Of a stretch of DNA of 64,000 nucleotides, positions 1 through 64,000 are shown in pieces (within the stretch, counting starts at the first letter, position 1; each line of letters begins with the position of its first letter). Made by a program: the position numbers and the translations under genes. This DNA comes from Microglena sp. YARC. Its lineage: Eukaryota; Chlorophyta; Chlorophyceae; Chlamydomonadales; Chlamydomonadaceae. The DNA lies in the NCBI GenBank assembly GCA_022414725.1, contig CM039462.1, forward strand, positions 177,334,400 through 177,398,399. The letters run 5' to 3'. Below the pieces are notes generated by a model that made no database searches, had not been told where the DNA came from, and worked only from the letters and a program-made list of their open reading frames with translations.

Positions 1-480
1 AAAAAAAAACTACCCCCCTCCACTCATACACTACCCCCTCCCCCCCCCCCACACACACCAACCACCCTCCCCCCCCCACCTGGGACACCATCCGATCTTG
101 GCTCCTGTACCACATGGGGTCCACTTGCCTCATATAAACACCATCCAATAGCAACACACCCTCATTGGCTCATAACAAATAAATCCCCACTCCCACCCCC
201 ACCCCACCCACCCACACAAACCACACTCTCCCACCCACCTGGGACACGACCCTGATCAACCTCCTGTACCACAAGGGGTCCACTTCCCTTAGGTCCACAC
301 CATTTAACAGCAGTTGCACCCTCATTGGGCTCATAAAAAAAAAACTCCCCCCCCCACCCACCCCTCACCCACCCACCCACCTGGGACACGACCCTGATCT
401 GGCTCCTATACCACAAGGGGTCCACTCCCCCTGCTTCACACCATCCAACAGCAGCGCAACCTCGTTGGATCATTTAAAAA
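1..480 (-). repeat. Donor-side junction array of the ABC Walker A exon (3 copies)
   Basis: Three degenerate copies (about 80-180, 238-335 and 380-475) of the 3' half of the exon at 572-797, each with its donor site, separated by CCCACCC-rich spacers. The copies keep the coding text from about YDPNEGALL to the donor, with indels. They lie downstream of the true donor in transcription direction, so they are intronic. No acceptor accompanies them. Confidence 0.8.
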
Positions 481-571
481 CAAACTACCCCCCCCCACCC
501 CACCCACCCACCCACCCAAGCACAAACCACACACACACACACACACACACCCACCACCTTCCCTTACCCAC

Positions 572-797
572 CTGGGACACCACCCCGATCTGGCTCCTAT
601 ACCACAAGGGGTCCACGTCCCTCAGGTCGACACCATCCAACAGCAGGGCGCCCTCGTTTGGGTCATAGAGCCGCTTCAAGAGCATGACCACACTAGACTT
701 TCCAGAGCCGGATTGGCCCACCAGGGCGGTGAGTGAGCCAGGGGGGAGGTCCAGGGTAACCTTATCTAGCGCTGTGTGGCTAGGGCGCCCGGGGTAC
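572..797 (-). CDS. ABC transporter (ABCB half-transporter type), exon with Walker A
   Basis: Start of the nucleotide-binding domain of an ATP-driven membrane exporter. The 226-nt exon has acceptor ccacag before position 797 and donor GTGGGTAAG after 572. One base completes the Arg of DVTFR from the exon at 4839-4973, then 75 codons end in phase 0. Visible motifs are the A-loop region [10 protein letters not shown], Walker [10 protein letters not shown], the [18 protein letters not shown] stretch and the Q-loop end IGVVSQ. The signature motif, Walker B and H-loop should lie in exons beyond the window edge. Similarity is to TAP/ABCB8-10-like half transporters; the substrate and the membrane it sits in cannot be told. 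This is the last exon of the gene visible here and it has no frameshift. Confidence 0.93.
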
Positions 798-1775
798 CTG
801 TGGCCGTGTAATCATGCAATTCTCAAAAATTGAAAACAGACATTTTTGAAACCCGTTTGAAACTTGCATTTTTTGCCAGAGCCGGATTGGCCCACCAGGG
901 CAGTGAGAGAGCCAGGGGGGGAAGTCAAGGTTGACCTGGTATAGCGCTGTGTGGCTAGGGTGCCCGGGGTACCTGTGGCCGTGTAATCATGCAATTCTCA
1001 AAAATTGAAAACAGACATTTTTGAAACCCGTTTGAAACTTGCATTTTTTTGCCAGAGCTGGATTGGCCCACCAGGGCGGTGAGAGAGCCAGGGGGGGAAG
1101 TCAAGGTTGACCTGGTATAGCGCTGTGTGGCTAGGGTGCCCGGGGTACCTGTGGCCGTGTATTCATGCAATTTTCAAAAATTGAATAAAAACATTTTTGA
1201 AACTTGCATTGTTTTGCCAGAGCTGGATTGGCCCACCAGGGCGGTGAGAGAGCCAGGGGGGGAAGTCAAGGTTGACCTGGTATAGCGCTGTGTGGCTAGG
1301 GTGCCCGGGGTACCTGTGGCCGTGTAATCATGCAATTTCAAAAATAAAAATAAAACATTTTTGAAACTTGCATTTTTTTGCCACAGCTGGATTGGCCCAC
1401 CAGGGCGGTGAGTGAGCCAGGGGGGGAAGTCAAGGTTGACCTGGTATAGCGCTGTGTGGCTAGGGTGCCCGGGGTACCTGTGGCCGTGTAATCATGAAAT
1501 TTTCAAAAATTGAAAAAAAACATTTTTGAAACTTGCATTTTTTTGCCACAGCTGGATTGGCCCACCAGGGCGGTGAGTGAGCCAGGGGGGGAAGTCAAGG
1601 TTGACCTGGTATAGCGCTGTGTGGCTAGGGCGCCCGGGGTACCTGTGGCCGTGTAATAATGAAAGAAGAAAACAAACCATTTTTGAAATTTGCATTTTTA
1701 GCCAGAGCTAGATTGACCCACCAGGGCGGTGAGTGAGTCCGAGGGGGAGTGCCAGGTGGACCTTGGCTAGTGCTG
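798..1775 (-). repeat. Acceptor-side junction array of the Walker A exon (~165-175 bp unit)
   Basis: Five further copies of acceptor plus exon 5' half (acceptors near 969, 1143, 1310, 1474 and 1640) and a degraded piece at 1690-1770. Each copy runs from the intron through ccacag into the YPG.PSHTAL text and stops near the Walker A codons GQSGSGK, where it jumps back to the intron text (aaaaaatgcaagtttcaaa). They lie upstream of the true acceptor in transcription direction. Confidence 0.88.
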
Positions 1776-2691
1776 CGTGCAAATGTCAATGTCACACCAA
1801 CACACCACCCAAACCCAACCCCCCCCCCCACACACACACCTAATTCCACTCAAAACCCCCAAAGCACCTGAATATGATGACATCTTTGGGACACCTGAAT
1901 ATCTACACCACACCACACACACACACCACACCACACCACACACCACACTACACCACACCACACTACGCCACACCAACATACCCCACAAACCCAAACACAC
2001 CCCCACCCCACCTAATGTCACGCAAAGAAACAAAACCACCTGGAGGTGACAGCTTTTAGACACCTGGATATCCATACTACACTACACCACACCACCCAAA
2101 CCCAAACACGCCCCACTCCACCTAAACCAGCGCGATTTTGCAGTGCGCTTGAGACACCTGGATATACACACCAGAAGGGCATCCCCTCCCTGGTGGTCAA
2201 TGTCGGAGAGGATGGTACACCGGCACCCAAAAAAGATCTGTGACCACCTGGACCTCTGGATGTATAGATATTGAAATTGAAATTGAAATTGTTACATCCG
2301 TATAGAACCGTTACTCACAGGACAGTACTCTGGATGTATAGATACTGTACTACACCACACCACCCAAACCCAAACAAGCCCCACTTCACCTAATCCCACC
2401 CGAAAAAGCGCCCACACACATCCCGCCCCACCCCAACCAAAACCCCCAAAGCAACTGAAAGTGACATCTTTGATACCACACTGCACCACCCCACCACCCC
2501 ACCCCACCCCCACCACACCACACTGCACCACCTCACACCACCCAAACACTGCACCACCTCACACCACCCCACACCACCTAATCCCACCCAACCGGAAAAG
2601 CACCCCACCCCACCTAAGCCTAACACCCCGCCCCACCCCACCCAAAACCCAGAAGTACCAGAAGGTGACATCTTTGAGACAAAGTTGACCA
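1776..2691 (-). repeat. CCACACC-rich intron sequence with donor-junction fragments
   Basis: Low-complexity CCACACCACAC and CCCACCTAATCCCACCC text with recurring short fragments reading ctgaaggtgacatctttgagacacctg, that is, the DVTFR end and donor of the exon at 4839-4973. In the transcript this is G/T-rich. The open frames here are composition artefacts. Confidence 0.65.
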
Positions 2692-2699
2692 CTCCAGTC

Positions 2700-2893
2700 C
2701 AAGTTACTACAAAGCGAGCGCGGCAACGCAATTCGAGCACGCTTTTTGAGCCCCACTGCGCGTTTCTCGCAGTTTTTTTAACTCCCTATGGGCGCAGCGC
2801 GCAGTTTCTGCGCTTTTTCCACTACGACGCGCTGACCAATTTGATGTTTTTGCGCTTTAAGCGCTGACCAATTTGACAAAATGTAGTACCCTC
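2700..2893. mobile_element. hAT-like MITE, family D copy 1
   Basis: A 194-bp non-coding insertion rich in GCGC and AAAAGCGC-type palindromes, unlike the surrounding array. It is flanked by the 8-bp direct repeat CTCCAGTC (2692-2699 and 2894-2901); the match can be slid to 11 bp. The ends are imperfect inverted repeats (CAAGTTACTACA against GAGGGTACTACA). It resembles the elements at 29478 and 30535 and sits inside a copy of the ABC exon text VLDWS. Confidence 0.75.
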
Positions 2894-2901
2894 CTCCAGT
2901 C

Positions 2902-4838
2902 CAACACCCTCCTGTGCATGCTTCCAATATAAGAAGCAGACTTTGAGATACCTGAATATACACACCACACTACACCACACCACCTCATCGCACCCCACCA
3001 CACCTAATCCCACCCAACTCCAAAAGCACCCCACACCAACCCACCCAAACTCGCCACACCAACCCCGAAAAGCACTCCACACCACACCACCCAAACACGC
3101 CACACTAAACCCGAAAAGCACCCCACACCACCCACCCAAACACGCCACACCAACCCCGAAAAGCACCTGAATATGACATCTTTGAGACAGAGTTGACCAC
3201 TCCAGTCCAACACCCCGACCCCACCCAAACCCACCCCTATGGACTCAAACACGCCCTACACCACTCGTTCCAGCCTCACACGTTGTGTGCTTCCAATATG
3301 AGGAGCAGACCTTGAGACATTTGGATATACACACCACCCTACCCCACCCCACCTAATCCCACCCAAAACCCCTGAGCACCTGAATGTGACATCTTTGAGG
3401 CAGAGTTGACCGCTCCAGTCCAACACCCTCTTGTGCATGCTTTCAACACGAGGAGCAGGCTTTGAGCCACCTGGATATACACACCACACTACCCCACCCC
3501 ACCTAATCCCACCCAAAACCCCTGAGCACCTGAATGTGACATCTTTGAGACAGAGTTGAACGCTCCAGTCCAACACCTTCTTGTGCATGCTTCCAACACG
3601 AGGAGCAGGCTTTGAGCCACCTGGATATACACACCCCACTACCCCACCCCACCTAATCCCACCCAAAACCCCTGAGCACCTGAATGTGACATCTTTGAGA
3701 CAGAGTTGAACGCTCCAGTCCAACACCTTCTTGTGCATGCTTCCGACACGAGGAGCAAGCTTTGAGCCACATGGATATACACACCCCACTACACCACACC
3801 ACCTCATCGCACCCCACCACACCTAATCCCACCCAACCCCACCCAGACCACCCCACACCACACCACCCAAACACGAGGAGCAGGCTTTGAGCCAGCTGGA
3901 TATACACACCACACTACACCACACCACCTCATCGCACCCCACCACACCTAATCCCACCCAACCCCACACCACACCACCCCACACCACCCAAACACGCCAC
4001 ACCAACCCCGGAAAGCACCTGAATGTGACATCTTTGAGACAGAGTTGAACGCTCCAGTCCAACACCTTCTTGTGCATGCTTCCGACACGAGGAGCAGGCT
4101 ATGAGGCACCTGGATATACACACCACACCACACCAACCCCACTCAACCAAAACCCACCCCACCCCACACCACAACCCGCCCAAACTTACCCAATGAACCA
4201 AACCATACCCACACCTTACCACCCAAACCCAAACCCACCCCAATGAACCCAAACACACTACACCTTACCACACCACACCACACTACCACACCCCACCTAT
4301 TCCCACCCAAGACTCCAAAATCACCTGAAGGTGACATCTTTGAGACACCTTGATATCCACACCCCACCAACACACCACCACCACCCACCAACACATCACA
4401 CAACGCCACACCAACACACCCCACAAACCCAAACACACCCCCAACCCACCTAATCCCACCCAACCTGAAAATCACCTGAAGGTGACATCTTTGAGACACC
4501 TGGATATCCACACCACATCACACTACACCACATCACACTACGCCACACCAACACACCCCACAAACCCAAACACATCTCACCTCATCCCACCCAACCTGAA
4601 AATCACCTAAAGGTGACATCTTTGAGAGACCTGGATATCCACACCCCACCACCACACCACCCAAACCCAAACTCACACACACACACCTCATCCCACCCAA
4701 CACGAAAAGAACCCCAAACCACACCACACTACACCACACCATACCACCCAAACCCAAACACACCCCACTCCACCTAAACCCGACCCCAAAAGCACCCACA
4801 CATATCCCGCCCCACCCCACCCAAGACCCCAAAATCAC
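2902..4838 (-). repeat. Donor-side junction array of ABC exon 4839-4973
   Basis: Many copies, best between 3290 and 4120, of the exon 3' half (APRVGSMHKKVLDWS.QLC.KDVTFR) plus donor plus intron text ending in tggatatacacaccac. Units are about 150-180 bp, with shorter pieces at 4330, 4480 and 4620. Several copies stay open in the coding frame for 30 or more codons, but each lacks the exon start and an acceptor. Confidence 0.85.
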
Positions 4839-4973
4839 CTGAAGGTGACATCTTTGATGCAGAGTTGACCGCTCCAGTCCAACACCTTCTTGTGTGTGCT
4901 TCCGATCTGAGGAGCAGGCTTGCCATCAAGCAGTTTCAGAACTCTCTCACTGGCTCCCATCGCCTCCATGACC
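4839..4973 (-). CDS. ABC transporter, linker exon between membrane domain and NBD
   Basis: A 135-nt exon with acceptor ctgatgcag before 4973 and donor GTGATTTT after 4839. Phase 2 in and phase 2 out, so its first base completes Glu of FTE in exon 8501-8716 and its last two bases start the Arg before YPGRP. It encodes VMEAMGASERVLKLLDG, the conserved end of the last membrane helix in ABCB proteins, then a variable stretch and IKDVTFR, the first strand of the nucleotide-binding domain. The match to the family pattern (Q.MqAvGASERVF.LLD, then I.F.dVtFrYPsRP) is clear. No indels are visible. Confidence 0.93.
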
Positions 4974-5059
4974 CTGCATCAGAAAATGAGGAGAAGGGGG
5001 TGAGGAGTGTGTTTGTGTGTGGGGTGTGGGTGGGGGTTGGGTAGGAAGAAATTGCAGTT

Positions 5060-5995
5060 TCATACCTCTCACTCAGTGACTGGCTTCCATGGCCTCCATG
5101 ACCCCGCATCAGAAAATGTGGAGAAGGGAACGAGGAGTGTGGGTGTGGGTGGTGTTGGGTGGGTGTTTTGGTTGTTGGGTGGGTGGGTGGGTGTTGGTTG
5201 TTGGGTGGGTGGGTGGGTGTTGGGTGGGTGGGTGGGTGTTGGGTGGGTGGGTGGGTGTTGGTTGTTGGGTGTTGGTTGTTGGGTGGGTGGGTGGGTGTTG
5301 GTTGTTGGGTGGGTGGGTGGGTGTTGGTTGTCGGGTGGGTGTTGGTTGTTGGGTGGGTGTTGGTTGTTGGGTGGGTGTTGGTTGTTGGGTGGGTGTTGGT
5401 TGTTGGTGTTGGTTGTTGGGTGGGTGGGTGGGTGTTGGTTGTTGGGTGTTGGTTGTTGGGTGTTGGTTGTTGGGTGGGTGGGTTTGGTGGGTGGGTGGGT
5501 GTTGGTTGTTGGGTGTTGGTTGTTGGGTGGGTGTTGGTTGTTGGGTGTTGGTTGTTGGGTGGGTGTTGGTTGTTGGTTTTGGGGGTGGGTGTTGGTTGTT
5601 GGGTGTTGGTTGTTGGTGGGTGTTGGTTGTTGGGTGTTGGTTGTTGGGTGGGTGTTGGTTGTTGGGTATTGGTTGTTGGGTGGGTGTTGGTTGTTGGTGG
5701 GTGTTGGTTGTTGGGTGTTGGTTGTTGGGTGGGTGGGTGGTGGTGGGGGGAGGATGACATTGAAGTTTGAGAACTCTCTCACTGGCTTCCATCGCCTCCA
5801 TGACCCTGCATCAGAAAATTAGGAGAAGGGAGTGAGGAGTGTGTTTTGTGTGTGTGTGTGTGTGTGTGTGTGGGGGGGGGGGTGAATGGGGGGGGGGGGG
5901 GGGGGGGGGGGGGTAGGAGGACATTGCAGTTTCATAACTCTTTCACTTGCACCATTGCCTCCATGACCCCGCATCAGAAAATGAGGAGAAGGCAC
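5060..5995 (-). repeat. Acceptor-side copies of exon 4839-4973 around a G-rich minisatellite
   Basis: Three copies of acceptor plus exon start (about 5060-5115, 5765-5820 and 5925-5985) carry the sequence for VMEAM.ASERV. Between the first two lies a minisatellite of GGGTGTTGGTTGTT and GGGTGGGTGGGTG units (5150-5745). It is open in several frames on both strands, and those frames are composition artefacts. The transcript strand is C/A-rich. G4 formation on the plus strand is plausible. Confidence 0.85.
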
Positions 5996-5999
5996 GTCC

Positions 6000-6660
6000 C
6001 ATGGCACAACCGAGCAGCAGTGCCATCACTTACTCTGTGACTTATGATAATATAATAACGTGTATTTATTCTCCTCTGATAACCATTTTTTATAAAAGAA
6101 ATAAAGTAAAATAAACAAATAAAATAAGCATAATGCAAGTTGCTGATTCTCGTCAGAGAACCATTTTTTAATAAATAAAATACAATAAATGTTACAATAA
6201 ATAAATAACATACATACAAAAATTAAATATTCAACTCTGGGAAACTGTTTTATTCCACAGCACAGCCGAGCAGCAGTGCCATCGCTTACTCTGTACACTT
6301 TTTTATTCCACAGCACAGCCGAGCAGCAGTGCCATCGCTTACCCTGTACACTGTACTTTATTTGTGTTATTTGTGTTACTCTGTACACTGTACTTTATTT
6401 GTGTTATTTGTGTTACTCTGTACACTGTACTTTATTTGTGTTATTTGTGTTACTCTGTACACTGTACTTTATTTGTGTTATTTGTGTTACTCTGTACACT
6501 GTACTTTATTTGTGTTATTTGTGTTACTCTGTACACTGTACTTTATTTGTGTTATTTGTGTTACTCTGTACACTGTACTTTATTTGTGTTATTTGTGTTA
6601 CTCTGTACACTGTACTTTATTTGTGTTATTGTGTGCTGGGTTACAAGGGCCTCAATCCAT
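6000..6660 (-). repeat. Donor-junction copies and a 35-bp tandem array
   Basis: Copies of the donor of exon 8501-8716 with its intron continuation (cagcagtgccatcgcttactctgt) occur at 6010-6050, 6265-6300 and 6320-6360. The last leads into about eight near-perfect 35-bp units, tgttactctgtacactgta..., at 6360-6640, which appear to derive from the same donor text. The plus-strand LCYLCYSVHCTLFV frames are translations of this repeat. Confidence 0.75.
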
Positions 6661-6779
6661 CCTCTCAAGGGGTAAGACACGGATGAATGCTTTAAGTTAC
6701 AGTTATGATGACATCCCGCAAAACGCTAATCTCTCAGAACCAGGGCAGGGCTAGGGGACAGTGTTTTTTATTTCAGATT

Positions 6780-6960
6780 TCTGAAGTCGAGGTTGAGTAG
6801 CTACTTGGGCTACTCAACCCTGATTTCAGGATAGTTGCATAGCCATCGCATGGCGGAGCGCTAAGCGCGGAGGCTGGGGGGGTCGGGGGGCAGCGCGACC
6901 CGATATCGGGGGGTCAGGGGGGTTAGCATTCTACGGAATGGCGACGCGTCGTTGAAAAAT
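6780..6960. repeat. Unassigned segment with a perfect hairpin
   Basis: Non-array sequence containing GGTTGAGTAGC, a 6-base loop and GCTACTCAACC (about 6790-6820), flanked by inverted ctgaa/ttcag. A GC-rich stretch (ggcggagcgctaagcgcgg) follows. It could be a small transposon remnant; no target duplication was found. Confidence 0.4.
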
Positions 6961-6964
6961 GAAA

Positions 6965-7910
6965 CACTAATCACACTCATTCAATGAGCTGTACACCGCG
7001 AATTCGGTGGAGTAACATTATACCCAGGCAGCCCAAGATATGGTAACATATTTGAGGTGCCACCACCTACTCGGTGAACTCATCACACACATGCAATGAG
7101 CTGTACTCCACATACTCAGTGTATAAACATTAGTCCAAGGCAGCCAAAGTAATGGGAACATATTTGAGGTGCCACCACTAACTCGGTGAACTCATCACAC
7201 ATATTCAATGAGCTGTACTCCACATACTCAGTGTATAAACATTACTCCAAGGCAGCCAAAGAAATGGGAACATATTTGAGGTGCCACCACTAACTCGGTG
7301 AACTCATCACACACATGCAATGAGCTGTACTCCACATACTCAGTGTATAAACATTAGTCCAAGGCAGCCAAAGAAATGGGAACACATTTGAGGTGCCACC
7401 ACTAACTCGGTGAACTCATCACACACATGCAATGAGCTGTACTCCACATACTCAGTGTATAAACATTAGTCCAAGGCAGCCAAAGAAATGGGAACACATT
7501 TGAGGTGCCACCACTAACTCGGTGAACTCATCACACATATTCAATGAGCTGTACTCCACATACTCAGTGTATAAACATTAGTCCAAGGCAGCCAAAGAAA
7601 TGGGAACATATTTGAGGTGCCACCACTAACTCGGTGAACTCGTCACACATATTCAATGAGCTGTACTCCACATACTCAGTGTATAAACATTAGTCCAAGG
7701 CAGCCAAAGAAATGGGAACATATTTGAGGTGCCACCACTAACTCGGTGAACTCATCACACACATGCAATGAGCTGTACTCCACATACTCAGTGTATAAAC
7801 ATTAGTCCAAGGCAGCCAAAGAAATGGGAACATATTTGAGGTGCCACCACTAACTCGGTGAACTCATCACACATGCAATGAGCTGTACTCCACATACTCA
7901 GTGTAGAATT
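6965..7910 (-). repeat. 113-bp tandem array of the TM-exon donor side (~8-9 copies)
   Basis: A highly regular array whose unit reads aactcggtgaactcatcaca...caatgagctgtact...gaggtgccaccact. The part from gtgaactcatcacacacattcaatgagctgtac matches the 3' end of exon 8501-8716 (VVYSSLN.CDEF). The copies are over 90% alike by eye, so amplification is recent. Two longer, more diverged copies sit at 7905-8170 and 8190-8260. Confidence 0.88.
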
Positions 7911-8259
7911 TACAGTTGGTGAGCTGATCTAAGTTGAGCTCTTCCCTGAGCACCATTTGTATACATAAAATCAAATACATGAATACAATAAAACAAATAC
8001 ATAAATATCATGAATACAATACAATTTAACCTCTTTTTTATAAATACGACAAAATAAAATAATACAATAAAGAAAGAACATACATACAAAAAATAAATAC
8101 AATTTATTCTCCTTTGGGATTTTTTTGCCATGGCACAGCCACGCAGGAGTACCACCACTTACTCTGTGAACTCATCACACATATTCAATGAGCTGTACAC
8201 CACGAATTCAGTGTAGAATTTACAGTTGGTGAGCTGCTCTGACTTGAGTTCTCCCCTCA

Positions 8260-8500
8260 GCACCATTTTATACATACAATCAAATAAATGAATACAATAA
8301 AACAAAAACATAAATACCATACATGCAATATAATTAAATGTATGTATTCTCCTTTAAGAACATGTTTTATAAATACAATAAAATGAAACAATACAATAAA
8401 GAAATAACATATGAGATACATACACAAAATGAACATAATTTATCCTCCTCTGGGATTTATTTTTGCCATGGCACAGCCGAGCAGCAGTGCCACCACTTAC
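8260..8500. other. A/T-rich intron remainder
   Basis: Aaataca/ataaa-rich intron sequence directly below the donor of exon 8501-8716, similar to 6050-6230 and 7960-8110. Nothing coding is seen. Confidence 0.5.
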
Positions 8501-8716
8501 TCTGTGAACTCATCACACACATTCAATGAGCTGTACACCACGAATTCGGTGTAGAATATGTAGTTGGTCAGCTGCTCTGAGTTGAGTTCTCCCCTGAGCA
8601 CCATGGCGCACCCCAGCAGCAGTGCCACCACCTTGCATGCATAGCACGCGATGTGGCCGAAGACAACGAACGAGGCGTAGGCTCCGGCTTGGCGGACGCC
8701 AATGCTGTAGAAGCGA
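8501..8716 (-). CDS. ABC transporter, transmembrane exon
   Basis: A 216-nt exon with acceptor ccccttgcag before 8716 and donor GTAAGTGG after 8501. The phases match its neighbours: one base completes Asn after RYC in exon 10583-10662, and two bases start Glu of FTE. It encodes RFYSIGVRQAGAYAS, then a hydrophobic helix and LLLGCAMVLRGELNSEQLT, followed by the last helix before the linker. The MVLRGEL..EQLT text is the ABCB motif in the loop before the final helix. The frame is clean. It belongs to the same membrane domain as exon 17140-17459. Confidence 0.92.
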
Positions 8717-9072
8717 CTGCAAGGGGTAAGGGAGGTGGTGGTGGTGGTCGTGGAAGTGGTGGTGGTGTTCACGGAGGTGGTGGTGGAGGTGGTGGTGGCA
8801 GTAGTGCCACCACCATGCAAGTGTAGCACGCAATGTGGCCAAAGACAACAAATGAGGCGCAGGCTCCGGCTTGGCGGACACCAATGCTGTAGAAGCGACT
8901 GCAGGGGGTAAAGGGACGGGCTGAGAGGGAGGGGGGGGAGGGGGTCTGATTGCGCTTGTGGTGTTGGATGGGAAGGTGGTGGTGGTGGTGGTGGTGGCGG
9001 CAGCAGTGCCACCAATTTGCAAGTGTAGCATGCGATGTGGCCAAAGAAAACAAACGAGACATGGGGTCTTTG
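8717..9072 (-). repeat. Acceptor-side copies of the TM exon
   Basis: Two copies of acceptor plus exon start (about 8805-8915 and 8995-9070), separated by GGTGGT tracts. They carry RFYSIGVRQAGA.ASFVVFGHIACY-like text with mismatches. The transcript here is CCACCACC-rich, complementary to the GGTGGT-rich transcript of 9075-10580 in the same intron. Confidence 0.82.
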
Positions 9073-9074
9073 GA

Positions 9075-10582
9075 GCACTTGCCCCTCATTGCCAAGAGCT
9101 AACTGAGCCTCAACCTCACCACCACATCCACCACCACTACAACCACTACCATCACTACCTCAGAACATAGCATGACGACCACCACCACCACCATAACTCA
9201 GTCTAAGCACTTGCAATATCTTTGAAGTTCTTGCCCCTCATTGCCAAGAGCTAACTGAGCCGTAACCTCACCACCATATCCACCACCACTACAACCACTA
9301 CCATCAATACTTCAGAACATAGCATGACGACCACCACCACCACCATAACTCAGCCTAAGCACTTGCAATATCTTTGAAGTTCTTGCCCCTCATTGCCAAG
9401 AGCTAACTGAGCCGTAACCTCATATTTGGCAGGCTCTTTTCTGATCCCCTTTCCTCCATATCCCACCCCACAGCCGACACCACCATCACCACCGTCACAG
9501 AACATAGCATGACAACCACCACCACCACCACCACACCACACCATGGCCACCGTTACTGACAGCATAACCCAATCTAAGCACCTGCAGTATCGCTGAAGAT
9601 CTTGTTCCTTGGTGCCAAAAGTTACCTGGGCCTTACCCCACAATCACCACCAGTACCACCACCACCATTGCCACCACCCTAACCTACCCTAACCACTTGC
9701 AGTATTGCTGAAGATCTTGTCCCTCGGTGCCAAAAGCTACCTGCGCCTTAACCCCACAATCACCACCACTACCACCACCACCATAACCTTCTCATTACCA
9801 CAACCACCAACATCACCATAACCACCACCACCACCACCATTGCCACCACCTTAACCATTTGCAGTATTGCCGAAGCTCTTGTCCCTCGGTACCAAAAGCT
9901 ACCTGAGACTTAACCTCAACACCAACACCACTACTACTACAACCATCACTACCACAGAACATAGCATGACAATCACCACCACCACCACCACCACCACCAG
10001 AACCCACTCTAAGCACTATATCTTTGAAGTTCTTGCCCCTCATTGCCAAGAGCTAACTGAGCTCTAACCTCATATTTGGCAGGCTCTTTTCTGATCCCCT
10101 TTCCTCCATACCCCACAGCCGACACCACCACCACTACCACAGAACATTGCATGACAACCACCACCACCACCAGAACCCACTCAACCACACCACCACCACC
10201 ACCACCAAACACCACCACCACCACCAGAACCCACTCAACCACCACCACCACCAGAACCCACTCTAAGCACTTCGCTGAAGTTCTTGTCCCTGGGTACCAA
10301 AAGTTATTTGAGCTTCAACCTCAACACCACTACCACACACACCACCACCACCCACCACCACTTCCAGTATTGCTGAAGTTTCTTGCTACTCGGTGCAAAA
10401 CGCCACACCACTACTGCCACCACCACCACCCTAACCTACCCTACCCACTTGCAGTATCGATGCAGTTCTTGCTCCTCTGTGCCAAAAGCTGCCTGAGCCT
10501 CACCACCACCACCACCACCACCACCACCACCACCACCACTAGCACCATCACTACCACCACCATCCTAACCTACCCTAACCAC
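9075..10582 (-). repeat. Donor-side array of exon 10583-10662 (~10 copies)
   Basis: About ten copies of the FGTEGQELQRYC end plus donor (near 9090, 9230, 9385, 9600, 9725, 9880, 10035, 10285, 10395 and 10470), spaced 70-250 bp apart by ACC-rich tracts. Some are frame-preserving. All lack the exon start. Confidence 0.87.
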
Positions 10583-10662
10583 TTGCAGTATCGCTGAAGT
10601 TCTTGCCCCTCGGTGCCAAAAGCTCGGACAAGACGGGATAGAGACATTACCTCATCAGCCAC
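10583..10662 (-). CDS. ABC transporter, 80-nt coupling-region exon
   Basis: Encodes VADEVMSLSRLVRAFGTE followed by GQELQRYC and two bases of the next codon, with acceptor ctctccccag and donor GTGGTTAG. This is the long cytoplasmic helix of the ABCB membrane domain (family pattern A.evaeEvLs.irtVrsF..E..e..RY). It enters in phase 0 after NQ of exon 12078-12156 and leaves in phase 2. The donor is weak (GTGGTT), yet the family match and phase on both sides make the call firm. Confidence 0.9.
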
Positions 10663-10689
10663 CTGGGGAGAGCAGAGGTACGTTATGTT

Positions 10690-11860
10690 ATGTGGTGGTG
10701 GTGGTGGTAGTGGCAGTGGTAGTTGTGGTGGTCGTGGTAGTGGCAGTGGTAGTCGTGGTGGTGGTGGTAGTGGCAGTGGTAGTCGTGGTGGTGGTCATGC
10801 TATGTAAGGGTGTTATGCAAAGGTATATTTTGGGGAGATAAGGGTTGTGTTATGTGGTGGTGGTGGTTGTGGTGGTGAGGTTGAGGTGGTATTTGTTGTT
10901 TTGGTTGTGGTGGTGGTGGTGGTGGTGGTCGAGTTCGGGGTCGAAAGCAGGGGTATGCTATGTGGTGGTAGTGGTGGTGAGGTTGAGGTGGTATTTGTTG
11001 TTTTGGTTGTGGTGGTGGTGGTGGTGGTGGTGGTGGTCGAGTTCGGGGTCGAGAGCAGGGGTATGCTATGTGGTGGTAGTGGTGGTGAGGTTGAGGTGGT
11101 ATTTGTTGTTTTGGTGGTGGTGGTGGTGGTGGTGGTGGTGAGGTTGAGGTGGTATTTGTTGTTTTGGTGGTGGTGGTGGTGGTGGTGGTGGTGGTGGTGG
11201 TGGTGGTGGTGGTGGTGGTGAGGTTGAGGTGGTATTTGTTGTTTTGGTGGTGGTGGTGGTGGTGGTGGTGGTGGTGGTGGTGGTGGTGGTGGTGGTGGTG
11301 GTGGTGAGGTTGAGGTGGTATTTGTTGTTGTGGTTGTGGTTGTGGTGGTGGTGGTGGTGGTCGAGAGCAGGGTTATTTGGTGGTGGTGGTTGTGGTGGTG
11401 GTGGTGAGGTTGAGGTGGTATTTGTTGTTGTGGTTGTGGTTGTGGTGGTGGTGGTGGTCAAGAGCAGGGTTATTTGGTGGTGGTGGTTGTGGTGGTGGTG
11501 GTGAGGTTGAGGTGGTATTTGTTGTTGTGGTTGTGGTGGTGGTGGTGGTGGTGGTGGTGGTGGTGGTGGTTGAGGTCGAGGGCAGGGGTATGTGATGTGG
11601 TGGTGGCGATGGTAGTAGTGGTGGTGGTGGAGGTGAGGTTGAGGTGGTATTTGTTGTTGTGGTTGCGGTGATGGTGGTGGTGGTGTTCGAGGTCGAGGTC
11701 CAGAGCAGGGGTATATGATGTGGTAGTGGTGATGGTAGAAATGGTGGTGGTGGTGGTGGTGGTGGTGATGGTGGTGAGGTTGAGGTCGGGGCTTAGGTAG
11801 CTGTTGGCACCGTGGGGCAAGGGGTTCAGCGATTCGGCAAGTGCTCAGGGTAGGTGAAGG
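10690..11860. repeat. GGTGGT/GTTGAGGTGG array ending in an inverted exon copy
   Basis: Long GGTGGT tracts punctuated by about ten copies of gaggttgaggtggtatttgttgtt. At 11797-11850 a copy of the FGTEGQELQRY end plus donor appears on the plus strand, inverted relative to the gene, followed by GGTGGT. The block is thus roughly an inverted repeat of 9075-10580. The V/G/W-rich and T/P-rich open frames are artefacts. Confidence 0.75.
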
Positions 11861-11943
11861 TGGTGGTGGTGGTGATGGTGATGTTTGTGGTTGTGGTTAT
11901 GGGTAGGTTGTGGTGTTGGTGTTGGTGGTATTCGTTGTGGTTT

Positions 11944-12072
11944 AAATGCATACATACATACATACATACATACATACATACATACATACATACATACATA
12001 CATACATACATACATACATACTCACATGCATGCATGCATACAAATATACATACATACATACATACAAACATT
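11944..12072. repeat. (CATA)n microsatellite
   Basis: About 30 catacata units with one variant stretch (ctcacatgcatgcatgc), starting next to the donor of exon 12078-12156 (gtatgaatg). It may be grown from the donor text gtatg. Confidence 0.95.
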
Positions 12073-12077
12073 CATAC

Positions 12078-12156
12078 CTGATTAGCGCATGCCATGACGT
12101 CCTGATTGACTCTCTGGGCATGCCTAGTGTAGTTCCCATATGCTAGGGTCAATGCC
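12078..12156 (-). CDS. ABC transporter, 79-nt exon
   Basis: Encodes (W)ALTLAYGNYTRHAQ then RVNQDVMACANQ. The acceptor is ccccacag and the donor GTATGAATG. It enters with one base completing Trp from exon 17140-17459 and leaves in phase 0. The family pattern is the turn after membrane helix 4 (ar.YG...r.ls...Qd.lA.An.vAeE), and it joins perfectly to VADEV in the next exon. Two further acceptor-side copies lie at 13005-13085 and 13605-13690. Confidence 0.9.
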
Positions 12157-12164
12157 CTGTGGGG

Positions 12165-13700
12165 TTGGGGGGGGGGGGGGGCGGGGGGGGGGGTGTGTTT
12201 GGGGTTGGAGTTGGGGGGGGGGGGGGGGCGGGGGGGGGGGGGGGGTTTCAGTTGGGCAAAGGGTAAAGGGGCTAGGGGGTACCGATATTGACTAGCTAAA
12301 ACCCTAAACCTAGGGGTATCGTTGCTGAATGGCTCACCAAAAGAATGGTTGAAATGGTGGGTGACAAGATAGAGTTGGTGGCGGGGTGGGGGGTAGTGGT
12401 GGTGAGGGTGGGGGTGGCAGAGTTGTTGTTGGTGGTGGTGGTGGTGAGGGTGGGGGTGGCAGAGTTGTTGTTGCTGGTGGTGGTGGTGAGGGTGGGGGTG
12501 GCAGAGTTGTTGTTGGTAGTGGTGGTGGTGAGGGTGGGGGTGGCAGAGTTGTTGTTGTTGGTGGTGGTGGTGAGGGTGGGGGTGGCAGAGTTGTTGTGTT
12601 GGTGGTGGTGGTGAGGGTGGGGGTGGCAGAGTTGTTGTTGGTGGTGGTGGTGGTGAGGTGGGGTTGGTGGGGGAGTGTTTTGCGAGGATTGTGGGATTAG
12701 GGTGTTTGGGGTTAGTGGTTTGGTGGATGGGGATCAGGAGGTAGAGGGGGTAGGGGGTAGTGGGTTGGGGTGTTAGGGGTTAGTGGGTTGGTGGATGGGG
12801 ATTGAAAGGTAGAGGGGTAAGTGGGTTGGGGTGTTAGGGGTTAGTGGGTTGGTGGATGGGAGTTGGGAGGTAGAGGGGGTAGGGGGTTGGGGTGTTAGGG
12901 TTAGTGGGTTGGTGGATGGGAGTTGGGAGGTAGAGGGGGTAGGGGGTTGGGGTGTTAAGGGTTAGTGGGTTGTAGGGTATGTGGGTTTATGGGTCGGCAT
13001 GTGGATTAGCGCAAACCATGGTGTCCTGATTGACTCTCTGGGCATGCTTAGTGTGGTCCCCACATACTAGGGTGTCAATGTCCTGTGAGGGTGGGGGAGT
13101 GGGGGACAGAGATCGGGAGGTAGAGGGTTTGAGGTTTTAAGGGTTGGTGGGTTTATGGGTTTATGGGTTGGTGGGTTGGTGGGTATGTGAGTTGGTGGGT
13201 TGGGTATGTGGGTTGGGTATGTGGGTTGGGTATGTGGGTTGGGTATGTGGGTTGGGTATGTGGGTTGGGTATGTGGGTTGGGTATGTGGGTTGGGTTTGT
13301 GGGTTGGGTATGTGGGTTGGGTATGTGGGTTGGGTATGTGGGTTGGGTATGTGGGTTGGGTATGTGGTTGGGTATGTGGGTTGGGTATGTGGGTGGGGTA
13401 TGTGGGTTGGGTATGTGGGTGGGGTATGTGGGTGGGTATGTGGGTTGGGTATGTGGGTTGGGTATGTGGGTTGGGTATGTGGGTTGGGTATGTGGGTTGG
13501 GTATGTGGGTTGGGTATGTGGGTTGGTGGGTATGTGAGTTTGGATGGGTTGTGTGGGTATGTGAGTTGGTGGGTATGTGGGTTGGTGGGTTGGGTTGGCA
13601 TGTGGATAAGTGCAAGCCATGACGTCCTGATTCGACTCTCTGGGCATGGCTAGTGTAGTTCCCATATGCTAGGGTCAATACCCTGTGGGGGTGGGGGAGT
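12165..13700 (-). repeat. G-rich minisatellites and acceptor-side copies of exon 12078-12156
   Basis: Plus-strand poly-G (12165-12245), a ~40-bp unit with ggtggcagagttgttgttg (12395-12660), a ~60-bp unit gttagtgggttggtgg... (12700-12970) and a 13-bp unit GGGTTGGGTATGT (13195-13540). Two copies of acceptor plus exon (13005-13085 and 13605-13690) keep LTLAYGNYT.HAQR-like text with indels. The transcript is C/A-rich. Confidence 0.85.
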
Positions 13701-13719
13701 GGGGGATGGGGACACAAGG

Positions 13720-14030
13720 GGGATATCAAACCCACCAGCCCCACCAAAGCCACCCAAACCACCAGCCCGCACCAAGCACCAAACCACCAGCCCCACCAAG
13801 CCACCAAACCACCAAGCACCCAAACCCACCAAGCCACCAAAACCCCAAGCCAGCCCAAACCCACCAAGCCACCCAAACCCACCAGCCACCCACCACCAAG
13901 CCACCCAAACCCACCAAGCCACCCAAACCCAAGCCACCCAAGCAACCCAAACCCCCAAACCAGCCCCCACCAAGCCACCCAAGACCCACCAAGCCACCCA
14001 AACCCACCAAGCACCCAACCCACCAAAGAA
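13720..14030. repeat. CCACCAAGCCACCCAAACC repeat
   Basis: Degenerate ~19-bp units; the transcript strand reads GGTTTGGGTGGCTTGGTGG. It marks an abrupt switch of strand composition from the G-rich block at 12165-13700. The same unit recurs at 16975-17130 just below the donor of exon 17140-17459. Confidence 0.85.
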
Positions 14031-17000
14031 TTGTTGAAATGCCTAGAGTGACAAGGCACATCTCCTTGGACAGGAACCAAAGTTAGGTGAATGAGGGATG
14101 GTGTGTGCTGGGGTTCGATAAGGGGTATTGTCGTTGCCTTGCTTACCAAATATTTTTTGGAATGCCTAGAGTGACAAGGCACATCACCTTGGACAGGAAC
14201 CACAGATAGATGAAACCACCGATGGCCCATCAACCCAACCAAACACACCAAGCCTACCAAATAATTATTGAAATGCCTATAGTGACAAGGCACATCACCT
14301 TGGACAGGAACCACAGATAGATGAAACCTCCGATGCCTTGGAACAAATTGCGCAGCGAAATGTCGAAGTTGATGGAAAAGCATTTGGCAACGGCACACAC
14401 CAACCAAACTCACCAAACCCATTAAACCCACCAAAGAATGGTTGAAATGCCTAGAGTGCTCAGGCACATCACCTTGGACAGGAACGACTAATAGATGAAA
14501 CCACCGATGGCTCATCAACCCCACCACACACACCCAAGCCATTAAACACACCAAGCCCATCAAGAATGATTGAAATGCCGATAGTGACAAGGCACATCTC
14601 CCTGACAGGAACCACAGATAGATGAAACATATATGGCCCAACAAGCCACCAAACAACACCAAGCCCATCAAAGAATGATTGAAATGCCGATAGTGACAAG
14701 GTACATCTCCTTGGACAAGAACCACAGATAGATGACACCACAGAAGGCCCATCAAGCCCACCAAACACACCAAAAAACACACGCAAAGAATTGTTTGATA
14801 CGCCTTTAGTGACAAGGCACATCTCCTTGGACAGGAACCACAGATAGATGGCACAACCAATGGCCCATCGAGCCCACCATACACACCAAGCCCATCAAAG
14901 AATGATTGAAATGCCTATAGTGACAAGGCACATCTCCTTGGACAAGAACCACAGATAGATGAAACCACCGATGGCCCAACAAGCCCACCAAACACACCAA
15001 GCCCATCAAAGAATGATTGAAATGCCGATAGTGACGAGGCACATCTCCTTGGACAAGAACCACAGATAGATGACACCACCGATGGTCCATCAAGCCCACC
15101 AAACACTCCAAGCCCACCAAATAATTGTTGATACGCCTATGGTGACAAGGCACATCTCCTTGGACAAGAACCACAGATAGATGGCACAACCAATGGCCCA
15201 TCAAGCCCACCAAACACACCAAGCCCATCAAAGAATGATTGAAATGCCGATGGTGACAAGGCACATCTCCTTGGACAAGAACCACAGATAAATGACACCA
15301 CCGATGGCCCATCAAGCCCACCAAACACACCAAGCCCATCAAAGAATGATTGAAATACCTATAGTGACAAGACACATCTCCTTGGACAAGAACCACAGAT
15401 TGATGACACCACAGATGGCCCATCAACCCAACCAACCCACCAAACCCACCAAATAATTGTTGCAATGCCTATAGTGACAAGGCACATCTCCTTGGACAGG
15501 AACGACAGATAGATGAAACCACCAATGGCCCATCAACCCAACCAGCCCCACCAAAGCCACCAAAGAATTGTTGCAATGCCTGTAGTGACAAGGTACATCT
15601 CTTTGGACAAGAACCACAGATAGATGACACCACCATGGGCCCACCAAGCCAACCAACCCACCAAACCCACCAAATAATTGTTGTCTGCTTACCCAATGGC
15701 CCACAAGCCCACGCTAACCCACACAGAATTGTTGAAATGCCTATAGTAACAAGGGCACATCTCCTTGGACAGGAAACCACAGATAGAATGAAAACATATA
15801 TGGCCCATCAAGCCCACCAAACACACCAAGCCCACCAAAGAATTGTTGATACGCCTATAGTGACAAGGCACATCTCCTTGGACAGGAAACACAGATAGAT
15901 GAAAACATATATGGCCCACCAAACACACCAAGCCCACCAAAGAATTGTTGATACGCCTATAGTAACAAGGCACATCTCCTTGGACAGGAACCACAGATAG
16001 ATGAAACCATATATGGCCCATCAAGCCCACCAAACACTCCAAGCCCACCAAATAATTGTTGATACGCCTATAGTGACAAGGCACATCTCCTTGGACAAGA
16101 ACCACAGATAGATGAAACCACCGATGGCCCATCAAGCCCACCAAACACACCAAGCCCATCAAAGAATTGTTGATACGCCTATAGTGACAAGGCACATCTC
16201 CTTGGACAAGAACCACAGATAGATGAAACCACCGATGGCCCATCAAGCCCACCAAACACACCAAGCCCACCAAAGAATTGTTGATACGCCTGTAGTGACA
16301 AGGCACATCTCCTTGGACAAGAACCACAGATAGATGACACCACAGATGGCGCCATCAAGCCACCAAACACACCAAAGCCCATCAAAGAAATTGTTGATAC
16401 GCCTATAGTGACAAGGGCACATCTCCTTGGACAAGAACCACAGATAGAATGACACAACCGATGGCCCATCAAGCCACTACAAACACACCAAGCCCATCAA
16501 AGAATGATTGAAATGACTATAGTGACAAGGCACATCTCCTTGGACAAGAACCACAGATAGATGAAAACATATATGGCCTGACAAGCCCACCAACCCCACC
16601 AAATAATGATTGATATGCCTATAGTGACAAGGCACATCTCCTTGGACAGGAACCACAAATAGATGAAAACATGTATGGCCCGACATGCCCACCAACCCCA
16701 CCAAGCCCACCAAATAATGATTGATATGCCTATAGTGACAAGGCACATCTCCTTGGACAGGAACCACAAATAGATGAACCCCCCGATGGCTTGGAACAAG
16801 TTGCGCAGCGAAATGTTAGAGCTGATGGAAAAGCACTTGGCAATGGCCTGGCAGTCGGATTGCAGTCTGCTGGTGAGAGCACAGACAGGTATACCATCAA
16901 AGAACGTCATACCACAGCCTACACCAGAAATGCTGGACTTGATAAAAAAAGGAACTTGGCAATCGCATAAACCCATCAAACCCACCAAGCCACCCAAACC

Positions 17001-17130
17001 CACCAAGCCACCCAAACCCACCAAGCCACCCAAACCCCACCAAGCCACCCAAACGCCATCAAGCCACACCAAACACGTACATCCAAAGCCACCCAAACAC
17101 ACCAAGCGCACCAAACACACACAAGCCACC
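14030..17130 (-). repeat. ~110-bp donor-side array of ABC exon 17140-17459 (~24 copies)
   Basis: About two dozen copies of the exon 3' end (AIGGFIYLWFLSKEMC.VT.GIS.I) plus donor and the spacer ccaccaaacacaccaagccc. Most preserve the coding frame. A longer copy at 16775-16930 reaches back to FFDGIPVCALTSRLQSD, and a short stretch at 14330-14395 matches the same upstream part. None has a complete exon start. Confidence 0.9.
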
Positions 17131-17139
17131 ACAAAACAC

Positions 17140-17459
17140 CAAAGAATTGTTGAGATGCCTAAAGTGACAAGGCACATCTCCTTGGACAGGAACCACAGGT
17201 AGATGAACCCCCCGATGGCTTGGAACAAGTTGCGCAGCGAAATGTTGAAGTTGATGGAGAAGCACTTGGCAATGGCCTGGCAGTCGGATTGCAGTCTGCT
17301 GGTGAGAACACCGACAGAGACACCGTCAAAGAAGGCCGTTTCTCTCTGGGTCAGGTTCTGAAACAAACTCATCCTCAAACGCAAGATCATCCGGTTGTTC
17401 AGCACACTGAAGCACATGCCGCGCATAGAGGCAAAGCTCCCGTATACCAGAACCAAAGC
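17140..17459 (-). CDS. ABC transporter, large membrane-domain exon
   Basis: A 320-nt exon with 106 clean codons and two trailing bases. The acceptor is actggctacag and the donor GTGTTTTG. It covers the middle of the ABCB membrane domain: a helix with YGSFASMRGMCFSVL, the coupling stretch MILRLRMSLFQNLTQRE, then TAFFDGVSVGVLTSRLQSD, which matches the family signature (..e..fFD...tGeLtSRL.sD), and helix LRNLFQAIGGFIYLWF. It starts in phase 0. Earlier exons, with the first helices and start codon, must lie upstream, in or beyond the N gap. This is the most 5' exon I can recognise. Confidence 0.94.
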
Positions 17460-17464
17460 CTGTA

Positions 17465-20420
17465 GCCAGTTGTTGGGGGGTATTGGGGGTTGTGGTGTGT
17501 TTGTATATAACATGCCAGCCGCGCATAGAGGCAACAGCTCCCATAATTTACCAGCACCGAAGCCTGTGGTCAGTTGTTTGGTTTTTGGGGGTTGATGGGG
17601 GTGGTTGGGGGTTGTTGGGGGTCGTGTTGTTTTGAATAACAGACAGTCATAGAGCACCGATGGAGACACACCTCAAAGAAGGCCGTTTCTCTCTAATGAG
17701 TCAGGTTCTGAACAAACTCGTCCTCAGACGCAAGATCATCAGGTTGTTCAGCACACTGAAGCACATGCCGCGCATAGAGGCAAAGCTCCCATATATGAGT
17801 ACCAAAGCCTGTGGTCAGTTGTTGGTTTTTTGTTTTTGGGGGGGGGGGTGTTGTGTTGTGTTGTGTTGTCAGACACCCTCAGAGAAGGCCGTTTCTCTCT
17901 GAAATGGGTGCTGAAACAAACTCTTCCTTTAGCGTAGGATCATCCGGTTGTTCAACACACTAAAGCTCATGCCGCGCATAGAGGCAAAGCTCCCATAAAT
18001 CAGCACCAATGCCTGTGGTCAGTTGTTGGGTTGTGTTGTGTTGAGTTGTGCTGTTCAGCAAACACTGAACACATGCGCGCATAAGAGGCAAAGCTCCCCG
18101 TAAATCAGCACCAATGCCTGTGGTTCAGTTGTTGTCTTGTTGTGTTGTGTTGAGTTGTGTTTGTTCAGCCACACTGGGGAAGCACATGCCGCGCGGCGTA
18201 GAGGCAAAGCTCCGTAAATCAGCACCAAATGCCTGTGGTCAGTTTGTTGGGGGTTGTTGGGTTGAGTTGTGTTTGTTTTAGCACACTGAAGCACATGCCG
18301 CGCATAGAGGCAAAGCATGTGGCCAGTTTTTTGTTTGGGGGGTTGTTGGGGGTTGGGGGTTGTGTTGGTGTTGTGTTGGCATATACAGACAGTTAGCCAC
18401 ACATAGAGGCAAAGCTCCATAATATAAGCACCAAAGCCTGTGGTCAGTTTGTTTGGGGGGTTGTTGGGGGGGGTTGAAGTTGTGTTTGTGTTTTTTAGCA
18501 CACTGAAGAACATGCAACGCAGAGGGGGAAAAAGTCCATGTTATTAGGGGCACCAAAGAGCCTTAATTCATTTGTTGGTTTTGGGGGGGTTTGTTGGGGG
18601 TTGTTTTGTGTTGTGTTGTGTGTAGCTATTGTTAAGCACCCATAAGAAAAGGTCCCAATAAAAAATCAGCACCCACAGCCGTTTGCCTGTGATTGGGGGT
18701 TGCTGGGGTTGTGTTGTGTTGTGTTGTATCGCTAACCACTGTAGACATGCCCGCGCATAAGCATCAACAAAAGCCTGTGTCCAGTTGTTGGATTTTGGTT
18801 TTCTTCGCGGGAACTTGTTGGGGGTTGTGTTATGTTTGTGTTGTGTTTGTGTTGTGTATGCAGACAAACATTGAAGGCAAAGCTCCCGTATATGAGCACC
18901 AGAGCCTGTGGCCAGTTGATTGGGGTTGTTGGGGGTTGTTGGGGGTTGTGTTGTATCGTGATGTGTTGGGGGGGGGGGTGTTTGTGTTGTATATGCAGAC
19001 AAACATTGAGGCAAAGCTCCCGTATATGAGCACCAGAGCCTGTGGCCAGTGATTGGGGGTTGTTGGGGGTTGTGTTGTGTTGTGGTTGTGCAAACTGAGC
19101 CTTATATGCCGCGCATAGAGGTAAAGCACCCCGTTGTTGGGGTTGTGTTGTGTTGTGTTGCAAAAACTGAAGCATATGCCAGCGGCATAGAGGCAAAGCA
19201 CCCGTTGTTGGGGGTTGTGTTGTGTTGTGTTGCAAACTGAAGCATATGCCGCGCATAGAGGCAAAGCACCCGTTGTTGGGGTTTGTGTTTGTGTTGTTTG
19301 TTGCAAACTGAAGCGATAATGCCGCGCATAGAGGACAAAGCACCCGTTGTTGGGGGTTGTGTGTGTGTTGTTGTTGCAAACTGAAGCATTTGCGGGCGCA
19401 TAGGGCAAAGCACCCGTTGTTGGGGGTTGGTGGTTGTGTTGTGGTTGCAAACTGGAAGGCATATGCCGCGCATAGAGGCAAGCAACCCGTTGTTGGGGGT
19501 TGTGTTGGTGTTGTGGTTGCAAACTGAAAGCCACACATGCTGCGCATAGAGGCAAAGCACCCTTGTTGGGGGTTGGTGTTGTGTTGTGTTGCAATAACTG
19601 AAGCAATGCCGCGCATAGAGGGCAAGCACCCGTATATCAGGCAATACAAAGCCTTGGTTAGCCAGATGGTTGGGGTATTTTGGGGGGGATGGGTGAAGGG
19701 GGGGGGGGGGGGGGGGGGTATTTGTATTGTATTGGTATTGTATTGTAATTGTATTGTATTGTAATTGTAATGTATGTGGTAATTGCATTGTATTGTATTG
19801 TATTGCCATTGTATTGTATTGTATTGTATTGTATTGTATTGTAGTTGTAATTGTATTGTATTGTATTGTAATTGTATTGTATTGTATTGGTATTGTATTG
19901 TATTGTAATTGTATTGTATTGTATATCAGACAGCCGCGGATGAGAGACAAAGCTCCCGTATATGAGCACCAAAGCCCTGAAAGGCAGTGTTTGGGGGTTG
20001 TTGGGGGTTGTTGGGGTGTGTGTTTGGTGTTTGTGTTGCTTGGCACAACTGAAGCACATGCTGCGCAAAGGAGGCAAAGCTCCCATAAATCGGCACCACA
20101 GCCGTTTGCCTGTGATTGGGGGTTGTTGGGGGTTGTATTGTATTGTGCTGTTCAGCACACTGAAGTACATGCTGCGCATAGAGAGAAAGCTCCATATACA
20201 GCACCAAAGCCTGTAGCCAGTGTGTGGGTTGTTGGGGTTTTGTGTCATGTTGTGTTGTTCAATCACACTGAAGTACATGCTGCGCATAGAGAGAAGCACG
20301 CGTGTATATCAGCACCAAAGCTGGTAGCCAGTGGATTGGGTGTTGGTGTCGTGTTGTAAAGACAATGGAAGCACATGCCGCGCATTGAGGCAAAAGCTTC
20401 CCCTATATGAGCACTAAGAG
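17465..20420 (-). repeat. Acceptor-side array of exon 17140-17459 (~24 copies)
   Basis: About 24 copies of acceptor plus exon start (GSFASMRGMCFSVL text; plus strand cacatgccgcgcatagaggcaaagctcc), spaced 70-200 bp by GTTGTTGGGGGTTGTG tracts. The longest, at 17660-17815, reaches FFDGV-like and RLRMSLFQNL-like text. A TTGTA pentanucleotide block (19720-19925) interrupts the array. Small indels are frequent. Confidence 0.9.
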
Positions 20421-20500
20421 CCCTGTGGTCGTTTGTTGCTGTGGTTTTGTGTGTGTTTGTTTGGTGTGTGTATTGGTGTGGTTGGTGTGTGGTGGTGTTG

Positions 20501-21500
20501 NNNNNNNNNNNNNNNNNNNNNNNNNNNNNNNNNNNNNNNNNNNNNNNNNNNNNNNNNNNNNNNNNNNNNNNNNNNNNNNNNNNNNNNNNNNNNNNNNNNN
20601 NNNNNNNNNNNNNNNNNNNNNNNNNNNNNNNNNNNNNNNNNNNNNNNNNNNNNNNNNNNNNNNNNNNNNNNNNNNNNNNNNNNNNNNNNNNNNNNNNNNN
20701 NNNNNNNNNNNNNNNNNNNNNNNNNNNNNNNNNNNNNNNNNNNNNNNNNNNNNNNNNNNNNNNNNNNNNNNNNNNNNNNNNNNNNNNNNNNNNNNNNNNN
20801 NNNNNNNNNNNNNNNNNNNNNNNNNNNNNNNNNNNNNNNNNNNNNNNNNNNNNNNNNNNNNNNNNNNNNNNNNNNNNNNNNNNNNNNNNNNNNNNNNNNN
20901 NNNNNNNNNNNNNNNNNNNNNNNNNNNNNNNNNNNNNNNNNNNNNNNNNNNNNNNNNNNNNNNNNNNNNNNNNNNNNNNNNNNNNNNNNNNNNNNNNNNN
21001 NNNNNNNNNNNNNNNNNNNNNNNNNNNNNNNNNNNNNNNNNNNNNNNNNNNNNNNNNNNNNNNNNNNNNNNNNNNNNNNNNNNNNNNNNNNNNNNNNNNN
21101 NNNNNNNNNNNNNNNNNNNNNNNNNNNNNNNNNNNNNNNNNNNNNNNNNNNNNNNNNNNNNNNNNNNNNNNNNNNNNNNNNNNNNNNNNNNNNNNNNNNN
21201 NNNNNNNNNNNNNNNNNNNNNNNNNNNNNNNNNNNNNNNNNNNNNNNNNNNNNNNNNNNNNNNNNNNNNNNNNNNNNNNNNNNNNNNNNNNNNNNNNNNN
21301 NNNNNNNNNNNNNNNNNNNNNNNNNNNNNNNNNNNNNNNNNNNNNNNNNNNNNNNNNNNNNNNNNNNNNNNNNNNNNNNNNNNNNNNNNNNNNNNNNNNN
21401 NNNNNNNNNNNNNNNNNNNNNNNNNNNNNNNNNNNNNNNNNNNNNNNNNNNNNNNNNNNNNNNNNNNNNNNNNNNNNNNNNNNNNNNNNNNNNNNNNNNN
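20501..21500. other. Assembly gap of exactly 1,000 N
   Basis: Its exact length suggests a default scaffold gap of unknown true size. It separates the 5' sides of the ABC gene (minus strand) and ELP3 (plus strand). The first exons of both, and any shared promoter region, are probably here or were lost. Confidence 0.98.
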
Positions 21501-22465
21501 CCGTAGTTCACTCTGACAGGCCTGACCGATTGACTAGGCACCTACGACCCCAGCATCACCCCTCCACCCCCCCATCCACGTACCCAAGACCCGAGCGCCA
21601 CCCCACCAACACGCCACCACAGTACTTGAGGGCAAGGAACGATGTACTCCAGGACGGCCAGTCTAATCATGATATCAAACCATCAACACCCAAAGATGAG
21701 CTTGATTGCTTTTTTGAATTTCGCTCTTCAGGGCTCCTGACCCCCACGACAGGCCAGCCAGCTGACCGGGGGACAGAAGTGGTTTGTGGTAGAATAAAAT
21801 ACAATGAAACTCCTATAAAGCCCACAATTAAAAAAACTAAACAATCATTCCTATATCGATCTTGTAACAAAAACAACTAGTCTCACTCTGCTTACCAGGG
21901 CCCGTCCGTGTATATGGCAGCAGAGCTGAGAGGAAAGAAGTGGTTTGCTGCGTTAAAAAAAAACAAAAGTCCTGTAACACCCCCCCACCCCCCCCCCCCC
22001 CCCCCTCCCCCCCCCCCTCCCCCTCCCCCCCCCCCACCCCTCCCCCTCCCCCCCCCCCCCCCCCCCCAAATATAAGCATGCAGCAATCGTGCAACGGGCA
22101 TCTTGTAAAACAAAAGGCAAATCTAGTCTCCCTCTGCTTTTCAGGACCTGACCATGACAGGCAGCCAGAGCTGAGGGGGAAGAAGTGGATTTGTTGGTCT
22201 AAACACTAACAACTCCTATTTAACCCCTGGATTAACCCCAAATTTAGGAAACTCAAACAAACTAAGCATCGTGCATGGCATCTTGTAAAACGAAGCTCAA
22301 AATATTAGTGTTCTCGCTGACTTTCAGAGTACCTGGACCATGATAGGCAGCCAGCAGCTCGATGGAGAGATGAATCGGGCCAGAGCCGTACACACGATTC
22401 TATAACGCATTGTTATCGAAACCTTCAACGAGGTGCAATTGACTCTCTATCCAATTTGCTTTCAG
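21501..22465 (+). repeat. Acceptor-side copies of the ELP3 exon at 22466
   Basis: Four copies (near 21725-21790, 21890-21950, 22140-22200 and 22325-22390) of a pyrimidine-AG acceptor followed by text related to gacctgaccatgacaggcagccagagctgag...gaagtgg, the start of the ELP3 exon (PEL..KWS-like). A C-run lies at 21980-22065. I see nothing recognisable in 21501-21720. Confidence 0.7.
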
Positions 22466-22615
22466 GGACACTAGACCATGACAGGGCCAGCTCAGAACAG
22501 CTGACGCTCGGGGAAGAGTGGTCCGTGGTCCAGAGAGCTTGCATGTTGTACCGCGTACCAGCTTGGCACCAGTACAGAGTGCAGCGCCCTCCACAAGACC
22601 AAGTTTCAGATCAGG
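22466..22615 (+). CDS. ELP3: Elongator complex protein 3, acetyltransferase-domain exon (indel-damaged)
   Basis: ELP3 is the catalytic subunit of Elongator, which modifies wobble uridine in tRNAs; its C-terminal half is a GNAT-fold acetyltransferase domain. With small indels allowed, the exon reads PEL..., VVRELHVYG-like text and, at its end, SALHKTKFQHQG, the conserved ELP3 stretch leading into GYG.LLM. The acceptor is tttgctttcag. The donor lies at CATCAGG/GTGTGAG; the exact base is uncertain because the copies vary. No single frame is open across the exon. I think this reflects uncorrected sequencing errors, since the next exon is intact, but a pseudogene is possible. The radical-SAM half would lie upstream, in the gap or lost. 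Confidence 0.75.
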
Positions 22616-24000
22616 GTGTGAGTTAGATCCTCCAATTGGAATATGACATAATGTGACAGGAGCGTACCTTGTCTGGCTTCATGTTGAAAATGAATAAGAA
22701 GTCAAGAAAAATGAATACAATTGCCACTTTAAAAATAACCTTCAACTAGATCCACACAAAAATGATATATAACCTAAGCTTACCCACCCAGTACCTACCT
22801 CATAATCTTATCCTAATCTTAACTATATCTACCTATTTATACTTACCTTATCTGATACGCATTAGTATATCATATGCATGCTCGAACTATAACTCACAAG
22901 ACAAGTTCCAGCATCAGGGGGCGAGGTTGATCCTCCATGGGCACTTTGCATATAATAATCAAATAAATAATTTATCAATCAATTCAATGAGTCATCTTGC
23001 TTTTAATACATCAAATCTGAGACAGGCAGGGTGTGAGTGGATCCTCCAAATGGCCACTTGATAAATAATGCAAATAAATAATCTACAATATCATGATCAA
23101 ATAATTGAAACCTAATCAAATACATGACAATAAGAAACTAATAGTAGTGGCACTTGGCATAAAATAACTAAAAAATTAAATAATCAATATGTCAACTTGC
23201 TTTAATAGTCAGTTTCAGCATCAGGGGTGAGTTGAATCCGTCCAAATGGTGGCTGACTGAAAAATGAATAAAAGTCAATGGCATGAATAAAATGGCCACA
23301 CTCTAAAATTTAATTATAAGTCAAATGACATGAAATAAAAACGGGCTACTTCAATATGAATAGCAAGTCAATAAATGAAAAATAAGCTGTAATCTATCTA
23401 TCTATCTATCTATACCTCTATCTATCTATCTATCTACTCTATATGCATAGCTATATATATATGCATGCTTGCTCACAGACAAGCTTACATCAGGGGAGAG
23501 GGGATCGCTACGATAGCCACTTGCATAAATAATCAAATAAATAATTACAATAATCAATGGTCACTTGCTTTAATAATCAAATCTCTAGCATCAGGGCGTG
23601 CAGTGGATTCCCTCCAATGGCCACTTGCATTAAATAATCAAATAAATAATAATTAGGGATCGCTACGATGGCCACTTGGTTAATCGCTTGGAAATAAGTG
23701 TATCTATCTATATCTAATCTATCTATCTATCGTATCTTATCTCTATCTATCTATCTATCTAACTAACTATCTCTCTATCGCCCTATCTATTTATCTATCT
23801 ATCTATCTTATCTATCTATCATACAATCTATCAATCTATCAATCTATCTATCTTCCTCATCAAATCTTATCATCTACTCTATCGTATTCTATCCAATGCA
23901 TATTAAAATCCCTATATATACTACTCCCAAGCTCGCCACATCAAGACCGATAGTCTTCATGCATCAGCTGGTTAGTGGATCCTCTGATGCGCCACTTGGT
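22616..24000 (+). repeat. Donor-side copies of the ELP3 exon with TCTA microsatellites
   Basis: About seven degenerate copies of tttcagcatcaggg(g)tgag...gatcctccaatggccacttg (near 22900, 23010, 23215, 23490, 23590 and 23960), carrying the KFQHQG end and donor of exon 22466-22615. They are separated by AAATAAAT-rich text and (TCTA)n tracts at 23395-23450 and 23700-23895. Confidence 0.75.
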
Positions 24001-24019
24001 TAAAAATAAACGAAAATGT

Positions 24020-24115
24020 CAAAGGTATACGCAGTCTGCCTTTATCATATGATATATCATATGACTATCATATGATGACATTGATATCATATGGTATCAT
24101 ACTGCGTTCCCTAAC
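24020..24115. mobile_element. Partial MITE, family E-like
   Basis: Palindromic atcatatgatatatcatatga text ending in gcgttcccta, as in the complete elements at 31562 and 33193. The other end and a target duplication are not clear. Confidence 0.5.
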
Positions 24116-24189
24116 CACCTGAAGGCATGTTTTTATCATTCTCTTATGTTCTATTCACCCACCATCAACAACACCACCAAACCAACCAA

Positions 24190-26514
24190 CCACCACTCAC
24201 CCCACGCCCCCACCCCATCCTATCACAACACACCCATTACACCCCTAACCCACCCCACCCACCCCACCCCACCCCACCCATTCCCTCACAGAGCTTCACG
24301 ACTCGCTGCTCATGGCCACCAAAAACAACACACACCAAGCCACACACTCAACACACAACCCAGCACACCCCCGAGTCCTCCACCAATGAACACCCTCCCC
24401 ACCCCACCCATTACACCCAATACACCCTCCCCCCACACCCACCCCACCACGTCCCACCCCACCCCACCCCACCACGTCCCACACCACCCCACCCCACCCC
24501 GATACACCCTTTTACACCCTCCCCACCCCCACACGTCCCACCCCACCCCACCATTACACCCAAATACACCCTCCCCACCCCACCCCACCCCACCCACGTC
24601 CCCACCACCCCACCCCACCCGATACACCCATTACACCCTCCCCCACCCCACCACGTCCCACCCCACCCACCCCACCCCACCCCCACCTGCCACCTCCCCT
24701 ACATCAACGGCTTCACTGTACCATGCCGAGGCCCAGCACACACACACACACATTGCCCCACCCCACCCGATCCACCAATTACACCCCTCCCCCACCCCAC
24801 CCATTTACACAACACACCCTCCCCACCCCCCCACCCCGTCCCACACCACCCCCACCCCACTCGATACACCCATTACACCCTCCCCACCCCACCCTGTCCC
24901 CACCCCACCCCACCCACCCCCCCCACCCCATCCCACCCCACCCCACTCCACCGACTACACCCATTACACCCTCCCCACCCCACCCCACCACGTCCCACAC
25001 CACCCCACCCACCCGATACCACCCATTACACCCTACCCCACCCCACACGTCCCACCCCACCCCACCCCACCATGTCCACACCATCCCACCCCCACCCTCC
25101 CCTACATCTACGGCTCACTGCTCATGGGACCGACCTCTGGGCAGCACACACACACACACAACGCCCACCCACCCGATACACCCATTACCACCCTCCCCAC
25201 CCCACCCAATACACCCACCCCACCCACCTCCACCCCTCCCTACATCTACGGCTCACTGCTCATGGCCGAGGCAGCACACACACACACACACGCCCACCCC
25301 ATCCCGATACACCCATACACCCTCCCCACCCCACCCAATACACCCACCCCACCCCACCTCCACCCTCCCTACAGCTACGGCTCGCTGCTCATGGCCGAGG
25401 CAGCACACACACACACACGCCCACCCCACCCGATACACCCATTACACCCTCCCACCCCACCCAATACCACCCACCCCACCCCACCTCCACCCCTCCCCTA
25501 CAGCTACGGCTCGCTGCTCATGGCCGAGGCAGCACACACCCAACACACGACCCAACATCACACGATACACCCAATTACACCCCAAACCAACCTCAAACCA
25601 CCCCACCCTCCCCTACAGCTACGGCTGCTGCTCATGGCCGAGGGCAGAGCGCATTGCAAGAACTAAGCTTCATCACTCAGAAACACATCGCTCAATTCAT
25701 TCTCTTCTGTGTACTTCACATATAAACACAACTCACCCATCCCACCAAACCAATATAAATAATATAATCCAACTCAACCCATCCCACCCCACCCCTACAG
25801 CTACGGCTCGCTGCTCATTGCCGAGGCAACACACACCCAACACACCCAAAACACCCTCCCAACCCCACCCAACACACCCCTAATACACCCCACCCCCACC
25901 CACCCTCCCCTACAGCTACGGCTCACTGCTCATGGCGGAGGCAGAGCGCATTGCAAGAATAGAGCAACGCTCATAACGCATGGTTATCTCTTTTGTGTGT
26001 TCACACACCAACACCAACAACACCAACAGCACCAACACCAACCCAACACAACCACTACCCCAACACAACACACACACCCAACCAACAACACCATAACCAA
26101 CACACCCAACCCGAACACATCCCAACACAACACACCCTAACACAACGCGCCCTTACACACACACGCACTCCCTCCCCTGCAGCTACGGCTCGCTGCTCAT
26201 GACCGAGGCAGCACACACCCAACACACCCAACACACCCATTACACCCTAAAAACCAACCTCAACCCACCCCTCCCATCCCCCTGCAGCTACGGCTCGCTG
26301 CTCATGGCAGAGCGCATTGCAACGCTCATAACGCATGGTTATCTCTTTTGTGTATTCACACACCAACACCAACAACACCAACACCAACCCAACATAACCT
26401 CTACCCCAACACAACACACACACCCAACACAACACACACCAACACAACACATCCCAACACAACACACCCTAAAACAACGCACTCTTCCACACACACGTAC
26501 ACCCTCCCCTACAG
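24190..26514 (+). repeat. Acceptor-side array of the ELP3 last exon (~11 copies)
   Basis: About eleven copies of ccctcccctacag followed by ctacggctcgctgctcatgg (near 24295, 24705, 25105, 25240, 25370, 25500, 25615, 25800, 25910, 26180 and 26285), in CCCCACCC/ACACAC-rich spacers. Those at 25615, 25910 and 26285 extend further (AEAERIAR text). All keep a good acceptor but none has a donor before the text decays. The P/T/H-rich 500-residue frames here are artefacts. Confidence 0.92.
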
Positions 26515-26701
26515 GTACGGCTCGCTGCTCATGGCCGAGGCAGAGCGAATTGCAAGAATAGAACATCGCTCAGAGCGCATTGCTGTCATCAGCGGTGTGG
26601 GCACACGCCACTACTACCGCAAGCTGGGCTACCACCTAGAGGGGCACTACATGGTCAAGGACTTGACACCACCTCCCAGCCGACGAAAGCGGAGGGTGTA
26701 G
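26515..26701 (+). CDS. ELP3: Elongator complex protein 3, last exon
   Basis: Starts after acceptor cccctacag with one base completing Gly of HQG, then [17 protein letters not shown], a short segment, [18 protein letters not shown] and [10 protein letters not shown], ending at the TAG stop at 26699. This is the acetyl-CoA-binding end of the GNAT domain; GYG.LLM.EAERIA and ISGVGTR.YYRK.GY are close to invariant in ELP3 proteins. The frame is intact. The tail [11 protein letters not shown] after YMVKDL is a short basic extension of the usual C-terminus. Two further copies of the exon's second half follow. Confidence 0.95.
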
Positions 26702-26744
26702 AAGAAGAAGAAGAAGAGGGAGAAGAGGGATAAGGAGGAGGAGG

Positions 26745-26877
26745 AGAGGGGGATGTAGCGGTCATCAGTGGTGTCGGCACATGCCACTACTACCGCAAGC
26801 TGGGCTACCACCTGGAGGGGCACTACATGGTCAAGGACTTGACACCACCTCCCAGCCGACGAAAGAGGAGGTTGTAG
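26745..26877 (+). pseudogene. Second copy of ELP3 last-exon 3' half
   Basis: Purine-rich gaagaagaag linker, then [13 protein letters not shown] text through [21 protein letters not shown] to a TAG stop. It differs from the first copy at only a few bases and lies downstream of the true stop, so it is probably untranslated. Confidence 0.85.
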
Positions 26878-26964
26878 GAGGAGAACAGGGTGTCGGAGGA
26901 AGAGAGGAGGAGTCTGTAGAAGGAGAAGAGGAGAAGGATAAGAAGGATAAGGAAAAGAAGAAGT

Positions 26965-27260
26965 TCGAGTTTTACATGGTTTGTAACACCTGGGTCGGGG
27001 TCAGAAAAAGAAACATGGTCAGAATCAAGGGTCGGGGTCAGAAAAAAGATTTACACGGTCAGAAACATGGGTCGGGGTCAGAAAAATGATTTACATGGTC
27101 AGAAACATAGGTCGGGGCGGGTCGGGGTCAGAAAAATGATTTACATGGTCAGAAACATGGGTCGGGGTCAGAAAAAATGATTTACATGGTCAGAAACATG
27201 GGTCGGGGTCAGAAAATTGATTAACATGGTCAGAAACATGGGTGGGGGTCAGAAAAAGCT
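26965..27260. repeat. ~40-bp minisatellite
   Basis: About seven copies of gtcagaaacatgggtcggggtcagaaaaatgatttacatg between the second and third ELP3 exon copies. Confidence 0.92.
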
Positions 27261-27420
27261 TGCGCGTCACTCGTAAATTCATTTCTCACTCATCTCTTCT
27301 TGGCTACAGCTTCGTTTATATCACATCTAACCATATACCAGCTCTTGGGACCAAATACAGAGCCTCGCTGGTGTTCGGTGGACGATTTGGATTTGGGTCT
27401 CAGTTCGCACCTCCCAGCTG

Positions 27421-27699
27421 ATGAATGAGGAGGCTGCAGAAGGAGAAGAAGGAGAAGGAGGAGGAGGAGAGGAGGAGGAAGTTGCGGTCATCAGCGGTGT
27501 CGGCACACGCCACTACTACCGAAATCTGGGCCACCCCCTGGAGGGGTACTACATGGTCAAAGACTTGACACCACCTCCCAGCCGACGAAAGAAGAGGATG
27601 AAGAAGGAGAAGAGGGAGATAGAGGAGGAGAAGAAGAGGGAGATAGAGGAGGAGAAGAAGATGATGCAGAAGATGATAACGCCTGGTGGGGCGTGGTGA
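27421..27699 (+). pseudogene. Third ELP3 last-exon copy running into a SINE
   Basis: An open frame of 92 codons: an acidic [13 protein letters not shown] linker, [33 protein letters not shown], then K/E-rich text. The last residues (MITPGGAW) come from the end of the SINE at 27672. No own promoter is visible. It looks like a decaying duplicate. Confidence 0.8.
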
Positions 27700-27862
27700 T
27701 AAGGGAGCCCATTGTACGCGGGTAGGTAGCGGTCTTCTACCTCAACTGGACAAGCTACCATAGCGGTTGACAACGACCTGCAACGCCAAGAGCGACCGAA
27801 GGGGGAATCGTACCCCCGACTCTTCATCCTCATGGTGATTTGGTCTACCACTAGACCAATGT
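27672..27862 (-). mobile_element. tRNA-derived SINE, copy 1
   Basis: On the minus strand a tRNA-like head with A box TGGTCTAGTGGTAGACC and B-box-like GGGGGTACGATTCCCCC is followed by a body (cgttgtcaaccgctatggtagcttgtcc, gggctcccttatcaccac) shared with copies 2 and 3. It ends in ccaggcgttatcatc. The head lacks a closed acceptor stem, so it is not a functional tRNA. Confidence 0.8.
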
Positions 27863-27889
27863 ATATCACTGAAAGGGGCTCAAGGATGC

Positions 27890-28000
27890 GAAAGAAGCCA
27901 AGCCAAGCCAAGTCAAGGATGTGAAAGAAGCCAAGCCAAGCCAAGCCAAGTCAAGGATGTGAAAGAAGCCAAGCCAAGCCAAAGGGGCTCACATGGATGC
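27890..28000. repeat. Short repeat of aagccaagccaagtcaaggatgtgaaag
   Basis: Three to four imperfect units. The stretch ends in text like the ELP3 YMVKDL codons (atggcatggttaaggacttgg, 28015-28035) just before SINE copy 2. Confidence 0.7.
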
Positions 28001-28033
28001 AGAAGAAATGGATCATGGCATGGTTAAGGACTT

Positions 28034-28206
28034 GGTATTAAGGGAGCCCTGTCTTACGGCAGTAGGGAACAAGCTGCTTCTAAACCTGGACAAAGCTACC
28101 ATGGCGGGTGACAGCGACCGCAAACACCAAAGGTTACCCATATGGATTTGAACCCCGCACCTTCTGATTTCGACGAGCTCTACCATTGAGCCAATCGTCG
28201 AAATGT
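28034..28206 (-). mobile_element. tRNA-derived SINE, copy 2
   Basis: The minus strand has A box TTGGCTCAATGGTAGAGC and a clear B box GGGTTCAAATCC, then the shared body (ggtcgctgtcacccgccatggtagctttgtccagg, ...gggctccctt). The head differs from copy 1, more than the bodies differ. Confidence 0.8.
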
Positions 28207-28254
28207 GATGAATGGCTATAAGGCTGGTCAGGAGGGTTGCTGTTGGGGGCTCCG

Positions 28255-28834
28255 AAATATGCATTGTATGTATGTTACAGTCCAGGGGTACGCCAAATAG
28301 GCCGAAGGGACTTGCCCAACCGTATAGGAAGGGCTTAAAAAGGAAAGGCACTAATGAACTGAACCCCAAACAATCGTTTTACCCGACGGGGGTCCTGAGT
28401 TCGTGCTACAATGATCATTTAATGAATTATGTCGAGTAACCAGTTTCAATCTACATCATGACGGGCAATCGGTTTCAAAATTTGTGCCTGCGACGCAACA
28501 TACGGTACTGAAATTAAAAAAAAAAAAAAACATACAAACATACTGACCAAACTCTGTGCCTGTCCCGCAATACACAGCGTTGTAGAGCAACCTGCTGACC
28601 ACTGTTTTCGGCAGGAATAAAATAAAAATAAATGTTACGCCTTATAGCATTGTTATAATTATATCGTTGAATTAAATTATCGCTGTAGCACGAACTCAGG
28701 GCCCCCGTTGGTAAAACGATTGTTTGATGTTCAGTTCATCAATACCTTTTTTTTAGCCCTTCCTGTCACAGTAGGGCAAGTCCCTGAAGCCTATTGGGCC
28801 TCCCCCTGGACTTGAACATACATACGATATGATA
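28255..28834. mobile_element. Foldback element with ~150-bp inverted arms
   Basis: The arm at 28255-28412 (acagtccaggggtacgcc ... gagttcgtgctaca) recurs inverted at 28683-28834, with about 270 bp of A/T-rich sequence between. A single arm recurs at 39395-39530. The arms are diverged but clearly homologous. No coding capacity. Confidence 0.75.
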
Positions 28835-28904
28835 TGCCTGAAGATATGATATGCCTACAAGGGTATCTACAAAACTAAACCTGAAAATTGAAAATTCGAG
28901 CATC

Positions 28905-29245
28905 CAAGTAAGTCACACTGCCGGGCACAGTTGACCCTACTAAGGACGTGGTGTTATCGACACCGGTTCGTAAGCTCACCTTGCTCGAGTTGGCAACGAG
29001 GCTAGAACCAGTCACGTTTAATACGGTTGACGGCCACCGTGAGAACTAAACCTGAACCACAAATCCTCTTCAAGGGGGCGGGAGCCCCCAGGGTTACCCA
29101 TGTGTCCGTCCGACCAACCTTTTGACAGAGACGAAGCCTGACACGTTAGCCAACGTTCTAGTAACTAACTCTCTTCCGTTGCCACCTGTCGCTCAGTCGC
29201 GAACACTCTCCGCCATTTTTAAGCGTCGCTTGCGACGCTGCATAG
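28905..29245 (-). repeat. Dispersed repeat family C, copy 1
   Basis: The reverse complement of 29045-29245 (gcagcgtcgcaagcgacgc, aaatggcgg, cgtgtcaggcttc, gacggacacatgggtaac, gggggctcccgccccc) matches 52660-52890 and 53765-53970. The ends are not defined. Confidence 0.7.
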
Positions 29246-29477
29246 AACTTGAAATACCTGCGCTGGGGGGGCGTGAAGATTAGGGGGCAGCCTGCTTCTC
29301 TGCGCTGGGGGGCGTGAAGATGAGGGGGCCAGCCTGCTCTCTACGCTGGGGGCGGGGGGGGGGGGGGGGGGGGGCGTGAAGATGAGGGGCAGCCTGCTCT
29401 CTGCGATCATTCAATTATACAATACTTAATGCCTGATACTTAATGTTTATCAGGGTACTAGTGGTACTACATGACAT

Positions 29478-29618
29478 CAGGGTACTTCCATTGACCAAAT
29501 TGGCAAGCGCTTGAGCGCACTTGAAAAAAACAAAAATGCGCTTTGTGGTGCGAAAAGCGCAAAAATGCTTGCTGCGCCCACAGGGGGGCTAAAAAAGTGC
29601 GCGCTTGGAAGTACCCTG
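29478..29618. mobile_element. hAT-like MITE, family D copy 2
   Basis: A 141-bp element with perfect 13-bp terminal inverted repeats CAGGGTACTTCCA and an exact 8-bp target duplication CATGACAT (29470-29477 and 29619-29626). The interior is rich in aaaagcgcaaaa palindromes. No coding capacity. CAGGG ends plus an 8-bp duplication are hAT hallmarks. Confidence 0.92.
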
Positions 29619-29629
29619 CATGACATGGC

Positions 29630-30495
29630 AAAACCCAGTTGTGAGAAACGCGCAGTTTTGTCAAGGCAGTTGCGCTTCCGGGGCTACACAAAATTAGCAG
29701 CTGCGCGAAAGAGGCTGACCAAATTGACTCAATGTTCTACGCTGATGGTTGTGAACCTTCCTAGGGGACAGCGTCCTTGTAGCTTTAATTACCTCGAAGC
29801 GCCGCTTTTATTTAGGGAAATAAAAAATGGAAACATGGAAAAGTGTTTTGTTCGCGTTTACATTTTCTGGTAATATATTTTTTTTCTGCCGAAAACGGCG
29901 AGCAGCAAAAATTCTGGCTGAAGCTATATACCGTAACCAAGTTAAAGTTGTATATAGGGGGGTCCTTTAGGAAACATGAATTCTGCACATGGTTTGTTAC
30001 GTTGTACAATTGAACATTAGTGCGCCTACTCTTTTGTAGAAGTGGCAACACCATTCGAATTGAATCCTCGGTGATGCTGGTTTGTGTCGGGAGACCCACA
30101 TCCTGGGGTGAGAGTCCCTTCACAACTTAAAAAAAAGCACGAGCTGCAGCAGAACGAGACATTGAAGGAACCCTCCTGTTTGCAAGTACCGTCCATCCTG
30201 TAGAATGGCTATTAAATTGGGTTTATTTGGTTTCGCAGACCGCAACTGCGCCCGAGCTTGCCCAATCGCGCAACAGCACGAAGGCAATGTCTCTACATCT
30301 TCAAATGTGGCAAGTCTGAGTTTTGTGAACCTGAACAGGGCTCGAAACGCAGACCCGTCAGATTGGTGCAGTGTGATTCTACACTATAAAGCCAGAGCTC
30401 GACACACGTTCGTAACAACTGTACGAAGAAGCGTCTAATTGTTCAGAAAAGTAACTTGTCGGGGCTATGTTACCAGCTGTATAATGATTACTTAC
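29630..30495. other. No gene recognised
   Basis: Unique-looking sequence. 29886-29960 (cggcgagcag..aaattctggctgaagct) matches 52605-52665, a piece of family C. Open frames of 70-120 codons show no motif I recognise. Confidence 0.5.
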
Positions 30496-30534
30496 CAACG
30501 GCCTTCGCCGCTGCAGTAATGATTACTTGCCAAC

Positions 30535-30730
30535 CAGGGTACTTCAAATGGGCAAATTGGCCAGCGCTTAAGCTCACTTGAACACAAAAAAAACTGCGCT
30601 TTTTAGTGCAAAAAGCGCAAAAATAGCTTGCTGCGCCCACAGGTGATTGCAAAAAACTGCGCTTAAAGCGCAGAGGGGGTCTAAAAGTCAGCGCCCAAAA
30701 GCGCAAAAGTGCGCGCTTTGAATTACCCTG
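30535..30730. mobile_element. hAT-like MITE, family D copy 3
   Basis: A 196-bp element with ends CAGGGTACTTCAAA and CAGGGTAATTCAAA (inverted) and an exact 8-bp target duplication TTGCCAAC (30527-30534 and 30731-30738). The interior is like copy 2. Confidence 0.92.
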
Positions 30731-30739
30731 TTGCCAACG

Positions 30740-31300
30740 ATCTGCTTTTTTGTTAAGCTTTTGGGAGGTTACCTCCTGGCCCAGGGTCTGGGGTGTATGT
30801 CGCCCGAACTCTCACTGTTATTGAATTGCCCAGCTGCCCTGGCGCTGTTCAGTCTCGGCATTCATTTTTGCTGAGTATGTAACAATATCCTCTCTCTCTC
30901 TTCCTCTCTTGTGTTTGTTGGGCTTTGTGCTCTAGATTGTCTACCTCCGCATCCCTCCCCTTTCCGCCTCTAGTTTGCTTCCTCTTTTGGACTGACCTAC
31001 TTAGGTTTTCAAATTTGTGAGGGTGCCTTAAAAAACCTCGTGTTTCCTGTTAAAAAATTGGATGGTCGGCAGGCTGTGCTGCTGTCCTGTCTCGGCAGTG
31101 ATTTGCTGAGTTTATGTAATGAATCCTCTCTCTCTCATGATTACTTACCAACACCTCCATGCTGCTGCAGGCAATAATTCGAACTTGGTTACACTGCTCC
31201 AGACAATAATTTCAGCCGTCTTCGGCACCACAAATAAAATGACCAGATAACCAGACACAAATGTAAACGCGAACAAATCATTTTTATTATTATTTTATTA
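30740..31300. other. Short duplicated segments, no gene recognised
   Basis: ctgtctcggcagtgatttgctgagt...aatcctctctctctc occurs at 31085-31135 and, diverged, at 30845-30900. atgattacttaccaac...ctgcag occurs at 30485-30515 and 31138-31170; on the minus strand it reads ctgcag, a ~15-base interval, then a consensus donor GTAAGTAATC. These could be junction copies of an unseen gene. Confidence 0.4.
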
Positions 31301-31561
31301 TATTTTATTTTGTTGCTGGCAATGATGGGGACACTGTGCAGTGATCGAGGGGGAGAACGCAAATAACACTAACAGATCTCAGGGGCGAACGGTGAGAGAA
31401 AGAGCACAGGAGGGTGGCTGGGTTAAGGGGTAGCCGGATGGGATGGCCGTGCAGTGTGGCCAAAAGCAATGGGACAGAGAGACAACAGACAGCTATCGCT
31501 GACACTGGGGACACAGTGCAGCGCAGTGGCACATTGGAGGCACAGTGCAGTGGCACATGCT

Positions 31562-31738
31562 TAGGGACCGGCATATCACATAAGGTGACCAAAGGTAAGT
31601 ATGGTATCATATGATATCATAAATATTGCATCATATGATATAGTATATCAATGATAACGTTAGCCTAGTCAGACTGCCGGCATCATATGATATCATATGA
31701 TGACATGATATCATATGATATTATATTGCCGTTCCCTA
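31562..31738. mobile_element. hAT-like MITE, family E copy 1
   Basis: A 177-bp palindrome-rich element (atcatatgatatcat) with inverted ends TAGGGACCGGCA and TAGGGAACGGCA and an exact 8-bp target duplication CACATGCT (31554-31561 and 31739-31746). The interior holds agcctagtcagactgccggc, which recurs in tandem at 54470-54700. Confidence 0.92.
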
Positions 31739-31779
31739 CACATGCTGCTCTCCCTGCACTTCCATCTACCTCAACCTGC

Positions 31780-32188
31780 CATTCTGCCAACCTGCCTTCC
31801 CTGCACCTCAACCTGCCATTCTAAACCGTGCCAACCTGCCTTCCAACGTGCCAACCTTCACCTGCCACCCTTCCAACGTGCCACCCTGCCAACGTGCCAA
31901 CCTGCCTTCCCTGCACCTCAACCTGCCATTCTAAACCGCGTTCTTCTCGCAGAGATCACATTTGCCCAGGGCATTGCAGTTCTTTGACGCACATACAGAG
32001 GCTGAGGGGCAGCTTGCACATTGGGGCCACAGTGCAGTGCGGTGGAACATTGGGTACGTATCAGTGCAGTGCATTCTAAACCGCATTCTTCTCGCAGAGA
32101 TCGCATTTGCCCAGGGCATTGCAGTGCTTGGACGCACTTACAGAGGCTGAGGAGCAGCTTGCACATTGGGGCCACAGTGCAGTGCATT
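31780..32188 (-). repeat. Copies of the 3' end of the Cys-rich gene past its stop
   Basis: Two copies (about 31935-32025 and 32075-32165) of the exon 3' end, with the ALGKCDLCEKNAV codons and the stop, each followed by the same cagtgcagtgc downstream text. A short ccaacctgccttcc repeat lies at 31790-31930. Confidence 0.8.
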
Positions 32189-32470
32189 CTAAACCGCATT
32201 CTTCTCGCAGAGATCGCATTTGCCCAGGGCATTGCAGTGCTTGGACGCACATACGGTGGCTGAGGAGCAGAATTCACCGAAGACTTTCTTAGTGACGCAC
32301 GTGAAGGTGCCAGTGCTGCTTCCACCAGTTAGGCCATTGTCACACAGAAGGGTGGTGCCGCTGCACTCATTATCTGTTTGGCATTGGACGCAAACGCCTG
32401 AAGACCCTTGGCAGACGAGTAGATCCTGGCAGCCGGAATCGTCTGAGCAGCTCCCCCCAAGTGGGCTTGG
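32189..32470 (-). CDS. Cysteine-rich (probably secreted) protein, last exon
   Basis: An open frame of 93 codons from acceptor cgaactcgcag to TAG. It contains 13 cysteines with regular spacing, for example SCSDDSGCQDLLVCQ, VCVQCQTDNEC and FGEFCSSATVCASKHC. Such patterns occur in extracellular disulfide-bonded modules; I cannot assign a named family. The first part of the gene is not recognised. It shares strand with the C1A gene above and could be its distant 3' end, but no phase-consistent link was found. Its 3' end is tandemly copied below the stop. Confidence 0.65.
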   Translation of the reverse strand, partial: PSPLGGSCSDDSGCQDLLVCQGSSGVCVQCQTDNECSGTTLLCDNGLTGGSSTGTFTCVTKKVFGEFCSSATVCASKHCNALGKCDLCEKNAV

Positions 32471-32479
32471 CTGCGAGTT

Positions 32480-32970
32480 CGTGAGGACAAGGGAAATCAG
32501 TTTTTGTTGCTCATATGTATATATGTGTGCATGAATGTATGTATATATGTATATATGTGTGAAAGTTATCCAGGAGCACCTTCTTGGGTTGCATCTTTGC
32601 ATAGGCCTATGCAATTGCATTTGCATCCTGTATATTTATGTTCCCTTTTCCTGTCTCCCTGTTGTTTAATCATCTAAATGGATGTATTACATTACATGTT
32701 AAAGTCTACTTGACACCGCGAGGGTGTATGAGACTCTCTGTGCTTTAAACAAAAAGAAAAAGCACCCAAAAAGCAAAAAACCCCATGACATCAGGGGGGT
32801 GTCGAGGACAAACAAACCAAACTCCCAACCACCGTTTTGGTGGCGTAGGTATTAAACCCCCTAGAGCAGGACCCAGATCTCAACCACTTACAGTGGCGGA
32901 GGTAAGAAGCTAATAAATGTATGAAAGTATGCAACAGAGTGATCCCCGTTCCGACAATGAATGATGACCC
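32480..32970. other. No gene recognised
   Basis: Sequence upstream of the Cys-rich exon, with a short tatatg-rich stretch (32510-32560). On the minus strand gggggtttaataccta (near 32860) faintly resembles a B box. Nothing else is supported. Confidence 0.4.
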
Positions 32971-32977
32971 CGGTGAC

Positions 32978-33170
32978 GATGAATGGTTCAATGGTTGAGC
33001 TCCCAGGAAAAACAACAAAGTTGCCGGTTTTGAATCCCCACGGGTGCGATATAGTGTTAGCGGTCGCTGTCAACCGCCGTGGTAGCTTTGGCAAGGTAAA
33101 GTAGCAGCCTGTTCCCTACCGCGGTAAGATGGGGCTCCTTTCACACCACGTCCCACCAGGCATTATCATT
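32978..33170 (+). mobile_element. tRNA-derived SINE, copy 3
   Basis: On the plus strand A box TGGTTCAATGGTTGAGC, B-box-like GGTTTTGAATCCC, the shared body (gcggtcgctgtcaaccgccgtggtagctttg, ggggctcctttcacaccacg) and the shared end cccaccaggcattatcatt. The orientation is opposite to copies 1 and 2. Confidence 0.8.
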
Positions 33171-33192
33171 ATGCGACAGAGCAGGTATAGCT

Positions 33193-33374
33193 ATGGAACG
33201 GCAAATCATATGATGTTGACCAAAGATGAGTATGATATCATACACATATCATTTGATTCATTATCATTTGATATTATGCCCGCAGGCCTGATAACCTAGT
33301 CCCAACCGCCCAGCATCATATGATATCATATGATGACATGATACACTTTTTGATATCATATTGCCGACCCCTAC
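33193..33374. mobile_element. hAT-like MITE, family E copy 2
   Basis: A 182-bp element with an exact 8-bp target duplication GTATAGCT (33185-33192 and 33375-33382). The ends are ATGGAACGGCAAATCAT and, inverted, GTAGGGGTCGGCAATATG, diverged from copy 1. The interior shows the same atcatatgatatcat palindromes. Confidence 0.88.
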
Positions 33375-33429
33375 GTATAGCTGATAGGCTCTTAATGGAC
33401 AACCCATGTGCTGTCATGCACTTTTTGTT

Positions 33430-36400
33430 TTCCCAGCTACAGTAGAATCCCTTCTAGTAAAGCACCTTCTAGCAGATCCTTCCCAAGCTGTAAGCACTAG
33501 GCAGGTCCCTTCCCAGACCCTAAGAGTAGCACCTTCTGTAGGGCACCTCTAGGGCAGATCCCTATCCAGCTTACGAGATAGCACCTTCGCAGCAGCAAGA
33601 TGATAGCACTTCTGCAGATCCCTTCCCCAGCTACGAGTAGCACCTTCTAGGCAAGATTCCCTTCCCAGGCTTAGCACCATTTTCTTAGGCAGGCGTACAC
33701 GAGTTTCTAGGCAGATCCCTTTCCCAGCTACGAGTAGCAGCCTTCTAGTGCAGATCCAGCCCAGCTACGAGTAGCACCTTCTAGGCAGATCCCTTCCATA
33801 GCTACGAAGTAGCAACCTTCTTAGCAGATCCCTTGCCCAGCTACGAGTAGCACCGTTCTACAGAACCCTTCCCAACGAGTAGCACCTTCTAGCTTCCCAG
33901 CTACGAGGTCCCTTAGCGGAGTAGCCACCTTCTAGGACAGATCCCTTCCCAGCTACGAGTACCTTCTAAGCACCTTCTATAGCGAGTAGCTAGGCAGATC
34001 CTTCCCAGTCTACAGCACCTTTTCTAGGCAGAACGAGTAGCACCTTCTAGGCAGATTCCCTTCCCAGCTACGAGTAGCACCTTCTATGGGCAAAAAGATC
34101 CTTCCCAGCTTACCTTCGAGTTAAGTAGCAAAGATCCCTTTCCCAGCTACGAGTAGCACCTTCTAGGCAGATCCCTTCCCAGCTTACGAGTAGCACGTTC
34201 TAGCAGATCCCTTCCCAGCTACGAGTAGCACCTTTTTTTATAGCACCTCTAAAAGCAGATCCTTCCCAGCTACGAGTAGGCACCTTCTATGCAGATCACT
34301 TCACCAGCTACGCAGTAGCAACTTCTAGGCAGACTCCTTCCCAGCTTCGAGTAGCACCTTCTAGGCAGATCCCTTCCCAGCTACGAGTAGCACCTTCTAG
34401 GCAGATCCCTTCCCAGCTACGAGTAGCACCTTCTAGGCAGTCCCTTCCCAGCTACGAGTAGCACCTTCTAGGCAGATCCCTTCCCAGCTACGAGTAGCAC
34501 CTTCTAGGCAGATCCCTTCCCAGCTACGAGTAGCACCTTCTAGGCAGATCCCTTCCCAGCTACGAGTAGCACCTTCTAGGCAGATCCCTTCCCAGCTGCA
34601 GACGCTACGAGTAGCACCTTCTAGGCAGATCCCTTCCCAGCTACGAGTAGCACCTTCTAGGCAGATCCCTTCCCAGCTACGAGTAGCACCTTCTAGGCAG
34701 ATCCCTTCCCAGCTACGAGTAGCACCTTCTAGGCAGATCCCTTCCCAGCTACGAGTAGCACCTTCTAGCAGATCGCCTTCCCAGCTACGTAGAGTTAGCA
34801 CCTTCTAGGCAGATCCCTTCCCGCTACGAGTAGCACTTCTAGCAGATCCTTCCCAGCTACGAGTAGCAACCTTCTAGCAGATCCCTTCCCAGCTCGAGTA
34901 GCACTTCTAGGCAGATCCCTTCCCAGCTACGAGTAGGCAGTTCTAGGCAGATCCTTCCCAGCTACGAGTAGCCTTCTAGGCAGATCCCTTTCCCAGCTAC
35001 GAGTAGCACTTCTAGCAGCCAGCTAGAGAGCAACCTTCTAGGCAGGTCTTCCCAGCTACGAGTAGCACCTTCTAGGCAGATCCTTCCAGCTACGAGTAGC
35101 ACCTTCTAGGAACAGATCCCTTCCCAGCTACGAGTAGCCACCTTCTAGGCAGATGATCCCTTCCAGCTACGGTAAAGCACTTCTAGGCTTAAGGAATAGA
35201 TCACCTTCCCAGCTACGAGTGCACTAGCAGATCTCCCAGCTAGGGCTATGGGAAGATTAGGCAGATCCCTTCCCAGCTACGAGTAGCACCTTCTAGGATC
35301 CTTCAGCTACGATCTTCAGCTAGATATCCAATTTCCAGTAGCACTTCTTTCTAGGCAGATCCCTTCCCAGCTACACGAGTAGGGCATGATCCCTATCCCA
35401 GCTACGACGGTAGCACAATTCAGAAAGGTCCTTACAGCTATGAGTAGCCCTAGGCCAGATCCCGCTAAAAACGAGTAGAGCTAGGCAGATCCCCTTCTAG
35501 AGTACACGCTTTCTAGGCACCCTTCCCAGCTAGAGTAGCACCTTCTAGGGCCAGATGCCTATTCAGCAACGAGTAGTAGGCAGATCCTTTCCCAGCTACG
35601 AGTCGCACTTTTTAGCATCTTCCCCTTCCCAGGCTACTGAGTAGCAAACCTTCTAAAGGACAGCTAAGAAGTAGCACTTCTAGGCTCAGATCCCTTCCCA
35701 GCACGAGTAGACCTCTAGGCAGATCCCGTTTACTACCATTTCCATAAGGATCCCTTCCCAGCTACGAGTAGCTGCACCAATAATTAGGCTCTATACAGCT
35801 ACGAGTAGTCAACCTTGCTATGCAGATACCCTTTAGCACTTCTAGGCAGATCCTTCCAGCTAAGCGAGTAGCGCACCTAAGGCAGAGTCTTCCCCAGCTA
35901 ACGAGTAGCACCTCCTTCTAGATAGGGCCAGATCCCTCCCTTAGCCCAGCGTTAGAAGCACCTTGATATCTAAAGCAGAGCAGACCCGTTCCCAGCTACG
36001 AGTAGACAGCTTTCTTAGCAGATCCCCTTTCCCAGCTAGGCAGATCCTTTCAAAAACGAGTACGCTCCTTCTAGGCAAGATCCCTTCCCAGCTACGATAG
36101 CTAGACCTTCTCACGACAGGATCACACCTTCCAGCTACGACAGTTAGCACCTTCTAGGCAGATCCCTACTCCCAAGCTACACGAGTAGCACCATTCTAGG
36201 CAGATCCCTTCCCCAGCTACAATAAGAGTAGCACCTTCACCAGATATTCCAACTAGGTAATTCAGATCACCTACCAGCTACGATTCACACACCCTTCTAA
36301 CAGATCCCTTCAACTACGATAGCACCTTTAGCAGGATCCTTCCCGCTACGCCAGTAGGAACACCTTATTAGCAGATCTTCCCAGCTACGATAGCTATGCA

Positions 36401-39235
36401 GACCCTTCCAACGGTAGCAACGCTTTTCCTAGGCAGATCCCTTCCAGCTAGAGTAGACACCTTTCTAGGGTCCCAGCATACGAGTAAACTAACTTCATAC
36501 GGAGAAATCCCTTCCCAGCTCACCCACAATAGCACCGAGTAACAGACCTTCTAGGATCCTTCCCAGATCCCATACCACTACGAGTAAGACCTCTAGGCAG
36601 AGATCACCCTAATCCCAGCTACGACGCATAAGCAACTTCTAGGCAGATCCCCTTAGCCCAGCTACGAGTAGCACCTTCTAAATCCCTTCCCCAGTACGAG
36701 TAGCACCTTCTAAGGCAGATCCCTCCCATACGGAGTAGCCTTCTAGGCAGATCCTTCCCAGCACGAGAGAGCCTTCTAGGCAAACCTTCTCACGAGAGCA
36801 CCTTCGTAGGCAGATCCCTTCCCAGCTACGAACGCCAACCTTTCTAGAGAACGGTAGCACTCTTCTAGGCAGATCCTTCCGCAGCTACGAGTAAGCACCT
36901 TCTAGGCAGATCCCTTGCCCAGCTACGAGTCCACCTTTCATAGACCTAAGACTACGATCGTAGGCAGAAAAAATCCCTTCCCAGCTACGAGTAGCACCTT
37001 TCTACGGCAGATCCGCTTCCCAGCTAAAACGAGTAGCACCTTCTAGGTCAGCACCTTCCAGCAGCTAGGCTAGAAGATCCCTTCCCAGCTACGAGTAGCA
37101 CCTTCTAGCAGATCCCTTCCCAGCTACGAAGTAGCACCTTCTAGGCAGTCCCTTCCCTTAGGCAGAATCCCTTCCAAGTAGAGTAGCACCTTCTAGGGGC
37201 AGGATCCCTTTCCCAGCTACGAGTAGCACCTTTACTAGGCAGATCCCTTCCCAGCTACGAGTAGCACCTTCTATGGCAGATCCCTTCCCAGCTCGAGTAG
37301 GGCACGGTATAGCACCTTCTAGGCAGATCCCTTCCCAGCTACGAGTAGCACCTTCTAGGCAGAAGGCAGCTAGATCCTCTCCCAGCTCCCAGAGCACCTT
37401 TCTAGGCAGATCCCTTCCCAAAAGCTACGAGTAAGCACCCTTCTAGGGCAGATCCCTTCCCAGCTACGAGTAGCACCTTCTAGGCCAGATTATATCCCTT
37501 CCCAGCTACGAGGAACCTTTTAGCAAGCCTTCAGCACCTAGGCTGAGATCCCTTCCCAGCTACGAGTAGCACCTTCTAGGCAGATCCCTTACCCAGCTAA
37601 CGAGTAGCACCTTCTAGGCAGATCCCTTACCCAGCTACGGAGAGCACCCTTCTCAGGCATGCCCCTTCCCAGCTACGAGTTAGCACCTCAGCAAGATTCC
37701 CTTCCCAGCTTCACGAGAGCACCTTCTAGGCAGATCCTTTCCCAGTACCGAGTAGCACCCTCTAGGACAGATCCCTTCCCAGCTACAGTGCACCATCTAG
37801 GCAGATCCCTTCCCCTACGAGAGTAGCCCTTCAGCAGAAGCCCTTCCCAAGCTACAAAGTAGTAGGCACCTTAGCATCCCTTCCAGCTACGACTAGCACC
37901 GTCTAGGCATGATCCCTTCCCAGCTACGCGTGCACTTCTAGGCAGATCCCTTCCACGCCGTACGAGTTAGCACCTTTAGGCAGATCCCTGCAGCAACGAA
38001 AGCAACCTTCTAGCAGGTCCTCATCCCAGCTAGGCACTTCAGGATCCCTTTTCCCAGCACGAGGTGTATGCACCTCTAGGCAGATCCCAGCTACGAGTAG
38101 CACCTGCTAGGCAGATCCCCTTCCCAGCTACTAGTAGACCTCTAGGCAGATCCCTTCCCGGCTACGAGTTAAACTCAGCACAGCAGTTCTTCAGGCAGAT
38201 CCCCTCCCAGCTACAACGAGTAGCACCTTTGACTCTAGGCAGATCCCTTCCCAGCTACGAGTAGCACCTTCTAGGCAGATCCCTTCCCAGCTACGAGTAG
38301 CACCTTCTAGGCAGATCCCTTCCCAGCTACGAGTAGCACCTTCTAGGCAGATCCCTTCCCAGTATCCTAGGCAGATCCCTCCCAGCTATCGAGTAGCACC
38401 TTCTAGGCAGAATCCCTTCCCAGCTACGAGTAGCACCTTCTAGGCAGAACCCTTCCCAGCTACGAGTAAGCCACCTTCATAGGGCAGATGCCCTTCCCAG
38501 TCTACGAGTGCACCTTCCAGGCAGATCCTTCCCAGATCCCTCCCAGCTACGAGTAGCACCTACTCTAGGCAGATTCCCTTCCCAGCTACGAGTAGCACCT
38601 TCTAGGCAGAATCCTTCCCAGCTACGAGTAGCACCTTCAAAAATAGGCAGATCCACCTTCCCACCTACGAAGTCAGCACCCCTAGGCAGGATCCACTCCA
38701 CAGCCTACGAGTAGCACTTCTAGACGCATCCCTTCCAGCTACGAAGTTAGCACCTCTAACAATCCCTTCCCCAGCTCACGAGTAGCACCTTTAGGCCCAG
38801 ATTCCCTTCCCAGATACGAAGTAGCACCTTCAAGATCCCTTCCCAGCTATTGCCAGTCAGCCCTTCTTAGGCAGATCCCTTCCAGCTACGAGTAGCACCT
38901 TCTAGAGCAAGAGTCCACTTCCCAGCTTTACGGATAGCACCTTCGCGCAGCCAATCCCTTTACCCCATTTCCGAGTAGACCTTTTCCGCCACATCCACTC
39001 CCAGTACGCGAGCACTTCAGGCAGCATCCCTTCCCCTACGAGTAGCACCCCTAGGCAGATCCTTCCCTACGCAGTAGCACCCACGGCAGAATACCCTTCC
39101 GCGCTACATAGCAACTTCTAGACACACCTTCGCCAGCTACGGTACACCTTCAGGTCCCTTCCCAGCTAATGAGTAGCGAACTATTAGGCAGATCCCCATC
39201 CCAGCTACGAGTACACCTTCTAGGCAGTCCCTTCC
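33430..39235. repeat. 5.8-kb minisatellite of a 36-bp unit
   Basis: About 160 units of gagtagcaccttctaggc plus agatcccttcccagctac. Units at 34370-34780 are almost identical; towards both sides small insertions and deletions become very frequent. In the intact core the minus strand reads GICLEGATRSWE repeatedly (122 codons), but there is no start context or acceptor and the frame breaks elsewhere. I do not call it coding. Confidence 0.95.
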
Positions 39236-39279
39236 CCTGCCATTGAGCCATATTCGTCAGCGTTTCGGCCATCTGTGTT

Positions 39280-39390
39280 TGGCCATGGGCACTACAGGTA
39301 CTCAAACAATACTTGAAAGTGAAAGGGGGCCATGCGGCACTACAGGTACTAACAATACTTGAAAGTGAAAGCGGGGGGCCAATTCGTCCT
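39280..39390. repeat. Two copies of a ~50-bp unit
   Basis: ggcactacaggtactcaaacaatacttgaaagtgaaaggggg appears twice in tandem at the minisatellite edge. Confidence 0.85.
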
Positions 39391-39394
39391 GTTG

Positions 39395-39530
39395 ATTAAT
39401 GGTATGTATGGTTACAGTCCAGGGGGTAGGCCCAAATAGGCTAAAGGGACTTGCCCAACCGTCATAATAGTAAAGGGCTTAAAAAGAACAAGCACTGATG
39501 AACTGAGCCCCTAACAACTGTCGATTAATG
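39395..39530 (+). mobile_element. Single arm of the foldback family
   Basis: Matches 28255-28400 (acagtccagggggtaggcccaaataggc ... gaactgagcccc) in the same orientation. Confidence 0.7.
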
Positions 39531-39539
39531 CGGCCTCGA

Positions 39540-40075
39540 GTTTTTTTCTGACGAGTTTTTTCTGACAAGGTCGGATTCGGAGCTTTACGATCGCCCAGCC
39601 CAGCAAAAAATGGAATACCTTGTCAAAGTTCTATAAATTAAACCAGACTCTGATTGGTCTCATTTTTGTGCAGTAAATTATTAAAAAATTAAAGCAGGTA
39701 TGAAACATATGCTTTTATTATGATGCAGGCATGGTTAAATACTACAGGCTTACCTCCCTCTCCTCTTACCCCCCCCCCCGCCCCCCCCATATTCCCCCCC
39801 CCCCTGGCCCCCCCCCCCCCCACACACACACACACACACACCAGGCACACCTCCTAGCTCGTTTATGGACCTTTTTGACAGGTCTCTCTGGATAAAAAGC
39901 CAATATGCCCATCACACACCAGAAGTGATAGGAAGGCAAGGAAACGGATTATGGAGTTGTTGAGTCCACAGACTTACAACGGCTGGCCAATACTCAACCT
40001 CACACCGCTCGTAATCAAGGTGCTACTTATTTTATGTTATTATTAAAGTTTGAGGACACTTACAGAGTCGAAATT
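39540..40075. other. No gene recognised
   Basis: Contains poly-C/CA tracts (39770-39840). A duplicated ttttttctgac motif lies near 39545-39570. No exon motif is seen. Confidence 0.5.
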
Positions 40076-40079
40076 AGGT

Positions 40080-41195
40080 GGGATATACTGCACGATGAAC
40101 TAGCGGAACAATCAACATCGGGATAGTGGTGCCAGCAACTTGACAAGCAATAAGCCCTAAATGCCCCTTACGAAGCTAGAATAAACTCTGCCCTTCCTGA
40201 AACCATAAAGCAAAAAAAACACTTTCAGAAGAAAAGAAAAAAATTAACTATGGAAGAGTTCTACGACTTACAGAAGTTAGGAATCACTCGGGCAGTAACA
40301 GCGAGCTAGTAGTGGGATGCCTGCTTGATAAGCAAGAAGACCCTGAATGGCCCTAAACATCATTTAATACAAACTCTGTCCCCTGGAGGAAGCATATAAC
40401 ACATAAAGCTAGAAAATCCACTTTCAGATTTGAAAAAAAAAGAATCCTGATTATGGAGAGACTCGTAGACTCACAGAGTTAGGTCGGCTATAATAGCGGT
40501 CAACAGGGTAGTGGTGACACCTGCATTTGATTGAAAAGCATACCTGCAGGCAAACAAACGAGGAGATTCGGGATTTAAAAGGGGGTTGGGGACTTGGGGG
40601 TGAGATGGGATTGACCCAGTGATAAGTGATCCCGACCAGATTGGTATTGGTTGTGCAAGTACTTCGAGGGTGTGTTGGGTATTGTATGTGCTGTTCACTG
40701 CTGAGGGTGGGGTGGTGGTGCATCGGCATTCTGAATAAGTACATATACTGCGGGGCAAAGAGAGATTGCGGTTTTAAAGGGGGTGAATTGGGACGAAAAG
40801 TTGGGGTGAGATGGGATTGAGTGATATAAGGTGATAGACCGATGGTATCACCCGCTGGTTGTGCTGGGTGTGATAATGGAGCTTAGTGTTCGGGCATTGT
40901 ACCATTGTGTTGTGTTGGGATCAAAGGGGTGGCGACGCGTGGTCATGGTGCCTGCTTGATAAGCATACTGCGGGGCAAAGAGGAGATTGGGTTTGAAAGG
41001 GAGTTGGAATGCGGGGTGGAGGTGAGCAATGGGGAAATGTTAAGTGATGAGGTGATCGATGGTATTGGTTTCTGTGCTGGGAATCGAGTTGTGTTGGGTA
41101 TTATTGTGTTGCGATGTTGGGGATTGTGGTGGTCAACAGGCGTAGTGGTAGTGGTGCTTAGCTTGATAAGCTTAACTGCACGGTAGGCGACGATG
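40080..41195 (-). repeat. Junction array around a small unassigned exon
   Basis: Copies of ggtagtggtgccagc...cttgataagcatactgcggggcaaagagga near 40120, 40310, 40735, 40950 and 41160. Those above 40545 carry the acceptor (gccccgcag) and exon start. Those below 40475 carry the exon end. This is the same two-sided design as in the ABC gene. Confidence 0.6.
40475..40543 (-). CDS. Putative 69-nt exon, function unknown
   Basis: Bounded by acceptor cctgcag and donor GTGAGTCTA; one leading base, 22 codons, two trailing bases. It encodes YAFQSNAGVTTTLLTAIIAD and LT, a mildly hydrophobic segment. Support comes from the splice signals and the junction-copy array around it, not from homology. It could be a 3' exon of the C1A gene, but its entry phase does not match that gene's last recognised exon. 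Confidence 0.4.
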
Positions 41196-41199
41196 AAGC

Positions 41200-41580
41200 A
41201 TGATATTGGGGTTTAATAGGAGGGTTGCGAGGTGAGAGGTTTGGGGTTGACTGAAGCGTGGTTGAGGATGGTGACCTGTCGTTTTTATATATAATACCAG
41301 CGCTCATTACACAAAACAATAATGCCGCTTTACCACAAAAACAAAACACAATGCGCCATTGAATCCCTCTGTATGAAATTATTGAGAATCCCCAGGCCAA
41401 TGAGATAGGATCACCATTATGTCAAAATCCCACCTAGCCTCCAAACCACACCCACCCCCTATCCACTCCCAGACACCACCAACATCACCACCATCACAAC
41501 CAAGTGTAGCCCACACAACACACTATTATATCCCGCCCCCGAACCCCCCCCCTACCCCACCCCGTTTCGCCATCCGAACA
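41200..41580. other. No gene recognised
   Basis: Mixed-composition stretch between arrays; nothing supported. Confidence 0.4.
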
Positions 41581-41684
41581 TGACTTATCACGCGGCAAAT
41601 CCATGGGCCCCACCACCCATCACACACCAAGACATGGTAGCCACACCACACATATACCCCCCCCCCCCCACCCACCACCCACCC

Positions 41685-42481
41685 ACCCTCCTGGTACATT
41701 GCCGCACACTATTGCGCTGGAGCCTCAGGGCATCTTCTCGATTATGGATCCAAAGTGGTTAAGTCACACAACACCACGGAAGCCACATGATATACACATT
41801 GGACACATATCCCCCCCCCCCCCCCCCCCCCATCCACATGACCTACCCCACCCCCTAACACACCCATCACGAAAGCAAAACCATGATCCATTACACTACC
41901 CACCTGTGTGTACATGCATGCTGGAAGCCTTCAGGTTGTCATTCTTGATTATAAACCCCCAACCCCACCCCGTGACCACCACCACCAATACACACACACC
42001 CAACCCCCACCCATCAAGTTTAGCCACACACACACATGCAGCCATGCACCTGGTACATGCCGCACAGGTGCACCATTAAAAGCTGGGTGCTCACTCGGCT
42101 GGTCATCTTGATTTATACCACTGGGCCCCCCCCCCCCCCCCCCCGTCCTATATACCAGCGAGACACAACCAACACCAACACACCAAGATTTTATTTGGCA
42201 CACACACCTCACACACATTCATGGCACATGCAGTACATGCCCGCACATGCAATCAGTAGCTTGCGTGCTCACTCGGCTGTCATCTTGATTATACCCCCCC
42301 CCCCCCCCCCCCCCCCACCCCCCCCCCCCCCCCACACAAACACACACACCACACATACCCCCCCCCTATTAACAATAGTCTCTATTAAACCCTCCAAATC
42401 GCTTAACATCCCCCCCCCCACCCCGCCCCCGCCCCCCCCCAACACATCACACTCAACACACCTCCCACAAATAACACACAC
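41685..42481 (-). repeat. Donor-side copies of the C1A C-terminal exon
   Basis: Four copies (near 41690-41755, 41905-41955, 42050-42120 and 42225-42295) of the exon end (MCGMYQ-like text) plus donor, separated by poly-C and CACA tracts; the transcript strand is G-rich. Confidence 0.7.
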
Positions 42482-42640
42482 CTGGTACATGCCGCACATG
42501 CCGCTTGTGCCCTCCGCCGTCATCTTGATCATTTCATTTTGATATCTCCACCCAATACCCCATGAGGGGCCAGAACGATAGTTCTGGCAGATCCAGTCAT
42601 GCCTTGCTCCACGTCGCATGCCACCAAATCTGCTGTATGA
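42482..42640 (-). CDS. Papain-family (C1A) protein, C-terminal catalytic-Asn exon
   Basis: Reads WICQN, then GPSWGIG, MIKMTAEGTSGMCGMYQ and donor GTGTGTG. This matches the papain-family block YWi.kNSWG..WG..Gy..i......CGi, so it holds the catalytic-Asn region and a C-terminal Cys. The visible text is broken by small indels (NSWG appears as NYRSG; the frame shifts near WRYQN), and copies just upstream read QGYWI. The 5' boundary is approximate. It ends in phase 0, so at least one further exon is expected at lower coordinates. Confidence 0.7.
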
Positions 42641-43320
42641 TAATAAAAAGTCGATGTGGAATAGCCCTCAAGCATGCGTGGGGTGTAGTGGTGGTGCAGT
42701 AGGAGGTGTGGGGGGTGGAGAGGATGGGTCTTTTGTGGGTAAAGGTTGTGGTGGGGCAATTCCAGTAGCCTTGGGGTGCCCAAATGCTGCTGTATGAGTC
42801 GATGTGGCCCTGCATCGTGGCCCGGGTGACTACAGTGGTGGTGAGGGGGTGGTGGGTAGGGGGGGTATGTGGGGACACCTGTGTGTGTTTGGGCAATCCA
42901 GTAAGCCTTGGGCGCATAAAATGCTGATCTCTCTGAATGACTCATGTGGCCCTGCATGAGTCAACGACGGTTGTGCGGGTGTGGTGTGTGGTGAAGTGGT
43001 GCAGTGACCAATGATCAATGGACGGGCGGAGAACTGGCAATGGTCAGGCTGACGCGCGGGTGGTGGAGGGTGGGGAGTGGCGGATGATGCGGGATCGGGA
43101 GTGGGGTGGGTGTGGTACAATGTGGCGATCCAGTAGCCTTGGGCGCATAAATGCTGCTGAATGACTCAATGTGGCCCTGCATGGTGGCGGTACTGTGTGG
43201 TGGTGGCGTGGTGGTCAGCCAGTGCCAATGGTCAATGGAGAGGAACTGGGGGTGGGTGGGTGTGGGGTGGGAAGGGTGGGGTGGGTGGAGTGTTGCTACC
43301 CACCCAAAACCCATGACTTG
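42641..43320 (-). repeat. Acceptor-side copies of the C-terminal C1A exon
   Basis: Three copies (near 42755-42815, 42890-42960 and 43125-43190) of text encoding MQGHI.S.SSI.AP.GYW, with GTGGTGGG spacers on the plus strand. Confidence 0.65.
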
Positions 43321-43469
43321 ATGTGTTTGTCCCCTGCATAGGTGGCGGGATGAGCGTGGGTGTAATTAGTGAGTCGGCGTTGTGGGTTCTACTGACATGA
43401 CACTCGATCATGAAATTTTGGAGTGGGTGGTAAGTGTGTGCTGTGATGTTGTGGAGTGTGGACGCTAAT

Positions 43470-44071
43470 GGTTCAGAGCTGATTGGAAAGCTGAGCAGAT
43501 AACCGCTCTAACTCAATAATACTCCTCCGGACAAACAAAATACAAGCTGCTTCACAAACACTTTTTTTGCAAAAACGAAAGAAGAAGACAAAAATGAAGG
43601 CAACAACACTTACATCCACAATTGTAATCGCGTGAGTCGAACTCAGACTGGATGCTAAAAAAAAAAAAAAGGCAACACTTACCAAACAAGTGCTCTCACC
43701 GCATGGTTCAGGGTTGGAAGCTGAGCAGATGCCCACTCTCAAATACACCACCCTATAAGTACAGCTGGCCCCCCACCCCCCCACCCCCCCACCATATAGT
43801 AGCCCTGGACCCCATCCCCCCCCACACACACCCACAACATCCCACCCACCACACAACACAACAAAAGACCCCAGAAAAAAGAGGCAAACAACACGTACCA
43901 CAAGTGTCACCGCGTGGTTCAGGTTGAAGCTGAAGCAGACACCGCTCTCAAATACTCCTCCAGCCGTACAGCTGCCCACCCCCCCCCCCCCCCCCCCCCC
44001 CCCCACCCCCCCCCCCCCCAACACATATAGATACACACACACACACACACACAAAGGGGCGAGAAACTTAC
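43470..44071 (-). repeat. Donor-side copies of the catalytic-His exon
   Basis: Copies at about 43620-43760 and 43890-43980, plus a fragment at 43470-43520, encode GGVFESGVCFSFNLNHAVTL with donor. The 43890 copy is cleaner than the main exon. Poly-C spacers (43980-44030) make the transcript G-rich. Confidence 0.78.
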
Positions 44072-44209
44072 CACGCCAGGGTCACCGCTGTGGTTCACGG
44101 TTGGAAGCTGAGACAGATGCCACTCTCAAATACACCTCCAGCGTACAGCTGGAAGTTGGAACCAGATGCATCCACATCAAAAGGTACTGACAGGGCCGGC
44201 TTGAAGGGC
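44072..44209 (-). CDS. Papain-family (C1A) protein, catalytic-His exon
   Basis: A 138-nt exon with acceptor tgtgtgcag and donor GTAAGTTT. Allowing two single-base shifts it reads ALQAGPVSV, FDVDASGSNFQLYAGGVFES, GICLSF and a damaged NLNHAV. It matches the papain block GPvsvaidA...F..Y..Gvy....C...lNHAV..vGyG with the catalytic His in LNHAV; the intact LNHAV is visible in the copy at 43890-43980. The entry phase (0) fits the 34-nt exon at 45386-45419. Confidence 0.8.
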
Positions 44210-44214
44210 CTGCA

Positions 44215-45150
44215 CACACAATGTAAGGACGGGCCAGTGCAATGGTGGGGTGGGTGGGATGGAGGCGCGTGGTGTAGACGGGCATGTGCTGTGGGTGGGA
44301 TGGGGCTGGGATGCGAGGCGAAAGGTGGGTAGACGGGCATTGTGGGTGGGTGGGATGGAGGCGGGTGGGTAGACGGGCATGTGAGTGGGTGGGTGGGTGG
44401 GTGGGATGGAGGACGGGTGGGTAGACCGGGCATGTGGTGGTGAGTGGGTGTGGATGGAGGCGGTGGGTAGACGTGGCATGTGGGTGGGTTGGTGGTGGGA
44501 TGGAGGGCAGGTGGGTAGACGGGCATGATGGGGTGGGTGGGTTTGGAGTGCATGTGGGTGATAGTGGAGATTGTTAGAGGAGGGTGGTTGGTAGGAGGGC
44601 CGGTGGTTGGTGGTGTGGTAGACGGGCAGGGAAGTAGGGTAGGAGGGCTGGTGGTCCGGAGTGGGTAGGAGGTTGGAGCGGAGGGTGGCTGGTAGGCTGA
44701 TTAGGTAGGAGGCGGTGGGTGGTTTGTCAGTAGGGGTGGGTGAACGTGGTGCACGTGCACGTGGGAGGATCGGACAGGGTGTGGGTGCGTAAGGCCAGGT
44801 TGCAGCCTGGTTAGTTGACTGATGGTAGGGGTGGAGTGGGTTATTGTTAAGTAGGTGGGGGTGGCTGGTGAGGGTTCGAGTTGGGAGAATCAGATGTGGG
44901 TAGGAGGGAGGTGGTGGGTAGGGTGGGTTGTGTGTGTGGGTGAGTGGGGTGTGGTATGGGATAGTAAGAGGGTGGAGGGGGTGGGAAAGGGGGGCAGGGT
45001 GGGATAGATGAGGAGGATGGCGAGGTGGAGAGGGAGGGCTGGGTGGTGTGGAGGAGGGGGGTGGGAGGATGACGGTGGAAGAGGTTAGGGTGAGGGGTGG
45101 CTGGGTGGGAGGGAGGGTGGATTTGGGTGGCGTGGGGTGGTGGGAGTGCA
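44215..45150 (-). repeat. Acceptor-side G-rich array (plus strand)
   Basis: tagacgggcatgtgggtgggtgggatggaggcgg units (44275-44540) and degenerate ggtgggtgg text follow. The transcript is CCACCCACC-rich. No clear exon copies except the candidate at 44745-44806. Confidence 0.7.
44745..44806 (-). CDS. Candidate missing C1A exon
   Basis: After acceptor ctaaccag the minus strand reads AATWPYAPTPCPILPRARA in phase 0, resembling the YPY......C block that papain-family proteins carry between GCNGG and GPV. No clean donor is seen, and the spacing evidence is only that these residues are otherwise absent. Treat as a suggestion. Confidence 0.25.
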
Positions 45151-45164
45151 AGAAGAGCTGACTG

Positions 45165-45385
45165 ACCTGCATGATGGCCAACCAACCAACGACCAACCAA
45201 TTTGACTTGCTATGATGTCCAAACCAAGCCAACCAAACTGACGCTGCTCGATGGCCCCACCCAACCAACCAGGCAACCAACTGACCTTGCACGATGGCCA
45301 ACCAACCAACCAACTGACCTGCATGATGGCCAACCAACCAACCAACTGACCAAGCATGATGGGCCAAACCAACCAACCAACTGAC
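45165..45385 (-). repeat. Donor-side array of the 34-nt exon (~40-bp unit)
   Basis: Five to six copies of ccaaccaaccaactgacctgcatgatgg, that is, the exon end (SMQ) plus donor GTCAGTTGGTTGG. Confidence 0.85.
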
Positions 45386-45419
45386 CTGCATGGAGGGCCA
45401 AGGCGCTTTGTACCCTCCT
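45386..45419 (-). CDS. Papain-family (C1A) protein, 34-nt micro-exon
   Basis: Acceptor ctcattgcag, donor GTCAGTTGG. One base completes the Arg after TTP of the previous exon, then GGYKAPWPSMQ ends in phase 0. Phase matches on both sides, and the donor-side array directly below supports a real junction. The sequence itself is too short for a family match. Confidence 0.55.
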
Positions 45420-45530
45420 CTGCAATGAGTGATCATTTCCTCAGCTTTCAGGACCCTCCAGTCAACCCACGCCCTGGTTAGGGCCCTCGGTTGCAGTGAG
45501 GACTGAGCGGGCAGGTCTGCTCAAACCCAC

Positions 45531-45659
45531 CGAGGGGTAGTCTCCCGCACGAACAGATTACCATACAAATTCGCGAATTTGCCAACATCCGAGGGCACCC
45601 CCCATTGCAGCCGTTGCTCCGCAAAGTCATTGGACGTAGCAGGTTGGCACAGTCAAGAC
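45531..45659 (-). CDS. Papain-family (C1A) protein, GCNGG exon
   Basis: Acceptor cgttttcgcag, donor GTGGGTTTGAG. It reads LDCANLLRPMTLRSNGCNGG and, after a one-base shift in a run of six G, VPSDVGKFANLYGNLFVRE. The LDC......GCNGG.P pattern is a hallmark of papain-family mature domains, with two disulfide cysteines. One base also seems to be missing at the start (the copy at 45950 has the extra C that gives VLDC in phase 0). I read these as homopolymer errors. Confidence 0.82.
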
Positions 45660-46360
45660 CTGCGAAAACGGGTGCGTTTGTGTATGGGTGGTGTGTGCAA
45701 GTCGGCCGTGCGTGTGCGTGTGGTGTGTGGTGGTGTTGTGTGCATGTGCTGGCGTTTGTGTGTGTGTGCAGAGACGGGGGGGGGGGGGCGGGGGGGGGGG
45801 GGGCATTAGGCTGGCTGGGCTGAAGGCAGAGAGGGCGTGAGAAGAGCATAATGGGTATGAAGTGTGAATTCACAGCCATCCAAGGGCACGTCCCGAATAC
45901 AGCCGTGCTCCCGTATAAGTCAATGGACGTGTAGCAAAAGGGTTGGCACAGTCAAGGACTTGCGGAGAAAAAGGGTGTGAGAAAATGAAGGTGACACAGT
46001 GATGGGTGGGGGGTCATGAGCTGGCTGGGCTGAAGGGAGAGGGGCTGAGAAGGAAGATGAGAGGTGATGAAGTGTGAATTCACCGACATCAAGGGCACGT
46101 CCCCGATACAGCCGTTGCTCCGAAGTTCAATGGACGTAGCAGGGTGCTGGCACAGTCAAGACTTGCGGAAAAGAGTGTGTGTGTTGAGGGAGGGAGGGGG
46201 GGGCGAGGGAAGGGTCATGAAGCTAGCTGGGCTGAAGGGAGAGGGGCATGAGAAAGTGGGTGATGAAGTATGAATCATCGACATTCGAGGGCATTGCAGC
46301 CGAGTTGCTCCAAAAGTCAATGAAACGTTAGCGATGGTTGCACAGTCAAGACTATGCCCT
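45660..46360 (-). repeat. Acceptor-side copies of the GCNGG exon
   Basis: Three copies (near 45870-45985, 46075-46170 and 46270-46350) of acceptor plus exon text (cttgactgtgcc ... caacggctg ... cgtgccc). A plus-strand poly-G run sits at 45775-45802. Confidence 0.83.
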
Positions 46361-46389
46361 TGTGTTGTTTTTGTTGTTGCCTGTTGGAG

Positions 46390-46493
46390 TGTATGCTGCT
46401 GTGTGTGCGTGTCGTCGATGTGATGATGATGAGAGTGATGATGATAGAGATTATCACATGAGTGATGATGATGTCCGGTGACGGATAGATGAT

Positions 46494-46526
<33 letters not shown>

Positions 46527-46580
46527 GTGGTGATGATATTGTAGTGACGATGATGGTGTGATGATGGTGTGATGATAACG
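46390..46580. repeat. (GATGAT)n trinucleotide tract
   Basis: GATGAT/GGTGAT repeat within the intron between exons 47085-47222 and 45531-45659. Confidence 0.9.
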
Positions 46581-46689
46581 GATGAAGATGAATGCGATAT
46601 GTGATGATGAGAATGACAATGTCAACAATGTGGTGACTAGTAGTCCTGCGGAAATACCCGCATGTGATTCAGTGACAGTTGGCGATTAT

Positions 46690-47084
46690 CGAGAAAGACC
46701 CCCCCCCCCCCCACCCACCCCACACACACACACTCATTTACCTGTTGAACAGAGAAGCAGTATCTGGCCCATTCAGCCCTCCCCCCCCCCCCCCCACCCA
46801 CCCACCCCACCCACCACCCAGCACCACACACACACACACAAACACACACTCATTACCTGTGAACAGAGAAGCTAGCATCTGGCCCATTCAGCCCCCCCCC
46901 CCCCCCCGCCCCCCCCCCCTCACACACACACATTACCTGTTAAACAGAAAAAGCTAGCATCTGGCCCCCATTCAGCCCCCCCCCCCCCCCCCTTCCTCAC
47001 ACACCCATTTACCTGTTGAACAGAGAAGCTAGCATCTGGCCCATTCAGCCCCCCCACCCCCCTCACACACACACACACATTTAC
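46690..47084 (-). repeat. Donor-side array of the active-site exon (~5 copies)
   Basis: Copies of the exon end (DASFSVQQ text) plus donor GTAAATG, each followed on the transcript by TGTGTG and then a poly-G run. Spacing is 60-100 bp. Confidence 0.88.
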
Positions 47085-47222
47085 CTGTTGAACAGAGAAG
47101 CTAGCATCCTGCGCCCGGTTAAGGCAGGGTTTTGCCCAACCAAGTTGAAATCGTTTCGAGGCCAAGCATTCCGAGAAGGCCCATCCACTTGCACACAGGC
47201 CTTGGTCCTTGGGACTTGGATT
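47085..47222 (-). CDS. Papain-family (C1A) protein, active-site exon with Cys replaced by Gly
   Basis: Acceptor ccccag, donor GTAAATG. It reads PKDQGLCASGWAFSECLASK, RFQLG and, near the end, QDASFSVQQ. Papain-family proteins have ..vkdQG.CGSCWAFs; here the oxyanion Gln (DQG) and the first Cys are present, but the catalytic Cys before WAF is Gly (codon GGA). A second copy upstream (47320-47370) also reads agtggatgg at this point, so it is unlikely to be a single read error. One C is missing near the exon start (AATCCAAG against AATCCCAAG in the copy). SVQQ followed by VLDC matches the family's lS.QqLvDC. Confidence 0.83.
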
Positions 47223-47993
47223 CTGGGGCTGGCGTGGCAGGTGGGTGGGTAGGAGGGTGAGTAGGAGCGGTGGGAGGGTTGGTAGGCAGGCGTGCTGGTG
47301 AGCATGCGGGTGGCGCAGTGGGCATTCCAGAGTTAACCCATCCACTTGCCCACATAGACCTTGGTCCTTGAGACTTGGGATTCTGTGGGTGGGTGGGCAG
47401 GTGGGTGGTAGGAGGGTGGGTGGGTAGGAGGGAGCCGGTAGGAGGGTAGGGAGGGTGTGCAGGCTGTGGGTTATGGATTGGTGGGTATGTGGGTTGGTAG
47501 GGATACTTGCACATAGACCTTGGTTTCTAGGACTTGAGATTCTGTGGGTGGGTGGGTGCGGTAGGAGGGAGGGTAGGAGTGGTGGGTGTGTGGTTGGTGG
47601 AGGTTGGCGGGCAGGCTGGTCGTGGATTGGTGGGTTTGCTGGTTGGTAGGCACCACAACCTTGCCACATAGACCTTGGTTCTTTGGGACTTGAGATTCTG
47701 TGGGTGGGTGGGCAGCTGTGGGTGGGAGGGTAGGAGGAGGGTAGGAGGGTATGTGTGTGGGTCGGTGGGAGTTCGGGCGGCTGGTTTGGTAGGACACTTG
47801 CACATAGACCTTGGTTCTTGGGACTTGGAATCCTCAAAGTCCAAGGGTAGGCTTCCAAATCCGCATGCATGCATCATCTTCCTTCCTCCCAATGCCCCTA
47901 CTTCAAGCACCTTCCTTCCTGTTTCTTCTCGCAACCCCTCGGCAGGCACATCAAAATTTAAAAATAAATGAAAACTTTGACCAGTTAACCCAC
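47223..47993 (-). repeat. Acceptor-side copies of the active-site exon and one donor-side copy of its neighbour
   Basis: Four copies of cacccacagaatc(c)caagtc...ccaaggtctatgtg near 47340, 47520, 47680 and 47815; most decay just after the LCAS codons. 47820-47960 joins a copy of the preceding exon (RKVLEVGALGGRKM...GSLP.DFE) to this text. Spacers are GTGGGTGGG on the plus strand. Confidence 0.83.
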
Positions 47994-48219
47994 CTGTTCT
48001 GCTGACGCCAGTCTAAGTCCGAGGGCAGGCTTCCCAAACCCCCTGCTGTCAGCATCTTCCTTCCTCCAACGCCCCTACTTCAAGCACCTTCCTTCGGTTT
48101 TCTTCACAGCCGCGGTAGTGGTGTGCTAATTAAGACTGCACCAGCGTCATACGCTGTCAGTCCGGAATTGGTGTTGACTCCCAACCAGGTGGTCCCACTA
48201 GTAGATACGGCGTAGTCAA
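47994..48219 (-). CDS. Papain-family (C1A) protein, exon spanning pro-region end and mature start
   Basis: Acceptor gatgctcgcag, donor GTGGGTTAAC. It enters with two bases after HLSL+G, giving VDYAVSTSGTTWLGVNTNSG then LTAYDAGAVLIS. After one shift comes CEENRRKVLEVGAL, and after a second RKMLTAGGLGSLPSDLDWRQ. The LP.dlDWR text is the classic start of a papain-family mature domain. The two shifts cancel, so the 226-nt length still fits entry phase 1 and exit phase 2. The first half matches no domain I know. Confidence 0.75.
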
Positions 48220-49250
48220 CTGCGAGCATCAGGGTTGTAATTAATAATATTAATTGTATATAGTAGTATATTAACACAGTACAGCACATACACAGTGCTT
48301 GACAGATCTGAATTTGAGTTGACTCCCAACCAGGTGGACCCACCAGTTGACACGGCATAGTCAACTGCAAGCACCAGTGTTGTAATTAATGATATTAATT
48401 ATAAATAACATGCTATACTACTTATAATAATGATGCTTGGTGTTGACTCCCAACCAGGTGGACCCACCAGTAGCAGCGGCGCAGTCAACTGCGAGCATCA
48501 GTGGTGTGCTTACGAATATTAATGATCAAATTAAGAATATTAATGATCAAATTAAGAATATTAATGATCTAATTAAGAATATTAATTACATACAGTAGTA
48601 AACTAACACAGTACAGCACATATGCAGCGCTTGACAGATCTGAAATTCGTGTTTGAGATCCCAACCAGGTGGTCCCCACCAGTAGCAACGCGGCGCAGAC
48701 AACTGCGTCAGCATCAGTGTTTCTACTTTATTATACATAATTAAATAATGAATAATATTAATTATATAATAATAATATTAATAATAATTATACATATGTA
48801 TCTCATATATTTGGTTATATAATTAATTATATTCATTATGTAACTAATAATATTAAATATAAGTAGTAGTATATTAATATAGTACAGCACATACGCAGCC
48901 CTTGACAGATCTGTTTAGTGTTGACTCCCAACCAACACAAACACCCTCCTCCTCCTCCCACCCCCTCACCATCACCCCTGCCCCTACCCCCTCACCGCCA
49001 CCACCACGCACCTACCCCCCCCACACCCACCAACCAGCAGAAACACTAGGTCAACTGGAGCATCAGGGTTGTAATTAGTCATATTAATTATACATAACAT
49101 GTTATATTAATAATAATAATGATAATTGTGTTGTTGCACTCCCAACCAGCAGAAACGCTAGGTCAACTGGAGCATCAGGGTTGTAATTAGTAATATTAAT
49201 TATACATAGTAGCATATTAACATATTATATTATAACTATAACACATTATA
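48220..49250 (-). repeat. Acceptor-side copies of exon 47994-48219 (~6)
   Basis: Copies of gttgactcccaaccaggtggacccacca...cagtcaactgcgagcatca near 48310-48375, 48435-48505, 48650-48720, 48915-48940, 49030-49075 and 49135-49180, separated by attaat-rich spacers. Unlike most spacers here, these are A/T-rich. Confidence 0.85.
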
Positions 49251-49254
49251 TGTT

Positions 49255-49370
49255 TACATATGTTTGTTTGTATGTATGTATGTATGTATGTATGTATGTA
49301 TGTATGTATGTATGTATGTATGTATGTATGTATGTATATATGTGTGTGTGTATGTATGTACGCACGTATG
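49255..49370. repeat. (TATG)n microsatellite
   Basis: About 25 tatg units on the plus strand. Confidence 0.95.
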
Positions 49371-49565
49371 TATACAACGGTTGCCTGGAGTCCGACATCT
49401 TCAAAAAAAATGGTACTTTTCAGGCACTTGTTTTACAGCCCTCAGAATGACATGGGAGTGGAACTAGGGTGATCCCCCAAGTGTTCCTCTACTAAATACC
49501 AGTCCATTTATGCTTTTGGGGTAGGGATCCACCACATATTATGCCCAGGGCAGAGGGGGGGGGTT

Positions 49566-49571
49566 CTAGGG

Positions 49572-49652
<81 letters not shown>
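49566..49652. repeat. (CT)n microsatellite
   Basis: Ctctct tract with a few tt interruptions; the flanks hold no recognised gene (49370-50030). Confidence 0.95.
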
Positions 49653-49654
<2 letters not shown>

Positions 49655-50039
49655 GCCGTAACCAACACAAGAACAACGAAGTACAGAATGAGACCTCGTG
49701 GTAGTTCACTGCTTCTTCTTTTTTGACTGACTTTTTGACTGACTTTTATTTTTACTGACTGACTGATCTCCAAGCCCCACCAAACAATGTAACATTGGTG
49801 ATGATGATTTTCTATGCTTCAAACATTCCCAATGGTCTCAAGACCAACCTCAATGGATAGGCCTTTGAAACCCTGTAAAATGAGCCTAATTATACACCAT
49901 AACACTAAGTGGTGGCTGAGATGGTGGCTGATTACAGTGGGTTCCAGAGCTGGGGGGGGGGGGGGGAGGGGGTCTTGCAGAAAGGGTGCCTCTTGTGATG
50001 GGGTCTAGCACTTTGATTTGCCCCCCCCCCCCCCCCCCC

Positions 50040-50900
50040 TGATAAAAGCAAAAAAAAAACTATAAAAAGCCATAGAAAAGCTTATAGAAAGCTACAACAA
50101 GCTATAGAAAGCTACAAAAAAAGCCATATAAGCAAAAGAAAGCCATTAGAAGCTACAATAAGCAATAAAAGCCATAGAAAGATAAAAAAAGCCATAAGAA
50201 GCAAAAAAAAGCCATAAGAAGCTACAATAAGCAATAAAAAGCCATAGAAAGATAAAAAAGCCATAAAAAGCAAAAAAAAGGCATAAGAAGCTATCTCTGA
50301 GATACAAAAAGCCATAAGAAGCTATAACCTAAGCTAGAAAAAGCTTAGCTAGAAAAGCTATAACAGCTATAACATAAGCTAGAGAAAGCCAAATAATTGC
50401 CAGAAAATAATAATAAGCTAGAAAAAGCCAAATAATAGAAAAGCTAGAAAAGCTAGAACATAAGCTAGAAGAATCCATACAAAAGCCATGAGAAGCTATC
50501 TCTGGGATACAAAAAAGCTACAAAAAGCAATAAAAAGCCATAGAAAGATTTAAAAAAGCCATAAAAAGCTACAATTAAGCCAAAAAAGACATACAAAAAG
50601 CAATAAAAAGCTACAAAAAGCAATAAAAAGCCATGGAAAGCTACAATAAAAAGCCATAAAAAGCTGTAGAAAGCTATAAAATACTACAAAAAAGCCCGAA
50701 AATCTACACAAAGCTGTAAAAAGCCACAAAAAAGCAATAAAAAGCTACAAAAAGCAATAAAAAGCCATAGAGAGCTACAAAAAAAGCCATAAAAAGCTAC
50801 AAAAAGCTGTAGAAAGCTATAATGTGCTGTAAAAAAAGCCATAAAATCTACACAAAGCTATAAAAAGCTTTAAAAAGCCATAGAAAGCACTACCACGCTG
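50040..50900. repeat. Purine-rich ~10-bp repeat (aaaaagccata / aaagctacaa)
   Basis: Roughly 80 degenerate units of aaaaagcYata and aaagctaca. The structure is periodic and no copies of flanking exons are visible. A poly-C run sits just before (50020-50039). Confidence 0.9.
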
Positions 50901-51029
50901 TCCCTGCAGGTGGCTGAAAACCATTAGGCTAGGGAAATAACACTTTGAGATAAAAAAAACAAAAACTGGTCATGTTTGCATTGAAATTGCCCACCCTTTA
51001 AAAATCAGATAATGATAGACTACCCATGA

Positions 51030-51315
51030 AGGATTAGTGTATTTATTATTAATTATATTACATTCCCTTCAGGATTTTTTTATTGTACTTTTTATTTTAT
51101 TCTATAATATCCATGAAGGTTATTATTATTATTATTATTATTATATTTTAATGTTTATTTTATTCTATAATATCCCTGAAGGATTATTGTATTGTTTATT
51201 ACATTTTATAAGATCCCTGAAGGATTATTGTATTGTATTGTTTATTTTATTCTATAATATGCTTGAATGATTATTGCATGTCCTTATTCATTTTATAAAA
51301 TACTATCCGTGAAGT

Positions 51316-51370
<55 letters not shown>

Positions 51371-51375
51371 TTTAA
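51030..51375. repeat. ~52-bp units and an AT tract
   Basis: Four to five units of ttattttattctataatatcc.tgaaggattattg (51060-51300), then (AT)n at 51318-51362. This lies directly below the donor of exon 51410-51512. Confidence 0.85.
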
Positions 51376-51409
51376 AATATAAAAATATAAAAAACAAAAA
51401 AGGGCTCAC

Positions 51410-51512
51410 CAAGGGATAGGTGGCGGCCACTCCCCGCGGGGATTTGAGTGTTGAAAGAGCTCACAATCCCTAGATTGCCTTCAAAGCTTTCCTTGGCATG
51501 AATTAGTGCCGC
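51410..51512 (-). CDS. C1A gene, N-terminal-extension exon
   Basis: Acceptor cactcacag, donor GTGAGCCC; 34 codons plus one base, phase 0 in and phase 1 out, fitting both neighbours (YVIDT before, V completing before DYAV). It encodes AALIHAKESFEGNLGIVSS, FNTQIPAGSGRHLSL. An acceptor-side copy at 52290-52365 reads ALNVAKASFEGNLGIVSSFN, so the protein text is conserved between copies. No domain recognised. Confidence 0.7.
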
Positions 51513-51514
51513 CT

Positions 51515-52285
51515 GTGAGTGTGTGGGTGCATGTGCATGGGTGTGTGAGTGAATAGGTGTGTGAGTGCATGGGTGTGTGGGTGCATGGGTGTGTGAGTGA
51601 ATGGGTGAATGAGTGAATGGGTGTGTGGGTGCATGGGTGTGTGAGTGAATAGGAGTGTGAGTGCATGGGTGTGTGGGTGCATGGGTGTGTGAGTGAATAG
51701 GTGAATGAGTGAATGGGTGTGTGGGTGCATGGGTGTGTGAGTGAATAGGGAGTGTGAGTGCAATGGGTGTTGTGGGTGCTGGGTGTGTGAGTGAATAGGT
51801 GAATGAGTGAATGGGTGTGTGGGTGCATGGGTGTGTGAGTGAATAGGAGTGTGAGTGCATGGGTGTGTGGTTGCATGGGTGTGTGAGTGATTAGGTGAAT
51901 GAGTGAATGGGTGTGTGGGTGCATGGGTGTGTGAGTGAATAGGAGTGTGAGTGCATGGGTGTGTGGGTGCATGGGTGTGTGAGTGAATAGGTGAATGAGT
52001 GAATGGGTGTGTGGGTGCATGGGTGTGTGAGTGAATAGGAGTGTGAGTGCATGGGTGTGTGGGTGCATGGGTGTGTGAGTGAATAGGAGTGTGAGTGCAT
52101 GGGTGTGTGGGTGCATGGGTGTGTGAGTGAATAGGTGTGTGAGTGCATGGGTGTGTGGGTGCATGGGTGTGTGAGTGAATAGGTGTGTGAGTGAATAGGT
52201 GTGTGAGTGCATGGGTGTGTGGGTGCATGAGTGTGTGAGTGAATAGGTGTGTGAGTGAATGGGTGTGTGGGTGCATGGGTGTGAC
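51515..52285. repeat. gtgagtgaatgggtgtgtgg minisatellite
   Basis: Degenerate units of gtgtgagtgaataggtgaatgagtgaatgggtgtgtgggtgcatgg. The minus-strand HTHAPTHPFTHSPIHS frames are translations of the repeat. It lies between two copies of the exon start. Confidence 0.92.
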
Positions 52286-52599
52286 ATGGGATTAGAGTGT
52301 TGAAAGAGCTCACAATCCCCAGATTGCCTTCGAAGCTTGCCTTGGCAACATTTAGTGCCGCCTGTGAGTTGGTGGTTGCAGGGGGTGGGGGTAGTGGGGG
52401 TGGGGGGGGGTCCCTGGGGTTGGTGGCGGTTGGTTGGTGGTGGTTGGTGCCCCCTGGGGGTTGGTGGTTGCAAAGGGGGGGGGGGGTGGGGGGGGGGGGT
52501 TGCAGAGGGGGAGGGGGGGCGGTTGCAGGGGGGCCTGGTGGTGGCAGGTAGTTACGATTATAGTACTTTTTAATACAGCCCCTACAACATGTTTTTACA

Positions 52600-52892
52600 G
52601 TGGAAGACGGCGAGCAGCCAAATTGCTGGCTGAAGCTACGCTACCAAGTCAAAGTAACATGCAACATGCCTACATACAAGTTCGATGCAGCGTCGCCTGC
52701 GACGCTAAAAATGGCGGAGAGTGATCGCGAGGGAGCGACAGCGACAGGTGGCAACGGAAGCGGGTTAGTTACAAGACCGTTGGCTGACGTGTCGGGCTTC
52801 ATTGCGGTCAGATGGATGGTCGGATGGATGGTCGGACGGACAAATGGGTAACACTGGGGACTCCTGCTCCCCAGAAGGGGGGGCTCCGCCCA
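52600..52892 (+). repeat. Dispersed repeat family C, copy 2
   Basis: Contains gcagcgtcgcctgcgacgc, aaaatggcgg, gttggctgacgtgtcgggcttc, gacggacaaatgggtaac and ggggggctccgccc, all shared with 29045-29245 and 53765-53970. A 52380-52550 G-run block precedes it. Confidence 0.75.
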
Positions 52893-52904
52893 AAACATAT
52901 ATAT

Positions 52905-53075
52905 GATAGGGAATGATGATGACGATAATGCTGATGATGGTGCTGGTGGTGGTGATGACGATGACGGCTGTGGTCAAGATGATAAAGATGTTGATGATGT
53001 TGATGGCCATGATGATGGTCGTGATGGTGATACTGCTGCTGCTGATGGTCATGGTGGTGTTGCTGATGATGGTGG

Positions 53076-53107
<32 letters not shown>

Positions 53108-53560
53108 ATGATGGTTGTGGTGATAGTGATGGTGGTTATGATAATGATGATGGCGAGGATGATGGTAATGTCAATGTTGATGGTGGTGGTGGCGGTTGAT
53201 GGTCTTGATAATGGTCATGATGATGCCTATGATGATGGTGATGATGATGATGATGATGATAATGATGATAATGAGGCTGATAATGATGATGATTATGGTG
53301 ATGGTTGTGCTGCTGCTGCTGCTGATGGTGGTGTTGATGATAATAATGATGGTAATGATGGTGATGATGATGATGATAAGGAGGATGATAATGGTGATGA
53401 TGATTATGGTGAAGGTCGTGCTGCTGCTGCTGTTGATGGTGGTGGTGGTGATGATGAGGAGGATGGTGGTGATATTGATGATGATGATAATGAGGAGGAG
53501 GATGGTAATGATGATGGTGATGATGATGAGGATTGTGATGATGCCGATATTTACATTTTC
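52905..53560. repeat. GAT/GGT/GCT trinucleotide tract
   Basis: About 650 bp of gatgatggt and gctgctgct repeats, open on both strands (acidic D/N-rich plus frame). No splice signal or homology supports coding. Confidence 0.85.
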
Positions 53561-53764
53561 CCTACTGGACTCCCAAATGTGACTGTGGCTCAAGTCAAGG
53601 GGTCTTATGAGCATCATGGACGGAACACAATAATATTTTACTGCCAACACACACACACACACAAACACACAAACAAAACATGTAGACATGCACAAACCGC
53701 TAGTAAGCCGAAAATGTACTACTCCCTCACCTTTGAAAACCAAAGTTAAAGATAAACAAGTCCT

Positions 53765-53970
53765 ATGCAGCGTCGCAAGCGAAGCAGAAAATTGGCGGAG
53801 TGTGTTGGCAGCGGAACGAATGGTGGCAAAATGGAGCTGACCGAAGCGAGTTCGTTACGCGACCGTTGGCTGACGTGTCAGGCTTCAATTTTCATTTTTT
53901 TTCCCGGTCAGACGGACAAATGGGTAAACATGGGGGCTCCCGCCCCCTTGAAGAGGGGGCAACGCCAACA
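53765..53970 (+). repeat. Dispersed repeat family C, copy 3
   Basis: Same landmarks as copy 2; ends near gggggcaacgcc. It precedes a cluster of tagggaccggc motifs, the family E MITE end (53990-54070). Confidence 0.75.
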
Positions 53971-53984
53971 ATGATATGCTTTAT

Positions 53985-54760
53985 AGCTAGGGACCGGCTT
54001 ATAGGGACATAAGGATGGGCGATATAGCTAGGGACCGGCATATAGCTGAGGACAGCAAAGCTAGGGACCGACATATCATATGATGTTGACCCTCTATACA
54101 TCTCTATAGCTCTCTATACCTCTCTCTTTGTCTCCATATATCTCTAAATATCTCTATATAAATTAATAGCGTGCTTGAGTAAGCCTTAGGTTGCTCAAGT
54201 ATACAGCTATTTATGTGCATTACTCTGGAAGGGTGAGGATGATAGCATATGATATCATACAAACTGCATCACATGATCATCAAGCACATGATATCTTAAG
54301 GTGTTATACTAGGTGTTATACTAAGTTTTATGCCAGATTTTTAATAATAATAATAGGCAAACTATGTAAGGACAGCCTAAGGCTGTGTAGGGAGAGAGAG
54401 CTTAGAATGAAACCAATGACCCCTAAATAAAAAAACATGTAGTATATACATGGTACCGTTAGCCTAGCCAGGCTGCCGGCATCGTATCAAATCCCACCTA
54501 CGTACGGTACTGGGATACACCTTTGAGAAAAACAAAGTAAATGCCCGGTAAATGCTGACAATTGTAACTCTAGCCTAGCCAGACTGCCGGCATCATATCA
54601 TATCCACCTACTTACCATGCTGGGATACACCGTGGAGAAAAACAAAGTGAATCCTGACAATTGTAACTCTAGCCTAGCCAGACTGCCGGCATCATATCAT
54701 ATCCACCTACTTACCATGCTGGGATACACCTTGGAGAAAAAAGAAGTAAATGCCGAGAAC
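53985..54760. mobile_element. Rearranged family E MITE with tandem fragments
   Basis: tagggaccgacatatcatatgatgttgacc (54064) is a family E end. Its interior text agcctagccagactgccggcatcatat occurs three times (54472, 54572, 54670) in a ~100-bp tandem unit that also carries ccacctacttaccatgctgggatacacc, which on the minus strand reads like an exon end plus donor GTAAGTAGG. Confidence 0.65.
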
Positions 54761-54769
54761 AGGGCGTCA

Positions 54770-55150
54770 AGGATTTCAGTTCCTTCCTGCAATTGCAGCA
54801 CAAGGGTGTAGGGTTTAGGTTTTAGGGTTTTAAACCAAAGGATTACACTTTCTTCCTGAGATTGCAGCACAAGCGTGTAGGGTATAGGGACTAGGGTTTA
54901 GGATTTTGAAATCCATGAAATACACTTTCTTCCTGCGATTGCAGCACAAGGGTGTAGGTTTAGGGTTTTAAACCAAAGGATTACACGGATCATCCTGCGA
55001 TTGCAGCACAAGGGTGTAGGGTTTAAGGGTTTTAAACCTGAGGATACACGGACATCCTGTGATTGCAGCACAAGGGTGTAGAGTTTAGGGTTAAGATTTT
55101 TATACCCAAGGACTACGCGATCAACCTGCGATTGCAGCACACATTGTCAT
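54770..55150. repeat. ~75-bp units with TTTAGGG-like text
   Basis: About six units of cctgcgattgcagcacaagggtgtagggtttagggttttaaacc. The part agggtttagg resembles plant and green-algal telomere repeat, but it is only one short piece per unit. Confidence 0.8.
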
Positions 55151-55289
55151 GATTGAGATTAGGCAGTACAACACACGTACACATGCAGATTAACAAGATT
55201 CCCTTGTCATCCTGCTATTGCTATAACAATTGTAATGAGTGATGCAATTAGGCAGTACATCACCTGTCCGTATGCAGACTAAAAATATT

Positions 55290-55680
55290 CCCATGTCACC
55301 CACACCCACCCGACCCACCAAAACAACACACACCCACCCAACCACCTGACCTACACACCCACACCCAACCGATACACCCACAGCAGGCCCATCTACCCAC
55401 ACCCAACACATCTACACACACTCAACCCTCATGCCCACCCGACCCACCCGCCAACAAGACCCACCCAACCCACACACCCAACCGATCCGACCGACACACC
55501 CACCCAACCCACACCACCCGACGGACACCCCACCCAACCACCCACCCACCCACCCTGACTAACCACTCCTCCCCTGCCCTCACACCCTGACCAACACAAG
55601 CACTCTGACGACCCCCCCCCCCCCCCTATCATCACACCCTTGCCCCCACCGACCCCCCCCCCCCCTCCCCCCCACTAACC
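55290..55680. repeat. CCCACCCGACCCACC low-complexity tract
   Basis: C/A-rich on plus, G/T-rich on the transcript, below the donor of exon 55845-56001. It ends in poly-C runs (55612-55675). Confidence 0.8.
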
Positions 55681-55780
55681 ACTCCTCCCTACCGTGTCGA
55701 TGACATATTGAAGCTTGAGAGCAGTCACCCTTGCTTTCTGTGCTGTTACAACCAACAAGTTTGGTGAAACACACCCACAC
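55681..55780 (-). repeat. Donor-side copy of exon 55845-56001
   Basis: ctccctaccgtgtcgatgacatattgaagcttgagagcagtcaccc and on to gtttggtgaaac, matching the exon end (TALKLQYVIDT) plus donor GTAGGGAGG. Confidence 0.88.
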
Positions 55781-55844
55781 ACACACATAATTGCACCCCC
55801 ACACACAATCCGCTTAACCACCCTGACTAACCACTCCTCCCTAC

Positions 55845-56001
55845 CGTGTCGATGACATACTGAAGCTTGAGAGCAGTCACCCTAGCTTGTTGTGGTGTTG
55901 TAACCAACAAGTTCGGTGAAACAATGAGTTCTTGAATCAGCTCATTGGTCACTGCTAGGCGTTGTTCAGGGGTCATGGGGGCTGGGCCACAATCAGCTGA
56001 G
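55845..56001 (-). CDS. C1A gene, N-terminal-extension exon
   Basis: A 157-nt exon with acceptor ctctaccaccag and donor GTAGGGAGG. One base completes Ser from exon 58475-58629, then 52 clean codons end in phase 0. It encodes SADCGPAPMTPEQRLAVTNE, LIQELIVSPNLLVTTPQQAR and VTALKLQYVIDT. It looks like a folded extracellular segment, but I cannot name a domain. An alternative acceptor (cagctcag, six bases inside) would break the phase. Confidence 0.75.
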
Positions 56002-57640
56002 CTGGTGGTAGAGAACCTGAGGGGGAATGGATGTTGGGCAGAGGTCATGGGGGCTGGGCCACAATCAGCTGAGCTGGTGGTAGAGAACCTGAGGGGGAAA
56101 GGATGTTGGGCAGGGGTCTTGGGGGCTGGGCCACAATCAGCTGACCTGGTGGTAGAGAACCTGAGGGGGAAAGGACGTTGGGCAGGGGTCATGGGGGCTG
56201 GGCCACAATCAGCTGAGCTGGTGGTAGAGAACCTGAGGGGGAAAGGATGTTGGGCAGGGGTCATGGGGGCTGGGCCACAATCAGCTGAGCTGGTGGTAGA
56301 GAACCTGAGGGGAAAGGATGTTTGGGCAGGGGTCATGGGGGCTGGGCCACAATCAGCTGAGCTGGTGGTAGAGAACCTGAGGGGGAAAGGATGTTGGCAG
56401 GGGTCATGGGGGCTGGGCCACAATCAGCTGAGCTGGTGGTAGAGAACCTGAGGGGGAAAGGACGTTGGGCAGGGGTCATGTGGGCTGGGCCACAATCAGC
56501 TGAGCTGGTGGTAGAGAACCTGAGGGGGAAAGGATGTTGGGCAGGGGTCATGTGGGCTGGGCCACAATCAGCTGAGCTGGTGGTAGAGAACCTGAGGGTG
56601 AAAGGATGTTGGGCAGGGGTCATGGGGGCTGGGCCACAATCAGCTGAGCTGGTGGTATAGAACACGAGGGGGGAAAGATGTTGGGCAGGGGTCATGGGGG
56701 CTGGGCCACAATCAGCTGAGCTGGTGGTAGAGAACCTGAGGGTGAAAGGATGTTAGGCAGGGGTCATGGGGGCTGGGCCACAATCAGCTGAGCTGGTGGT
56801 ATAGAACACGAGGGGGGAAAGATGTTGGGCAGGGGTCATGGGGGCTGGGCCACAATCAGCTGAGCTGGTGGTAGAGAACCTGAGGGGGAAAGATGTTGGG
56901 CAGGGGTTATTGGGGCTGGGGCAGTGGGGGGCAGTAAGCTGATCTGTCAGTGATTGATGTTGTTGTTCAGGGGACATAGGGGCTGGGGCACAATCAGCTG
57001 TGCTGGTGGTATAGAACCTGAGGGGCAAAAGATGTTGGGCAGGGATTATTGGGGCTGGGGCACAATCAGCTGTGCTGGTGGTATAGAACCTGGGAGGGAA
57101 AAATATGTTGGGTAGGGGTCACAGGGCTGGGGCAGTGGGGTGCAGTAAGCTGATCTGTCAGTGCTTTGCATTGTTCAGGGCTTATTGGGGCTGGGGAACA
57201 ATCAACTGTGCTGGTGGTATAGAACCTGAGGGGGAAAAGATGTTGAGCAGGGGTTATTGGGGCTGTGGCAGTGGGGCACAGTAAGCTGATCTGTGAGTGT
57301 GCTTAACGTTGTTCAGGGGACATAGGGGCTGGGCCACAATCAGCTGTGCTGGTGGTATATAACCTAAGGGGGAAAGACGATGGGTAGGGTTATTGGGGCT
57401 GTGGCAGTGGGGCACAGTAAGCTGATCTGTCAATGCTTGATGTTGTTCAGGGGACGTAGGGGCTGAGGCACAAACAGCTGCACTGGTGGTATAGAACCTA
57501 AGGGGGAAAATATGTTGGGCGGGGCTGTCTGGGGCTGTGGCAGTATGGCACAGTAAGCTGATCTGTCAGTGATTGATGTTGATCAGGGGTCATTGGGGCT
57601 GGGGCACAATCAGCTGTGCTGGTGGTATACAACCTGGGTT
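56002..57640 (-). repeat. Acceptor-side array of exon 55845-56001 (~20 copies, 75-120 bp)
   Basis: Very regular units of gggctgggccacaatcagctgagctggtggtagagaacctgaggg (acceptor plus SADCGPAPMTP), near-identical at 56000-56900 and more diverged, with a cagtaagctgatctgtcag insert, at 56900-57640. Both strands are open in places; intronic. Confidence 0.9.
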
Positions 57641-58395
57641 GGAAACGATGGTCAAAGCTGGTACAACGGTGCGACAGATGTCGGTCAAAGCTGGTACTAC
57701 GGTGCGACAGATGTCGGTCAAAGCTGGTACTACGGTGCGACAGATGTCAGTTAAAGCTGGTACTCAGTGCGACAGATGTTGGTCAAAGCTGGTACTACGG
57801 TGCGACAGATGTCGGTCAAAGCTGGTACTCAGTGCGACAGATGTCGGTCAAAGCTGGTACTCAGTGCGACAGATGTCGATCAAAGCTGGTACTCACTGCA
57901 ACAGATACCGGTCAAAGCTGGTACTCAGTGCAACAGATGTCGGTTAAAGCTGGTACTACGGTGCGACAGATGTCAGTTAAAGCTGGTACTACGGTGCGAC
58001 AGATGTCGGTCAAAGCTGGAACTACGGTGCGACAGATGTCTGTTAAAGCTGGTACTGCGGTGCGACAAATGTTGGTTAAAGCTGGTACTACGGTGAGACA
58101 GATGTTGGTCAAAGCTGGTACTAATGTGCGACAGATGTCGGTTAAAGCTGGTACTACGGTGGGACAGATGTCGGTCAAAGCTGGTACTACTGTGCGACAG
58201 ATGTCGGTCAAAGCTGGTACTACGGTGCGACAGATGTCAGTCAAAGCTGGTACTACGGTGCGACAGATGTCGGTCAAAGCTGGTACTACGGTGCGACAGA
58301 TGTCGGTCATAGCTGGCACTACGGTGCGACAGATGTCAGTCAAAGCTGGTATTACTGTGTGACATATGCTGGTCAAAGCTGGTACTACTGTGCAA
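57640..58395. repeat. 33-bp minisatellite (~23 copies)
   Basis: Units of ggtcaaagctggtac plus tacggtgcgacagatgtc. Because 33 is a multiple of three it stays open on both strands (TDICRTVVPAL on minus, MSVKAGTTVRQ on plus). It lies in the intron after exon 58475-58629, so I do not call it coding. Confidence 0.92.
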
Positions 58396-58474
58396 CCAGC
58401 CTGAGCCTCGTTACAGAGGTTGGTTCCCCTTTTTTGCTTGTTTAGGGTGTAGGGTTTAGTATTTTTCTCGTTAC

Positions 58475-58629
58475 CTGAGGTGGTTCCATTGCATTGTTGC
58501 ATGGGCGGAAGTCGCGACACTGACACAAGTTCCAATGGGATCGGATAGCCCACAACCCGGCTCAGTTAAAAAGGGCACCAGGGCTTGGAAGGGGTCAAAG
58601 GTACCGGCGCAGAAATCGTAGACTTCAAC
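58475..58629 (-). CDS. C1A gene, Cys-containing N-terminal-extension exon
   Basis: Acceptor ccaccctgcag, donor GTAACGAG. Fifty-one clean codons plus two bases, phase 0 in and 2 out. It encodes VEVYDFCAGTFDPFQALVPF, LTEPGCGLSDPIGTCVSVAT and SAHATMQWNHL, with three cysteines, consistent with an exported protein. A donor-side copy fragment is at 58385-58425. No family recognised. Confidence 0.72.
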
Positions 58630-59065
58630 CTGCAGGGTGGTTAGAGGGTGGTTATAGGGTGGGTAGACGGTGGGTAGAGGGTGGGTAGAGGGTGGTTAGA
58701 GGGTGGTTAGAGGGTGGGTAGACGGTGGGTAGAGGGTGGGTAGAGGGTGGGTAGAGGGTGGTTAGAGGGTGGTTAGAGGGTGGTTAGAGAGTGGGTATAG
58801 GGTGGGTAGAGGATGGCTAGAGGGTCTGGTAGAATTTGTGTGGGTGAGGAAGAGTTGTGTGGATAAGGGAGAGTTTGTGTGCATGAGAAAGAGTTATACG
58901 TATGGGGGAGAGTTGTGTGAGTGTGAGGAACAGTTTGGGTGTAGGAAGGAGTTGTATGTAGGGGGTAGTTCTGTGTAGGGGGGAGTTGTGTGTGAGGAGG
59001 AGTACTATGGATGGATACTTTTACAGGGCCTTCAGAACCCTTTTCTGCACCCTTTGGCATCCCTT
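58630..59065. repeat. ggtgggtagaggg and agttgtgtg repeats
   Basis: About a dozen ggtggttagagggtgggtaga units (58630-58830), then degenerate gagttgtgtggataag units (58840-59000). Transcript CCACCC-rich, next to the acceptor at 58629. Confidence 0.85.
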
Positions 59066-59069
59066 TGGA

Positions 59070-60050
59070 AACCCTTTTACACATCATGCTCCCTTTCGAT
59101 CAAAAACAAATGACCCCCCAAATTATCAGTATCATGCTGGGAAGGAAAACGAATTCTGGATCCCGAATACATCAAGGCCACTCCGGTATATCTAGCATAT
59201 GCTGTGGCAACATGCAAGCAGGGTGTAGGCAAGTAGCAAGCTAATGCAAGATGATGTGCTGTTGCAGATGATGCAGATCAAGTTGATGTAGATGGTGTAG
59301 ATGTTGCAGATGATGAAGATGAAGGGTGCCGATGACCCCCTAAATCAGTATCATGCTGGGAAGAAAAACGAAATTCTAGCTCCCAAGTACATCAAGGCCA
59401 CTCCGGTAAAATCTTGTATATGTTATGACATTGTTACATCCGAGTAATGTGCCACTCTCAGGACGTGAAAGTTAAGGACACCCACTGCATAAGCCGAACT
59501 AGCAGAAGTCACCAGAGCGTAAATCTTTATATATGTTGTGACGTTGTGTCAGCAGGGAATTGCAACCTGAGAAAGAGAACATTTTAAATTTAAACTTTTA
59601 GTTGTACACACACACACACGCCAAGCCACACACACACACAATTAAAGGCGGGCATTTCACCCCTTCACTCCGGCGGGAAGAAGAACGAATTCTTGTCTAC
59701 CAAGCACTTCGAGGCCATTCGGGTCAATCTTATATATGCTGTGGCATCATGCAAACAGGAGGTAGCAAGCTGATGCAGATGAGTGCACTTCTCACCTTGG
59801 CTCCCAAAGCAAATTAACAGGGTATTATGCACTCGTATCTGCACCCCTTGTCCACCCCTTTCTTTGCTACAGCCCTGAATGCAGATGAGTGCACTTCGCA
59901 CCTTGACCAGCCGGGAAGGAGAAGGAATTCTGGCTCCCATGTACTTCAACGCCATCAGGGTCAATCTTGTATATGTTGTGGCATCATGCAAACAGGATGC
60001 TGCAAGTTGCTGGAGAAAATTAAAATAACATAGATAGTTTTACACACATA
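59070..60050 (-). repeat. Donor-side copies of exon 60139-60262
   Basis: Four copies (about 59130-59200, 59345-59410, 59665-59735 and 59910-59975) of the exon end (DP.GLEVLG.QNSF..PAG) with flanking donor text, followed on the transcript by caagattgac-like sequence. Spacing is 200-300 bp. Confidence 0.78.
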
Positions 60051-60138
60051 CACAAGCACACAGAAGATTTACACACGCACACACTCGCAACACACACACA
60101 CACGCAACACACACAATTAAGACGTGCGCGTTTCCGAC

Positions 60139-60262
60139 CTTCATTCCGGCCGGGAACAAGAAGGAATTCTGCCTCCCAAGTACTTCAAGGTCACTGGGGT
60201 ACTTCTTCCCACATGTCGTCCCAGCAGCTGGTGCACCTATCTTCAGAATTTGTGATGCGGCA
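60139..60262 (-). CDS. C1A gene, N-terminal-extension exon 2
   Basis: Acceptor tttcttgaag, donor GTCGGAAAC. In phase 0 it reads CRITNSEDRCTSCWDDMWEE; then one extra C in a run shifts the frame, after which SDLEVLGRQNSFLFPAGMK ends in phase 0. Removing that base makes entry and exit both phase 0, fitting exons 1 and 3. It adds three cysteines close to the N-terminus. No family recognised. Confidence 0.6.
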
Positions 60263-60284
60263 CTTCAAGAAACGTGTAGGGAGG

Positions 60285-61190
60285 CAAGGGGGGGGGGAGT
60301 GGCGGGGTGGGTGCATCGGGGAGGGGGGAGTTTTTTTTGTAGGGAGAGGGGGGGGGGGGGGGTGGGGGGGGGGGGCGGGGGGGGGGGGGGGGGGGGGGGA
60401 GGTGGGGGGGGTCCGAGAAGATAAAGCACATTCTTTTCGAAAGGTCATGATGGGTAATTCAAGAGGATATAAAGGGGACCAGTGCAGAGAGAGGGAAGGG
60501 TGGTGTGGTGTGTGTGTGGGGGGGGGAAGGGGCGTGGGGGGGGAGGGGGGGATTGAGAATGTGTGTGTGTGTGTTTGGGGGGGGGTGGGGGCGGGTGGGG
60601 GTGGGAGAGAACATGAGCACTTAAGAGGAAACAGAGGAGCAGAGGCAGAGAGAGAGAAGGGTGTGGGGTGGGGAGTGGGTGGGTGAATGAGCGATGAGGG
60701 GTGGGGTGTTGGGGTGTAGGGGTGTCTAGGGGGGGTGGGGGGATTGTGTATGTGTGTGTTTGGGGGGCTGGTGTGGGGGGCGTGGAGAGAACAAGAGCCT
60801 GTGAATGAGGATACAGAGAGAGCAGTGCAGAGAGAGGGAAGGGGAGGTTGGGGCCGGGGATCGTGGGGAGTGGGTGGGTGGGTGGATGAGCGATGAGCGA
60901 TGAGGGTTGGGGAAAGGTGGAAGTGGGGGTGGGGTGGGGTGGGTGGGGGGGTGGGGGTGGGTGGTTGGGGAGGGGGAGATGAGGGGTGGGGGTGGGGGGT
61001 GGGGGGGGAGGTGGTAAAAACAGTAGAACACCACTTTACCTATAGCACTCACCACTGGGGGGTGGGAGTGGGGTGGGGGTGAGAGAAGGTGGGGTGGGCG
61101 GGGGTGTGGGTGGGTGAGATGGGGTGTGTGGGAGGGGTTAAGATGAGGGGGGGGGTAAAAACAGTCCAAACCACTTCAACCATAGCACTC
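60285..61190 (-). repeat. Poly-G and GGGTGGGG intron with donor-side copies
   Basis: Very G-rich plus strand (60340-60415 almost pure G). One diverged donor-side copy of exon 1 with its intron text (ccactttacctatagcactcacc) sits at 61025-61055. The transcript is C-rich right up to the acceptor at 60262. Confidence 0.8.
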
Positions 61191-61192
61191 AC

Positions 61193-61297
61193 CTCTCCTG
61201 TGCAGTCGGTACTGGGATACACTCGGATGGAGGTGGGTGTCACAGTTAGGGCCAACAGGGCCCAAACTGATAGCCAGACAAATCCTAGAAGATTCAT
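61193..61297 (-). CDS. Secreted C1A-family gene, first coding exon (signal peptide)
   Basis: Begins at ATG 61297 and runs 35 codons to donor GTGAGTGC in phase 0. MNLLGFVWLSVWALLALTVT has an uncharged hydrophobic core followed by TPTSIRVYPSTDCTGE, a typical signal peptide with likely cleavage near residue 20. The product should enter the secretory pathway, fitting the disulfide-type cysteines downstream and the papain-like domain at 42482-48219. Linkage to those exons rests on strand, order and matching phases across ten junctions. Confidence 0.78.
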
Positions 61298-61329
61298 GAC
61301 CTGAACATAATTCAGGGTTTAGGAAGGGG

Positions 61330-61760
61330 GAGCTTGCAGAGTGAGTGGTGCTGGGTGCTGCATGAGGCAGACTGCTGGGCAGGAGTGGTTTTGTGCTGCT
61401 GCAGCTGCTGCTGCTGGCGTTTGAGACGGTTAGGGGAGGTTGAGTTCAGGAGGGGGAGGGGGGCGGGGGGACCCGGAGGGTTAGTGGGGTGGGTGGTGGT
61501 CTGGTCGGCGGGGGATGGGGGTGGGGTGGGGTGGGGTGGGGTAGGGGGTGGAGGTTGCTGGTGTGTGTCAGAGTTTGTGTTACAGGCTTTATGATTGCGC
61601 TAGCAGCAGAGGCAGGGACAGAGGGCGCCACAAGATATTAGAACAATTGAAACATACTAGGTTGCAATAGCTTTGGCTGAATAGCAAGTCAGGGGAGCTG
61701 CCTAGAAGCTGCTACTTTTAGCTGAAAATAAACACTGGTCTCGAACATGCGAACAGGCTC
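61330..61760. other. Upstream region of the C1A-family gene
   Basis: G-rich plus strand at 61440-61560, then ordinary sequence. It should contain the 5' UTR and promoter of the gene starting at 61297. I see no definite TATA box or other motif. Confidence 0.35.
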
Positions 61761-61769
61761 TGAAATCTT

Positions 61770-61925
61770 TTGTAGCGGAATTACTGTAGCGGAATCCTTG
61801 TAGCGGAATCACTGTAGCTGAATCACTGTACCAGGATCACTGTAGCGGAATCATTCTACCGGAATCACTGTAGCGGAATCATTGTACCGGAATCCCTGTA
61901 GCAGAATCATTGTAGCTGAATGCCA
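61770..61925. repeat. 16-bp minisatellite (tgtagcggaatcactg)
   Basis: About ten units with variants (tgtaccggaatcattg). Confidence 0.92.
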
Positions 61926-62426
61926 GACTAAAGGGCAAATTAATAAGGCAACTCGAGGTGTCAAGATACTGGATCTTGGGTATGTAAATAAACCAGAGAT
62001 ATAGACTAGTAGCAGGCTATCCCGCTTCAGGCCTAATGAACCAGAGTTGACAGCTATCAGACTTCCGCATCCTCCAGGCTACCACGATGATTGTGTGAAG
62101 GAAGCCTGAGCCGTCCTGTACTACATGTCCTGTCCCACCCCCACCTCCACCCACCTTGCGTCTGCAGCCTCCAGCACCCAGCACACACACACCCCTCCCC
62201 ATCTCCACCCACCTTGCATCTCCAGCCCCCAGCCCCAGCCCCCCCCCCGCCAGGGTTGTGTCGTCCGGTTTCGCTTTGTTTTCGTCCGGTCTTTTGAACG
62301 TTGTACGGTTTTGTATGGTTTCGTACGGTATATTCGAGTTTGAAGCAAAGCTCAGAATGAAGTTGGTGGTTACTGCTGGACCACCAGCTCCTCAGCTACG
62401 GAGCACAGCTGGAGCCCGGCTGGCAC

Positions 62427-62762
62427 TCATGAGTCCATACGGACCACCTGCTTAACCCTCAGCTTGTACTCTTCTAGATCCTCGGCATGTTTCTTGTTGG
62501 TTCGCTGGATCCCGTCGAGATGCCCTCGAGCTGCCGCCTTGACACCACCAGGAACACGGCTACAGGGTGCAACCAGTCCGGTCTTGCGAGCTAGATGCTG
62601 GGTGAACTTAGACTGCTTAGGAAACGGATTTAGGGCAATGCTTGCAAACGCAACGTATGTTGCGGCCTAAACGTTCTGAAGATTGTATGTGCTCGTCGAA
62701 TGTGAACCCGACTGGTTTCAAGACTTGCTCTTCTTATGTTTAAAATCGGTAAACGTCGACAT
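62427..62762 (-). pseudogene. hAT-type transposase N-terminal fragment with BED zinc finger (frameshifted)
   Basis: From ATG 62762 (MSTFTDFKHKK) the frame shifts once to GFTFDEHIQ... with RCVCKHCPKSVS. After an extra T near 62621 it continues SKFTQHLARKTGLVAPC, SRVPGGVKAAARG and a charged helix ending RVKQVVRMDS at TGA 62427-62429. The C-x2-C ... H ... C layout with K.TQHLA...G...C..VP is that of BED fingers at the N-terminus of hAT transposases. The catalytic domain is absent. It might be the relic of an element related to the hAT-like MITEs in this window, but no end sequence links them. Confidence 0.6.
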
Positions 62763-62830
62763 CGTGATGCTCCAGCATGGATTGATTGCGCGTGGAACCT
62801 GCGGCCCAAGCAGCAGCCTGCATACAGGTA

Positions 62831-63310
62831 CTAGCTAGGACATGGGTCAGGCAAAAGACACCGAATGAACCGAACGCGTGCGAGATGTTCACCGAATGCA
62901 TTGGCGTACGGACTTTTGGTGCATTGGCTCCAAACGACGCAATCCTGGAGTACTACTGAGGGAGGTGGGGAAAGTTCATTCCAACTGTGAAGAGCATCTC
63001 TGTAAGTGCCCACACTCATCATGGACGGTGTCAAAAGCAGAGTGAATTTTTGGCTCGACCATCGCTCGATAAATAGATACGCGCTGATTGGCGCGTAGGC
63101 AGGTTTATTAACGGGATGGTGACAAGGGCGCGGGAATGACCCGCGGTTTAACCAACCTGGACAGAGGTGCTTGTCGTCGCCGGTGAAACGCGCTCCTGTA
63201 GCTGTTGTCCAGCAGATAGCAGCGACCACCCGGGAAGAGAAGAGGCAGGCACAGAAATAACAAGAAATAAAACCAACCTGTAGAGCTGCGATGGACCAAG
63301 GTGTAAACAA
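62831..63310 (-). CDS. Unassigned open frame, 159 codons
   Basis: Longest open frame in this part that is not low-complexity. It starts MFTPWSIAALQVGFISCYFC, a hydrophobic N-terminal stretch, and has 11 cysteines but no motif I recognise. No intron signals or neighbours support it. It may be chance or part of a mobile element. Confidence 0.2.
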   Translation of the reverse strand: MFTPWSIAALQVGFISCYFCACLFSSRVVAAICWTTATGARFTGDDKHLCPGWLNRGSFPRPCHHPVNKPAYAPISAYLFIERWSSQKFTLLLTPSMMSVGTYRDALHSWNELSPPPSVVLQDCVVWSQCTKSPYANAFGEHLARVRFIRCLLPDPCPS

Positions 63311-63349
63311 ACGGGATAGAAAGAAAGATAATATCGCAGATCGCTCTCA

Positions 63350-64000
63350 TGGCCGCAATTTAAGCCGGTCGTGGCCGCAGCAGTACCAGGTAACGATGTA
63401 CCGTATCCGGTGCGGTTCTGGTACTGCTGGCGTTACTAATATACACCGACCGGTGTTACTAATATCTTTCTCGTCCAAGCTGGACTCGCACAAAAATCAT
63501 TCCGTATTCTGACAGCGCGGAGCTGACGTAAGGCGTATCTCATTCGCCCAGCCTGTCTCCTTCCTGGGAGCTAGTTGTAGCATTCGCGGCACTGCTGTCG
63601 CCGCAGACCCAAAAACAAAATAACCGGAAAAGAAATACAACCGGTAAACAAAAGAAATACAACCGGAAATACAACCGCAAAATAACAATACAAAGACCGG
63701 TGCAGTTACACCTTGTTTCTAATAGATAAATTGAGATTTGAGTGCCAGCGTGGCACTAGTGGCACTAGGTCGACGCAATTGAACGAAACAGTTGAAATTT
63801 GCGATGCCAGCTCGGCTGCCAGATTTGCCCCAAGCTCGAAATTGTCCCCCTGTCAAGAAAGCGCCGTATGGAAGAGGGACAAGTGTGATAGAGGTTTAGG
63901 AGATGACGCTGGCAACGTCCTAAACCAATGGACCGGCAGCAGCGAATTTAAGAAATTATAGCTGCCGCATGGCGCATGCTAGCTCCAGGCGTAGGCGCTT
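63350..64000. other. No gene recognised
   Basis: Contains the inverted pair gcagcagtacc / ggtactgctgg (63378-63430), twin gttactaatat motifs (63433-63465) and a short aaatacaaccgg repeat (63625-63675). An 82-codon plus frame at 63713-63961 has no recognised motif. Confidence 0.4.

Follow-up and report, generated by a model that had tools for sequence, protein, structure and literature searches.

Introns of an ABC-transporter gene in the green alga Microglena sp. YARC are filled with tandem copies of the edges of their own exons, and other gene segments on both strands, as well as exons sampled elsewhere in the genome, display the same pattern. Transposons are the usual explanation for the growth of introns. 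Here, the introns have probably been lengthened by repeated tandem duplication in place, crossing the borders of coding sequences, which is predicted to be tolerable to splicing. The arrays form a record of intron growth that is potentially datable copy by copy.

Copies of exon edges in the ABC-transporter gene

The window is the whole stretch of 64,000 nucleotides that was analyzed (contig CM039462.1). Its best-resolved gene encodes an ABC transporter (PF00664/PF00005 in Pfam) with six exons A-F, GT-AG boundaries and an unbroken 353-aa frame (Table 1). The unbroken frame predicts that splicing is normal despite the repeats.

The six exons were compared with the seven introns, giving 42 pairs (12 adjacent and 30 non-adjacent). 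A total of 96 same-strand alignments were detected, which merged to 95 copies, and one further copy was inverted. All of the 95 copies were located in an intron adjoining their own exon and occupied 10 of the 12 adjacent pairs. No copies occurred in any of the 30 non-adjacent pairs or in ten dinucleotide shuffles of all 42 pairs. Copies accounted for 33% of the 19,441 intron bases. Both 5' and 3' boundaries were affected, with 2 to 24 merged copies per junction at 10 of the 12 junctions; only B3' and C5' were without copies. The earlier note had described introns filled in this way, and the counts bear this out.

The copies also displayed the polarity that had been claimed. The 5' halves of exons were found in upstream introns and the 3' halves in downstream introns in 92 of the 95 copies. 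Of the three exceptions, two came from the interior of exon D and lay downstream of it, and the third was an almost complete exon B copy.

The units of the exon-bearing arrays measured about 72 to 165 bp (72-73, 111, 112, 129, 150 and 165), and wider spacings of about 310 bp also occurred. The seam positions differed within one junction, such as D3' (113, 166, 176), E3' (53, 88-92, 117) and F3' (131, 140, 153), and were constant across runs of units. A self-comparison of the window, as proposed in the earlier note, showed that nearly all repeats were local and direct. A whole-genome search with one exon, D, detected no second allele of it in the assembly.

Table 1. Exons and exon-edge arrays in the window
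Feature	Position	Strand	Remarks
ABC exon A	17140..17459	-	GT-AG, part of 353-aa frame; PF00664/PF00005
ABC exon B	12078..12156	-	GT-AG, part of 353-aa frame
ABC exon C	10580..10662	-	GT-AG, part of 353-aa frame
ABC exon D	8501..8716	-	GT-AG frame; 13 whole-genome matches, every one at own locus
ABC exon E	4839..4973	-	GT-AG, part of 353-aa frame
ABC exon F	572..797	-	GT-AG, part of 353-aa frame
Exon A 5' end, acceptor-side array	17520..20423	-	22 copies
Exon A 3' end, donor-side array	14020..16904	-	24 copies, mostly 111-bp units
Exon B, acceptor-side copies	13004..13690	-	two, near-complete
Exon C piece, inverted	11795..11845 (approximate, by eye)	+	in intron B->C
Exon C 3' end, donor-side array	9040..10490	-	10 copies
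Exon D 5' part, acceptor-side copies	8800..9058	-	two copies
Exon D donor-side array	6000..8496	-	10 copies of 3' part, including a series of 112-bp units; 2 interior pieces
Exon E 5' end, acceptor-side copies	5056..5978	-	three copies
Exon E 3' part, donor-side array	2030..4625	-	11 merged copies
Exon F 5' end, acceptor-side array	877..1779	-	6 copies, 165-bp units
Exon F 3' end, donor-side copies	80..466	-	three copies
ELP3 last exon, to stop codon	26515..26701	+	ELP3 relatives
ELP3 last-exon 5' end, acceptor-side array	24294..26312	+	10 copies
Preceding ELP3 exon edge and donor-side copies	22597..23494	+	three copies; edge reads with indels; composite probe
ELP3 CDS 3' end, downstream copies	26755..27620	+	two copies; stop kept in 26755-26890, absent from 27485-27620
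Secreted-type gene, acceptor edge and array	55967..57609	-	18 copies, nearest almost identical to exon
Secreted-type gene, donor edge and donor-side copies	46748..47091	-	four copies
Cysteine-rich ORF, donor edge and copies	31937..32231	-	two copies

Other genes in the window and copies at stop codons

The same pattern was identified in an ELP3 C-terminal gene (+ strand), a secreted-type gene (- strand) and a cysteine-rich ORF (- strand), while the S42 3' edge had no copy at the threshold used. Pfam searches with five short ORFs of these non-ABC genes found nothing. The window holds 1000 N at 20501-21500, and the sequences on either side are probably not contiguous in the genome, because the gap leaves too little space for the remainder of ELP3. 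A microhomology listing contained 155 near-perfect tandem tracts.

Stop-codon edges were copied in ELP3, the ABC gene and L061. At three other stop edges, L064 (where the stop is not certain), L065 and L066, a copy spanning the stop was absent. L062, which is uncertain, and L063, which was fetched as a last exon and resembles a splice boundary with five donor-side-type copies, were left out of this count. Three first exons were without copies, though at most one of these had a firmly placed start codon.

Distribution across the genome

The host genome has 568 Mb. Kinase and helicase exons were chosen by hand and sampled for copies: 19 kinase exons from 136 listed matches, omitting full-domain matches and a single repeated family with near-identical members, and 20 helicase exons from 150 listed, omitting near-identical repeated families. 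Other samples were histone H3 (20 used from 150 listed) and UQ_con (9 from 51). Copies were carried by 22 of the 39 chosen kinase and helicase exons, on several scaffolds, so that the proposed spread over the genome holds among the exons sampled. No copies were found at 8 of the 19 kinase exons and 9 of the 20 helicase exons. Polarity was correct in all 81 same-strand copies at these exons, with one opposite-strand hit.

The intronless H3 genes had no copies at 40 CDS ends (20 loci), even though these CDSs differ at a median of 35 of 411 sites. Repeats with a period of at least 25 covered 0.9% of the H3 stretches versus 26.9% for kinase and 16.8% for helicase. The lack of copies and the scarcity of repeats at H3 loci therefore indicate that duplications arise, or survive, unevenly across the genome.

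These arrays are a warning for annotation, since gene models may mistake copies for exons. A database model, apparently of the ABC gene itself, treats decoy copies as exons and omits real ones. The rubisco activase model gene3393-3667_t, assigned to the same genome from the style of its name, has 410 aa versus 408 in the query and gives no hint that decoy exons were inserted. Among the 120 listed of 2,688, no ELP3 model bore a name of this style.

Decay and age of the copies

In the ABC gene, GT was kept in 39 of 54 mapped donor copies and AG in 18 of 24 mapped acceptor copies. As most copies retain GT or AG, splicing would have to pass over decoys, and the gene could provide a natural test of how a spliceosome might ignore dozens of such sites. 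Net gaps that shift the frame occurred in 34 of the 96 alignments. Differences between copy and exon were highest at the third codon position (0.107, 0.076 and 0.186 for the three positions), while those between copies (0.139, 0.096 and 0.147) showed no such third-position excess, as expected if only the exon is constrained. The copies decay neutrally: their reading frame and splice sites erode in the manner of unconstrained DNA.

In the exon F acceptor array, five copies were 0-2 edits from their neighbours and 10-11 from the exon, which matches concerted evolution; other arrays were more mixed. Growth at the junction only, with the youngest copy nearest the exon, was rejected as a general rule. 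It held in one array, S56 5' (rho 0.65, p 0.003), and no such gradient was seen in A3, A5, C3 and F5 (rho 0.23, -0.01, 0.12 and 0.17). Figures for D3, E3, E5 and ELP3 were excluded, being mixed with chance hits from other parts of the window.

Origin of the arrays

The DNA step would be slippage or unequal exchange, blind to splice sites. A duplication within an exon would break the protein and be lost, while one crossing an exon edge would leave the true exon outermost and park the copy in the intron. The outermost splice sites should still yield an intact message, so that the duplication is predicted to be tolerated. Some of the copies are amplified as minisatellites. Exon ends would thus pile up on the intron side only, because edge-crossing duplications survive and within-exon ones are lost. 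We infer that any tandem duplication crossing a constrained edge produces this polarity by itself, and splice sites need not be its target. An untargeted simulation from introns of 150-250 bp, with starting lengths and unit range chosen rather than measured, gave a mean of 28-42% exon-derived intron versus the 33% observed.

Growth by repeated local duplication, as the earlier note had suggested, agrees with copies that are local and have several seams per junction. Counting against it are the copy-free H3 genes, the three stop edges and three first exons at which copies were absent, and the kinase and helicase exons that lack them. Its proposal of duplication across splice junctions stands as far as exon edges are concerned; targeting of the junctions does not follow, given the automatic polarity and the copies at some stop codons.

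A less probable explanation is that duplication is targeted to transcribed and spliced boundaries, where G-rich DNA after the donor and C-rich DNA before the acceptor on the coding strand would form unstable structures, such as R-loops, from which duplications start. Arrays are indeed concentrated at intron-bearing loci with almost none at H3, and coding-strand GC skew was higher in the 5' than in the 3' half of all five complete ABC introns, and in two of them the halves differed in sign. However, some stop-codon edges are also copied, the untargeted simulation reached the observed exon share, and the donor half of intron D->E carries an array although it is A+T-richer with low skew (0.10; G+C 0.41 at 6001-8000). 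Slightly more doubtful is the fuller version, that transcription or splicing directs tandem duplication to exon edges as an intron-lengthening engine acting on most genes, leaving a layered fossil record of each gene's junctions within its introns and a spliceosome that uses the outermost sites only.

The same difference in G-skew between intron halves (5/5) would suit retention of arrays through pairing between G-rich RNA on the donor side and C-rich RNA on the acceptor side, drawing the splice sites close to each other. This is improbable, as the own ends of six introns paired no better than mismatched ends (mean -211.5 versus -253.9 kcal/mol), and a hairpin between intron ends was rejected. 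Assembly or read errors are still less credible. The right-hand piece partly resembles unpolished long reads (the ELP3 exon near 22465-22620 has many indels), but errors would not give a third-position excess against the exon without one between copies. Constant seams across runs of units, recurrence on several scaffolds and the rarity of tandem repeats around H3 genes in this assembly also argue against them. Units supplied by introner-like or other transposable elements, with introners reported in 5% of the species searched (PMC9860276), are hardly conceivable, as each unit bears its own exon's sequence, the six ABC exons were copied in adjacent introns only, and exon D, the sole exon searched genome-wide, had no match outside its own locus.

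Comparison with known systems

Local duplication across coding-sequence edges has known counterparts. The earlier note knew of no described process, but lancelet "mirages", tandem repeats spanning exon-intron boundaries, had already been reported (PMC3902484). The genes concerned are Adh3, the globins BflGb6 and BflGb9, troponin C and PGBD5, with units of 10-160 bp and 81-100% identity in BflGb6 (PMC3087553, PMC3902484). Both systems display minisatellite-like tandem duplications at 5' and 3' boundaries, and AG/GT are kept by many but not all copies (39/54 GT and 18/24 AG in the alga). In these sources mirages affect a handful of genes in a single animal group, for which splicing is reported to be normal and lengths to be polymorphic. 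The algal arrays, by contrast, occupy 10 of 12 junctions in the ABC gene, where they make up a third of the intron DNA, and were found at 22 of the 39 exons chosen in other genes; they reach 24 copies and include some stop-codon edges.

AGGT intron gain, as described for ATP2A1 and for potato RdRp, where intron-exon structure is duplicated (PMC4974935), likewise involves tandem duplication with splice signals. However, those cases create a new intron, while existing introns appear to lengthen in the alga. Introners are also lineage-specific intron DNA, but they are dispersed elements, whereas the algal copies adjoin their own exon; such dispersal was rejected within the scope of six exons against seven ABC introns and one exon genome-wide. 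The algal arrays are therefore a case of a known structure that is genome-wide among the exons sampled, in a lineage distant from lancelets.

Copies of exon edges in the ABC transporter introns

Within the window the ABC transporter gene has exons A to F, separated by GT-AG introns, and their joined frame was unbroken over 353 aa with domain matches to ABC_membrane and ABC_tran. The closest database protein, the gene model gene24557-10168_t, contains the true-exon sequence but treats two array copies as exons, and exons B and C are missing from it; it is probably a model from this same genome. Once this self-like model was set aside, Polytomella parva (Chlamydomonadales) was the nearest relative. 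Further exons with similar copies were found by protein-level matching in a stretch just beyond the window (L001), which carries the last part of the gene.

Probes of 25 bases were tiled along each exon. The 5'-side probes recurred upstream only and the 3'-side probes downstream only, with one interior exon D probe as the exception, and a few single probe matches were seen elsewhere or on the opposite strand. In adjacent introns, local alignment detected 95 same-strand copies after merging, together with one inverted exon copy. No copies were found in the 30 non-adjacent exon-intron pairs, nor when all 42 pairs were shuffled 10 times. Recognisable exon copies accounted for 6,416 of 19,441 intron bases (0.33) over seven introns, of which five were complete and two were truncated, at the gap or at the edge of the window. 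Copies were present at 10 of the 12 junctions; the exon B donor side and the exon C acceptor side had none by local alignment.

Since the start and end positions of copies vary at a single junction, individual junctions seem to have been duplicated more than once. Some units were subsequently amplified with a constant seam, among them those of 111 bp beside exon A and 112 bp beside exon D. The intron between exons D and E begins with a copy of the exon D interior, as if the duplicated unit had held almost no intron.

Coordinates and copy numbers of features in the window
Feature	Position	Strand	Remarks
ABC transporter gene	left 20.5 kb	-	six exons, A-F
Dispersed repeat AATTGGTCAGCGC...GCGCCCA	2720-2900	-	
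Copy of exon D positions 86-116	8460-8500	-	adjoins AAG/GTGGTGG site
N run	20501-21500		exactly 1000 N
ELP3 penultimate exon	22465-22620	+	many single-base indels
ELP3 last exon	start 26515	+	acceptor-side, 10 copies
GC-rich dispersed element GGGGGCGGGAGCCCCC	about 29060	+	inverted relative to the next two
GC-rich dispersed element GGGGGCGGGAGCCCCC	52880, 53960	-	
Dispersed repeat AATTGGTCAGCGC...GCGCCCA	29480-29620, 30530-30740	+	
Minisatellite	33450-39300		roughly 37-bp units
Donor edge	47 kb		4 copies
Secreted-type gene exon			18 copies
Cysteine-rich ORF			2 copies

Copies in other genes of the window

The earlier note had described arrays in genes on both strands, as borne out by the ABC transporter, ELP3 and secreted-type genes. 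Correctly oriented probes gave no opposite-strand matches to the ELP3, secreted-type, 47-kb or cysteine-rich edges. The 3' side of the candidate edge S42 had no copies at the threshold used.

The closest relatives of the window proteins were green algae. ELP3 was 80-83% identical to its counterparts in Chlamydomonas eustigma and Haematococcus, which are outranked by E-value by three entries from a bird, a water flea and a fungus. The ABC transporter and ELP3 genes face one another over the N run. The join at this run is doubtful, because there is no space for the remainder of ELP3, and it may link unrelated pieces. Although the ELP3 penultimate exon has many indels, some array copies of it are clean, which points to a lack of polishing or to decay of this copy. 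Near this exon the right-hand piece partly resembles unpolished long reads, and exact divergence there is unreliable.

Other repeats were also observed. The minisatellite, nearly 6 kb long, had many indels and 95% tandem-repeat cover. The dispersed repeat of AATTGGTCAGCGC...GCGCCCA type was detected by reading and as an inverted self-match, and one of its copies lies within the ABC intron between exons E and F. Self-matches also showed the GC-rich element, of GGGGGCGGGAGCCCCC type, in inverted copies.

Distribution of copies in the genome

The assembly comprises 568.1 Mb in 2,390 contigs. Exons of kinase (19) and helicase (20) genes on several scaffolds were hand-picked from match lists, not drawn at random. 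Copies were found at 11 kinase and 11 helicase exons, rates that are rough since the kinase exons were partial-domain matches and many match ends may not be exon boundaries. All same-strand copies (48/48 and 33/33, respectively) had the expected polarity, and a single opposite-strand match occurred across both sets. At these exons the polarity claimed earlier was upheld. When exon D, the one ABC exon searched against the whole genome, was used as query, all 13 matches among the best candidates scored lay at the ABC locus.

The 20 dispersed intronless histone H3 genes examined showed no copies at 40 CDS ends, although the median difference between their coding sequences was 35 of 411 sites. Tandem repeat cover (period of at least 25) was 0.9% in H3 2-kb stretches, whereas it was 26.9% in kinase 10-kb and 16.8% in helicase 2.4-kb stretches. 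Duplication may be more frequent in genes with introns, duplications may be lost from other DNA, or the flanks of histone genes may be under constraint. The proposed genome-wide pattern recurs on other scaffolds, and the H3 genes speak against its full uniformity. Among the 150 histone matches listed, 82, on many scaffolds, had one and the same highest score across the entire H3 domain. The 20 genes examined shared protein ends and length and had unrelated upstream flanks.

State of the copies and proposed origin of their polarity

The copies behave as dead DNA. Among mapped copies, 39 of 54 donor copies kept GT and 18 of 24 acceptor copies kept AG; by our own arithmetic, about 74% of unselected dinucleotides are expected to survive at the mean copy identity of about 86%. 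Net gaps put 34 of the 96 alignments out of frame.

Differences between copy and exon by codon position were 0.107, 0.076 and 0.186, highest at the third, while those between copies (0.139, 0.096 and 0.147) showed no comparable third-over-first excess. Sites with at least 80% of copies agreeing against the exon numbered 7, 5 and 16 at the first, second and third positions. This fits an exon that evolved on under constraint while the copies retained older states, although copies within one array are not independent. The pattern argues against sequencing error, because errors would be blind to codon position.

A tandem duplication over a donor would leave the true exon end first and drop the copied end into the intron, and one over an acceptor would leave the true exon start last. 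Because edge-crossing duplication leaves the true exon outermost, the polarity would require no special machinery. Random duplications of 35-170 bp were simulated, being rejected only if inside exons or spanning a whole intron. With assumed starting introns of 150-250 bp, the mean exon-derived share was 0.28 to 0.42 vs the 0.33 observed; it was 0.52-0.67 with shorter and 0.16-0.19 with longer starting introns.

Some stop-codon edges also had copies: two after ELP3, one after the ABC transporter gene and two (81% and 70% identity) after an E2-type exon elsewhere in the genome (L061). Three other stop edges, L064 (stop uncertain), L065 and L066, had none. Three first exons had no copies, the start codon being unpinned in at least two of them.

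Comparison with known systems

The earlier note knew of no described process that would produce such a pattern genome-wide. No genome-scale or algal case was found in titles and abstract starts of the open-licence PMC papers listed. In a related snow-alga genome paper (PMC11228838), 12 of the 13 passages dealing with introns, ICE-L or tandem repeats do not mention the pattern. A single tandem duplication of intron-exon structure creating a new intron is described in a passage on potato RdRp (PMC4974935). As a kind of structure, such arrays are already known. Lancelet mirages, according to passages of two papers, are tandem repeats across intron-exon boundaries, on either side, many copies having AG/GT, with cluster homogenisation, length instability and normal splicing reported (PMC3087553, PMC3902484). 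The mirages match the algal arrays by structure.
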